DNA of 64,000 nucleotides, taken from the NCBI RefSeq assembly GCF_964355755.1, contig NC_092674.1, positions 25,322,001-25,386,000 of the forward strand, written 5' to 3'. Origin of the DNA: Antedon mediterranea (Eukaryota; Echinodermata; Crinoidea; Comatulida; Antedonidae). Positions 1 to 64,000 of the stretch are shown one piece after another. The position numbers were made by a program, and so were the translations under genes. Position 1 is the stretch's first letter. The number at the start of each line of letters is the position of its first letter. The notes under the pieces were generated by a model. The model was not told the DNA's origin. It worked only from the letters and a program-made list of their open reading frames with translations, and ran no database searches.

Positions 1-81
1 TTAATTGTATTAGCCTTTTTCTTACGACCTCAAAATCAGTCACAACAATTAGCATCTCTTTCAATTTTTTGTAACATTTAG

Positions 82-3000
82 ACGTAGAAGCTATAAAGGT
101 AAGCCTATTGGTTTATCAAGCCATGCCGTGTCCATCGGTGGTGTATCTCGTAAAACAAAACAAGAGCAAGATATTGGAGGTAAGTTACTGATTGTGGGAA
201 GGGAGATATGAGTGAAGTAGGATTAACGAGTAGTACAGTAATCGTGTGTAGGTCAAAGATGATTTTGCGATATGAGTGATCTACAGTAGTGACTACTCTT
301 TCTTTATAGAGAACTTACTTTTAAAATGTTATATTTATACATATGATTTTATTTACTCATAATATGATCTCCTTTACGTATAAAGACAGTGCTTATGATG
401 AAGTAAGGGGTGCCTATGATAACGTGAGGGGTGCCAGAAACTCTTCAAAGAAACCAGTACACATTGAAGCTGATGCCGAACATGAAAATGATTATCAACC
501 TGAAATTGACCAGGAACCCGTCTATGGCAACACACAATTGGAAAATCAAGAATACAAACCAATCGAGTTATCCAAACTGCATGACTATGTGATGAAGCGT
601 CAAATAAGTATTGAAAGTGGCTTTGAGAAAGAGTTTGAGGTGCGTTAAAATGCATTTTATTGGTATTTACACTCTACAATAATTAATATTAATAATGTCC
701 AGTTTAAAACAAAATGCTTTTCAAACTGCTTCAATAATTACATTGACACAGGTATAATATATTGTTAGTGCCTGTATTAAATCCAGGATTCTGATTTTCA
801 AACTACGTAACAACAAATAAAGCGAATGCTTTCCCATTTCTTTTCTTCTCATCATGCGTCGCACATTCAAGCCTTTTATCGCTCTCCGATAAACCATTAC
901 TTTAACCATGAACACTTACCCCGTCGCGGTTTAATCAAACTTATTTCTATTTATACATCTAAAGGATCTTGGCAACAAGCCCTTATTCCCCAGCACAGTC
1001 GCAAAGTCATCAATAAATAGGAAGAAAAATCGATATGCGAACGTAATTCCATGTAAGTTAAAAATGTAATAATTTTTCTGTATCATAATTCATAGTCATG
1101 TCTTTCTAAAAAGTGTAATTTATTATACTTTTTGCTAGCTAAAAAAAGTAAAATGAAGCAATATGTACATTTATCAGCTGAACGTTAATTGCCTAATTAA
1201 CTTTATTTTATTTTTATTTAGATGACAACACCCGTGTGGTTCTTGACAAGATTGAAAATGTTCCAGGATCCGATTACATTAATGCTTCATATCTAGATGT
1301 AAGTTTAAAAATTAAAATGACTAAACAAATTTGTTAAAGTCATATTTTTCATACATTTATGATCAAATTGTCAAATTATTGTTTTTAGTAAAAAAAATGT
1401 TTAAATGCTGTCCTGGGAAGAGTATGGTTGAAAGACTCTCTGTAGGGTATTCGGTACTTATTTATACAACCACATAATTAACAACAATTTATAATTATTG
1501 TAGTTATAAAATCATAATACTATATTGTTTAGCATCGTTCGTGTAATTGTTTTAAAAATGTTAAGTTGTACTTTTTCAGGGATATACAATACCACATGAG
1601 TTTATCGCATGCCAAGGTAAGCTTTAATACATATATTACAAATGTATTAGCCTATTCCTTCTTAGTAGAATTTTCCTTGGTGTTTGTATTGTTTAACTTA
1701 TTTTTTTTAATTTCCAGGACCAAATGTGGCTTCAGTCAACGATATGTGGCGAATGGTCTGGAAAGAGAAGTGTCGAGTGATTGTCGTAGTTACGAATCTT
1801 GTTGAAGGAAACCGAGTAAGGCCTATAATTTTCTAGTATGTTTGACAGTGCGAAGGTGTCAGTGATACAAATTATGAAATATGCATAGGTATTAATGATA
1901 CTGACACTGAATAAAGTCTAAATAAATCGTTTATTTTACGCAACTCCGACCGCCGGTAGGATTATTCCAACAAACAAACAAATTAAGTGTGTTACTGAAT
2001 ATTATAACACAATCCAGATTTTAAAAACACTCAATGTGTGTCTTAACATTTTAACTCAATGTGTTTGTTTGTGTAAGTTCCGGCAATAATTATATGTGGT
2101 TAGCTAATCACACTTATTATTATAATACGGAACAGGTTCGGTTGTATTCGTTTATGTCTTGGCATATTTTATTTTTCAGAAAAAATGCGAACAATACTGG
2201 CCTGACTTAAACAATATGGAGAAATATGGAGAAATATCTGTAGCAAATACTCGTGAAACTAACTACGGTCATTATGTGACCCGGATTTTTCAACTTCAAA
2301 GGGTAAAATACGATTTTATTAAGTTACATTCAGTTAATTGTGTTAAGAAATAAATATGCTAGAATATGATTATGTTAAGAAATAAATATGCTAGAATATG
2401 AATTGTGTTAAGAAATGTATGCTAAAATGATTATGTTAAGAAATGAATATGTTTGGTAAAATGAATACGCCAGGAATAAATATAATAATAATAAAACGTA
2501 CAACGTAATAATAAAAAAGTACTTTCAGCTTAAACTTTATAATATGAAAGCAATTTAAATGTAATTAAATTTTAACAAACAGTTTATAGAATCAGTTCTC
2601 TTAATTTAGAAGTTATTTATAGCTTATTATTTGAGTGAGAGCATTTTGTTTTAATCTCACAGGATGAAGATGACGAGCCTATCTATAATGTATTCCAGTA
2701 TCATTTCACCGAATGGCCTGACAAGAGTGTTTCCAACGCCGTTCCGCAGCTAATCGACTTTATCCAAACGTTTAGAAAAACTCAGCAGAAGTTTTCTAGC
2801 AACAGTGGACCAGTTATTGTACATTGCAGGTAATATGATCATAATGATACTTTCCACAATATACTGAGAGAAACTTGTTGAAAACGTTTGTCTTAATTAA
2901 CAGCCAAGAGTGTTCATTCAGATTTATTTATTTACTAAACTTTGTTTTACAATGGTATGCTGTACTTCAGCAGTAAAGCTGACTGGAAGAACAATAAACA

Positions 3001-6000
3001 TATACAGGCAATTGATGTTATGCAATTATTTTAGAAGAACATCAGACACTTAGCTAGTAGAACAGTTTGTAGAGAAGAAACTATGAAATTATATTCAATC
3101 TAAATTAAGATCTAACCACAAATTTGAATCCTTTTTTTACATTTTTTGTTATTATTCAAATATGTTAGTGCTGGAGCTGGAAGGACAGGAACTGTGATCG
3201 CCATTGCAGCCATGTTGGATATGTCGAAAGATCAAGGCAAAGTGGATGTGTTCAATTTTGTACGGAATATGAGACAGAACCGTATTCAAATGGTTCAAAC
3301 AGAGGTAAGACAAATCAGTTATTTCATGTTATCTACTTTATTACGAATTTAATGTGTGGTGCCACATGACAACTACTGTACTAACAAGAACATTTCCTAC
3401 TGAATTTTTTAAAACGACATTTTTTAACAATCCAATATTTAGTCTAGTAACATTTCGCAATTTGTCATTTGGCACACGAAAACACACAGATCCGCTTATG
3501 GCTTTATTAGTAAACAATTCAATTGCATTGCTATTTTTAGGAACAATATAAGTTCATCTATGCCGTTATACTTGAAGAGTTGTTTTGTGGAGAGACTGTG
3601 ATTCCTGTAAATGATTTACAAAATGAAATACAAAGACAGGCTCAACACACTCCATCGAGTTTTGATTATCAACTCAAAGTGAGCATTATGATTTTTTGTT
3701 GTTGAATATAATATATTGTATAACACAAATAAACTTAAATACAGAAGCACTTCCTCTTTAACTGTTAGTACAGTTTGCAAAAGCTACCATAAATAATATT
3801 TATTAAACAATACACAAAAATGATGGACAATTAATTTTGTGTTGAAAAATGTACCTGAAACTCGTATACAACTGTTACACAATTACGTGTTACCAATTTA
3901 AAAAACAAACAACTATGGGAGATTATTATGATCTGGTCCGCACTCTATCAACGAATTAGATGACAATTGACTGTCTACTTTTTGTAACCCGTCACTACGC
4001 TGTGTCTACTGGGAGCAATCTTGTGCGATATCATGAATGGACATTTGCTGTGCTTTTCTTCTAACCAAACACACTTAATTTGTATATTTTTAGACTTTGA
4101 ATTGTCTATTTCCCCTTCCCGTTGATGATCTTACTTCACACGCACGACAACCTGAGAACGTTTCCAAGAACAGATTCCATGACGTGGTTCCACGTAAGTA
4201 ATGTGAGGTTATAAAGGAAAAACAGATATGCTGATAAAACAACGCTCTATAAATTATTATTCAGAAGTTTGTTTTCAGAAGTCATGTATTATTATCTCAT
4301 AAAACGTTATCATCTCATAAAACGTTATCATCAATTTCTGCATATGTATACAACACGAACTACATCTTATTTTCAGAATAATATTTGAGAGTAGAGAACC
4401 TTCGTTCTGATTGGTCAGTTTCACAATGCTATTGATGCAGGTTATCTGACGGCAAGTTTAAAAATGTCATTTCTTTTCTTTTTTGTTTGTCTTGCAGTTA
4501 ATAGAGCTCGTCCATTGTTAATGTCACCATCCGACCGTGGCACTGATTATATCAATGCATCCTTCTGTAACGTAAGAAAACTATATTCTATTTTTAAGCG
4601 TAGAATTTTAATACCATAATAAGCTATTTATCGTATTATCCGCATTAGATCTTCCAAGAATGTTATTTAGTTTTCTAAGTTTTAATTGTCAGGTTCACAA
4701 GAAACGCAACGCGTACATTGTGACACAGGCTCCATTGGCTAAGCCAGCTAATACTGCTGAGGACTTTTGGCGTCTGGTGTTTGACTATAAATCTGACGTC
4801 ATTGTGCAACTGAATGACATAGACCAAACCTGTGCCGCCTACCTTCATAAGCAAATAAAGCAGCCAATAAAATTCGGGCAATTTACTGTTACTGTTGTAT
4901 CAGTGGTTAAGAAAGAATTTATGATTGAAAGAAAAATATCACTACAAAAGGTAGGTTTTTGTTACTGATATATTGATATTGTTACTGGATGTCGACTTTA
5001 TTGTTACAGTAACCACTTGTGAATTGTTGACGAATTATAAATGATCTTCGGGGTTAAAGACATAAAAACAGAGGTGCACAGTACACTTTTTATGATTTAT
5101 ACAGATATTAATTATTTATATCAAAAAACAAAATTAACAGTCATAATTACTTGAGTGTTTCTTCTTAGGATAACAATGTACGGGAAATTGTTCACTTCGA
5201 GTTTAGACAATGGCCAAATGGGAAGAACGTTCCCGAAGTTGATCCGTTTGTGAGGTTCATCACAAACATTGGGGAGGGAACTTTGTCTAAAAATAAACCA
5301 ATCATCGTTCACTGCCTGTAAGTACACATCGTATTATCTACTGCTGTTTTATTTTGAGTTAGAAAGGATATATATTAAGACACCTTCGGAACCGTAACAA
5401 CATTAACAATACGGTATTTAGTCCCAATGGGTTGGTTGTAGTGTGCTCATCAATCGCTTCACGGAAAACTGTCCCCATAATAGGGGTATCTCAAATACTG
5501 TAAATGGGTAGGTTAATTAGCTAAATGAAATTTATAGACCTACAGACATATAATAAATAATACCAAATTGGAGTTACACCAAAATAGGATAACCACACGA
5601 ACTGAAAAAGTACGCACTTTTAAATGTTAATTGAATTTCAAAACTGTATTTCATTTCTAAAACCACGTTTTGTTTTACTATAATTATTTCTTTTTTATAA
5701 AAGGGATGGAGTTTGCAGATCTGGATTGTTCTGTCTAATTCATTCAATGATCGAGAAAATGAGAGAAGACAAGGTGGTGGATGTATTCCAAGCACTTAAA
5801 ACGTTTCGTTCAACGTGCCCTACAATGCTGAAAACCAAGGTACTAGGCCTATATCCTATTTTGTTTGAGATATTTCTACATTTTATACTACAAAATAGAA
5901 GAAAAAGTCCTTAAATCACCATGTATAAAATAAACAAGTCAAAAAATACTTTTTACCACTATATGCTGACTAACAGCTTTGTTTATGGGAAATGACTGAT

Positions 6001-6669
6001 TTATCTAAGTTCTATTTACTTATATTTTCTTATGTAAAAGGGTCCTACAAAAAACGAAGCTACAGCTTTTTTATGCAGAATCCTTGTTATCAGTTGTATT
6101 GCAATTATGATTTAATTGATGACTAAATAAATGTGGAATAATAATAATAATAATTAATCACCATTGTGGTTAATTTATTGAAAAATAAACCTTTGATTGT
6201 AAAATATCTTAATCTTCTTCTTCTTGTGATCATGTCTGGTTCTCGGGACCGTTCTATGGTTACCACCAGTAGGCTTTCTTCATCAAGGCTTCTATGAATG
6301 GATGACGAGTCAGAGCAGTAGTAGTAGACCATACCCAGTACCGTTTTGATTATGATCAATCGGGAAATTACCTTACGACATACTTTGAAGATAATTGTTC
6401 TACCAGAGTTCCCTATTTATGCAGTTTGAAAGAACTGGTCGTTAAAGTGAACTGTTCTTGATTGTGGCAAGATATGTCAACAATTTAAAACCATGACTTC
6501 TTCTTTCCACGTTTACGCAGTGTTAGCAGTATTCCCTTCATAATTGTGTTACCAAGACCTTTTGTAACTTTTAATGATTCTTTTTTTAATTGCATAGGTT
6601 CAGTACAATTTCTGTTATGACGCAGCCAAATGCTATGTGCAGAATTACCAAGAATATGTCAATGTTTAA
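82..6669 (+). CDS. Receptor-type protein tyrosine phosphatase, cytoplasmic part (5' truncated by window)
   Basis: Sixteen exons join in phase through GT-AG introns: 82-179, 386-639, 965-1052, 1222-1298, 1580-1616, 1718-1815, 2180-2302, 2663-2829, 3169-3304, 3541-3678, 4094-4193, 4498-4571, 4693-4950, 5169-5317, 5704-5839, 6598-6669 (TAA). The first two encode a juxtamembrane region with repeated tyrosine motifs (AYDEV, AYDNV, YGNT) and the wedge-like LHDYV...GFEKEFEDL. D1 has KNRYANVIPY, DYINASY, the WPD loop (TEWPDKS), the catalytic P-loop HCSAGAGRTG and the Q-loop QTEEQY, so it should dephosphorylate phosphotyrosine. D2 has KNRFHDVVP and DYINASF, but WPN replaces WPD, the P-loop reads HCLDGVCRSG, and the Q-loop is degenerate (TKVQY), so it is probably a regulatory pseudophosphatase. 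The transmembrane and extracellular exons lie upstream of base 82. D1-D2 order is that of receptor PTPs; the subfamily cannot be told without the ectodomain. Confidence 0.93.
2337..2465 (+). repeat. Short tandem repeat, about 36 bp period, in phosphatase intron
   Basis: About three and a half imperfect copies of a unit containing TGTTAAGAAATAAATATGCT and AGAATATGA follow each other just after the exon ending at 2302. It is noncoding and AT-rich. Confidence 0.7.
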
Positions 6670-6736
6670 TGCAGTGAGGATGGAAGGTTTGAAGAAGCCG
6701 AACACACTGGGAAAAGTTATATTTTAATTAAAGTTT

Positions 6737-6898
6737 CTTAAAGATTTTGCTTCCCACTGGACGAAACACAATGACGTAAACTGTGCAACGCAAGCAAATT
6801 GACCAATGACAAGCGAAAGTTTGAATAATCCATCTCTTGTGATTGGTAAAGTTACTTGCGTTGCTCTTTCGTCGTTGCATTCCAGTGGGAAACCAAGT
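6737..6898. mobile_element. MITE family 1, diverged copy, in the 3' flank of the phosphatase gene
   Basis: The left end contains CTTCCCACTGGACG and the right end CAGTGGGAAACCAAG, which are inverted copies. The interior has CAACGCAAGCAAATTGACCAATGAC and an inverted GATTGGTAAAGTTACTTGCG. It matches the terminal-repeat type of the elements at 19567, 27575 and 38505. It starts about 70 bp after the phosphatase stop, so it may lie in the 3' UTR. Confidence 0.6.
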
Positions 6899-8882
6899 AT
6901 TAATAAGTGAATACATCTCTTTATAGTAATACATTTCCTCATACACCAACATTGTTATTATTATTATTTTTATATACAAAAGTTGTATTTCATTCAATAT
7001 TGTTTATTCTACAATAATATCATTTTTGTTGATATCAAGTTTGCGGTATACTACGTATATTAGTTCTGGAAAGAACTGTTGAGTTTCTCGATGTTTCGAT
7101 ACTTTGATCGTCCTCAGGAGTGAGAATGCAGAAAGTCCAGAAAACTTGGAATATAAGTGGATAAGGGTGGGACTGGTGTGAAAGCGAGAAATAATGGCAA
7201 GTTCACAACTGCAAAAATGAACTTGTTACAACTTGTAACCAGGATCGCAGTGTGAAGACACCAGAGATGCATGTTCTTTTGTTCCGAGAAGTTCCGAGTT
7301 TTTACTGCGCATGTGTAATTGTCCTGGTATTTTACTGACCAATAACAGTAATTTTATGATTATATTATTGTCATGCAATATATATGCAGTGTGAAAATGG
7401 TATAAGTCGGGCGTTGTATTACTGGTATTTAAAAACAGTAAATAAACCATCATTACGAACAAAGAGTATATATAGGTACTTATAGTTATACTTGTCATAT
7501 TTGAATATAATAGTTATATTTTAGCTCTGACGAAGGAATAGTGTTTTACGAAGACATTATTGTCTTATTTCTAGCTTTTTTACTTTTTACCGTTTTCATT
7601 TAACCTTTTGCTTTAAAGGCCAGGTGCGGGCAAAAAATTTCTATTGATCATACATTCCATTAATTATCAATCTATAGTTTCCCCTATGTTTCATAATTTT
7701 GGGGATTTTATTTGTGTTACACTTTCTTATCAGTGGGAGGATAGTTCAAATTACACAGTATGATCTCTATTTGTTTGTACACACATTTTGTAAATAGAGA
7801 GGCATTTTAAAAAGCTATGAAAAATAAACCGTGTGGTAAAAAATGTTATCAGATGACTAAATATAGGTAATATAACTTGAATATTACATTTCTGATATTT
7901 TTATTCAACTTCAGATTTTTATTTTCATGCTATAGTAAAAATTATCCACCGTATATCCACCATCTTTTTTCACCGTCTAGGGAGTCATCAGACATGTTAT
8001 TACATTAGGTTAACTACCTAACTACTGAAAAAAAGTCTTCCTGGTTTTTATGGAAGAATTTTGCCAAATTTTGTATTTGACCATATTAAGTGAAATTCAT
8101 GTTTTTTCGTCTCGATTTCTGTTACAAATATTTGATTTATGTACAATTAACCAAATATTAAATTTAAACTTCATGCCTGTATCTGAGCTTTAAGATCCAG
8201 CCACTGATGATTCTTTGTTTTCTACATTCTTATTATAGGCTTTCCGTTTTTGTAAACTTTTCATTAAACTAATTCATATTTTTGGTATTTTAATACTCAG
8301 TCAGTGAATTGAAATTACATAATAATATTGTAACAGTATAACATAAAACATTGATTGACATTACACAATTAAATCAATTTAGAAACAAGGCCATATACAT
8401 GGCTGCAGTCGCGTGACCTAGTGAGCTGTAGAGTCGCGTTGCACGCGATGGATGGATGGACGGGAGGCAATCGATTTTTGAGTACGTATCATCAATGATA
8501 CATGGCTGCCACATGTCCAATAATAGAAAATTACTAATATATTTAAAGAGGTTAACAATTTAAATAGTTTTTTAAAAAGTGCATTTTTGTGCCTTTAAGT
8601 TATGTGTTTCTTGTTGAATTCAATCTTAAGTAATACATTTATGTAATAATTTATAGTTTATATTGTTTAATGTAATTTGTGGATTTCACATTAGCTATTT
8701 TCCATCAATTTATTAATAAAAATATGTTTTAATATAATTATTATTTATAATTATTTTTATGCACCCCGTACGCATGCACCCCGTACCTTGGGGTTATCCA
8801 ACGCATGCGCAAACAACACAAAACATAGACTGCCCTGCTGCTGATAAAAAAAAAAATAAGCAGAATTGAGAGAAAAAATATT
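6899..8882. other. Intergenic AT-rich DNA, no gene recognised
   Basis: No exon with conserved coding content is visible on either strand. It contains a possible hammerhead-like motif on the minus strand near 7090-7120. At 8394-8425 is the end of another dispersed element (AAGGCCATA...TGGCTGCAGTCGCG), which recurs inverted near 37600-37630. CG-containing sequence at 8765-8815 just upstream of SDHAF2 may be its promoter. Confidence 0.5.
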
Positions 8883-11800
8883 ATGGCATTGAAATTGTGT
8901 AGTGTGACCACCTGGAATCGAGTACGTATTATAATCTTAATCGTCTTCTTTCTTTTCTTCTTATTGGATCGATCTCTTCTTTAACATAATAGTAAATACT
9001 TACCAGGCGGCCTGTCTAGTCTATAAAGGCTAGGCTAAGCCTGCATGGTTTCAGCCGACACAGCCGCCGACTGAAGAAACGGCCGCCGATCGAAACACAT
9101 CCAATCATACATAGCATAGGCCCCCCATAGGCCTAGGCCTATATAAGCTAACTTAGGTAGGCCTAGGCCCAGCCTACCTTCTGGCCCTAGTTATTAAATA
9201 ATATAACCTAACGATATCATTAATACTGCCTAGTAGGCACAGTCTAGTAGTAGTAGGCCTAATGCAGTAGAGTAAGTAAAGCGGCCGGGCGCCTATCTAC
9301 AGTATTCTAATTTCTATAGTATACTAGGCCGGATGCTAGTTAAGTCGCCCCATCGCAAAGTCGCCCCATACAAAGTCGCCCCTTACACAGTCGCCCCATC
9401 GCAAAGTCGCCCCGACACAGTCGCCCCATTGCAAAGTCGCCCCAATGCAAAGTCGCCCCAACGCAAAGTCGCCCCATCGCAAAGTCGCCCTATCGCAAAG
9501 TCGCCCCAAAACGTTAAAAAATAGTTTACAAGTGCGTAAAATGTCGCAATGATACACAAAATAACACGGAAAGTCTCAGGTCACACGATCGGCGCGCACC
9601 TCCATCATCAGAGAGGAAGCCCCCAATCACTCCGCGGTCGCACTAACGTGCTAGCTTTACCAGAGGGAAACCCCGTAATTACTCCGCCGTTGTCGCACTA
9701 CAACGCACCATCTGAAATGGGGAAACCCCGCCGGAGTTTTACGATGATATCAGTCGCGTTCGAAATCGGTCGCGTTTAATTTTGGTCGCGATAAAATGAT
9801 GTTATACGATCTAGATTATTTTTACTTTGGTCGATGAATATTTATTATTATTATTAGGCCTATATTAATAATTGATTTTTGTTTTTATTTTACATATCAG
9901 TATGATGAGAAAGATGTTTACAAGATGATTACAATTTGTAAACATAGTTTAAGATTATAGTATTATCCAGCATAATGTCATTTAACAGTACATAATTATT
10001 TAAATGTGAAATATTTTATAGGAAACGTAGGCTACGTCTGTGTCTTTTATTTTATACGTAAAACAATTTATTTATAAAAATTCAGTTTACTATTATATAC
10101 ATAGTATTACAATGAACATTGATTGTAAGCCTGGAAAGGCAATCCCATCATTATATCCATTATAAAATGGCATCATATCACCACTATGTCGTATATAAAT
10201 GATGACGTGCGTGTGTATTCGTTGTACGTCCGTGTACGTATTATTCCGTGCCTCTTCACTGTCTTGTTTAAATTTAAATTAAATAAACACCCGATATGAG
10301 GATATTTATTAGGCATGATAATTAGAATGTTCTATAACCAAAAGGGTTGAAAAGAATGTCTTCAGTAAAATGATCATTGTGCTGTTGAATAAAAGGCGAC
10401 TCGCCATCTGAAACATTCTCTGAAACCAATCGGAGCCGCGCCTTCTGGTATCTGCAGTTTCCTCACAGCTGCTACGTCTTTCTGCTGACCGTCGGGGATT
10501 CCCCTTTTTAAAAAACACGCACACGATACTGTACGATGGTTTTTCCATGGTCAAAATGTAGCGTTTAAATTTTACTAAAATACCTGCATGTAAAATATCG
10601 GCGATGAAATCCTTTTTTTTTTTATTTCTTCATTTTGAAAAGTCATTATAAAATTAAGACACATAACTTGTCAATAAATGCAAAATGATCAATAAGTAGC
10701 CTATAACACTCATTGTTTTAACTACTGTAAATCTATACGAAGGCCTACTACACATGTATACATTTATTATATTATCCTAAAAAATGAGCTGGTATCCACG
10801 CGTAGGTTGAAAAAAGATTCGTAATTGTGGCTCTGGTAGCTAATTTTAAAATCCTATTAAATTAACATTTTCAAAAATATAAATCGGGGATAATCTTTTT
10901 AGAACTTTCAAACAAGGGACTATTTTTTTAATGATTTTTAAAAAGCACATCACTCCATTAAAACCTGTAAAATAAAAATTAAAACACAAATTATAATAGG
11001 ATAAACATTATAATGTATACGACATTTAGCGCGACCAAAGTAACAACGCAATCGATATCAAACGCAACCGATATGGTTAAAACCGTGGGCGACTTTGCGA
11101 TGGGGCGACTTTGCGTTGGGGCGACTTTGCGATGGGGCGACTTTGCGATGGGGCGAATGTGCCGGGGCGACTTTGCGATGGGGCGACTTTGCGATGGGGC
11201 GACTTTGTATTGGGCGACTTTGTATGGGGCGACTTTGCGATGGGGCGACTTGACTGGATCCCACTAGGCCTATAGGGCTTCTTATTTATTAGGGCTTAGG
11301 CTAGGCCTACTGTATTATGATTTAGGATGGAAAATATGGCCTTAGCGTCAATTATTAATATTTTTATTAATAATTATTGGTCGTCTTGTCTTGATTCTTC
11401 CACATTTAAAGCATGGAGCTGATTCTTGTTTCACATGATTTTATTTTTTTATCTTGTTATCAGGCTGTGACTGTCTGCAAACATTTTGCAAGCTTTCCAC
11501 CCAAAAGTGAACCTCAAATTCCCGAGTGGAAGAAACCAGAAAATGAAGATGAAAAGTTAACCAGGGCAAGATTGTTATATCAAAGTCGCAAGAGAGGCAT
11601 GTTGGAGAATGGACTTCTTCTTAGGTAGAGTAGGTTGTATAATTGTTATGGCTAAAGATACGGTACCGTATCCATACTTCTAAAAACTAAAGGTACGGTA
11701 ATTTTAGAGGGCACTATTTAAGGTGGATGTTAATCAAATAGGTTATTGTATTGGTTTTCTGCAAGCCAGCTGTGTAGCCTAATGGGTATGTGATGAGGCT

Positions 11801-14486
11801 TTGGTCTAAGGGGTTGGAGGTTCGATACTCTGCTTGACGTCTTTTTTTTTTTTTTTTAGTTTTTAATTTAAGAGATTATTTAGAGGGTTAGGTTTTAAAT
11901 ATTTAGGAAGGAGTTTTAATATTTAGGAAGGAGTTTCAATATTAGGAACAAGTTTTATATTTAGGAACGAGTTTTAGGAATGCAATTTTACCGTACTATT
12001 AGCAAACGGAAGCGCCCTCTATAATTACCTATCTTTAGAATCATGGATACGGTATCGTATCTTTAGCAACGGCATTGTATAGTATACAAAGTCGTTACAA
12101 TACCGGCAGAATCAACGCAATTGAAAATCGCTCATGCATACACATTTTCATAACGTCATGTACACAGTTTAACACCAGTTTTTCCGACTATTTGGTTTGC
12201 TTACTGGTGTGTTACTGCGGCTAGGGGTCTAGTGGTTTTGTACGTTCAATTCTCGATCAATTTTTTAAGTTTTTTTTTTAATTAAAAAATTGTATTTTAT
12301 TCACCATCGTCTTTATCCATCATCGTCTTTACCCAGCATTGCCTAGAGGGATGTTTTTTTTTTAGTTTTAGGTCTCAGTGTTAGTTTCTGTCAGAATCTG
12401 CAGTTGAGTTCCGGTGCCGGAATCCTAACCATGGCATTTAATATATTAGTATTTATTACACTACTCAACTACTGTAGGTGCCATGATACTCACTCTTGAT
12501 TACTAAATGATACTAGGCTTACTTGTTTAAGGACCAAACTAATGACTTTTTTTTTTTTTTAAGAGTTAAATTATAATATAATCAAATCCAATTCTGGTTG
12601 ACTATTTTTGTTTGTTTAATTTACGGTTTTATCAGATAAAAAAATACTTAATTGAACAAACATTTTTTTGTAGAAAGTAGAGATCTAATTTTGTTTTTAT
12701 TTATATTTTCAGTTCATTTGCTGACCAATATCTATCATCCATGACAAGTAAACAGCTACATCAATACGACACATTGATAAACAAGCCGTCAAATGATTGG
12801 GATATATATTATTGGGTAACAGGCAAGTAATGAAGCAAATGAAATTGACTCAATGCACTGTCAATTGTATGACCCACTATATGACCCCCGGGAGAGGTGT
12901 GTCACTTACTCTGTGAATACCAAGACGCACCCTGCATCAAAAAGTACCTCTAGGTTTTAAACCATGGTGCATCCATTTTGAAGAACAATTACCATTTTGT
13001 TCGTGATATGGTGGGTGGTAAATTGACACACCATTGTTCATTGATGTGATGTATCATTTAGGTTTTTTGACACACCCCTGCATCAATAATTATCTGTAAA
13101 TGACGCATCTCTCCTGCGGGTCGTATAGTGGGTCATACAATTGACAAGTGCATAAGGAATTGGAGTGTTTAGAGAGCCTTCGATTTGCGTCCACCGACGA
13201 TCAAAGCATGTCATGTTAAGTTATTGTGCATGTGTGGTAATGTTGGCCGTGTTATCTTGTTTACTTGTTTCCCGTACACTTTCGTCTACGGGATCGAGGC
13301 GAAGCACGCGGTGCTTAAAAGCCCCTCTTAGCAATAAAATCATATTCTATGTAGGGTGAAAACTTCAGCAGGTGGTTGGACCATGCGACGTTAAGTTTTG
13401 CTTTGAACAAGTTCACCGTAGCACATGAAACTACATCCGTATGCAGAGCATTCCATAGGAGAATAACTCTCCTGGAGAACGTGTCCCTCCTAATATTAAG
13501 ACGAGAGCTTTTAAACTTGAGTTTATATAGGTGTCCACGGGTCCGAGATTCTAGATCAAATTCAAAAAATGTGTTGATCGAAATACGATCGAAACCTTTT
13601 ACAATCCTAAAAACTTGGATAATATCCGCTCTCTGCCTTCGATATCTCATGGTAGGAAGACCAAGAATTCTCAAACGTTGTTCATAAGGGATATTACGGT
13701 ACCTAGGAATCAATCTTGTTGCTCTTTGCTGGACCTTCTCTATTTCAGCCTGATCTCGTTTTGTAATAGGATTATAAACAGTATTACAATATTCAAGCGT
13801 TGGCCCGACAATAGACTTATACAGCTTTAAAAATCCATCTTTATTCAAGCATTTAAAAGATCTATAAATCATTCTTAGTTTCTTATTAGCTCTTTCACAA
13901 ATATCCGGTACATGCAAATTAAAGATTGTTCCTCACTTTGCCATAGATTTAAAGGTTTCTAGGTCGGTCCAGTTGACAACACATCAGTTGACCTTTAGGT
14001 TGTGATAAATCGCAAAATGTAGGTCAAGTTTACATATCTGGCTTGTGTGCATATCACCCAATTTATCTTTTAAAGGAGTAGGCCTACATTTGTTCTTGCT
14101 AATCTAATCCCTGTCTTTAATCCTACTTTATCATTCTGAATCAATCGGATATGAACTTGTAACAATCCTTTGATCTTATGTCTGGCGACAAATACCAGTA
14201 CTGTACTATTTACATATTCTCTACTAAACGTGGTGGGGAACTGATTGTGTCGCAGCCACAGTTAAACCCTTTGATCTCCTGTTGTTAGATTTCCTTGATT
14301 AAACCAAAAATTTAAATATATGGCATATCACAATTAATAACTGCATTAACTTATAATTCCATTTGTTTAGGAAATTTGGAAACTCCTGCTGACTTTGAAT
14401 GTGAAGTAATGGACCTTCTTAAAGAACATGCAAAAAATACAAATAAGGAATCAAGAATAACGCAGCCAAAGTTAAAACCAAGTTAA
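8883..14486 (+). CDS. SDHAF2: Succinate dehydrogenase assembly factor 2, mitochondrial
   Basis: Four exons join in phase: 8883-8921, 11464-11624, 12713-12822, 14371-14486 (TAA), giving about 141 aa. SDHAF2 (Sdh5/SdhE family) promotes covalent flavinylation of the SDHA subunit of complex II in the mitochondrial matrix. The family core is clear: [19 protein letters not shown] (the RGxxE motif of SdhE/Sdh5 proteins), then [17 protein letters not shown], then a helical tail ending KPS. The N-terminus [23 protein letters not shown] is basic and hydroxylated without acidic residues, as a mitochondrial presequence would be. Intron 3 starts GC (ACAG|GCAAGT) rather than GT; intron 1 holds a 1.9 kb transposon-like element. 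A polyA signal AATAAA lies at 14807-14812. It is followed on the same strand, 545 bp on, by another probable mitochondrial gene. Confidence 0.95.
9001..9330. repeat. TAGGCC-rich low-complexity stretch
   Basis: Dense AGGCCTA/TAGGCC words (for example 9117-9175) inside SDHAF2 intron 1. Similar short words occur all over the window, with further clusters near 15380-15410, 23270-23335 and 46930-46970. No coding content is seen. Confidence 0.55.
9343..11252. mobile_element. Non-autonomous DNA element with inverted minisatellite ends, in SDHAF2 intron 1
   Basis: The left end is 11 head-to-tail copies of a roughly 16 bp unit (AAAGTCGCCCCATCGC) at 9343-9508. The right end is 11 copies of its reverse complement at 11089-11252. 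The outermost bases are AAGTCGCCCC and GGGGCGACTT. Inside these, a second pair of related inverted sequences is seen: GTCGCG near 9750-9790 faces GCGCGACC and GCAACCGAT near 11030-11075. No transposase reading frame is visible in the 1.6 kb interior, and I see no obvious target-site duplication. The open frames over the repeats are simply products of the repeat. Confidence 0.75.
11651..12067. mobile_element. MITE with inverted ends enclosing a tRNA-like promoter, SDHAF2 intron 2
   Basis: The left end GCTAAAGATACGGTACCGTA and the right end (inverted: GCTAAAGATACGATACCGTA) extend inward, with mismatches, to GAGGGC, about 65 bp in all. Inside, 11772-11840 resembles tRNA internal promoter boxes: TAGCCTAATGGGTA (A-box-like) and GGTTCGATACT (B-box-like), followed by a T run. 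It may be a TIR element that captured or was hit by a tRNA-derived SINE. Confidence 0.55.
12403..12440. mobile_element. Solo end of the 80 bp-TIR element family
   Basis: The sequence AGTTGAGTTCCGGTGCCGG followed by AATCCTAACCA matches the outer half of the terminal repeat of the complete element at 15419-16165. No matching second end is visible nearby, so this is a relic. Confidence 0.6.
12856..13150. mobile_element. MITE with about 40 bp terminal inverted repeats, SDHAF2 intron 3
   Basis: Left end CACTGTCAATTGTATGACCC faces the right end, whose inverse is CACTTGTCAATTGTATGACC. Both continue inward through CACTATA(T/C)GACCC. It is about 295 bp long, noncoding, and sits just downstream of SDHAF2 exon 3. 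Confidence 0.7.
13315..13917 (-). pseudogene. LINE (non-LTR retrotransposon) C-terminal reverse transcriptase fragment
   Basis: A 200-residue open frame reads antisense to SDHAF2 within intron 3. It matches the C-terminal 'tail' of CR1/Jockey-type non-LTR reverse transcriptases: [47 protein letters not shown], and near the end ILLWNAL. The catalytic palm and endonuclease are absent, so this is a 5'-truncated insertion, the usual outcome of target-primed reverse transcription. The frame has no stop or frameshift over 600 bp, which suggests it is not very old. The exact clade is uncertain. Confidence 0.85.
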
Positions 14487-15030
14487 TGAACATACATTGT
14501 TCTAAATTATAATTAATTAAAACATTGGTGTGTAATTAATTGTATTGGTTCTCATTCTAATATCTTAGTTCAAACTTTTTAAGAGAGAACAAAAAAAAAA
14601 CACTCTCCCAGAATTATGCCATTACCAGATATGTATTTGAATGTTTGGTATTTGGTATATTAAGACATACTTGAAGAAGTAACAAGTCTTCTAGCCTGGA
14701 AGGGTTACCCTGAAATTGAAATTTAAAAATAAATAGTTGCTGTGTGATGGTGGTGTCCTTGTGGCGGCAATTACTATTGCCATATCCATCTGTCATTTGA
14801 TGTGTAAATAAAGATTTAATTTATATGAGATTTGATTTTTTTTTTCATTTGCAAAAGAATTTGTTTGAATATTGTTACCGTATTTATTTTTACTCCCCGT
14901 AAAATCAAAGTTGTGTAATTTGAAAAATATAGAGGGCGGTAAAACAAATCAAAACAATTTGCCCAGGGCGGCTAGGCTAGCTAGGGGCTATGTGTTTTTT
15001 TTTTTTCGTTTATTTTCTTAAATATTAATT
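14487..15030. other. Intergenic region between SDHAF2 and the sulfurtransferase gene
   Basis: It holds the SDHAF2 3' UTR with AATAAA at 14807-14812. No further gene is seen; the rest, from about 14830, presumably includes the promoter of the next gene. Confidence 0.5.
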
Positions 15031-18000
15031 ATGACAGGAAAATCAGTCTTTACGTTCACTTTTAAACAAATAAGTAACAAGTACAAACTCGGGGCCAGCT
15101 GTTTACCAAGGTCTAATCATGTTTTTTGTGTGCGAAACGCTAAGCCTAGATTTTCTTCGACTTTATCGTCGTTGTTATTGAGAGGCCCCGCGGTAGAAAG
15201 GTGTTTAGATCGGGAACTCGTTGAACCTATACGTAAGTATTTCTAGTCAAATAATTGCAATGTTATACTTTAATTTCCGTGATTTGTATTGTACTGAAGT
15301 AGTAAAAATTCATTCTAAATTAAGATCTAGGCCTAACTAAGATTGACCTAATTTTTTTACAATCATAATCAATATTTATTAGCCTAGCCTAGCTAGCTAG
15401 CTAGTAGGCTATACTGTACGCCGTGGTTAGGATTCCGGCACCGGAACTCAACTGCCCACCGTTAGGGAATCCGACACGCTATTGCGCATGCCCAGAGCTC
15501 TGAGAGGTGAATTATAGCTTGCACTAATAGTAATAGTGCCACACACACACCACACCACCGAGAGTCGGGAGTGTTATAGGGATTTACTGTACTATAGCCT
15601 AAATAGTCGTTGCGCGAGCGAGAGAGCGATGGATGAAACTTGGCCTATATGCCATACATGAATTAATAATTAAAATACGACTACGCCACGCGTTAAAATA
15701 ATTATAATGATATTAATAAGTATCAGTATCTATCTAAGAATCGTAATGCTGTTTTTAGCGTTGCGACCCTGACTTCCCGAACAGTTTTTTGCCGTCAACA
15801 AATCAACTTGTGATTGCATGTTGTTATCAGTATAATGCATTATGAAAAATCATAAAACTAGTCATGTAATTATATAATTCATAATGATATGAAGTTTATA
15901 TATGAATGAAGCAACCACTTTTTAATTACAAAATAAATAGGACCCACTGGTCACGTCAAACTGGTAGCCCTAGCCTAGATTAGTGGATCCCGTATTTAGT
16001 ATGCATCATCTAGGCTAGTTCGCCGTGTGGCGCAGCAATGAAATGATCTATCGCTGTTGATAAGTATAGAGTCGCCGATTACCTCGCTCTGGGCATGCGC
16101 AATAGCGTGTCGGATTCCCTAACGGTGGGCAGTTGAGTTCCGGTGCCGGAATCCTAACCACGGCGTATACTGTATATTAATATTATTTATTAAACCTAAA
16201 TTTAGGCCTAAACTTACAATTTACATATTAATAAATATAGGTATAGTATGAAGACCAGGATAAGTTATGAGTTAAAGGCCTAAGTATATACCTACTGTAG
16301 GCCTGTAGTAGGGCCTACAAAAACAGTCTAGGGCCAGGCCTATCTAAAATACATAATACATTTTTTCCCACAGAGAGTTTAAATTTTTCGAAATTGTATG
16401 CAACCCAGTCAAATGACTCATCAGTAGTGCCTTTTGAGGAATTGGAGAAAATAATAGACGAAAAAAAAAACCAAATAGTTGATGTACGAGAACCTGCAGA
16501 GTTGGAAGAAACTGGGCGTATTGGACAGGCTATGAACATTCCAGGTGAATTTATGTTCCATTGCAGGCTAATTGTGTATATTTTGCAGACCCTATTGGAA
16601 AAAAATTTGGCCATTACGTCGGGAATCATTTTAATTTTGTATGTCATTTCAATCTTTATGTTTTTTAAAAAATTCATTTTTTTCTAATCATTTTTGTCTA
16701 AACCAACAAAAAATTTGACATTTTGTAATTGCCGAGGTACCTTACCACATGCATAAACCCAGAAGCCTTTTGTTTGTTTTTAATAATTTTCCATAAGTTA
16801 ACATAGTATTTAATTTAGTAAGCAGCAATACACATTTTAAAATTGTGAAAAAAAATTTAATTGCAGTTGGTGAAGTTGGCGACGCTTTTAAGATGTCAGC
16901 CGAGGAGTTTCAATCCAAATATGGGCATAAGAAACCAAACGTCAAAGGAACGAATGTAATATTCTATTGTCTGGCTGGCAAAAGAAGTAAAAAGGCTTTA
17001 GAGGCAGCTCATGCTCTGGGATATGTTGAGTAAGTATTATTCAACGTTGAACCTATTATATTAGAACTCCTCCATTGGGACACTGCTATTCATTGACACT
17101 CACATACATGCCAACACTCCCTTTTTGGCCGGAAGACTCCATATTTTAGATTAACATCATGGTCCCAGTTTTCTACATTTTCTCCCTGATTACAATGATA
17201 ACTGAATTTTGACCTATTGTAATATTATTAAAAATGAGACTATAATTATATGATAAGGTAAAAAATAATGATACTGTAATGTAGTCGGTACTTTCCGTGC
17301 AGGATAAACAGTTTTTGGCCAACAAATTTCATTAAAAACGTATTGTCCCCCTGAAAAAATAATTCTTAAAAATTTTTTTGTTGAATATTCCATTTTAATG
17401 TAACATAATAGTTATCCACTTTGACCAAAAATTAGATCGAAAAAAATGTATTTACCTGAAGAAAAAAATGTAATTTAAAGCAAAAAATTGTCAAATTGGC
17501 TGCCAGCCAATGCATTTTTGGTTGAATTTACCCATTTATTTTGTCATTTTACAAGTGAAAACATTTTTTTTTTCTTTTTTTTTTCTATGGAAGTGATTAA
17601 CTTTATTAAAACTACAAAATAACCTATTCAAAGTCTGATTTAATTAATCTTAATTTTTCATGTTTTGGGGGGACAATACATCTTTAATGCTTTAAATTGC
17701 GTTATAAAACTTGCACATTTCTTGCGAACAACCACATGTGCCAAACTAACCATCTTACTAGATTGAGTTGTTCTTTTTAAACGGTTTTCACGATGACCTA
17801 AAAACTACGCCCTATAGACTACATAAAGACGGTCAAATGACATTATTATAAATGACATTATTATAAATGACATTATTATAAATGACATCATCTTAAAAGT
17901 AAATAAATGTATAGTCTCAGTGGCAGGATTTCATACAATCACAGAAATGTACAAACAGTAAATATGGTTTTGTCCAGATACAGTTTTATTTCAATACTAA

Positions 18001-18448
18001 ATATAATACAGTCTGTTCTGGCTATCTCACATACGTTTTCTCTCTCTTTATAAACATTTTATTCTATCAAGCTCTTCTTTTCCTTCTCTCCTTTCTTACC
18101 AGTATACACATTCATATTTAAGGAACGGTCCTAATTAATAAGCATGTACTGGGAGGGGGACTATTTAGTAAAGGGAACATTCCTTGATGATGAGAAAACA
18201 GTAATTGATGTGGGTTATAGGATAGTGAACAAAGAGTACCTAGGGATAGGAAGAAACCACTAGGAATGTTAATAGATAGAGTAGGGAGAAATAGTGAAAA
18301 AGGGTTGTTGACCTGATGGTCAGAGTGTTACCTTACAGTAGTAATTATGTTGTACTTTAATTGTTATATTGGTTGTTTATTTTTTAGAGCAAAGCACTTT
18401 CCAGGCGGTTGGATGGAATGGGCTTCAAACAAAGGCTTGCCAGTTTAA
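15031..18448 (+). CDS. Single-domain rhodanese (thiosulfate sulfurtransferase, TSTD1/TSTD3-like), probably mitochondrial
   Basis: Four exons join in phase: 15031-15232, 16374-16544, 16867-17029, 18388-18448 (TAA), giving about 198 aa. The first about 80 residues are rich in Lys, Arg and Ser and poor in acids, typical of a mitochondrial presequence. The rhodanese domain (about 85-195) has VPFEELEKIIDEKKNQIVDV, DVREPAELEETGRI, the active loop YCLAGKRS with the catalytic Cys in CxxGxR context, and the C-terminal GGWMEWASNKGLPV. Such proteins move sulfane sulfur between persulfides, thiosulfate and glutathione. Intron 1 carries a 747 bp TIR element, intron 3 a 350 bp MITE, and the 3' UTR another MITE before AATAAA at 18746-18751. 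Which human paralogue is orthologous cannot be settled by eye. Confidence 0.87.
15419..16165. mobile_element. TIR element with perfect 80 bp inverted repeats and TA target duplication
   Basis: Bases 15419-15498 are the exact reverse complement of 16086-16165. The ends begin CGCCGTGGTTAGGATTCCGG, and TA flanks both sides (15417-15418 and 16166-16167), as in Tc1/mariner-type insertions. The 587 bp interior has no open frame of note, so it is non-autonomous. It lies in intron 1 of the sulfurtransferase gene. A solo end of the same family is at 12403. Confidence 0.85.
17335..17687. mobile_element. MITE family 3 (TATTGTCCCC ends), sulfurtransferase intron 3
   Basis: The ends GTATTGTCCCCC and GGGGGGACAATACATCTTTA are inverted. 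The interior, including ATAGTTATCCACTTTGACCA and AAATTGGCTGCCAGCCAATG, is shared with copies at 32478-32836, 50784-51013 and 62698-62928. Confidence 0.75.
17843..17893 (+). repeat. 17 bp tandem repeat
   Basis: Three copies of AAATGACATTATTAT run head to tail in intron 3 of the sulfurtransferase gene. Confidence 0.8.
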
Positions 18449-18551
18449 TATGGAGTACTAGGGTTATCACAACTTTCTCCATCACCAACGCTATTTAATC
18501 ACCAAATCAAAACCCCAACTCCAAATCAAAACCTCAACTGTTATTTAATAG

Positions 18552-18708
18552 TAAGCTCTGTCTACACTATCAAACTAGTTTGACAAAAGAAATTTATAAT
18601 GTGGAGGAGATATGCCCAAATACGGTAGTGATATGATATAATCATGTCCATTAAGGGCACATCACATTTTGTTGTCACATAAAGTTTGATAGTGTAAACA
18701 GAGCTTTA
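18552..18708. mobile_element. MITE family 2 (AAGCTCTGTCTACACTATC ends)
   Basis: Inverted ends AAGCTCTGTCTACACTATCA and TGATAGTGTAAACAGAGCTT enclose about 110 bp containing CAAACTAGTTTGACAAA. It lies about 100 bp after the sulfurtransferase stop and before the polyA signal, so it is probably transcribed in the 3' UTR. A second copy is at 21867-22003, and half-copies are at 35570, 37190, 54400 and 56030. Confidence 0.75.
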
Positions 18709-19041
18709 CTCTAGGTTGTAAATGGCGATGATTTGACATATTGGTAATAAAAAGATTTATTCTGGCACACATGGCGTTTCATACGTATAACACTATTAAA
18801 CTAACTATTAAACATAAAACTAGACAACATAAAAAAAGATAACTAACTAGAGAACACTATAATAGTTTAATTGTGAAAGGTCAACGTTGCCAATAGAAAA
18901 TATGTATTATATTATTATTGTAAAAGTTTACCAAGTTGATAGAACACATTTCAATCGACTCTGCCTATGCAATTATAGTTTCTTCCCCTCAGGATACTAT
19001 TTTATGTAGTTTTAGAAATAAATTAAAGAAAAGATGATGAC

Positions 19042-19234
19042 CCTTAAGCTTGTTTTCCTGTCGACGCTATCGTAAACAATAATCGGCAATCTTCTACGTA
19101 AACATTGAAATGTTAACGATTTACAGGAAAAGGTACTCGCTATCGTTATCATTCCAACTTAATCATTTTCAAACGATCGTCGTTGAACTGTTACGATCAA
19201 CGACGATAGCGTCGACAGAAAAACAGGCTTAAGG
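19042..19234. mobile_element. MITE with CTTAAGC...TGTCGACGCTATCGT ends
   Basis: The left end CCTTAAGCTTGTTTTCCTGT continues CGACGCTATCGT. The right end is its inverse with one or two gaps (ACGATAGCGTCGACAG ... GCTTAAGG). The length is about 190 bp, noncoding. Confidence 0.7.
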
Positions 19235-19566
19235 AACAAAGTGTATATTATCAAGTATTGGTGCCAAGGGTGTATTTCTTTCCTATTATATAAAAAAAAA
19301 ACATTTTTTGGAGGGGGCTAACCCTAATTTTGGGAGAGTTGATAAATAATGTTTAGTATTGAAATTGAATAAAATATAAATACCAGATAAAATAAGTTAT
19401 TGAATTCTTATTTCATCAAAAGATTTACAATAGTTGGTTAATACAGTATAGTGTACTACCTCATTAACTATCTTTAAAATTTGAATAAAACAATGCAACA
19501 ATATTAAAATATTAAAATAAATAATTAAGATTGTGTGTTGTATTATATACAGTCAAGCATTTGCAC

Positions 19567-19752
19567 TAAAGCTTGGTTCCCACTAGAACGTAACGCAAGG
19601 ACGTAAACGCAACGCAAGCGTTTTAATCAATGACAAGCGAAGTTATAGACAGTTAGCAATCAAAAGCGAATAAGCCATCGCTTGTGATTGGTCAATTCAC
19701 TTGCGTTGCGTTACGTCCTTGCGTTGCGTCGCTAGTGGGAACCACGCTTTAG
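19567..19752. mobile_element. MITE family 1 (GGTTCCCACTAG ends)
   Basis: Inverted ends TAAAGCTTGGTTCCCACTAG and CTAGTGGGAACCACGCTTTA. Both arms continue with ACGCAACGCAAG-type sequence and an inverted ATTGGTCAATTCACTTGCG, so most of the element can fold into one hairpin. Confidence 0.8.
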
Positions 19753-19826
19753 TGAGAAATCTATTGTTTTTAGATAAGTTCATACCAGTAGCTGATGAAT
19801 TTTCAATAGACTTTTTAATACTATTA

Positions 19827-20046
19827 GAGCTGTAGCTTGGTGGTTAACATGCTTGCCTTTCAATCCCAATGTACAGGGTTCAATCCTAACCTAGTGCCAG
19901 GATAGTAACTCACGACTCTTTCAACTCCACTCCCTAAACCTCATTTAATGAGACTCAGTTTATAAGCACGATAGATTATTAAATAGTTGATCCATCCTGT
20001 AATTGGCGAGTTACTCGCTGTTGGATGCGTATGAAATAAAAAAATT
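19827..20046 (+). mobile_element. tRNA-derived SINE
   Basis: The 5' part resembles a tRNA gene with a pol III A box (TAGCTTGGTGGTTAA) and B box (GGTTCAATCC). About 150 bp of unrelated body follows, and the element ends in an A-rich tail (GAAATAAAAAAATTAATAA). It has no tRNA 3' half, so it is not a functional tRNA. Confidence 0.7.
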
Positions 20047-22532
20047 AATAAATATATACTAGCTATTTGTGCTAGGAAAAAAATTGTTTAACATGTACAT
20101 CTCAGGAGTGTACTTATTATACACTATACAAAAACATTTTCTGAAGAATAGATAATGATCAGAGTTTCATTGAAGGATTCCCACATTTTATCCAGCCTGC
20201 CCTATCTTACAAACAAGACCTATGTAAAGTGTTTACTCCTTCTTCCAATACAGTAATAATTTATTATCCCAAGGATTTGAATCTCAACAAATGTTTTGAA
20301 AGTAGCAATGACATCTAAATAATAGATTTAAATATGAATGTTTATTGGTGCGATGGTACAAATAATTTCATAAGGTGGAAGATAAAATCCTATTTTCATG
20401 AACTGAGTGAAAATTTGATATTTCACGGAATATTTTTATTTGTACTATTGCACTAATATAAAACATTCATTACTATATTTGTTCAATATAACATCAAGAT
20501 AGATTCTTGTCATTGCCATCATTCTAATCTTCTTGTTGTGAATGAGAGATCGCATTGTGCGTGTCACTGCTTCCGTTCGTAGAAGCAGAGATGATGCTGC
20601 TGGATTTCATGCATATTCAAATACTATTACATGATCGTTAAATAGTATGTACTATTGCACACCATGTGACCCACAATCAAATCACAGGAATTTATTTAGG
20701 TGTTAATAGGTTATAAAATATAATAAATAAAAAACACTAACTTCAAAAAGTTTTAGGGAACAGTACAGTATATTTAATTTGTAACTGACTAACATTTTAC
20801 ATATTTATATACAAGGTTCAACAAAACACTGATATTATATAGTCAACTTTTTATTGGTGGGTTCAGTTTTCAATTACAAAACAAATGTTTTATGATATTT
20901 TTTTAAATATCTTAATTGATTGTTCAGAAAATAAAATTTTTTAAAAAGGCAATTGAAATAAACTTTCATTTCTAAATTGAAAATTTTTTATTTACCAAGT
21001 TACCGTATGACTTATGTATTGACTTTTGGGAAATTTACCAAACTTGTGTCAGAATTTAGCCTACTGTAAAGCAGGGGATGGAATCAGTCATTATACAGTA
21101 GTAGTATTAATAACCACATTATTGTGAAAATACAGTACAATAACCCTTAAAGGGGGATAGTATTTCCCTATTGTTAAAAGAGAATAGTAGTTGAATAACC
21201 CCTATTAAAAGAGGATGGTATAGTATGTTAAAACACACATTTTACCTTGTTGTTTCACACGGATGTGACCCTTTAATGGATGTCCCAAAGCAGGGGTTCT
21301 AGTGCCACTACAAAAAAAAGCAATGGCTCCACAACGGTGTTAATTGAAACTTTGCATGACATGATAGATTTTGAGGAGTCAAATTATGTTCCTCTTTTTG
21401 CTTAATGAAAACTTATTGATGACAACTGTCATAATGAATGCATAAATATTGTTTTAATGTACAATTACAAAATGATGTAAATAAAATGTACCACAGTAAT
21501 AATATTAATAAGTAAATTCCTAATAAAATACAATATTTTAGTTGGCTTTGGTGTCGCTTAACATTAATTAAAACACACATTTTGGTATTTAAAGATTAAT
21601 ATACCAATTATTAAATCCTTATTTACAATAATTACAAAGTACGGCAACATGTATAGGTTATTTTGTAATGTAGAAAGGGATGTTAAGTTACAAAAAGTAA
21701 GTGCCCAAAAAAAAGTAGGTAACAAGTTGGGTTCTTAGGAAGAATTCGGTGAGAAAATGAGGTGGATGGAAGTAGGAAGAACTAGACTACAGTAGGTGAT
21801 TCTTCTCAGAAAAACTACTGTGCATCCACACTACTAGTAGTACTAGTCATCTTTTGTTGGTTAACAAAAGCTCTGTCTACATTTCCAAACTAGTTTGACA
21901 AAAAAGTGTGATGTACAGTACTACCCAAATATGGTAGTGATATGACATCATGTCTATGGGCACATTTTTTGTAACGTAAAGTTTGATAGTGTAAACAGAG
22001 CTTAACAGTGGGTTTGAATTAGTATTACTATTCAGTAACATTCTTGATAATTAAAGTGTGAACTCGGGAAACTATTATTCACAAGTGCAGATGTCAATCT
22101 TAAGTTGAGTTTTGACAACACAATTGTCATTAGACAATAGCTAGTACAATAATACACATAACAGTGATACATTCACCACATTTGAATAAAACCCTATTAA
22201 AAACACTATTGTTGTAACACATTAAGATTTTGCTATAGGTGTAATATTAACAAGACTAATATTATTGTACAATGGAACCTGAAAAGCACCCAGTTGGAAG
22301 TAGAAGTTGTTGATAGAACTTGTTTAAAAATAGCATTTATATAAATAAATATTTTTTGATACCTTTGAAATCTGTGGACGGAAAGAGTATGGAAGAATAG
22401 ACAATTTGCCTTCAGTTATTTATATATTCTGTATTAATTCATATTGATAATAGTTAATACTTTATAAAAATAATAACTAGCAAATGTAATAGAAAGTAAT
22501 ATCATTTGAAACACGGCTGATAATTGTCTGAC
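20047..22532. other. Intergenic AT-rich DNA between the sulfurtransferase and PACRG
   Basis: Apart from the MITE at 21867-22003, I see only AT-rich noncoding sequence. The part nearest 22532 should contain the PACRG 3' UTR. Confidence 0.45.
21867..22003. mobile_element. MITE family 2, second full copy
   Basis: The ends AAAGCTCTGTCTACATTTCC and GATAGTGTAAACAGAGCTTA are inverted, with the same interior as the copy at 18552 (CAAACTAGTTTGACAAA, ATATGGTAGTGATATGA). Confidence 0.75.
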
Positions 22533-23652
22533 TTAGTTCATTATGCACGATTCATATGTAGGAACCATATATTTGATGTTGATAAATGCGTCATCTCCTC
22601 CATGTCGTTCAAATGCCTCTAGCGTTTCTTGAACCAAATCCCCAACGTTCATTCTCTTTTGTTGGCTGTAATCAATTCCGTCTCCTGAGTTTAAGTTATC
22701 ATTCTTGAAAATGTTAAGAACCGGAAGGATCTGTCTGTAGTAAGGAACCAGAGCCTCGCCAACAACTTCAGCGGACACAACCAGATGCTGGAGGATTTTC
22801 AGAGTCGTGCAGATTACAAAACGATTCCTCATCTGCAGAGCTTCTTTGATGGGAATAATCAGTTGAGGGATGACCGGTAGAATCTTGTTTCCACCATGTT
22901 CCAGCATGTCATGAACCCCTTGTTGAGCAAAAAAGTCACACGGATGCGACGTCTCGCACAAACCAGCGAAGAACATTGGCAGGTAGTGATGGTAATCTAA
23001 TTTTTCGATCTCAACCTGTAATTGTAACAAAACAAAGATGCAAGATAAATAATGTGAGTGTTTAGCCTACACTGTTAAATTAAATTAAATCTTCATACTG
23101 TCTGTACATTGGCTATTAAAAAAAACAAAGGGGAGGATAAAATAATGTTTAACTTTTATTTTAAATACTCAACAAATTGATTGTTGGCGGAAGGATGCGG
23201 TAGTAATAGTATTATGTCAGGCTTAGCCTACATCTTCACATTCCCTTATTTTTTAGGATCCTCTAGCTAGGCCTACCTACTCTAGTAGGGCTAGCCTGGC
23301 CTAGCCTAGCTAGTAGTAGTAGTAGGCTAGCTAGAGCTGGGGAGGCTAACCCTTTAGTCCCAATAAAGAATTAAATAAAAAATCTAGGCTAATATCATAC
23401 CTTCCACGCAATCTTGTTTCCCTTCGTATCATGATCCAAGGCAATTGGGAAATCACCTCTTTCGTAAAATTTCTTGAATACTGTGGGTTTTGTAAGCGGT
23501 CTTTCCACAAATGCACCAGCGGCCGGTGGAGATTTAACTTTGGTGTTTTTCATTCTGGATTTTGTCGAGAACCCATCGGCATCTAAGTTCTTTTCTACTT
23601 TCGTGGTTTTCTTCTGACCAGTGACAGCAAAATCTGGCTTTGAGACAATCAT
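22533..23652 (-). CDS. PACRG: Parkin co-regulated gene protein (PACRG), axonemal
   Basis: Two exons on the minus strand, 23652-23401 and 23015-22533 (stop TAA), encode about 244 aa. The splice joins ...GNKIAWK to [12 protein letters not shown] in phase. PACRG is a microtubule inner protein of the axonemal doublet, bridging A- and B-tubules in cilia and flagella. The armadillo/HEAT-like fold sequence is very conserved: [59 protein letters not shown], and the C-terminus [16 protein letters not shown]. The N-terminal about 55 residues ([15 protein letters not shown] and a Pro/Ala run) are variable, as in the family. The ZC2HC1 gene starts 972 bp away in the opposite direction. Confidence 0.98.
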
Positions 23653-24624
23653 ATTTCACGTCTGTTATTGCTAACTACACCTTATATATCTTCTAAGTTC
23701 AGAAATATGAACGTTCTTGTCACCAAAACAACCTACGTTCAGCACGCGACTAACACCTTTCACAAAATAATGGCGAAATCTGTATGTACTCGGTTGCTAA
23801 GACAATACAATACACATAGCAACAATAGCCTCGTTCACAATGATTATTTATAATTTATTATTATTTTTATTTACATTCCAAACATTCTTTATAAAAAGGA
23901 ATATTATTGTTGAATTAGGTTCTATGAATAAATACATCATAATCTGATAATTGTTTGAGTTTATCCCTATTTTGTTAAAATGCGTAATAGCATGTAGGAG
24001 GCCTACTACGCCTACTAACTAGCTGTCTTATAAAAAAATAAGCAAACTAATACGTTTTTAGAGTAGATTTGAGAATTTAAATGGATAGTGATTTTTATTT
24101 AAATTAATTAAGATGTTGTCATTGATTTACTAATAAATTGTTAGATTTTTTTTCTTCAATAAATGAACTTTCTTTATGTGTAAATCAATACTGGAAAATG
24201 TAGTCTAGTATCGTCAAAGCCATTAGAGCGTATAATTCAGAATACGTCATTATCGTCATGGTACCATGACGCTATTAGCCCTACCAGACATTATTAAGCC
24301 TGTCTTATTCGACATTCAGCATATTAATATTATTGTGTTTTGAGAAAATTGACTGAAAGCAGGGCTTCGAGGAGGCCTATCAAAATTGAGTAGGCTGTGA
24401 TACTAACTATAGGTATATACTTAGCTAGGTTTAATACTGCTCGGGGTAATTTTCTGTCAAGACGCAGCAGTGTATTTTGTTCAATTTATTAAACCATATG
24501 AAGAATGAGCTTATAATTCAAGCTATGTTCATTTTACCGTGATGATGTCGACTTCTACTGAACCTATGTGACTCGATACGGATGTATACGTAATGGAAAG
24601 GCCATCGCCGGCGTGTGATCAACA
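23653..24624. promoter_or_regulatory. Divergent intergenic region between PACRG and ZC2HC1
   Basis: The two start codons point away from each other across 972 bp, so both promoters should lie here. No TATA or other specific element is clear enough to name. No coding content is seen. Confidence 0.45.
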
Positions 24625-27600
24625 ATGAATGAAGCGTTAATCCCGTGTTCCAATTGTGGAAGAACATTTGCACAATCAAGAGTGGTAATATTTCGCGCCG
24701 CTTTTACTTTTATAATTAAAATAGATCTAGGGATATAGACATGTTTAAAATGGTTGGCCTAGTAGTAGTAATAGGCATAGTTTCGTTCCAACTTGGACGC
24801 AACGGATGGGAAAAACGTAAGAAGAGTTGGACCCATCAAGCGACAGTTGGAATATAATAGTAGTTCAAAGCGTCTTGATTGGTCCAATTATTTATGGCGC
24901 GCTTACGTCGTCCATGCGTTGTCTAACAAAAGGGAACAATGGTAGGGTTGCCGCTGTTGCCTAGGTCAGTTTTGACCGTGTTGACATTACCGGATTATCG
25001 CCGTATCAAATTAAAGAAATATCTTGATTTGTAAATAGCAATATTGTAGGCTAGGCCCCTACGCCATTGATCGATTAATTATCATATTTATAGAATCAAG
25101 ATTAATCAGATTGTGCGCATTGCTATTATAGGCCTACTTACATCATTATTAAATAATAATTATAAATAATTGTTTGCAGAGTAAGCATCAGAATATTTGC
25201 AGAAAATCAAGTAAACGGCGGCCGACTTTTGATTCCGGAAAGCAGCGAGCAGAGGGAACAGACATTCCGTTCTCGGTGACGAAGAGAACTCGTCAAAAAG
25301 TTAGTGATAAATGTATTGAAATCTAATATTACCAATTAATCATGAGCTAGTACAGGGCCGTACGCAAGATTTTATTTGGGTGCGCAAGTTATTTAATTGG
25401 GATCAACCATAAGTATACTATATGGGCTGGTGGGTCAAGGGGATCGTCAACGGTTAATTTGGTAAATTTCAATCGGTTAACCGGGCACATAAATACGGAA
25501 AATGTCTTCTACCTTTAAAAATGTTAAGACGTAACAAAAATAATGGTGAACAATATTAAACAAAATAACATTCTTGTATATTGACGTTCTTCTTGATATT
25601 ATGTACGCACCTGTCATCGGCTAATAGTATAATTCTGTAAAATGATCTGTTAGCATTTACGAATTTTACCGTGTGATTCCTGTCTTTATGTACAAAAATA
25701 GTAAATGGCCCTGAAAGTACGTTTTACAACTGTATAATTTCTGTTATTTGTGATAACGAATTAACTATTTGAATAAGCTGTTCCTATTCCATTGGAATCC
25801 TCTAAGGGTATCACAGATAGAGGTTATGGCAAAAGGAAAGAGAGTAGGGATTGGCCGTATGATAAAACTTTTCCCCTTTCGTTTCGGAGGAAAGTGTCCC
25901 ATCAGAGTGTCTCAAAAGGATGGACTGTATTAAGTAAGCCCAAGTATAATTACAGTAAGCAAAATGAGCGGAGATGTGTACGTCGTTGTTATCGTCTTCG
26001 TTCATTACAGAATGGCATTACAAAAACCAACTGGCGTCAACGGCATCAGGAATTCATATCAGCAATACGCAATGCAAGGAAAGCAGTATTAGCGGTTCGT
26101 ACAGGGCAGCCGTTACCCCCACCTCCCCCGCCAGCAGACAATCCAGGTACGCCTTTTTTTGTTTTTGGGTGTTTCTTTCATGAAAATCGGCAGTTACAGA
26201 ATAATATTGCACCAATACACGAGTGGGACAGTATCATATAGGCCTATATAATTATATATAACTTTATTCTCAATCTCAGATTAAAAGTATACATTATTAA
26301 TAATAAATGTATTTTGAATATTAACAAATACAAAATGATTGGAAGTTGTGAATGTGGTTAAGCTGTATAAGCACAAGCTTTAGACGCAAAGCCCCTTTAA
26401 TGAATACATTTTTAAAATAAATAAATAAGTAAATAAATAAATAAAGTAAAAATTTCAGTAAAATGTACCATAATAATTGTAACGATAATAATAACAATAC
26501 TAATAATAGCAATAATGCAATGATGATAATAACAAATCAAATGTCGAGAGAAAATTAATTAACCAGGAACTTATAATTAAAGATAACTGGTGACAAACAT
26601 ATCATGAATTTTATATTTGAACATACCAATACTGGTTAACATATAAAAAATAAGTTCATGTGTTTCATATATATTATGACGTATGTTCTTCGCAGATTAT
26701 ATCACATGTAGATCCTGTTACAGACGTTTCAATGCGCAGGCAGCGGCACGGCATATTCCCGTGTGCACCAATAGAAGAAAAGAACTCGGAGAACCAGTGT
26801 CATTTGCCTTTAGGACTGTTCCAGGAGACTATGGAAGCAAAAACTACTATGCAAAACAGGTAACTGTCAATACACAATTCGACAGCCTATGGGCCTACAT
26901 AGTATACTTGTTTCTTTCGTACTGGAAAAACAATGAAAAGACGTCGTCGATAATGAGATGGTGCACACATTGAGAGAGAGATAACGTATGCGTATAGGCC
27001 TACTGTAGGCCTAAGATTGACCATGTGCATCATACTTTAACCTTTTTATTACTTATTGATAATTGTCCGCCAATCAATAATAATAAAATAATAAACAGTA
27101 TTTATATAGCGCCTAATGGATCACTGACCCCTCTAGGTGCTTTACATAGGACCTTAACTAATGGTAATAAACTATCCCCCGCCGGACACCATTCCGGTAT
27201 TTCTTAGTCGAGGTTTCGGGGATGGAGACAATCAATAATGTGAAAAAAAAAAAAAAAATGTAACAAAGCTTAACTATGCTTAACTAAGGTAAAACTATCC
27301 CCCGCCGGACACCATCCCAATATAAAACACTATGTTTCTTCTTCCTCTATTGGTCATCCCATTCCGAAATCTTGAAGCAGTAAGAAAAATGGCCTATGCT
27401 CAAGACAGTTATGGACACAATAAATTAAAACACGATGAAAGTTCTTTCTAAATGGTCAACTTAACTTTATTAATGCCATAGCTTAAGCGCTTCTCACCGA
27501 TCGATCGACTTCCTACTTCTATGAGAAGAAGAAGTCGTGTCACGTGACATAAGAATAATAAACGGCTGTGATTGTTAAGCTTTGGTTCCCACTAGGACGT

Positions 27601-29395
27601 TCCGCGTAATTTTACCAATCACAAGCTATGGATAATCCAAACTGATGCTTGTCATGGTCAACTCGCTTGTGTTGCACTTGGTCTTTGCCTTGTGTGTAGT
27701 GGGAACCAAGCTTTAGCGCTATCTACCATTCATTGTATCATAGAGATAATATCTCTATGATTGTATTAATACTACACGCCTTTATGTTGGGCCCGGTAGT
27801 GATATTTATTTCCGTCCATAAGTTACTGCTCCTAAAACGTCACAAAACAAACATGAATATTCAAAAGTCATATCCAAAAAGGTGTGATGTAAGAATTGGG
27901 CTAACTACAATTCGCTAATGCAAATGCTTTCTGTCGAGCCGACTGTTTAGTCGAATGGATTAGCCTAGACTATGGACTTTACATGTCGAATTTTGAATAT
28001 CATGAGCAACTTATTTTTAATTTATAGTAAGAGAGAGGGTTAGGTTTTAGTTATATTTAGGAAGTAATTCGGCTATCTTTCACATAAGTGGTCCCCAATT
28101 TATGTACGAAAAAAAATCGCGGCCCCGTAATTCAGTTGTGTGCTTTTCACATAGGGCCTACAGTATAAGCCTAATGCGAAATTTTGTAACTGGAGAGATT
28201 TGAATGAAACCTAACCACAGTGACCCTAACTCATGATTTTGTTTTCACGAAACAGTATGCTAAGACAGTACCGAAGCCATCAGTAAAATCAAGCATTTCG
28301 AGAAGAAACTTAACTGATGTTTCCCATGAAGATGAGAGTGTTTGGCCATTTTCAATGAATGGAAACATGTCATCGAATTCTTCCATATTCCCGTACAACG
28401 GCTGTAGCACTAGTAGTGAAAGACGGTATCAAGGTATATGCATGCACCTACAACTGATTTCGAGTCACACGCAATGGCTGATGTAAAACGGCATTTGAAT
28501 CATACCTGAAATCATACATAATATAGCATGATAATTTAAATTTTCCAGATCAACCTAACGTTTTAACCAATACCGGGTTATCGCCTGTAATGTTATCTGG
28601 TAATCGTTACAAACAGTATCAAAGACCTAGTCCAGGATTCGCTGTAGCACCACGTCTACGTCTGCCAAAGAAACCAGTACCACAACCTCAAGGATCAAGA
28701 TCAATGTCTGGCTCTTCAGTTATTCGTTATAACATACAGCGAGGTGGTCACCCACAGTTAAGGTGATTTTTCAGTAGCTAAACATGTATCTTTAACTGCC
28801 ATGAAACACGTATGGAACGCCGTTACTGCCTTCTTCGGCTCTTTTTACAACTTTCGGCCCTTTACCATTTGGCTCTTTCATCATTTTATACGGCTCTTTT
28901 ACCATTACGTTCGGGCACTTTCACCATTTTATACGGCTCTCTTTCATCATTTCATACGGCTCTTTCATCATTCCATACGGCTCTGGTAAAAGATCCGTAT
29001 ACAATGGCCAAATGGGAAACAAGCCGAACAAGGCAGTAACGGCGTTCCACACACACGTCTGAGACTACAGATGACTACAATAAAATCATTGGTCGTCGAA
29101 AAATCAATAAAAATACATAAAACAACCTGTTTAGTTACCATAAGCATAATAATAAAAGGATGCTGATCAGTATTATCTTTATTTATACAGCCGGTCACTA
29201 CCAACTCCAACAATCACGACGCCCAGGTCACGTTGTAAAATTAGTAAAAACTCTTCTGATGATGCCTTCCAAGAAGGCAGGCCTAAAAGTCGATTACCCG
29301 CTCGGCGCGAAAGACTTTTGTCAGCAAGGGAACCCCACAACGAAGGCCCAAGGATAGTATATACTTTTGGAAATATGCAAGTGTATGAAGACTGA
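24625..29395 (+). CDS. ZC2HC1A: ZC2HC1-family C2HC zinc-finger protein
   Basis: Seven exons join in phase: 24625-24684, 25180-25299, 26011-26146, 26696-26859, 28256-28433, 28549-28762, 29191-29395 (TGA), giving about 358 aa. An in-frame TGA just before the ATG supports the start. Two C2HC zinc fingers are visible: CSNCGRTFAQSRVSKHQNIC at residues 8-27, and YITCRSCYRRFNAQAAARH ending VC in exon 4. Between them are NWRQRHQEFISAIRNARKA and a polyproline run, as in ZC2HC1A/B. The second half is Ser/Pro/Arg-rich and low in complexity. The cellular role is poorly known. Exons 5-7 lie within repeat unit 1 and recur in units 2 and 3. Assignment to paralogue A rather than B or C is tentative. Confidence 0.88.
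27071..27322. mobile_element. Insertion present only in unit 1
   Basis: Units 2 and 3 read GTCCGCCAATCAATATAAAC here, whereas unit 1 has about 245 extra bases. The insert contains TATTTATATAGCGCCTAATG and GTGCTTTACATAGG, a dispersed-repeat type, two copies of CTATCCCCCGCCGGACACCA, and a poly-A run. The internal repeat suggests more than one event. Confidence 0.6.
27575..27716. mobile_element. MITE family 1 copy in unit 1
   Basis: Inverted ends TTAAGCTTTGGTTCCCACTA and TAGTGGGAACCAAGCTTTA. Orthologous copies are at 39114-39234 and 57931-58051, so it predates the array. Confidence 0.75.
28814..29058. mobile_element. Palindromic element with internal ACGGCTCTTT repeats, ZC2HC1 intron 6
   Basis: Inverted ends GGAACGCCGTTACTGCCTT and AAGGCAGTAACGGCGTTCC. 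The interior is several copies, in both orientations, of CATTTTATACGGCTCTTT-like units. The copies in units 2 and 3 (47202-47361 and 59104-59263) have fewer internal repeats, so it varies in length like a minisatellite. Confidence 0.7.
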
Positions 29396-30850
29396 AGGCC
29401 ATTTATAAGTAATTAATATTATTAGAATGTAAGATATATTTTAAAAATCTTTGTCTTTAAACCGCCATGGAAGGACCGAGAGCCTTCCAATATCATTCGT
29501 GCAATATAATAAGATAGGCCTAAGTTTTAAAAAAAATACAACTTATAACCACAATATTTCCCCTGTCGTAATCAGCTCCACAGTCGAGACCAAAGCCAAT
29601 TAAAAGTGATATAAGGCTAATATCATGTTTTGATGAAGAAATGATTACCTATCATTATAAAAGTAAACCAATTCAACCTATTCAATATAAGCGGAAGTAC
29701 ATAATATTAATAATAAATTAAAGCTATAATAAAGATGATAAAATATTGATAGCAATTAGTAGGCCTATGGTAGGGCAAATACATTGTGTGGAAAATTGAC
29801 TAGAGAATTATAAAAAACTGGATTCAAATATATAAACTAATGCATTAAACGGAATGTTTGGGAACATGAACTTAGAAAAAACACATGATCGATACTGGAA
29901 CCGTTAGTTTATCCGTGGTATACTTGTATAAACACATTACCATGTGCATGAATAGAGATAGTTAGTCTGGGCTGCAGACGGAGTTTTGTCTTAATATTAG
30001 TAAAAATATAAATATTTTTGCACATATGGCGTTTCATACGTGTATTACTTGAGTTTGGATACTCCGACAAAAATCGCGGTCGAAATAAAAACAAATAAAT
30101 AAAAAAAAAGACAATAAATACAGACTTGGGGCAAGTCTAAGAGATAGTCTATGCACGGTGTATATCAACGTAAGAACAGACGGCTGGATTAAAAAAACAA
30201 CCCCAAAGACTTAACGTATCTTATGGAGGCTAATTATTCAAAATTTCAAACCGTAGTAAAATCACGAGAGACAGAGCTGCTCAGTCTTAAATGTAAGTAT
30301 ACTTCGATTTTAGAGAAACTTTTATTTATTATGTACTGTAAGTTTATTCAGGTTTCCGTGACAATCCAGCACTTAGTAAAGTGATAATGGGATGATAAAA
30401 TAAATGATTATTTGCTATCTTCTGTAGGCCTACTCGCTGTTGATAGTCATTTAGTTCATTATTTTGTTGTTTGTTATAGGCCTACTATGTGTATTTGTTC
30501 TGAATTACGGTATAATAACAGTATGTGATTAGTAATGTTTAATTGAAGTTGTATTATTTTATTGCTCAAAATACATCAATAACTCGACGTGAGGCCATTT
30601 CAGTTTCAGAAGAACTTTCTTTTATTTCGCCAACTACACGCTAAAGCTTGTTACACAAAGCAATAGCATCATCTACCGTATATTTTTAATAATGAATATC
30701 ATTTGTTAAGAAAAATATATCCAGTATAGCTTGTTACACAAAGCAATAGCATCATCTAACGTATATTTTGAATAATGAATAACATTTGTTAAGAAAAATG
30801 TATCCAGTATAGGCCTAATTATAGCCTCAAAATCATAAGAAGATAGTATC
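29396..30850. other. Unit 1 intergenic region between convergent genes
   Basis: It contains the 3' flanks of ZC2HC1 (+) and the secreted-protein gene (-). A minus-strand polyA signal (TTTATT on +) is at 30621-30626. An 80 bp segment of the latter's 3' region is tandemly duplicated (about 30650-30810). No gene is seen. Confidence 0.5.
30650..30810. repeat. Tandem duplication of 80 bp in 3' region of secreted-protein gene
   Basis: The block from AGCTTGTTACACAAAGCAAT to AAAAATRTATCCAGTATA occurs twice in a row. The same duplication is in unit 2 (about 48930-49100) and unit 3 (about 60840-61010), so it predates the array. Confidence 0.85.
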
Positions 30851-33800
30851 TTATCTTGTGCACACAACGCATGATAACTCGTGGTAATCAACATATGGCG
30901 GACATTTGAGTGACCCACATTTTCCTACGGCAGGATAGAGTAGAAAGCCATTTTTATTCGTTTTAGAATTATCCCTACTTTGAGGAGAGCCGTCGACGCA
31001 AAGGTATTCATGGGCGGCGTTGTGATGAGTACAACCACCCATCAATAAACCCCCGTATTCTTTTGTCCAGCCTTCAGGGCATGTACGTTTAGCTGGGATC
31101 ATTATACTTGCTGATCGACCTTTTGCCAGACACACCGCGCAAGCTGGATCCGTTTGATGTACGTCACGCCACTGAGGGTATTGTTTGAAATTCGTTTCGT
31201 ACTCAGCACCATACACGTTAGCCCTATGCGAGCCGTTCGCCACCATTCGCTCGTCGTATTCAGGTATCTCGGGTAAACACAGTGGGTTTGTACCTGCTCC
31301 AGTGTCCATAAAGTACCCTCCTCCAAGATACCCTAAATATAATTATTCAAAACAGAAAAACAATAAACGTGGTGAACTATTATTTTAAATCAACTCAATG
31401 TGAATCATAATGTAAGGTGTAACAAAATTGTTGGTGGCCAAATCCGACGCAACCATACAATTTCTAGAAATAGGATCTGCTTTTCGTAGTTGAGAATTTT
31501 TAACAAGCCGACACTTGATAATAGGGACTTCACGAAACACGACGGGAAGCCACAGGACGGTGCTCATGAATAATTTAAATTCCGTCATCTTAACTTTTTG
31601 GGGACGATAAAGTTGCCATTTTCCCGTTTACGGAGAACGACTAGAAATAATATACATAACCTTAAATAGACAGTTCAAATTACATCTAAACGTTGAAACT
31701 CTAAATAATATTTTAACTTAAAATTTAATTGTTTAACAAAATAACATTTTTAATTGGTTAAAATGGCTGTGTTAAAACAATAGGCCTACATATTCTGCGA
31801 GGCGTTTGAATGCGAAGCTCTAGCTAGGAAGGTAGGCCTATGCTGTTTCACCAGAGCCAAGCGATTCAGAAGGGCCCACGCCACAAGACGTGGGCCCTTA
31901 CAGAGAGGGGGAGAGATATTGTAACTGTCGGCGCAAGGGTTCGTAACTAATAAAACGGCTATGTTGACATGATTTTACGCTCTACCGAACACAGAATATA
32001 TTCGTCGTCCTCCCCAACCGTCGTGTTTCTTAAAGTCCTTTATGAGGTGGACGAAATTGAAATTCGCTGGTGACGTTCGGGAAATTTAAAGGCAAGGATA
32101 GAAGGAGGAACGATGAAACCGAAAATAAATATACAGAGTGTAAAGAAAAATAATGTTCAAAACAACATTTTATCACAAGTTTTATGTAAATTCATAAATT
32201 ACATTTTGTTCAACTTTTTATATAACTGTACACATATAGGCCTAGTACTATGGGTTTGAATGGTGGGTCTTATGAATAATAATGCTGTTTGTGATTTTAA
32301 AATTAATAATATAGATTTATTTTCACTTACCAACGTATACGATTTCTGAAGAATTTGGGGTGCAGTCCTTCCGACCCCAATGAGTATACTCAACATAATT
32401 GTTAATGTTATTTGTAAAAGCTGTAAATATTAAATTACATTATATTTATGACAGATATTCCTTCATATCATTACTCTTAAAGATATTATTGTCCCCCTAA
32501 AAAATAATTCTTAACAAAATGTTTGTTAAATATCCCATTTTAATGCAACATAATAGTTATCCACTTTGACCAAAAATTAGATCGAAAAAAAAATGTATTT
32601 ACCGGAAGAAAAAAACTGTTTTAAAGCAAAAACAAAATGGTCAAATTGGCTGCCAGCCAATGGGTTTTTGATTGAATTGAACCATTTATTTTGTCATTTT
32701 ATAAGGGAAAAAAAATATTTTTTTTCTATTTGTTTTCTACTCAAGTGATTAACTTTATTAAACTACAACATAACATATTAAAAGTCTGATTTAATTAGTC
32801 TTCATTTTTCATGTTTTTGGGGAAAATACATCTTTAGGGATGTAATTGTGAAATAGAAATATAACTGTAAACTTGTTACCAAATGTAATGCGAAATTTGA
32901 CCAACCACAATCTCGCCCCCACCCCCCCCCCCCAACCCAGTGTGAGAAAAACGGAGAGTCTCCTATCTTTTAACACTTCTAGCCGGTCTGAAAATAATAT
33001 CATTTTTGTTATTTGTAAAGTTATTGATAAACCAATTTTATTGATTTTCAATAGGCATGGTCTGAAAGTATATACCTATCTACACCCAAAAATCACGAAC
33101 GATAACTTGAATACTGTAGGCGCTACCGTGCTAACAAACAAATGAAAGCACTCAGAAACGAAAAGAAAGAGTGAAGTACTTGGCAAAATATATCCACTGA
33201 TTGGGAGTCTTAAAGTAATACGTAAAATAAAATTACATTTTCTCGAGAACTACTTGTCCAAAAAAACTCATTTTGGACAAGAGGCAAGGGTTATAATTTG
33301 TGATTTGTAATCTTAAAACAATTTTTTAATGTACCGGCTTTTTCATACGAGTAGTTTAAAAAAAACTATTTCTTTTCAAATTCACCCGTTTGTTTTAGGC
33401 GTTGCTGTTTAATTGTTATTCAAATTAAACTATTGTTAGTTGATAATTAGTTTTTTTAGTACCAGCCTGTTTCCTTACTTATTTCATTCTGTACATATGT
33501 ATATACTTACAAAACATGCCTATTGATTTTCAGGAAAATTGATATATTGGTCATGTCACAAAAGCTTATCTTCAGTACGATATATTAAATACCACGCATT
33601 CTGTCTTCTTTTAACATGGACATATTCTTTGATATGGACCAAAATTAGTCGATTGGTCAAGAGGTTAAGCTTACTACATGGGTTAAGGCGGAGGCGCCGC
33701 AAATCGGCACAGCTTAAGATACTTCTCGATCATCATTATTCTGGTCAATCTTGATTTTAGAAAGGTCATTGTTGCAATGCCGAAATTGTTTGTATCAAGA

Positions 33801-34810
33801 AATTATGTAAACAAATTATTAACCCCAGCAGGATTTTAACCATGTAAAGCTAATACATAAAGCAAAAAATGTATTGTTAGTGCTATTGTTAGTCAACTGA
33901 AAGGCTTGTTATATAACCATTACAACAAACTCACATACACATGCTCCGAGTGAAATTAGCCTAAATCAAACAGCATTAACACACACACAAATTTATATAT
34001 AGGCCTATTTATATTTTCCCGGAGAAATCTTATGTAGGAAAATTTTACAGTAGGCGGAGGTATGCGCTCTCGGGTGGATTTCTAGTTGTGTAATAGTTTT
34101 GAGAAATTCTCATAGCTTATTAATTTTGTATTAGTTTAGAGCAAATCACGTCACATAACGTATCCACACTTAGAATTTTAAAGAGGTTATGAATTTCAGG
34201 CGTCCAATTGATTGTAAAATAGGATATTCTCAGTGTAGAAATGGTTGATGAGAATAACAAACAGCACGCGGTCTAAAACTCGATAACTAATTGAAAATGA
34301 TATATTTTTTGTAATTATTAAGAGCAATGTCACAATTAGATAATTTTTATTGTCTAAAAAAACAAAAATCAACACACAATACGCTTACCTTTGTCACCGA
34401 AAAGGAAATTCCAGATTACTCCGCCATTGTTTTTAGAGGCCTTTATAATAATAATTATTACAAAATATTATGATTAGTTTAATTCTTCACCATCCATAAG
34501 ATAATTAATTTCAAGTATACATAAATTTGTCTTTTCAAAACTTTAATTAACGACTAACCGTGGCCTTATTACAAAGCTAAATCAAAACAAGAGTTTTCGG
34601 GCTAGAGCAAAACTATTATCATCAGTGCAAGTTAGAGTACTTGGACAAAGTAGATAGTATAAATAGACAAGCGCTGCTTGAGTGGACTTGAATAATTATA
34701 ATAAAAAAGAGTTAATAAAAAGTCTTAATCTTGATTAAAGTTCTTACCTTGGCTTCGGTTAGCAAAATCAGGCAATACCAAAAAATGACGGTACCTTTGA
34801 AGATCTTCAT
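30851..34810 (-). CDS. Secreted short-chain-collagen-type C-terminal domain protein, unit 1
   Basis: Four exons on the minus strand join in phase: 34810-34748, 34440-34389, 32420-32331, 31332-30851 (stop), giving about 228 aa. Exon 1 encodes a signal peptide (MKIFKGTVIFWYCLILLTEA). The mature part starts ASKNNGGVIWNFLFGDKG and continues YTHWGRKDCTPNSSEIVYVG, YLGGGYFMDTGAGTNPLCLP, VYGAEYE, CAVCLAKGRSASIMIPAKRT, CPEGWTKEYGGLLMGG, ending KCPPYVDYHELSCVVCTR. These blocks are those of the C-terminal domain of sponge and other invertebrate 'short-chain collagen C4-like' proteins. Here no Gly-X-Y collagen repeat precedes it. Many cysteines suggest an extracellular disulfide-bonded protein. Its function is unknown. 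It converges with ZC2HC1. Confidence 0.82.
31864..31903. other. GC-rich hairpin
   Basis: GGGCCCACGCC, a short loop, then ACGTGGGCCC can pair over about 9 bp in intron 3 of the unit 1 secreted-protein gene. In units 2 and 3 the right arm is altered (GACACGGG), so pairing is not conserved. Confidence 0.5.
32478..32836. mobile_element. MITE family 3 copy, unit 1
   Basis: Starts TAAAGATATTATTGTCCCCC and ends in an inverted GGGGAAAATACATCTTTA. It matches 17335-17687 over most of its length. It lies between exons 2 and 3 of the secreted-protein gene. In units 2 and 3 the copy has an internal deletion of about 130 bp. Confidence 0.75.
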
Positions 34811-35179
34811 TTTCTTGTTGGTTGTTCTTGGTTTGTACACCTTTAAAGCTGATGTAATGAAAATGTAAAACGTATTCTGTTTTTATAGGCCTACTAACAG
34901 CAGGTGCGCGGTCAGTAATTGGTGCTAGGTGTTGCAAAATAAATAAAATCATATTTCTAATAATATTGAAAATTAGTGTTCAAATAATATTTCTAATTAA
35001 AAACTAATCTGATTTAGTTATTGAATACAAAAATGTGTACTGTTCCAGTTACATAATATAGTGTGTGTTTTGAAAGGTGTCCAAATTTCGTTTTTCCTCG
35101 AATATTTACTATTCAAAATAACAAATCTAAAAATGTCACTCTAATTGGTTGAGTATTACTTTCCCGGAATTACTAGGGT

Positions 35180-35540
35180 CTAGAATACTAGTTCTTTTTC
35201 TGTTGGTACTCTTTTTGATATTCGTCAATGCAGAACAGAATCTTCTTTTCAATCATAATAATATATCCCACTTGTCACCAGAATCTGGAATAACTTACCC
35301 GGTGAAATTCGCAATAAGATATTTCTGTTAGTTAGTTAAACTATCTCAGTACTTATTTTTTAAATAGTTTTGATGATGCTTTAATTGTAAAATGTAATTT
35401 TGTTGTGCTCTTTTCTGGGTTGACCAACTAGCATAGATGTTTAGCACCTGTTTGGTCTTTCCTTGCCGTTTATATTTTGTTTGTTTTTTTCTATGTATGG
35501 CAGAAACTGAATAAAATAAAAAAATAAATAAAATATTTGG
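35180..35540 (+). pseudogene. LINE 3' end relic
   Basis: One frame reads RIWNNLPGEIRNKIFLLVS then a stop, like the LWNSLP...R tail of non-LTR reverse transcriptases. A 3' UTR-like stretch follows, ending in AATAAAATAAAAAAATAAAT. Only the tail is recognisable. The same relic is in unit 2 at about 54006-54362. Confidence 0.55.
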
Positions 35541-36085
35541 GAACATCACTACCATATGGGTACATCACACTTGTTTGTCAAACTAGTTTGATAGTGTATT
35601 AGACGGAGCTTTATAAGCTTAAAATTTTTTTCTTCACAGTGATATACCGTAATATATAAACGGTAATTAAGTAATGTTCATACCATCAATGTCTCATTAA
35701 ATAATACCGTATCATTTACATCGCAGACGTTTGTACTAATTCAGCAACCAGTGATGAATTGATAAAGTTTTGCATAAGAAGCATTTAAAATGTTTTAAAT
35801 AAGCGTGTTTCCACCTGAAATTTCATCAGAACAGAAATTACATAGGATACATAATCACAAAAATGTGATTGAAACATTATAAAAATCTTAAAATGTAAAA
35901 AAAAAACACAAAAAACTGTATTAATAAAATATGTATTTTCTAAAAAGGTGTCGCTCTGCTCTTTGAGATGCGCAAACGCAATTTTTTATGATTTTTGGAA
36001 GGGTTGATTACAGTATGTCAAACCTTTTCTGACTAAGGTTATACCACATCAGATTAACCAGGGAACATTTCACTCATCCCTGTAC

Positions 36086-36118
36086 CAAAGATTGTATAGC
36101 GCCGCTATACAATCTTTG
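36086..36118. other. Perfect 33 bp palindrome
   Basis: CAAAGATTGTATAGCG and its exact reverse complement are separated by a single C. It is unchanged in unit 2 at 54911-54943. Confidence 0.85.
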
Positions 36119-36426
36119 CTTTAACCTTGTTATTTTATTATCTGTACTCAAAGTAACCAGTTTGTTCAAAAACACATTGCTTTCTTCTGTGATGTTTAGA
36201 TCACCCGGTTTCTAGGTACTGTATGTTGTGAATAAACAGTAATTAAAATGTGAATAATTGTAATGATCATGGCATCTGTGATACCGCGAAAACTGCCAAA
36301 GTGGCTATGGATGAATGCAAATTCCAATGAGGCCTTTTTAACTGTTTGCATGTCAGTGTACTGTTATTGAACTGATATAGCCTTAGCCTTGAATATACAA
36401 ACGACTGAACAACCACAACAAATTGC

Positions 36427-37033
36427 CGTAAAACCTCGAAAAGAAGCCCGTTTTTTTATTGCTCTTGGGTGGGCTTCTTTTCGAGATGGGCTTCTTTTCG
36501 AAAGTACTTTTGCAAACTGTAGAGGGGGCTTCTTTTTGAAATGAATGCTGTAAATTTTGTGAATTTCTTCTACAAACAATAATATGACTTTGAGACATTT
36601 TTTCAACAATGAAATTATGTTTAATATACCAATTAAAAAACAATATAAAAAGCAAAAAACAGTCCTATGATTCACCGTCAAATACACTCATTTCGTTATC
36701 ATCGTCATAAATGTATGATAAACACGATCATACATATTAATTATTATCATCAGTCTTCATCACAAGTATCTGGCATTAAATTATCCTACTACAGTAACTC
36801 TTAATGTTTGTATTGTTTATTTCTGTTCCTTTGACTAAATTAATGAACCTATATTGTAGTCTATCTCGAAAAGAAGCCCATACTATCTTGAAAAGAAGCC
36901 CAGGGGCTTCATTTCGAGATGGGCTTCTATTCGAGAGTACTTTTGCAAACTGTAGAGGGGGGGGGGCTTCTTTTCGAGATGGGCTTCTTTTTGAGGTTAA
37001 GCCCATGGGCTTCTTTTCGAGGTTTTACGGTAT
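36427..37033. mobile_element. TIR element with GAAAAGAAGCCC repeats, unit 1
   Basis: Inverted ends CCGTAAAACCTCGAAAAGAA and TTCTTTTCGAGGTTTTACGG. Several further copies of GAAAAGAAGCCC in both orientations lie near each end, separated by CTTTTGCAAACTGTAGAGGG on both sides. About 600 bp, no transposase. The copy in unit 2 is at 55253-55863. Confidence 0.75.
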
Positions 37034-38504
37034 ACGAATAATGAACGAATAATTAATGTTTCTCTGAAAGGTTTACTTGCGAAAAGTAGGTAAGCGGGGC
37101 CGTTGTACAGCGGTCTTTAATTTGAGAGAGTCTTTAACTTGATGGAGACACTGTATTTGGGAATATCACTACCATATTTGGGTACTTTTTTGTCAAACTA
37201 GTTTGATAGTGTAGACGGAGCTTTATAAGCTTAGAATTTTGTTTTCTTCATAGTGATACTGAGTTTTTTTCTAAACGGTAATTATGTAATTGCCATACCA
37301 TAATGTCTCATTAAATAAAACCGTAGTTCACCCGGTTTCTAGGTACTGTATGTTGTGAATAAACACAATAATTAAAATTTGAATAATTGTAATGATCGTG
37401 GCATCTGTGATACCGCGAAAACTGCCAAGGTAGGTAAGCGGGGCCGCGGTACAGTGGTCTTTCATGGGAGGGAGTCTTTAACTTGAGGGAGACGATTTAT
37501 TTTTAGTCGTGTGCAACGCAACATATGTTACGCGACATTACAGCTCACTATATCGGTCTGTAGGTCGGTCGGTCAGTAAACACTAATTTAAATTTGAGCA
37601 CGCGACTGCAGCCATGTACAGTATGGCCTTGTATTGTTTAAGCACGTGAAAGAAAACAAAGTCAAGTGGATAGAATGAATGCAAATACAAATGATGCCTT
37701 TTAAACTTTCCGCGTGCCAATATTTATTGAACTTATATAACCCTAAATTATTTTAAATATACAAACTTCTGAACAACCACAACAAATTTAAGAAAATATT
37801 ATTGGTTTATTATTTCAACCAATATTTACTTTTGTACCAAAATAACATGCATCATATTTGTTTGGCCAAATTGCAAGAATTGCGACCCTAGTAATGGCGC
37901 CAATTCCGTGAGAAAGTAATTTTAGATTTATTTTGAATAGTAAATATTCGAGGAAAACTAAAATGTGGCCACCTTTCAAAACACACACTATATTATGTAA
38001 CTGGAACAGTACACATTTTCGTATTCAATAACAAAACTAAATCAGATACGTTTTAATTATAAATATTAGAGTAGGCCTATTCAAACTTCTGACAAATCAG
38101 AAAAACAAATTTGTGCGTGTATAGGTGTATTATTTCTACCGATATTAACTTTTGTACCAAAATAACATGCATCATTATTTTTTGGGCCAAATTCCAAGAA
38201 CGACGACCCTAGTAATGGCGCCGATTCCGAGAAAGTAATACACAACCAATTGGAGTGAAATTTTAGATTTGATTTGAATAGTAAATATTTGAGGAAATCA
38301 AACATTTGGAATTGGAATTATGGCACAAAGGTGCATGAACCATGTTTTATCTGCCACGTTTCAAAACAAATATTCAAAGTATTCAATAACAAAACTCAGA
38401 TACGTTTTAATTATAAATGTTAGAGTAGTATATAAGTAGTATTAGTTTCAATATAATTATATTCGACAGGCTATACAGGGCCTTCAGTATACTTGTTTCT
38501 TTCT

Positions 38505-38725
38505 TAAGCGTGGTTCCCACTAGAACGCAACGCAACGTAAAGCAGCGACGTATCGACGCAAAGTGTTGTATTGCGTAATCACAAGTGGGAACTGACATGC
38601 AACAGTGCTGGAAACATCGCAGGTTTGATTTCACGCAGGCGGGGGCAAACACAATTATTGGAAGGGAATTTTCTTATGTTGCGTAGGTTGCGTTACGTTG
38701 CGTCGCTAGTGGGAACCACGATTTA
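38505..38725. mobile_element. MITE family 1 copy, units 2 and 3 only
   Basis: Inverted ends TAAGCGTGGTTCCCACTAGA and CTAGTGGGAACCACGATTTA. Unit 1 lacks it: TTTCTTTCGTACTGGAAAAA is uninterrupted there. Unit 3 has it at 57322-57542. Confidence 0.8.
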
Positions 38726-39731
38726 CTGGAAAAACAATGAAAAGACGTCGTCGATAATGAGGTGGTGCACACATTTGAGAGAGAGATAACGTATACTGTA
38801 GGCATAAAATTGACCATGTGTATCATACTTTTACCTTTTTATTACTTATTGGTAATTGTCCGCCAATCAATATAAACACTGTGTTTCTTCTTACTCCATT
38901 GGTCATCCCATTCCAAAATTTTGAAGCAATAAGAAAAATGGCCTATGCTCAAGACAGTTGTTATGGGCACAATAAATTAAAATACGATGAAAGTTCTTTC
39001 TAAATTGGTCAACTTTATTAATGCCATAGCTTGAGCGCCTTTCACCGATCGAGCGACTTTCTATGAGAAGAAGAAGTCGTGTCACATAAGAATATAATAA
39101 ACGGCTCTGATTGTTAAGCTTTGGTTCCCACTAGGGCGTACCGCGTAATTTTACCAATCACAAGCTATGGATAATCCAAACTGATGCTTGTCATGGTCAA
39201 CTCGCTTGCGTTGTCTAGTGGGAACCAAGCTTTAGCGCTATCTGCCATTCATTTTAATACTGCACGCCTTTATATTGGGACCGGTAGTGATATTTATTTC
39301 CGTACACAAGTCCTCCTCATGAAACATCACAAAATAAACATGAATATTCATTAGTCATATCCATATCCAAGGTGTGATGTAAGAATTGAGCTAACTACAA
39401 TTCGCTAATGCGAACAATGCTTTCTGTTGAGCCGTCTGTTTTTGTCGAATCGATTAGACAAATCCCATGAGCAACTTATTTTTACTTTATGGTGATAATA
39501 GTGAGAGAGATTATTTAGAGGGTTAGGTTTTAGTTATATTTAGGAAGTAGTTCGGCTATCTTTCACATAAGTGGTCCCCAACTTATGTACGAAAAAAAAA
39601 TCGCGACCCCGTAATTCAACTGTGTTTCACGTACAGTAAGCCTTATGCGAAATTTTGTAACTAGACTGGAGAGATTTGAATGAAACCTAGCCACAATGAC
39701 CCTAACTCATGATTTTGTTTTCACGAAACAG

Positions 39732-40218
39732 TATGCTAAGACAGTACCGAAACCATCAGTAAAATCAAGCATTTCGAGAAGAAACGTAACTGATGTTTCC
39801 CATGAAGATGAGAGTGTTTGGCCATTTTCAACGAATGGAAACATGTCGTCGAATTCTTCCATATTCCCGTACAACGGTTGTAGCAGTGAAAGACGGTATC
39901 AAGGTATATGCATGTACATACAACTGATTTCAAAAAAAGTAAAACGCAATGGCTGATGTAAAACGGAATTTGAATCATAATATAAACTTGTTGTATATAT
40001 AGCATGATAATTTAAATTTTCCAGATCAACCTAACGTTTTAAGCAATACTGGGTTTATCGCCTGTAATGTTATCTTGTAATCGTTACAAACAGTATCAAA
40101 GACCTAGTCCAGGATTCGCTGTAGCACCACGTCTGCGTCTGCCAAAGAAACCAGTACCACAACCTAAAGGAGCCAGGTCAATGCCTGGCTCTTCAATTAT
40201 TCGTTATAACAGACAGCG
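39732..40218 (+). pseudogene. ZC2HC1 exons 5-6 copy, unit 2 (broken)
   Basis: Exon 5 (39732-39903) is open and two codons shorter than in unit 1. Exon 6 (from 40025) has one extra T at GGGTTTATCG and soon meets TAA. It is then cut at CAGCG by the BEL element, and the exon's last 21 bases, including AGGTGGTCACCCACAG, are missing on the other side. The upstream exons 1-4 are absent from this unit. Exon 7 is at 47525-47725. Confidence 0.85.
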
Positions 40219-40609
40219 TGTTAACAGGTGTACAGGATAAGTCAGGCAGATAACAACAATCACGATGCTCAGTAAAATCTGTCAAAGTATCTTTATTCTT
40301 TTCTCTTTCTTTCTTTAATTTGAGTATGGTCGAGGATTGAGAGGTTTCGAAACTTCTGAACCTTCCTAGTACACTTGAAATCTTCCTTTATCTATTAACA
40401 ATATTATCTTAAAGTATATGTCTAGTTTCCCTATGAAACTATACTTTAAACTACACTTTGGATGTTTAGTTCCCCTATAGAACTACGAAACCATCTTTGC
40501 ACATGGTTTTTTGCCATCATCCTCCGATCATGTCGAAGGTTATCGCTAGAGGGCTAATCTAAAATAATTATCTAGCGCCCTCATCTATATGTATCTTATG
40601 AACTTTACA
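40219..40609 (-). repeat. BEL element 3' LTR
   Basis: 391 bp long terminal repeat, 3' with respect to the element's minus-strand coding direction. Confidence 0.93.
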
Positions 40610-40766
40610 CCGGCCCTCCTAATGCGAATAACATAAAATGAGCATTAGCAAACTGCAAAACAATTAGTAATCTTAATAATTAGTCTCGTTTAAAAATTTG
40701 TATCATCGTTAACTAAATAGCGTAAGATTTACTTGTTATTAGTTAACTATATTATGACATAAATAA

Positions 40767-43700
40767 TTATGGAGAATCTGCTTCTAACAACACCACCAAC
40801 TTAGTAATTGGTCTCTTCAGTTCAGATGTGCTTGTCTTGAGCTTCACTGCTCTAACATAACCTTTGTCATCAGGGTATACCTCCACCACTCTGCCCATTG
40901 GCCATTGTCCTCTTGGTGAGTTGTTGTCGCATATCAACACGATTTCTCCTACATTCACATTTTTTCTCTGGTGAAACCATCTCTGTCGTTCCTGAAGTGT
41001 TACCAAATATTCCTTGGACCAACGTCTCCAGAAGAGATTTGTTAAATACTGAATTTGTCTCCATCCCTTTACTAGTTCCTTTCTTTCGAACACGCCTGGT
41101 TCCATTGATGTTTGCTTGTTTCCCACAAGAAAGTGGTTAGGTGTTAACGGATCTTTATCTAATGGACTGTCTGATATAATCGTCAACGGTCTGCTATTGA
41201 CAATTCCTTCAACTTCACAAAATACTGTTGGAAGTCCTTCGACATCTAGCTCCATTGGTTGCTCCTTCAGAACACTATATAAGACCTTCCGAACAGAACG
41301 AATCATTCTCTCCCATGTGCCACCGTAGTGTGAAGCGGAAGGCGGATTAAATTTCCAGTCTATATTTTGTCGAAGCACATTACTTTGGATTTCCCTTGGG
41401 TCGAGCTCCTTAATTGCCTTTTTCAGCTCATTCTTGGCACCAATGAGGTTTGTTCCATTGTCTGACATTATCATGCGTATTGGGCCTCTCCTTGCGGTAA
41501 AACGTCGAAGAGCATTGAGGCAACTAGTGGTCGTCAATGAGTGAGATACTTCCAAGTGAATTGCTCTAGTTTTCAAACAGGTAAATATTACTCCATATCT
41601 CTTATGTATAGTTCTTCCCCTTTTTATATCGAAGGGTCCAAAGTAATCCATTCCAGTATGTGAGAATGGGTTTTCGCCAACAGTTACTCTACAACTCGGC
41701 AGGTCGGCCATTTTCTGGTTTTCCGCTCTTCTGTGGTACCTTCTACATAGTACGCATTTGCTGATTAATTTCCTGGTAGCAGAGACCACTTGAGGTATCC
41801 AGTATTTTTTCCTCAGGTGCGTTATGATTTGGTTTCTGCCACAATGGCCAAGATTTCTGTGCATCTCTCGTATTATTAACTGGGAAACATGAGAGTTCTT
41901 AGGCAGGATCATTTGGTGTTTAGACGAACCCAACTCTGCTCTTCTCAAGCGACCTCCTACCTTTAGGACGCCATTTTCCAAAAATGGATCAAGTTTTACT
42001 AATGGACTTGATTTCTTGATTTGATTACCAGCTTCCAATGATTTAATCTCTTCTATGTATCTCCTTCTTTGAACATTTCTTACGAGAGACACTTCAGCTG
42101 CCTTTAGTTCGGATACCGTCAGATATTTTCTGTCTACATCCTTCTTGCGAAGAACCTGTTTTAACTTTATCATCCAGGCGGTGGCTCTACGTAGGCGACT
42201 CCAAGATGAATAGTGTTTCGCCAAGGTTTCTAATGTATCAGCATAAGGCAAGACTGGGCATGCAACCTTCTTGACTTCAGGATCATCTATCTTCAAATTA
42301 TGGCTACCTTGAATTTGTTGAGGCCACTGGTTTGTTTCCTGCCAGAGGAATTCCGGCCCTCGTAACCACATTTTCTCATTTTCGATTTTTCCTAGTTTCA
42401 GTCCTCTTGAGGCGATGTCAGCAGGGTTATCTTTAGTACCAACATGTCTCCATTGACTCGTAGTAGATCCTTCTTGTATGACATTTAGTCGATTAGCAAC
42501 AAAGGTACTGAATCTTGTACTCACATTGTTAATATAGTTGATCACCAACATGCTATCAGTCCAGAAAAGGATATCGTCAAAGTTGTAATCTATTTCAGAT
42601 TGGATTAAGCTTGCACTCTTAACCGCCAATGTCGCTGCTGTAAGCTCAAGTCGTGGTATTGTCATTCGCTTGAGTGGTGAAACTCTTGAACGGCTATACA
42701 GATTGTTGCAGGTAATGGCTCCATCTACTACACATCGTACGTAGGCGACTATTCCGTAGCCCCTTTCACTAGCGTCTGCGAACATATGGAGTTGACATGG
42801 TCTCTTTGCACAATTCAAGTTAACGCATCTTGGTATCTTGATGTTAGAAATAAGTTTTAATTCTTCCAACCAGGTCTGCCAGCGTTGTTTTATTTCCCCG
42901 TCAATGGGTTCATCCCAGCCTTTGTTATCTCGCATTACTTCTTGAAGTAATATCTTCGCCGGTAGGATAACTGGTGCTATTAAGCCCATTGGGTCAAAAA
43001 CAGAACTTATTGTAGATAAGATTCCTCTCCTTGTGACAGCTTGCTCTCTGGTTGGAGCTTCGAAATATAAATAATCTTCTTCTGGATGCCATTTAATGCC
43101 TAATGCTCTTTCACATGGTATGGTTTCTTCATGTAGATTAATTGACTGAAGTTCCTTTGACCGTTCAGATTCTGGTATAGTGTTTATTACTTTCTTTGAA
43201 TTGCTGGTCCATTTTGTCAAACGAAATCCTCCATCTTGGCATAGTATTCTCAGCTGCTTAATAAGTTCCACTCCTGTCTCCGGATTCTCAACACTCTTTA
43301 ACAGATCATCTACGTAGAAGTTACGTAACAATGTTTTCTTGGTGTTTTCTTGGATTTCTGAAATAGAGCAGTCGGCTGCTGTCTGTTGTAGTGCCTTATT
43401 TGCACATGAGGGTGACGAGGTTGATCCGAATAGGTGCACGGTCATTCTATATTCTACGGGAGTAGCGTAAATGTTTCCATTTGGGAACCATAGAAATCTG
43501 AGGAAGTTTCTATCACTTTCCGGTACTTTGACTTGGTGGAACATCTTTTCCACGTCAGCAATTATGGCAACTTCTTCTTCCCTGAAACGGAGTAGCACCC
43601 CCAATAGGTTGCTAGTCAGGTTTGGTCCGGGTAACAAAACATCATTAAGAGCTACTCCCTGATATCTTGCTCCACAGTCGAAAACCACTCTTAACTTCCC

Positions 43701-45731
43701 AGGTTTCTGGGGATTGTAAACGCCATGGTGAGGGATATACCATTTGTGTCCATCTTGTATAATTTCGTCAGGTGGTACTCTCTCTGCATATCCCTTGGTT
43801 AGCAATTCATCCATGTAGTTGATGTATTCCATTGCATATGGTTTATCTGCTTTCAGACGACGACATAATGACTCTAGTCGTTTGACTGCTTGTAGTCTGT
43901 TGTCAGGCATGACCACTTCATTGCGTCTAAAGGGAAGGCTAATTGTAAAGTGATTGTCGGGTCCCTTCACTATGCTTTCGTTTACTTTCCTGAGGAATAA
44001 TTTATCTTCAACAGAATGGTTTTGTGTAAGATCCAAACCACTTTCTGGGAAGTCAATCTCGGTGCTCCTTTTTACTAACTTCTCCAACGTGTCGTAAGTA
44101 GACTTTTCTACATTTCTTCCAACGAAGTTTGCTGGGTATGGGTGACTACTTTCGTGGTTACCAATCAAGTTCCAAACGATCCACCCCAGGTTAGTTCTGG
44201 TTGCATGGGGAGCGTCGATAGGTCCTGTTTTTACTTCCAGAGGTGTATAAGCACTTGCTACACCCATGCCTATCAGTAGACCCACTTCTTTACCCTTATC
44301 TATCTGGGGTATTTGTACGCCTTGTAAATGTGGCCACTTGTCGATGTCCGATTGTTTAGGAAAGTGTGCCTTCTGAATAGGTAAGTTGCTCTTAGTATAT
44401 GCAGTGTGTATAACAGTTTCCATATTTCTGTTGTCTAGGGAAGTTACCTTTAGTCCCTTTACCGCCTTTGTTGTTAATCGGTACGTAGACCCCATCGTGT
44501 CAATGGTGATACATTCATTCCTTCCACCAACGCCAAGTTGTTTTACGAGTGCCTCTGAGCAAAACGAAATGGTGCTCCCTGGATCTAGAAAGGCGTATGT
44601 TTCTACTTGGTGTGAGCATCCAACGCTTACGCGAACTGGGATCACTGCCAAGGCACATTCTCCTTGATTTATCTTGGCACACGCAGCTTGCAGTTGGTTA
44701 GGCTGCTTATCGTTATTCTTGTTTGTCGTTTCAGTGTTGACAACTGGGTCTTGGTGGAGCGTGGTTGGGTGCCTCCTCTTACATTTGGTGCACGTGTGGC
44801 GACTGTTGCAATGTTTAGCCAAGTGACCAGTAGTTAAGCAGCCGTAGCATAATCTGTGTTCTTTAATGTAGGTTAGTTTCTCTGGTCTTTGCAGGTTGTC
44901 GAATTTCCTGCATTCTTCTATTCTGTGTGCGCCTTTACTGCAGTAAAGACAGTCTCTTTGCACTTCGACTGCAGCATAAGCTCCCTTTGGTCTATGTGGT
45001 GGTTTGCGCTGAGATACTTTTTCGTCTTTAATGTTCCCAAACGTAGGATTACTAAGAATCCTGGACTGTTTTTCTACGAATAGTACAAAGTCGTCAAATT
45101 GTACCCTTCTGGTTTCTTGAATAAGGTCTGTTTTGGTCCTCCATTTGTCTCTCATGCGGTAAGGCAGTTTCAACGTGAGGGTCTGTATGCTACTTGTATG
45201 ATTTAATTCTTGTAAATGATCGAGACTGGACATGGAGTTCTTACATTCGATAAGTAGTAATGAGTATCTGGACAAAGAATCTTTATCCTCTGCCTTTATC
45301 TCAGGAAAGTCCTTTAATGATGTAATATAGGCATCCGCCAATCTGAATGGATTACCGTATTTATCTATTAGCGCCTGCTTCGCTTGTCTAAAGCCTTCTC
45401 CAGGATCCATAGCTAAATAGCTCTTGACCAGATTATTCACCTCACCAGTTGTATATTGTTCTAAGTAGTACAGTTTGTCTCTCTCGCTGCGAACCTTGCC
45501 TTCCACCTCGTGCTCAAAGGCTCTCTTAAATCGTCCATAATCCATTGGGTTGCCGTCGAATTTTGTAAGTCCCCTTTTAGGTAGACTTGTTTGTATCAAC
45601 CATTGGGACAGTACTTCTCCCTGTTTTTCAATCAAATTCTGTAGTAGTATATTATTGGTCTGTTCAACGGCTGGAGTAGGTGTAATCGGGTAAGGTGCAG
45701 AGCTTATTTCGGGTTTAGGTGTAACTGTGGT
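40767..45731 (-). CDS. pol: BEL/Pao Pol polyprotein (protease, RT, RNase H, integrase)
   Basis: An open frame of about 1650 codons runs down to a stop at 40767, uninterrupted. Counting from the TTG at 45635, the parts are: DUF1759-like Gag region (about 25-190), zinc knuckles (CLYCSKGAHRIEEC about 229, CYGC/CTKC about 263-294), A17-type protease with LDPGS (Asp about 351), reverse transcriptase with ADVEKMF (about 694) and YVDD (774-777), RNase H (FADAS about 954, WTDS about 1027), integrase HHCC finger (about 1259-1297) and DDE core (Asp about 1330, Asp about 1392 in SDNG, Glu about 1442), then a C-terminal DUF5641-like region with LTPNHFLVG. All catalytic positions look present. It lies in the same frame as the upstream Gag-like part, separated by one stop codon. 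Confidence 0.93.
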   Translation of the reverse strand, partial: TTVTPKPEISSAPYPITPTPAVEQTNNILLQNLIEKQGEVLSQWLIQTSLPKRGLTKFDGNPMDYGRFKRAFEHEVEGKVRSERDKLYYLEQYTTGEVNNLVKSYLAMDPGEGFRQAKQALIDKYGNPFRLADAYITSLKDFPEIKAEDKDSLSRYSLLLIECKNSMSSLDHLQELNHTSSIQTLTLKLPYRMRDKWRTKTDLIQETRRVQFDDFVLFVEKQSRILSNPTFGNIKDEKVSQRKPPHRPKGAYAAVEVQRDCLYCSKGAHRIEECRKFDNLQRPEKLTYIKEHRLCYGCLTTGHLAKHCNSRHTCTKCKRRHPTTLHQDPVVNTETTNKNNDKQPNQLQAACAKINQGECALAVIPVRVSVGCSHQVETYAFLDPGSTISFCSEALVKQLGVGGRNECITIDTMGSTYRLTTKAVKGLKVTSLDNRNMETVIHTAYTKSNLPIQKAHFPKQSDIDKWPHLQGVQIPQIDKGKEVGLLIGMGVASAYTPLEVKTGPIDAPHATRTNLGWIVWNLIGNHESSHPYPANFVGRNVEKSTYDTLEKLVKRSTEIDFPESGLDLTQNHSVEDKLFLRKVNESIVKGPDNHFTISLPFRRNEVVMPDNRLQAVKRLESLCRRLKADKPYAMEYINYMDELLTKGYAERVPPDEIIQDGHKWYIPHHGVYNPQKPGKLRVVFDCGARYQGVALNDVLLPGPNLTSNLLGVLLRFREEEVAIIADVEKMFHQVKVPESDRNFLRFLWFPNGNIYATPVEYRMTVHLFGSTSSPSCANKALQQTAADCSISEIQENTKKTLLRNFYVDDLLKSVENPETGVELIKQLRILCQDGGFRLTKWTSNSKKVINTIPESERSKELQSINLHEETIPCERALGIKWHPEEDYLYFEAPTREQAVTRRGILSTISSVFDPMGLIAPVILPAKILLQEVMRDNKGWDEPIDGEIKQRWQTWLEELKLISNIKIPRCVNLNCAKRPCQLHMFADASERGYGIVAYVRCVVDGAITCNNLYSRSRVSPLKRMTIPRLELTAATLAVKSASLIQSEIDYNFDDILFWTDSMLVINYINNVSTRFSTFVANRLNVIQEGSTTSQWRHVGTKDNPADIASRGLKLGKIENEKMWLRGPEFLWQETNQWPQQIQGSHNLKIDDPEVKKVACPVLPYADTLETLAKHYSSWSRLRRATAWMIKLKQVLRKKDVDRKYLTVSELKAAEVSLVRNVQRRRYIEEIKSLEAGNQIKKSSPLVKLDPFLENGVLKVGGRLRRAELGSSKHQMILPKNSHVSQLIIREMHRNLGHCGRNQIITHLRKKYWIPQVVSATRKLISKCVLCRRYHRRAENQKMADLPSCRVTVGENPFSHTGMDYFGPFDIKRGRTIHKRYGVIFTCLKTRAIHLEVSHSLTTTSCLNALRRFTARRGPIRMIMSDNGTNLIGAKNELKKAIKELDPREIQSNVLRQNIDWKFNPPSASHYGGTWERMIRSVRKVLYSVLKEQPMELDVEGLPTVFCEVEGIVNSRPLTIISDSPLDKDPLTPNHFLVGNKQTSMEPGVFERKELVKGWRQIQYLTNLFWRRWSKEYLVTLQERQRWFHQRKNVNVGEIVLICDNNSPRGQWPMGRVVEVYPDDKGYVRAVKLKTSTSELKRPITKLVVLLEADSP

Positions 45732-46120
45732 CTAATCTGTAGTTGGGTTTGCCCTTGGAAACCATGATGTTGCATTAGGTGATAATGTAGGTGGTACTGG
45801 TTCTAAGACAGGCTGTACCGCTTCGTTTTCGTCTAATGAGTCAAGGTATTGACTAACCTTATCGACCGCATCAGTATTTGGTACCTGAGGTGTATCCTCA
45901 GCCGTAATGGACAATCGTTCTAGCTCTTTGTCCAAGGCATCTGAGCGGGCTTGTGCTACGGCTAATTTACCCTCTTCTTCTATTTGTTCAAGTTCTAATC
46001 TTTTCTGTAAGGTCTTCTTATTATATTGAGCTCTCGCCTTAGCAACCGCCAATTCAGCTCTTGCTTCTGCTGCTGATATCTCTAATTGGCTACTTCTAGT
46101 CGAACTCTGTGTGCTTGACA
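45732..46120 (-). CDS. gag: BEL element N-terminal Gag-like protein
   Basis: The first internal ATG (46120) lies only 16 bp after the 5' LTR. The frame encodes about 129 residues with a Ser/Thr start and a charged helical, probably coiled-coil region (AEARAELAVAKARAQYNKKT, LEQIEEEGKLAVAQARSDAL), then an acidic Pro-rich part. It ends at TAG (45732-45734). The same frame is open beyond this stop into Pol, so the stop may be a readthrough codon or a recent disabling mutation. Confidence 0.8.
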
Positions 46121-46136
46121 TTGTCAAGTTTCGAAA

Positions 46137-46527
46137 TGTTAACAGGTGTACAGGATAAGTCAGGCAGATAACAACAATCATGATGCTCAGTAAAATCTGT
46201 CAAAGTATCTTTATTCTTTTCTCTTTCTTTCTTTAATTTGAGTATGGTCGAGGATTGAGAGGTTTCGAAACTTCTGAACCTTCCTAGTACACTTGAAATC
46301 TTCCTTTATCTATTAACAATATTATCTTAAAGTATATGTCTAGTTTCCCTATGAAACTATACTTTAAACTACACTTTGGATGTTTAGTTCCCCTATAGAA
46401 CTACGAAACCATCTTTGCACATGGTTTTTTGCCATCATCCTCCGATCATGTCGAAGGTTATCGCTAGAGGGCTAATCTAAAATAATTATCTAGCGCCCTC
46501 ATCTATATGTATCTTATGAACTTTACA
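46137..46527 (-). repeat. BEL element 5' LTR
   Basis: 391 bp long terminal repeat at the 5' side of the minus-strand coding direction, flanked outside by the CAGCG duplication. Confidence 0.93.
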
Positions 46528-46532
46528 CAGCG

Positions 46533-47150
46533 TTTTTATTATATATATCTATTTTAAAATCACAAACTATATTTAATGTAAAAATAATACTATATGGTCC
46601 TATTGCGATAACTTTTTTCGTCTTTAAACGGTTAAAAATGTGAAAAATAAATCGATTCTAATAATTATAGAGGTCCGCTATAAATCCCAAAATGCATTGC
46701 GCGCGGATTGATATTTTTGTTTTTCACCTGTAATTCGCCCACTTTTCGATCGATCGTGAAGCCAAAACAAATGGAAGACTCCTAACTTTTCAGCGAAAAT
46801 ACCGGGTTTTCCCCAATTTGTATCAACGGAGTCTAGCAAAAATAGAAAGACAATTAATGCAGCAACTATACAACGTCAGGCTAGGTATATAGCTAGCGTA
46901 CGATGTTCGTACGTTATCGATGTTTACCAGCTAGGCCTACAAAACTAAGCCTAGCTAGGCTAGGCCTAAGACCGTCCACGAGAGGTCGATCGCCGCGAGC
47001 TACTTAGGTAGTGCATTGTTTCTCACTTTTTATCATAATTTACCATAAAACGTACATTTAAGACAAGGAATGACATGGTTTAATGTTTTTAAAGTGATAT
47101 ATATGTATTATTTTCCAAAAAACGTCCAAAATTGCAGGGAAGGGGTCTTT
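46533..47150. mobile_element. Remnant of a TTAA-target DNA element, unit 2 only
   Basis: About 620 bp absent from units 1 and 3. Its right end reads GCAGGGAAGGGGTCTTTAA and then continues GGTGAGTTTC, exactly where unit 3 has CACAGTTAAGGTGAG. That fits insertion at TTAA, as for Kolobok or piggyBac-like elements. The left end and the TTAA on that side are missing; the sequence starts abruptly at the BEL target duplication. No open frame is seen. Confidence 0.55.
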
Positions 47151-47201
47151 AAGGTGAGTTTCAGTACAAGCATGTACCTTTAACTGTCATGAAACACGTA
47201 T

Positions 47202-47361
47202 AGAACGCCGTTACTTCTTTCTTCGGCTCTTTTACCATTACGTTCGGCACTTTCACCATTTCATACGGCTCTGGTAAAAGAGCCGTATAAAATGATGAAA
47301 GAGCCAAATGGTAAAGGGCCGAATGGTAAACGAGCCGAATAAGGCAGTAACGGCGTTCCAT
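47202..47361. mobile_element. Palindromic ACGGCTCTTT element, unit 2
   Basis: A shorter version of the element at 28814-29058, with the same GAACGCCGTTACT ends. Confidence 0.7.
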
Positions 47362-47524
47362 AGACACGTCTGAGACTGCAGATGACCAATAAGCATAAAC
47401 ATAATGTCTAAAATAAAATCATTGGTCGTCGAAAAAACAATAAAAATGCATAATTACAACCTGTTTAGTTACCATAGGCATAATATTAAAAGGATGCTGA
47501 TCAGTATTATCTTTATTTAAACAG

Positions 47525-47725
47525 CCGGTCACTGCCAACTCCAACAATCACGACGCCCAGGTCACATTGTAGAACTAGTACAAACTCTTCTGATGCCTTC
47601 CAAAAGGCAGGCTTCAAAGTCGATTACCCGCTCGGCGCAAAAGGCTTTTGTCAGCAAGGGAACCCCACAACGAAGGTCCAAGGATAGTATATACTTTTGG
47701 AAATATGCAAGTGTATGAAGACTGA
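47525..47725 (+). pseudogene. ZC2HC1 exon 7 copy, unit 2 (frameshifted)
   Basis: It matches unit 3's 59427-59628, but one G is missing at TTCCAAAAGGC (unit 3: TTCCAAGAAGGC), which shifts the frame for the C-terminal half. With the exon 6 damage, this copy cannot encode the normal C-terminus. Confidence 0.85.
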
Positions 47726-49134
47726 AGGCCATTTATAAGTAATTAATATTATTATAATGTAGATATATTTTTAAAATCTTAGCCTTTAAACCGCCATGGA
47801 AGGACCGAGAGCCTTCCAATATCATTCGTGCAATATAATAGGATAGGCTTAAGTTAGAAAAAAAATACATCTTATAACCACAATAATTCCCCTGTCGTAA
47901 TCAGCTCCACAGTCGAGACCGAAGCCAATTAAACGTGCTATAAGCCTAAACAAAAATCATGTTTTGATGAAAAAATGATTCATATTGAAAAAAAAAAAAC
48001 CCATTCAACCTATTCAATATCTATTAAAGCGGAAGTAAATAATATAAATAATAAATTAAAGCTATAATAAAGATGATAATATATTGAAAGCAATTAGAGG
48101 CCATGGTAGGGCAAATACATTGTGTAGAAAATCGACGAATCTGGATTCAAATAATATATAGACTAAATGCAAGGAATGTTTGGGGGAAAAAATGATCGAT
48201 ACTGGAAACTAGTTTATAGTATAAACACATAACCATGTGCATTAATAGAGATAGTCTATGCAGTGTTTATCATTGTAAGAACAGACGGCTGGATTAAAAA
48301 ACAACCAAGACGTATCTTATGGAGACTAACCATTCAAAATTTCAAACCGTAGTAAAATCACAAGACAGAGCTGCTCAATCTTAAATGTAAGTATACTTGT
48401 TTTAGAGAAACTGTTATTTATTATGATGTAGGCCTACTGTATCTAAGTTTATTCAGGTTTCTGTGACAATCCAGCACTTAGTAAAGTGATAGTGGGATGT
48501 ATTTTAAGGCATCTATTTATATTCGGTCGTCATCGAAATTGTTCAACCCAAAAATACAGTATGGTAGTTTGTTCCATTTTAAGCAACTATGTATGGAACG
48601 CGAGAAGTGCAATAAATGATTATTTGTTTTCTTCAGGTAGTCGTTGTTAGCGTAACAATAATGGTATATGGAACGCGAAAAATGCAGTAAAACGATTATT
48701 TGTTATCTTCTGTACTCGCTGTTGATAGTCATTTAGTTCATTATTTTGTTGTTACAGGCCACTATGCTTATGTGTATTTGTTCTGAATTATGGTATAATA
48801 ACAGTATGTGATTAATAATATTTAATTGAAGTTGTATTATTTTATTGTTCAAAATACATCAATAACTAACTCGTGAGGCCATTTCAGTTTCAGAGGAACT
48901 TATTTTTATTTCGCCAACTATACGCTAAAGCTTGTTACACAAAGCAATAGCATCATCTACCGTATATTTTGAATAATGAATATCATTTGTTAAGAAAAAT
49001 GTATCCAGTATAGCTTGTTACACAAAGCAATAACATCATCTAACATATATTTTGAATAATGAATATCATTTGTTAAGAAAAATGTATGCAGTATAGGCCT
49101 AATTATAGCCTCAAAATCATAAGAAGATAGTATC
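47726..49134. other. Unit 2 intergenic region
   Basis: Counterpart of 29396-30850, with about 150 extra bases around 48500-48710 that unit 1 lacks (two GGAACGCGA...TGCA blocks). Contains the 80 bp 3' duplication. No gene seen. Confidence 0.5.
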
Positions 49135-52100
49135 TTATCTTGTGCACACAACGCATGATAACTCGTGGTTATCAACATATGGCGGACATTTGAGTGACCC
49201 ACATTTTCCGACGGCAGGATAGATTACAAAGCCATTTTTATCCATTTTTGAATTATCCCTACTTTGAGGAGAGCCGTCGACGCAAAGGTATTCATGGGTG
49301 GCCTTGTGATGAGTACAACCACCCATTAATAAACCTTCGTACTCCTTGGTCCAGCCTTCAGGGCATGTACGTTTAGCTGGGATCATTATACTTGCTGATC
49401 GACCTTTTGCTAGACACACTGCGCAAGCTGGATCCGTGTCATGTACGTCATTCCACTGAGGGTATTGATCGGACGCCGTTTGGTACTCAGCACCATACAC
49501 TTCAGCCCTATGAGAGCCGTTCGCCACCATTCGCTCGTCGTATTCAGGTTTCTCGGGTAAACACAGTGGGTTTGTACCAGCTCCAGTTTGCATAAAGTGC
49601 CCTCCTCCAAGATACCCTAAACATTATTATTCAAAACAGTAAAACAATAAACGTGGTAATCATAATGTAAGGTGTAACAAAATTGTCGGTGCCCAAATCC
49701 GACGCAACCATACAATTCCGGCCTAGAAATAGAATCTGCTTTTCATGTTGTAGTTGAGTATTTTTAACAAGCCGACACTTGTTATTACTTGATAATAGAG
49801 ACTTTACAAAACACGACGGGAAGCCACAGGACGGTGCGATCATGAATAATTTATGCATGAGCTTTAACAAAGTAGGCGGAGCTTAGTGTGAAATTCCGTC
49901 GTCTTAACTTTTTGAGGACGATAAAGTTGCCATTTTCCCGTTTACGGAGAACGAATTGAACAAATATACATATAACCTTAAATATACAGTTCAAATTACA
50001 CTTAAACGTTGAAAAAATATTTGAACTTAAAATTTAATTGTTTAACGAAATAACATTTTTATTGGGTTAAAATGGCTGTGTTAAAAGCAATACATTCTGC
50101 GAGGCGTTTGAATTCGATGCTCCTAGCTAGGAAGGCCTATGCTGTTCCACCAGAGCTAAGCGATTCAGAAGGGCCCACGCCGCAAGACACGGGAGGGGGA
50201 GAGGGATACTGTCGGTCATCGTCTTCGCGCAAGGGCTCGTAACTAATAAAACGGCTATGTTGACTGTATATGATTTTGCGCTCTAGCGAACACAAGATAT
50301 ATTCATCGTCCTCCCCTAACCGTCGTTAGTTAAAAGTCCTTTAAAGTGAGGTGGACGACCCAAGGTGAAATGCGCTGGTGACGTTCGGGAAGTTTAAAGG
50401 CAAGGAGAGAGGGAGGGGCGATGAAACCGAAAATAAGTATAAAGTGTAAATAAAAATAATGTTCAAAACAACATTTTATCACAAGTTTTATGTAAATTCA
50501 TAAATTACATTTTGTTCAACTTTTTATATATTCTGTACACATATAGGCCTAGTACTATGGGTTTGAATGGTGGATCTTATGAATAATAAAGCTGTTTGTG
50601 ATTTTAAAATTAATAATATTGATTTATTTTCACTTACCAACGTATACGATTTCTGAAGAATTTGGGGTGCAGTCCTTCCGACCCCAATGAGTATACTCAG
50701 CATAATTGTTAAAGTTAGTTGTAAAAGCTGTAAATATTAAATTACATTATATTTATGACAGATATTCCTTCATATCATTACTCTTAAAGATATTATTGTC
50801 CCCTTCAAAAAATAATTCTTAACAAAATGTTTGTTGAATGTCCCATTTTAATGCAACATAATAGTTATCCACTTTGACCAAAAATTTGATCGGGAAAAAA
50901 ATGCATTTACTTGAAAAAAAAACTGGTTTAAAGCAAAATTTTTTTTCTATTTGTTTTCTACTTATTTTAATTAATCTTAATTTTTCATGTTTTTGGGGAC
51001 AATACATCTTTAGGGATGTAATTGTGAAATAGAAATATAACTGTAAATTTGTTACCAAATGTAATGCGAAATTTGACCAACCACAATCTCGCCCCCACCC
51101 CCCAACCCAGTGTGAGAAAAACTAAACAGCTATTACGAGTTAGATGTGAACATCCACTCTGGGAAGAAGACATTCCTTGGATGTACCGTAACGTCGATAT
51201 TGAAGAACTCTTCTTCTTTCAGGGCTCAAATCTTAGTTACTTTAAACGCATTGGAACGATATAGAGTCATATGTTATCCCATCAGATCCTACACAATACA
51301 CTCTAGGGTAAGAGTTGAAAGACAGAATTTTTGCTGGATGGGGGAACTTGGTGGCCCCCAGCCTCCAGATCTGCTTCTGTAATAATTTACCTCCGCCAAG
51401 GAGGTATATGTAATCGATCGCGTGTGTTTGTTACTTGGCAAAAAAGAATTTTGCCAAGTATAGTATTTACTTTGTTTGTGTGTATGTTTGTTTGTTACTT
51501 GGCAAAAAGAATTTTGCCAAGTATAGTATTTTTTTGGTGTAGATAGGTAGCCTATATATTTCAGACCATTCGACCAGTCGACTGGCAGGGGCACCGCAAA
51601 TCGGCACAGCTTCAAGACACTCCTCGACCATTATTCTGGTCAATCTTGATTTTAAAAAGGTCATTTTTTGCAATGGCGGGATTGTTTATATTAAAAAATT
51701 ATTTAAACAAAATTATTAACCCCAGCAGGATTTTAACATGTAAAGCTAATACATAAAGCAAAAAAATGTATCTTTCAACATGCTCCCAATCAGTGGATAT
51801 ATTTTGCCAAGTACTTCACTCCGTTTCTGAGTGCTTTCATTTGTTTGTTTGCACGGTAGCGCCTACAGTATTCAAGTTATCGTTCTGGATTTTTGGGTGT
51901 AGATAGGTATATACTTTCAGACCATGCCTAATGAAAATCAATAAAATTGGTTTATCAATAACTTCACAAATAACAAAAATGATATTATTTTCAGACCGGC
52001 TAGAAGTGTTAAAAGATAGGAGACCATTTTCAAAATCCGGTAAGAAGTCTTAAAGTAATACGTAAAATAAAATTACATTTTCTCGAGAACTACTTGTCCA

Positions 52101-53648
52101 AAAAAAACTCATTTTGGACAAGAGGCAAGGGTTATAATTTGTGATTTGTAATCTTAAAACAATTTTTTAATGTACCGGCTTTTTCATACGAGCAGTTTAA
52201 AAAACCTATTTCTTTTCAAATTCACCCGTTTGTTTTTGGCGTTGCTGTTCTATTGTTATTCAAATTAAACTATTTTTAGTTGATAATTAGTTTTTTTAGT
52301 ACCAGCCTGTTTCCTTACTTATTTCATTCTGTACATATGTATATACTTACAAAACATGCCTATTGATTTTCAGGAAAATTGATATATTGGTCATGTCACA
52401 AAAGCTTATCTTCAGTACGATATATTAAATACCACGCATTCTGTCTTCTTTTAACATGGACATATTCTTTGATATGGACCAAAATTAGTCGATTGGTCAA
52501 GAGGTTAAGCTTACTACATGGGTTAAGGCGGAGGCGCCGAAAATCGGCATAGCTTAAGATACTCCTCGATCATTATTCTGGTCAATCTTGATTTTAGAAA
52601 GGTCATTGTTGCAATGCCGGAATTGTTTGTATCAAGAAATTATGTAAACAAATTATTAACCCCAGCAGGATTTTAACCATGTAAAGCTAATACATAAAGC
52701 AAAAAATGTATTGTTAGTGCTATTGTTAGTCAACTGAAAGGCTTGTTATATAACCATTACACCAAACTCGCATACACATGCTCTGAGTGAAATTAGCCTA
52801 AATCAAACAGCATTAACACGCACACAAACTTATATATATTTATATTTTCCCGGAGAAATCTTATGTAGGAGAATTTTACAGTAGGCGGAGGTATGCGCTC
52901 TCGGGTGGATTTCTAGTTGTGTAATAGTTTTGAGAAATTCTCATAACTTATTAATGTTGTATTAGTTTAGAGCAAATCACGTCACATAACGTATCCACAC
53001 TTAGAATTTTTAAGAGGTTATGATTTTCAGGCGTCCAAGTGATTGTAAAATAGGATATTCTCAGTGTAGAAATGGTTGATGAGAATAACAAACAGCACGC
53101 GGTCTAAAACTCGATAACTAATTGAAAATGATATATTTTTTGTAATTATTAAGAGCAATGTCACAATTAGATAATTTTTATTGTCTAAAAAAAACAAAAA
53201 TCAACACACAATCACAATACGCTTACCTTTGTCACCGAAAATGAAATTCCAGATTACTCCGTCATTGTTTTTAGAGGCCTTTATAATAATAATTATTACA
53301 AAATATTATGATTAGTTTAATTCTTCACCATCCATAAGATAATTAATTTCAAGTATACATAAATTTGTCTTTTCAAAACTTTAATTAACGACTAACCGTG
53401 GCCTTATTACAAAGCTAAATCAAAACAAGAGTTTTCGGGCTAGAGCAAAACTATTATCATCAGTGCAAGTTAGAGTACTTGGACAAAGTAGATAGTATAA
53501 ATAGACAAGCGCTGCTTGAGTGGACTTGAATAATTATAATAAAAAAGAGTTAATAAAAAGTCTTAATCTTGATTAAATTTCTTACCTTGGCTTCGGTTAG
53601 CAAAATCAGGCAATACCAAAAAATGACGGTACCTTTGAAGATCTTCAT
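49135..53648 (-). CDS. Secreted short-chain-collagen-type C-terminal domain protein, unit 2
   Basis: Four in-phase exons on the minus strand: 53648-53586 (signal peptide), 53278-53227, 50727-50638, 49616-49135 (stop), giving about 228 aa. It has the same domain blocks as the unit 1 gene but about 17 replacements in the last exon's 152 residues after its first Met. They cluster in the N-terminal third: NFKQY becomes ASDQY, ETN-side and IPEYD/KPEYD positions change, HHNAAH becomes HHKATH. All cysteines are kept. The third exon reads AFTTNFNNYAEYTHWGRKDC. No disabling change is seen. Confidence 0.82.
50784..51013. mobile_element. MITE family 3 copy, unit 2, internally deleted
   Basis: Same ends as 32478-32836, but the interior around TTGGCTGCCAGCCAA is missing. 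Confidence 0.7.
51120..52025. other. Rearranged segment in units 2 and 3
   Basis: Bases 51120-51560 have no counterpart in unit 1. They include two copies of TTACTTGGCAAAAAGAATTT. Then 51575-51770 is a diverged duplicate of 33690-33870 (CGCAAATCGGCACAGCTT), and 51789-52022 is the reverse complement of unit 1's 32953-33208. The same arrangement is in unit 3 from 63035. Confidence 0.7.
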
Positions 53649-56600
53649 TTTCTTGTTGGTTCTTGGTTTGTACACCTTTAAAGCTGATGTAATGAAAATG
53701 TAAAACGTATTCTGTTTTTATAGGCCTATTAACAGCAGGTGCGCGGTCAGTAATTGGTGCTAGGTGTTGCAAAATAAATAAAATCATATTTCTAATAATA
53801 TTGAAAATTAGTGTTCAAATAATATTTCTAATTAAAAACTAATCTGATTTAGTTCTTGAATACAAAAATGTGTACTGTTCCAGTTACATAATATAGTGTG
53901 TGTTTTGAAAGGTGTCCAAATTTCGTTTTTCCTCGAATATTTACTATTCAAATCTAAAAATTTCACTCTAATTGGTTGAGTATTACTTTCCCGGAATTAC
54001 TAGGGTCTAGAATACTAGTTCTTTTTCTGTTGGTACTCTTTTTGATATTCGTCGATGCAGAACAGAATCTTCTTTTCAATCATAATAATATATCCCACTT
54101 GTCACCAGAATCTGGAATAACTTACCCGGTGAAATTCGCAACAAGATATTTCTGTTAGTTAGTTAAACTATCTCAGTACTTATTTTTTAAATAGTTTTGA
54201 TGATGCTTTAATTGTAAAATGTAATTTTGTTGTGCTCTTTTCTGGGTTGACCAACTAGCATAGATGTTTAGCACCTGTTTGGTCTTTCCTTGCCGTTTAT
54301 ATTTTGTTTGTTTTTTCTATGTATGGCAGAAACTGAATAAAATAAAAAAATAAATAAAATATTTGGGAACATCACTACCATATGGGTACATCACACTTGT
54401 TTGTCAAACTAGTTTGATAGTGTATTAGACGGAGCTTTATAAGCTTAAAATTTTTTTCTTCACAGTGATATACCGTAATATATAAACGGTAATTAAGTAA
54501 TGTTCATACCATCAATGTCTCATTAAATAATACCGTATCATTTACATCGCAGACGTTTGTACTAATTCAGTAACCAGTGATGAATTGATAAAGTTTTGCA
54601 TAAGAAGCATTTAAAATGTTTTAAATAAGCGTGTTTCCACCTGAAATTTCATCAGAACAGAAATTACATAGGATACATAATCACAAAAATGTGATTGAAA
54701 CATTATAAAAATCTTAAAATGTAAAAAAAAACACAAAAAACTGTATTAATAAAATATGTATTTTCTAAAATGGTGTCGCTCTGCTCTTTGAGATGCGCAA
54801 ACGCAATTTTTTATGATTTTTGGAAGGGTTGATTACAGTATGTCAAACCTTTTCTGACTAAGGTTATACCACATCAGATTAACCATGGAACATTTCACTC
54901 ATCCCTGTACCAAAGATTGTATAGCGCCGCTATACAATCTTTGCTTTAACCTTGTTATTTTATTATCTGTACTCAAAGTAACAAGTTTGTTCAAAAACAC
55001 ATTGCTTTCTTCTGTGATGTTTAGATCACCCGGTTTCTAGGTACTGTATGTTGTGAATAAACAGTAATTAAAATGTGAATAATTGTAATGATCATGGCAT
55101 CTGTGATACCGTGAAAACTGCCAAAGTGGCTATGGATGAATGCAAATTCCAATGAGGCCTTTTTAACTGTTTGCATGTAAGTGTACTGTTATTGAACTGA
55201 TATAGCCTTAGCCTTGAATATACAAACGACTGAACAACCACAACAAATTACCGTAACACCTCGAAAAGAAGCCCGTTTTTTTATTGCTCTTAGGTGGGCT
55301 TCTTTTCGAGATAGGCTTCTTTTCGAAAGTACTTTTGCAAACTGTAGAGGGGGCTTCTTTTCGAAATGAATGCTGTAAATTTTGTGAATTTCTACTACAA
55401 ACAATAATATGACTTTTGAGACATTTTTTCAACCATGAAATTATGTTTAATATACCAATTAAAAAACAATATAAAAAGCAAAAAACAGTCCTATGATTCA
55501 CCGTCAAATACACTCATTTCGTTATCATCGTCATAAATGTATGATAAACACGATCATACATATTAATTATTATCATCAGTCTTCATCAGAAGTATCTGGC
55601 ATTAAATTATCCTACTACAGTAACTCTTAATGTTTGTATTGTTTATTTCTGTTCCTTTGACTCAGTTAATGAACCTATATTGTAGTCTATCTCGAAAAGA
55701 AGCCCATACTATCTTGAAAAGAAGCCCAGGGGCTTCATTTCGAGATGGGCTTCTATTCGAGAGTACTTTTGCAAACTGTAGAGGGGGGGGGGGGGGGCTT
55801 CTTTTCGAGATGGGCTTCTTTTTGAGGTTAAGCCCATGGGCTTCTTTTCGAGGTTTTACGGTATACGAATAATGAACGAATAATTAATGTTTCTCTGAAA
55901 GGCTTACTTGCGAAAAGTAGGTAAGCGGGGCCGTTGTACATCGGTCTTTAATTGGAGAGAGTCTTTAACTTGATGGAGACACTGTATTTGGGAATATCAC
56001 TACCATATTTGGGTACTTTTTTGTCAAACTAGTTTGATAGTGTAGACGGAGCTTTATAAGCTTAGAATTTTGTTTTCTTCATAGTGATACTGAGTTTTTT
56101 TCTAAACGGTAATTATGTAATTGTCATATCATAATGTCTCATTAAATAAAACCGTACTTCACCCGGTTTCTAAGTACTGTATGTTGTGAATAAACACAAT
56201 AATTAAAATTTGAATAATTGTAATAATCGTGGCATCTGTGATACCGTGAAAACTGCCAAGGTAGGTAAGCGGGGTCGCGGTACAGCGGTCTTCAATTGGA
56301 GGGAGTCTTTAACTTGAGGGAGACGATTTATTTTTAGTCGTGTGCAACGCGACATTACAGCTCACTATATCGGTCTGTAGGTCGGTCGGTCAGTAAACAC
56401 TAATTTAAATTTGAGCACGCGACTGCAGCCATGTACAGTATGGCCTTGTATTGTTTAAGCACGTGAAAGAAAACAAAGTCAAGTGGATAGAATGAATGCA
56501 AATACAAATGATGCCTTTTAAACTTTCCGCGTGCCAATATTTATTGAACTTCTATAACCCTAAATTATTTTAAATATACAAACTTCTGAACAACCACAAC

Positions 56601-57277
56601 AAATTTAAGAAAATATTATTGGTTTATTATTTCAACCAATATTTACTTTTGTACCAAAATAACATGCATCATATTTGTTTGGCCAAATTGCAAGAATTGC
56701 GACCCTAGTAATGGCGCCAATTCCGTGAGAAAGTAATTTTAGATTTATTTTGAATAGTAAATATTCGAGGAAAACTAAAATGTGGCCACCTTTCAAAACA
56801 CACACTATATTATGTAACTGGAACAGTACACATTTTCGTATTCAATAACAAAACTAAATCAGATACGTTTTAATTATAAATATTAGAGTAGGCCTATTCA
56901 AACTTCTGACAAATCAGAAAAACAAATTTGTGCGTGTATAGGTGTATTATTTCTACCGATATTAACTTTTGTACCAAAATAACATGCATCATTATTTTTT
57001 GGGCCAAATTCCAAGAACGACGACCCTAGTAATGGCGCCGATTCCGAGAAAGTAATACACAACCAATTGGAGTGAAATTTTAGATTTGATTTGAATAGTA
57101 AATATTTGAGGAAATCAAACATTTGGAATTGGAATTATGGCACAAAGGTGCATGAACCATGTTTTATCTGCCACGTTTCAAAACAAATATTCAAAGTATT
57201 CAATAACAAAACTCAGATACGTTTTAATTATAAATGTTAGAGTAGTATATAAGTAGTATTAGTTTCAATATAATTAT
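53649..57277. other. Right part of unit 2
   Basis: Near-identical to 34811-38460, with the same palindrome (54911-54943), LINE tail, TIR element (55253-55863) and internal duplication. A poly-G run in the TIR element is longer here. No gene seen. Confidence 0.6.
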
Positions 57278-58548
57278 ATTCGACAGGCTATACAGGGCCT
57301 TCAGTATACTTGTTTCTTTCTTAAGCGTGGTTCCCACTAGAACGCAACGCAACGTAAAGCAGCGACGTATCGACGCAAAGTGTTGTATTGCGTAATCACA
57401 AGTGGGAACTGACATGCAACAGTGCTGGAAACATCGCAGGTTTGATTTCACGCAGGCGGGGGCAAACACAATTATTGGAAGGGAATTTTCTTACGTTGCG
57501 TAGGTTGCGTTACGTTGCGTCGCTAGTGGGAACCACGCTTTACTGGAAAAACAATGAAAAGACGTCGTCGATAATGAGGTGGTGCACACATTTGAGAGAG
57601 AGATAACGTATACTGTAGGCATAAAATTGACCATGTGTATCATACTTTTACCTTTTTATTACTTATTGGTAATTGTCCGCCAATCAATATAAACACTGTG
57701 TTTCTTCTTACTCCATTGGTCATCCCATTCCGAAATTTTGAAGCAATAAGAAAAATGGCCTATGCTCAAGACAGTTGTTATGGGCACAATAAATTAAAAT
57801 ACGATGAAAGTTCTTTCTAAATTGGTCAACTTTATTAATGCCATAGCTTGAGCGCCTTTCACCGATCGAGCGACTTTCTATGAGAAGAAGAAGTCGTGTC
57901 ACATAAGAATATAATAAACGGCTCTGATTGTTAAGCTTTGGTTCCCACTAGGGCGTACCGCGTAATTTTACCAATCACAAGCTATGGATAATCCAAACTG
58001 ATGCTTGTCATGGTCAACTCGCTTGCGTTTTCTAGTGGGAACCAAGCTTTAGCGCTATCTGCCATTCATTTTAATACTGCACGCCTTTATATTGGGACCG
58101 GTAGTGATATTTATTTCCGTACACAAGTCCTCCTCATGAAACATCACAAAATAAACATGAATATTCATTAGTCATATCCATATCCAAGGTGTGATGTAAG
58201 AATTGAGCTAACTACAATTCGCTAATGCGAACAATGCTTTCTGTTGAGCCGTCTGTTTTTGTCGAATCGATTAGACAAATCCCATGAGCAACTTATTTTT
58301 ACTTTATGGTGATAATAGTGAGAGAGATTATTTAGAGGGTTAGGTTTTAGTTATATTTAGGAAGTAGTTCGGCTATCTTTCACATAAGTGGTCCCCAACT
58401 TATGTACGAAAAAAAAATCGCGACCCCGTAATTCAACTGTGTTTCACGTACAGTAAGCCTTATGCGAAATTTTGTAACTAGACTGGAGAGATTTGAATGA
58501 AACCTAGCCACAATGACCCTAACTCATGATTTTGTTTTCACGAAACAG

Positions 58549-59628
58549 TATGCTAAGACAGTACCGAAACCATCAGTAAAATCAAGCATTTCGAGAAGAA
58601 ACGTAACTGATGTTTCCCATGAAGATGAGAGTGTTTGGCCATTTTCAACGAATGGAAACATGTCGTCGAATTCTTCCATATTCCCGTACAACGGTTGTAG
58701 CAGTGAAAGACGGTATCAAGGTATATGCATGTACATACAACTGATTTCGAAAAAAGTAAAACGCAATGGCTGATGTAAAACGGAATTTGAATCATAATAT
58801 AAACTTGTTGTATATATAGCATGATAATTTAAATTTTCCAGATCAACCTAACGTTTTAAGCAATACTGGGTTATCGCCTGTAATGTTATCTGGTAATCGT
58901 TACAAACAGTATCAAAGACCTAGTCCAGGATTCGCTGTAGCACCACGTCTGCGTCTGCCAAAGAAACCAGTACCACAACCTAAAGGAGCCAGGTCAATGC
59001 CTGGCTCTTCAATTATTCGTTATAACAGACAGCGAGGTGGTCACCCACAGTTAAGGTGAGTTTCAGTACAAGCATGTACCTTTAACTGTCATGAAACACG
59101 TATAGAACGCCGTTACTTCCTTCTTCGGCTCTTTTACCATTACGTTCGGCACTTTCACCATTTCATACGGCTCTGGTAAAAGAGCCGTATAAAATGATGA
59201 CAGAGCCAAATGGTAAAGGGCCGAATGGTAAACGAGCCGAATAAGGCAGTAACGGCGTTCCATAGACACGTCTGAGACTGCAGATGACCAATAAGCATAA
59301 ACACAATGTCTAAAATAAAATCATTGGTCGTCGAAAAAACAATAAAAATGCATAATTACAACCTGTTTAGTTACCATAGGCATAATATTAAAAGGATGCT
59401 GATGATCAGTATTTTTATTTAAACAGCCGGTCACTGCCAACTCAAACAATCACGACGCCCAGGTCACATTGTAGAACTAGTACAAACTCTTCTGATGGCT
59501 TCCAAGAAGGCAGGCTTCAAAGTCGATTACCCGCTCGGCGCGAAAGGCTTTTGTCAGCAAGGGAACCCCACAACGAAGGTCCAAGGATAGTATATACTTT
59601 TGGAAATATGCAAGTGTATGAAGACTGA
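58549..59628 (+). pseudogene. Orphan ZC2HC1 exons 5-7, unit 3 (open frames)
   Basis: Three exons, 58549-58720, 58842-59055 and 59427-59628 (TGA), keep splice sites and phase and encode a C-terminal part like that of the full gene. The zinc-finger exons 1-4 are absent from this unit. They could only be used by splicing from the upstream gene across the array, or are simply a partial duplicate not yet decayed. Unit 2's counterpart is frameshifted in two exons. Confidence 0.8.
59104..59263. mobile_element. Palindromic ACGGCTCTTT element, unit 3
   Basis: Matches 47202-47361 with one or two differences. Confidence 0.7.
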
Positions 59629-61049
59629 AGGCCATTTATAAGTAATTAATATTATTATAATGTAGATATATTTTTAAAATCTTAGCCTTTAAACCGCCAT
59701 TGGAAGGACCGAGAGCCTTCCAATATCATTCGTGCAATATAATAGGATAGGCTTAAGTTAGAAAAAAAATACATCTTATAACCACAATAATTCCCCTGTC
59801 GTAATCAGCTCCACAGTCGAGACCGAAGCCAATTAAACGTGCTATAAGCCTAAACAAAAATCATGTTTTGATGAAAAAATGATTCATATTGAAAAAAATA
59901 AACCCATTCAACCTATTCAATATCTATTAAAGCGGAAGTAAATAATATAAATTTTATAAATTAAAGCTATAATAAAGATGATAATATATTGAAAGCAATT
60001 AGAGGCCATGGTAGGGCAAATACATTGTGTAGAAAATCGACGAATCTGGATTCAAATAATATATAGACTAAATGCAAGGAATGTTTGGGGAAAAAAATGA
60101 TCGATACTGGAAACCGGTTTACAGTAGTTTATAGTATAAACACATAACCATGTGCATTAATAGAGATAGTCTATGCAGTGTATATCAACGTAAGAACAGA
60201 CGGCTGGATTAAAAAACAACCAAGACGTATCTTATGGAGACTAACCATTCAAAATTTCAAACCGTAGTAAAATCACGAGACAGAGCTGCTCAGTCTTAAA
60301 TGTAAGTATACTTGTTTTAGAGAAACTGTTATTTATTATGATGTAGGCCTACTGTATCTAAGTTTATTCAGGTTTCCGTGACAATCCAGCACTTAGTAAA
60401 GTGATAGTGGGATGTATTTTAAGGCATCTATTTATATTCGGTCGTCATCGAAATTGTTCAACCCAAAAATACAGTATGGTAGTTTGTTCCATTTTAAGCA
60501 ACGGTGTATGGAACGCGAGAAGTGCAATAAATGATTATTTGTTTTCTTCAGGTAGTCGTTGTTAGCGTAACAATAATGGTATATAGAACGCGAAAAATGC
60601 AGTAAAACGATTATTTGATATTTTCTGTACTCGCTGTTGATAGTCATTTAGTTCATTATTTTGTTGTTACAGGCCACTATGCTTATGTGTATTTGTTCTG
60701 AATTATGGTATAATAACAGTATGTGATTAATAATATTTAATTGAAGTTGTATTATTTTATTGTTCAAAATACATCAATAACTAACTCGTGAGGCCATTTC
60801 AGTTTCAGAGGAACTTATTTTTATTTCGCCAACTATACGCTAAAGCTTGTTACACAAAGCAATAGCATCATCTACCGTATATTTTGAATAATGAATATCA
60901 TTTGTTAAGAAAAATGTATCCAGTATAGCTTGTTACACAAAGCAATAACATCATCTAACATATATTTTGAATAATGAATATCATTTGTTAAGAAAAATGT
61001 ATGCAGTATAGGCCTAATTATAGCCTCAAAATCATAAGAAGATAGTATC
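59629..61049. other. Unit 3 intergenic region
   Basis: Counterpart of 47726-49134, nearly identical. No gene seen. Confidence 0.5.
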
Positions 61050-62642
61050 TTATCTTGTGCACACAACGCATGATAACTCGTGGTTATCAACATATGGCGG
61101 ACATTTGAGTGACCCACATTTTCCGACGGCAGGATAGATTACAAAGCCATTTTTATCCATTTTTGAATTATCCCTACTTTGAGGAGAGCCGTCGACGCAA
61201 AGGTATTCATGGGTGGCCTTGTGATGAGTACAACCACCCATTAATAAACCTTCGTACTCCTTGGTCCAGCCTTCAGGGCATGTACGTTTAGCTGGGATCA
61301 TTATACTTGCTGATCGACCTTTTGCTAGACACACTGCGCAAGCTGGATCCGTGTCATGTACGTCATTCCACTGAGGGTATTGATCGGACGCCGTTTGGTA
61401 CTCAGCACCATACACTTCAGCCCTATGAGAGCCGTTCGCCACCATTCGCTCGTCGTATTCAGGTTTCTCGGGTAAACACAGTGGGTTTGTACCAGCTCCA
61501 GTTTGCATAAAGTGCCCTCCTCCAAGATACCCTAAACATTATTATTCAAAACAGTAAAACAATAAACGTGGTAATCATAATGTAAGGTGTAACAAAATTG
61601 TCGGTGCCCAAATCCGACGCAACCATACAATTCCGGCCTAGAAATAGAATCTGCTTTTCATGTTGTAGTTGAGTATTTTTAACAAGCCGACACTTGTTAT
61701 TACTTGATAATAGAGACTTTACGAAACACGATGGGAAGCCACAGGACGGTGCGATCATGAATAATTTATGCATGAGCTTTAACAAAGTAGGCGGAGCTTA
61801 GTGTGAAATTCCGTCGTCTTAACTTTTTGAGGACGATAAAGTTGCCATTTTCCCGTTTACGGAGAACGAATTGAACAAATATACATATAACCTTAAATAT
61901 ACAGTTCAAATTACACTTAAACGTTGAAAAAATATTTGAACTTAAAATTTAATTGTTTAACGAAATAACATTTTTATTGGGTTAAAATGGCTGTGTTAAA
62001 AGCAATACATTCTGCGAGGCGTTTGAATTCGATGCTCCTAGCTAGGAAGGCCTATGCTGTTCCACCAGAGCTAAGCGATTCAGAAGGGCCCACGCCGCAA
62101 GACACGGGAAGGGGAGAGGGATACTGTCGTTCATCGTCTTCGCGCAAGGGCTCGTAACTAATAAAGCGGCTATGTTGACTGTATATGATTTTGCGCTCTA
62201 GCGAACACAAGATATATTCATCGTCCTCCCCTAACCGTCGTTAGTTAAAAGTCCTTTAAAGTGAGGTGGACGACCCAAGGTGAAATGCGCTGGTGACGTT
62301 CGGGAAGTTTAAAGGCAAGGAGAGAGGGAGGGGCGATGAAACCGAAAATAAGTATAAAGTGTAAATAAAAATAATGTTCAAAACAACATTTTATCACAAG
62401 TTTTATGTAAATTCATAAATTACATTTTGTTCAACTTTTTATATATTCTGTACACATATAGGCCTAGTACTATGGGTTTGAATGGTGGATCTTATGAATA
62501 ATAAAGCTGTTTGTGATTTTAAAATTAATAATATTGATTTATTTTCACTTACCAACGTATACGATTTCTGAAGAATTTGGGGTGCAGTCCTTCCGACCCC
62601 AATGAGTATACTCAGCATAATTGTTAAAGTTAGTTGTAAAAG
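61050..62642 (-). CDS. Secreted short-chain-collagen-type C-terminal domain protein, unit 3 (partial)
   Basis: Exons 62642-62553 and 61531-61050 (stop) correspond to exons 3 and 4 of the unit 2 gene, and the last 152 residues are the same as in unit 2. By position, exons 1 and 2, with the signal peptide, should lie about 1.2-1.6 kb beyond the window end. Both splice sites seen are intact. Confidence 0.8.
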
Positions 62643-62697
62643 CTGTAAATATTAAATTACATTATATTTATGACAGATATTCCTTCATATCATTACT

Positions 62698-62928
62698 CTT
62701 AAAGATATTATTGTCCCCCTCAAAAAATAATTCTTAACAAAATGTTTGTTGAATGTCCCATTTTAATGCAACATAATAGTTATCCACTTTGACCAAAAAT
62801 TTGATCGGGAAAAAAATGCATTTACTTGAAAAAAAAACTGGTTTAAAGCAAAATTTTTTTTCTATTTGTTTTCTACTTATTTTAATTAATCTTAATTTTT
62901 CATGTTTTTGGGGACAATACATCTTTAG
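62698..62928. mobile_element. MITE family 3 copy, unit 3
   Basis: Same internally deleted version as 50784-51013. Confidence 0.7.
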
Positions 62929-64000
62929 GGATGTAATTGTGAAATAGAAATATAACTGTAAATTTGTTACCAAATGTAATGCGAAATTTGACCAACCACA
63001 ATCTCGCCCCCACCCCCCAACCCAGTGTGAGAAAAACTAAACAGCTATTACGAGTTAGATGTGAACATCCACTCTGGGAAGAAGACATTCCTTGGATGTA
63101 CCGTAACGTCGATATTGAAGAACTCTTCTTCTTTCAGGGCTCAAATCTTAGTTACTTTAAACGCATTGGAACGATATAGAGTCATATGTTATCCCATCAG
63201 ATCCTACGCAATACACTCTAGGGTAAGAGTTGAAAGACAGAATTTTTGCTGGATGGGGGAACTTGGTGGCCCCCAGCCTCCAGATCTGCTTCTGTAATAA
63301 TTTACCTCCGCCAAGGAGGTATATGTAATCGATCGCGTGTGTTTGTTACTTGGCAAAAAAGAATTTTGCCAAGTATAGTATTTACTTTGTTTGTGTGTAT
63401 GTTTGTTTGTTACTTGGCAAAAAGAATTTTGCCAAGTATAGTATTTTTTTGGTGTAGATAGGTAGCCTATATATTTCAGACCAGTCGACTGGCAGGGGCA
63501 CCGCAAATCGGCACAGCTTCAAGACACTCCTCGACCATTATTCTGGTCAATCTTGATTTTAAAAAGGTCATTTTTTGCAATGGCGGGATTGTTTATATTA
63601 AAAAATTATTTAAACAAAATTATTAACCCCAGCAAGATTTTAACATGTAAAGCTAATACATAAAGCAAAAAAATGTATCTTTCAACATGCTCCCAATCAG
63701 TGGATATATTTTGCCAAGTACTTCACTCCGTTTCTGAGTGCTTTCATTTGTTTGTTTGCACGGTAGCGCCTACAGTATTCAAGTTATCGTTCTGGATTTT
63801 TGGGTGTAGATAGGTACATACTTTCAGACCATGCCTAATGAAAATCAATAAAATTGGTTTATCAATAACTTCACAAATAACAAAAATGATATTATTTTCA
63901 GACCGGCTAGAAGTGTTAAAAGATAGGAGACCATTTTCAAAATCCGGTAAGAAGTCTTAAAGTAATACGTAAAATAAAATTATATTTTCTCGAGAACTAC

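What the first reader, a model, noticed from the sequence alone, without database searches (positions are those of the whole stretch)
26877..64000. Three-unit tandem array that duplicates the 3' half of one gene together with a whole secreted-protein gene
The unit starts inside ZC2HC1 intron 4, 18 bp after exon 4. Units 2 and 3 therefore carry promoterless exons 5-7 next to a complete secreted short-chain-collagen-type gene. The array still runs at the window end, so the copy number is unknown.
Basis: seen in the sequence. Interest (0 to 1): 0.7.

Follow-up and report, generated by a model that had tools for sequence, protein, structure and literature searches.

The report
Five-copy array carrying a gene's tail
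In an unnamed invertebrate genome, a block holding one complete secreted-protein gene and the last three exons of the neighbouring ciliary gene ZC2HC1 occurs five times in a row; it is a clear, well-preserved case of a known kind of duplication, with no sign of a new mechanism.

Summary
The array runs 32 kb past the window and has five units (extended window coordinates 26877-95918), not three. The first duplication joined the end of an 11.6-kb block to ZC2HC1 intron 4, 18 bp after exon 4, with about 1 bp of microhomology. The two first copies then diverged (about 12% in non-coding DNA). An unequal crossover inside the secreted gene (U1 32146-32383) made a hybrid middle unit, which was amplified. 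Hence unit 1 is divergent only in its left half and unit 5 only in its right half (P about 5e-108). ZC2HC1 exons 5-7 carry no zinc finger. The extra copies are open in U3 and U4 and broken in U2 (frameshifts plus a young BEL/Pao retroelement in exon 6) and U5. The secreted gene has four exons, 228 aa and a signal-like N-terminus. It has no Gly-X-Y tract and only a weak NC1-like C-terminal domain, so it is at most a relative of spongin short-chain collagens. It is intact in U1, U2 and U4, lacks its start in U3 and has a stop in U5. The same logic is known from human RCCX. Read depth and RNA could not be tested.

The parts
24625..26859 (+). ZC2HC1-type gene exons 1-4, outside the array: 24625-24684, 25180-25299, about 26011-26146 (acceptor uncertain), 26696-26859; they encode both C2HC zinc fingers
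   Evidence: open spliced frame of 358 aa with two zf-C2HC_2 matches, E 5.4e-15
26877..38460 (.). Unit 1 (11.6 kb); left part (to about 32.15 kb) divergent, right part nearly identical to units 2-4
28256..29395 (+). ZC2HC1 exons 5-7 of unit 1 (28256-28433, 28549-28762, 29191-29395), joined in frame to exon 4
30852..34810 (-). Secreted NC1-like gene of unit 1, intact: exons 34748-34810 (signal peptide), 34389-34440, 32331-32420, 30852-31332 (stop follows); 228 aa
32146..32383 (.). Switch point of the mosaic: inferred unequal crossover inside the secreted gene (intron 3/exon 3)
   Evidence: diagnostic sites: U1 differs from U2-U4 at 331 sites left versus 15 right, U5 at 17 left versus 192 right, Fisher P 4.9e-108
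38461..57277 (.). Unit 2, including the BEL/Pao insertion
38504..38720 (.). MITE-like element just inside the junction, present in units 2-5 and absent from unit 1 (its right end is cut in unit 5)
   Evidence: family found on most large contigs; 40 of 1965 candidates scored
39732..47725 (+). ZC2HC1 exons 5-7 of unit 2, broken: 1-bp insertion in exon 6, BEL element in exon 6, 1-bp deletion in exon 7
40219..46528 (-). BEL/Pao LTR retroelement, LTRs 40219-40610 and 46137-46528 (99.7% alike), 4-bp target duplication AGCG
   Evidence: Peptidase_A17 E 6e-32
49136..53648 (-). Secreted gene of unit 2, intact: 53586-53648, 53227-53278, 50638-50727, 49136-49616
57278..64000 (.). Unit 3, cut by the window end (continues to 69112)
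58549..59628 (+). ZC2HC1 exons 5-7 of unit 3, open frame and splice sites intact, no exons 1-4 in front
61051..64000 (-). Secreted gene of unit 3, 3' part; its first exon lies beyond the window (65476-65505) and has lost the start codon by a 33-bp deletion

Best explanation
A gene-scale tandem array made in steps. (1) An illegitimate tandem duplication of an 11.6-kb block, with ends in ZC2HC1 intron 4 and upstream of the secreted gene, and about 1 bp of microhomology, left a second copy of exons 5-7 without exons 1-4 (shown by the junction; the repair type is inferred). (2) The copies diverged, about 0.09-0.12 per non-coding site (shown). [quoted passage not shown] (4) Further exchange raised the middle unit to three near-identical copies, U2-U4 (inferred). 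ZC2HC1 most likely uses only unit 1's exons 5-7; the other copies are passengers, two of four already broken. What the array can change is the dose and sequence of the secreted protein, with intact genes in U1, U2 and U4 (function inferred).
For: Five places, one junction sequence, MITE only in U2-U5. Complementary mosaic with one switch point, P 4.9e-108. No other copy of exon 5 in the genome. Exons 1-4 carry both zinc fingers and exon 4 occurs once at full identity. Exons 5-7 broken in U2 and U5. Secreted gene intact in three of five; it is one of about 35 related loci that lie in clusters on C5, C6, C7, C9 and C11 (41 matching stretches).
Against: The common ancestor of the U2-U5 exons was still fully open after the long divergence: about 4 frameshifting indels would be expected in a neutral copy and none is seen (P about 0.02). 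That hints at constraint, gene conversion, or divergence as alleles before the duplication. The substitution count (27 observed, 26.8 expected if one copy is neutral and the other frozen) does not settle it. No transcripts or reads were available. In U5 the right end (about 37-38.4 kb equivalent) is again 97-99% like U1/U2, so at least one further exchange or conversion is needed.
Confidence: 0.85

Rival explanations
1. The downstream exon 5-7 sets are used: exon 4 splices over 30-40 kb to U3 or U4 as alternative 3' ends of ZC2HC1.
For: U3 and U4 copies keep frame, splice sites and stop; all coding indels between them and unit 1 are multiples of three; dN 0.037 versus dS 0.085; no frameshift where about 4 would be expected.
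Against: U2 and U5 copies are broken; U3 and U4 are young copies (1 difference in 585), so their intactness says little; substitutions fit one neutral copy; convergent secreted genes lie between.
Confidence: 0.08
2. The extra units are an assembly artefact made from haplotypes or false duplication.
For: U2 and U3 are about 99.3% alike and differ mainly by the retroelement and small indels, as two alleles might; reads could not be checked.
Against: A diploid gives two haplotypes, but four distinct unit types are present; all four junctions are identical and carry a MITE absent from unit 1; the first-versus-middle divergence (about 10%) is a clean half-unit mosaic.
Confidence: 0.06
3. The left-half divergence arose between alleles before the duplication, by unequal exchange between two very different haplotypes, not between tandem copies afterwards. 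(A variant of the best explanation that changes step 2 only.)
For: Explains why the ancestral downstream exons 5-7 show no decay; gives the same U1/U5 mosaic.
Against: Needs non-coding allelic divergence near 9-12% with many indels; heterozygosity of this genome is unknown.
Confidence: 0.2

Closest known systems
Human RCCX module (STK19-C4-CYP21-TNX), PMC8362596
   Same: Tandem unit with ends inside flanking genes, so extra units carry complete genes plus a truncated neighbour (TNXA, STK19B); unequal crossing over makes chimeras and changes copy number; a retroelement (HERV-K(C4)) sits in only some units.
   Different: Unrelated genes and origin; here five units, one flanking gene truncated (3' exons only), and the recombinant gene is a secreted NC1-like gene.
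Partial gene duplicates (Katju 2012, PMC3449122)
   Same: [quoted passage not shown] reported as a large share of new duplicates in C. elegans and Drosophila.
   Different: Here the partial copy rides with a complete second gene and has been re-amplified.
Spongin short-chain collagens / 'short-chain collagen C4-like' (PMC5395295; upregulated in Exaiptasia pedal disc, PMC6626399)
   Same: Signal-like N-terminus, cysteine-rich, a C-terminal stretch similar to the collagen IV NC1 core, no HSQ motif.
   Different: No Gly-X-Y tract in the gene; no Pfam or PDB sequence match; the similarity is short.
Unequal-crossover tandem arrays with divergent end units (general knowledge)
   Same: Middle units homogeneous, end units divergent on their outer sides.
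   Different: Only five units, so the single exchange point can be read directly.

Membership tests
Tandem segmental duplication with partial-gene passenger (RCCX-like) | Two or more head-to-tail units with the same junction | tested here: met
   Five units, four identical junctions
Tandem segmental duplication with partial-gene passenger (RCCX-like) | Unit edge inside a gene, giving truncated copies of that gene | tested here: met
   Edge 18 bp into ZC2HC1 intron 4; exon 5 found only in the five units, exon 4 once at full identity
Tandem segmental duplication with partial-gene passenger (RCCX-like) | Evidence of unequal crossing over or chimeric genes | tested here: met
   Half-unit mosaic with switch inside the secreted gene
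Tandem segmental duplication with partial-gene passenger (RCCX-like) | Copy number varies among individuals | not testable with these tools
   One assembly, no reads
Spongin short-chain collagen | Short collagenous Gly-X-Y domain | tested here: not met
   No run of four or more Gly-X-Y triplets in the array; the few three-triplet runs are low-complexity or outside the gene model; the four-exon model closes without one
Spongin short-chain collagen | NC1 domain related to collagen IV, without HSQ motif | tested here: inconclusive
   29-column profile match to this genome's collagen IV NC1, probability 79%, tiny database; no Pfam C4 or PDB match
Spongin short-chain collagen | Signal peptide / secretion | tested here: inconclusive
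   Hydrophobic N-terminus MKIFKGTVIFWYCLILLTEAK, conserved in paralogues; no signal predictor was run
ZC2HC1 | Two C2HC zinc fingers (zf-C2HC_2) | tested here: met
   Two stretches, E 5.4e-15, above cut-off; naming as ZC2HC1 also rests on recalled similarity to human ZC2HC1A
BEL/Pao LTR retroelement | LTRs, Pao-type peptidase, RT, integrase | tested here: met
   LTR pair and target duplication; Peptidase_A17 and Integrase_H2C2 above cut-off, RVT_1 and rve just below, pieces searched apart

The most novel reading that the evidence does not exclude
The downstream exon 5-7 sets are functional alternative 3' ends of a ciliary zinc-finger gene, so one promoter and one set of zinc fingers would serve several tails spread along an array, each sharing its block with a secreted-protein gene.
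Probability: 0.07. Interest if true: 0.65.

Novelty: new member of a known kind. Interest (0 to 1): 0.3.

Why it matters
It is a compact natural example in which the origin junction, one unequal-crossover point, a chimeric gene and the decay of passenger exons can all be read from one assembly. If the downstream exons proved to be spliced, it would show how a tandem duplication can add alternative 3' ends to a gene. Annotators should not call the extra exon sets separate ZC2HC1 genes.

Tried and rejected
Looked for a collagen tract in the secreted gene and its introns: none. Looked for a Pfam or PDB match of the secreted domain, single sequence and profile: none. Looked for a human-like C-terminal motif in ZC2HC1 exon 7: none. 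First read 33206 as the boundary of the mosaic; diagnostic sites moved it to 32146-32383, and the stretch 32958-33207 turned out to be a small element lying in opposite orientation in unit 1. Considered selection on the downstream exons: two tests disagree. No structure prediction was run; the secreted protein is split by introns and only near-identical window copies could have been aligned.

Full report
Observation. The window lies at contig C5:25322001-25386000 of a 354-Mb animal genome in 18 contigs. Self-comparison shows long direct repeats from about 27 kb to the window end. I fetched the next 50 kb and repeated the comparison on window plus extension. There are five units: U1 26877-38460, U2 38461-57277, U3 57278-69112, U4 69113-84569 and U5 84570-95918, in coordinates that continue past 64000. 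A search of the whole genome with ZC2HC1 exon 5 finds these five places only.

Junction. The unit edge is exact. Positions 38461-38503 match 26877-26918 (84%), followed in U2-U5 by a 217-bp MITE-like element that unit 1 lacks (cut at its right end in U5), then by the main match. That element belongs to a family found on most large contigs of the genome. The right flank runs on past 95918 where U1-U4 jump to the next unit. Left and right ends share about one base, so the first duplication was not driven by a repeat (inference: end joining or a replication-based error).

Genes. ZC2HC1 spans 24625-29395 with seven exons in one open frame (the acceptor of exon 3 is not fixed). Both C2HC zinc fingers are in exons 1-4, so the duplicated exons 5-7 hold only the tail. 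The full-identity exon 4 exists once. The secreted gene lies on the minus strand and has four exons: signal peptide, a short conserved exon found by comparison with paralogues, an exon with the motif YTHWGRKDC, and a cysteine-rich last exon. Phases fit and the product is 228 aa. No collagen tract exists in it. The last exon shares a short stretch with the NC1 domain of this genome's own collagen IV (collagen IV found). [quoted passage not shown] The genome has 41 matching stretches, about 35 loci, in clusters on C5, C6, C7, C9 and C11.

State of each copy. ZC2HC1 exons 5-7: open in U1, U3 and U4; broken in U2 (1-bp insertion and BEL/Pao element in exon 6, 1-bp deletion in exon 7) and U5 (frameshift in exon 5, exon 6 acceptor deleted). 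The BEL/Pao element has LTRs 99.7% alike and a 4-bp target duplication, so it is young. Secreted gene: intact in U1, U2 and U4; no start codon in U3 (33-bp deletion); TGA in U5. U2 and U3 are identical over 621 coding bases of exons 2-4.

History. Window-by-window identities show that U1 differs from all others in its left half but not its right, and U5 the reverse. At sites where U2-U4 agree, U1 differs at 331 of 4360 left of 32160 and 15 of 3771 right of it; U5 at 17 and 192 (Fisher P 4.9e-108; the small opposite-orientation element at 32930-33215 was left out). The switch lies at 32146-32383, in intron 3/exon 3 of the secreted gene. One unequal crossover between two diverged tandem copies gives exactly this: a hybrid middle unit, later amplified. 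The middle secreted genes are therefore chimeras, with early exons from the first copy and the last exon from the second. The right end of U5 is again similar to the others, which needs one more exchange or conversion.

Selection on the passenger exons. Between U1 and U3, exons 5-7 have dN 0.037 and dS 0.085; non-coding divergence is 0.125 over the left half and 0.094 near the exons. If one copy had been frozen and the other neutral, 26.8 differences would be expected and 27 are seen. About four frameshifting indels would be expected and none is seen (P about 0.02). The result is suggestive at most. Recent copies decay freely in U2 and U5.

Artefact. Reads are not available. The identical junctions, the MITE shared by U2-U5 only, the deep and complementary divergence of the two end units, and private insertions argue for a real array. 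One false copy (U2 versus U3) cannot be excluded.

Comparison. Partial duplicates are common among new gene duplicates (PMC3449122). The human RCCX locus has the same logic: unit edges inside flanking genes, truncated passengers, chimeras by unequal crossover, and a retroelement in some units only (PMC8362596). This finding is a new member of that kind. ZC2HC1A is a reported ciliary gene in other animals (PMC11317154), and genes annotated as short-chain collagen C4 are upregulated in the sea anemone pedal disc (PMC6626399), but no function was tested here.

Noticed in passing
22533-24684: PACRG (minus strand; ParcG E 1e-68) and ZC2HC1 (plus strand) lie head to head with about 1 kb between them. 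ZC2HC1A is reported as ciliary (PMC11317154) and PACRG is ciliary by general knowledge, so a shared promoter is possible.
   Followed up: partly
32958-33207: A small element in unit 1 lies in the opposite orientation to its counterpart in units 2-4 (for example 51783-52024), 94-95% identical.
   Followed up: partly
L010-L013, about 100.5-113 kb in extended coordinates (C5:25422500-25435000): Just beyond the array is another tandem set: units of about 1.5 kb with a repeated short lectin-like exon, next to a SUEL lectin domain (E 2e-22) and a twice-repeated 150-aa exon without Pfam match.
   Followed up: partly
G000:C9:25444519-25524606, C7:21912576-21980441, C5:24197710-24239640: Further clusters of the same secreted NC1-like family, about 35 loci in the genome, some with stops; none checked for passenger exons.
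   Followed up: no
L011, 71465-72368 in extended coordinates: Unit 4 carries a 0.9-kb insertion with inverted ends (80% alike) directly after the ZC2HC1 exon 7 stop.
   Followed up: no
27077-27319: A high-copy repeat (about 240 bp, 95-98% identical copies on most large contigs) sits in ZC2HC1 intron 4 of unit 1 and is absent from units 2-5.
   Followed up: no
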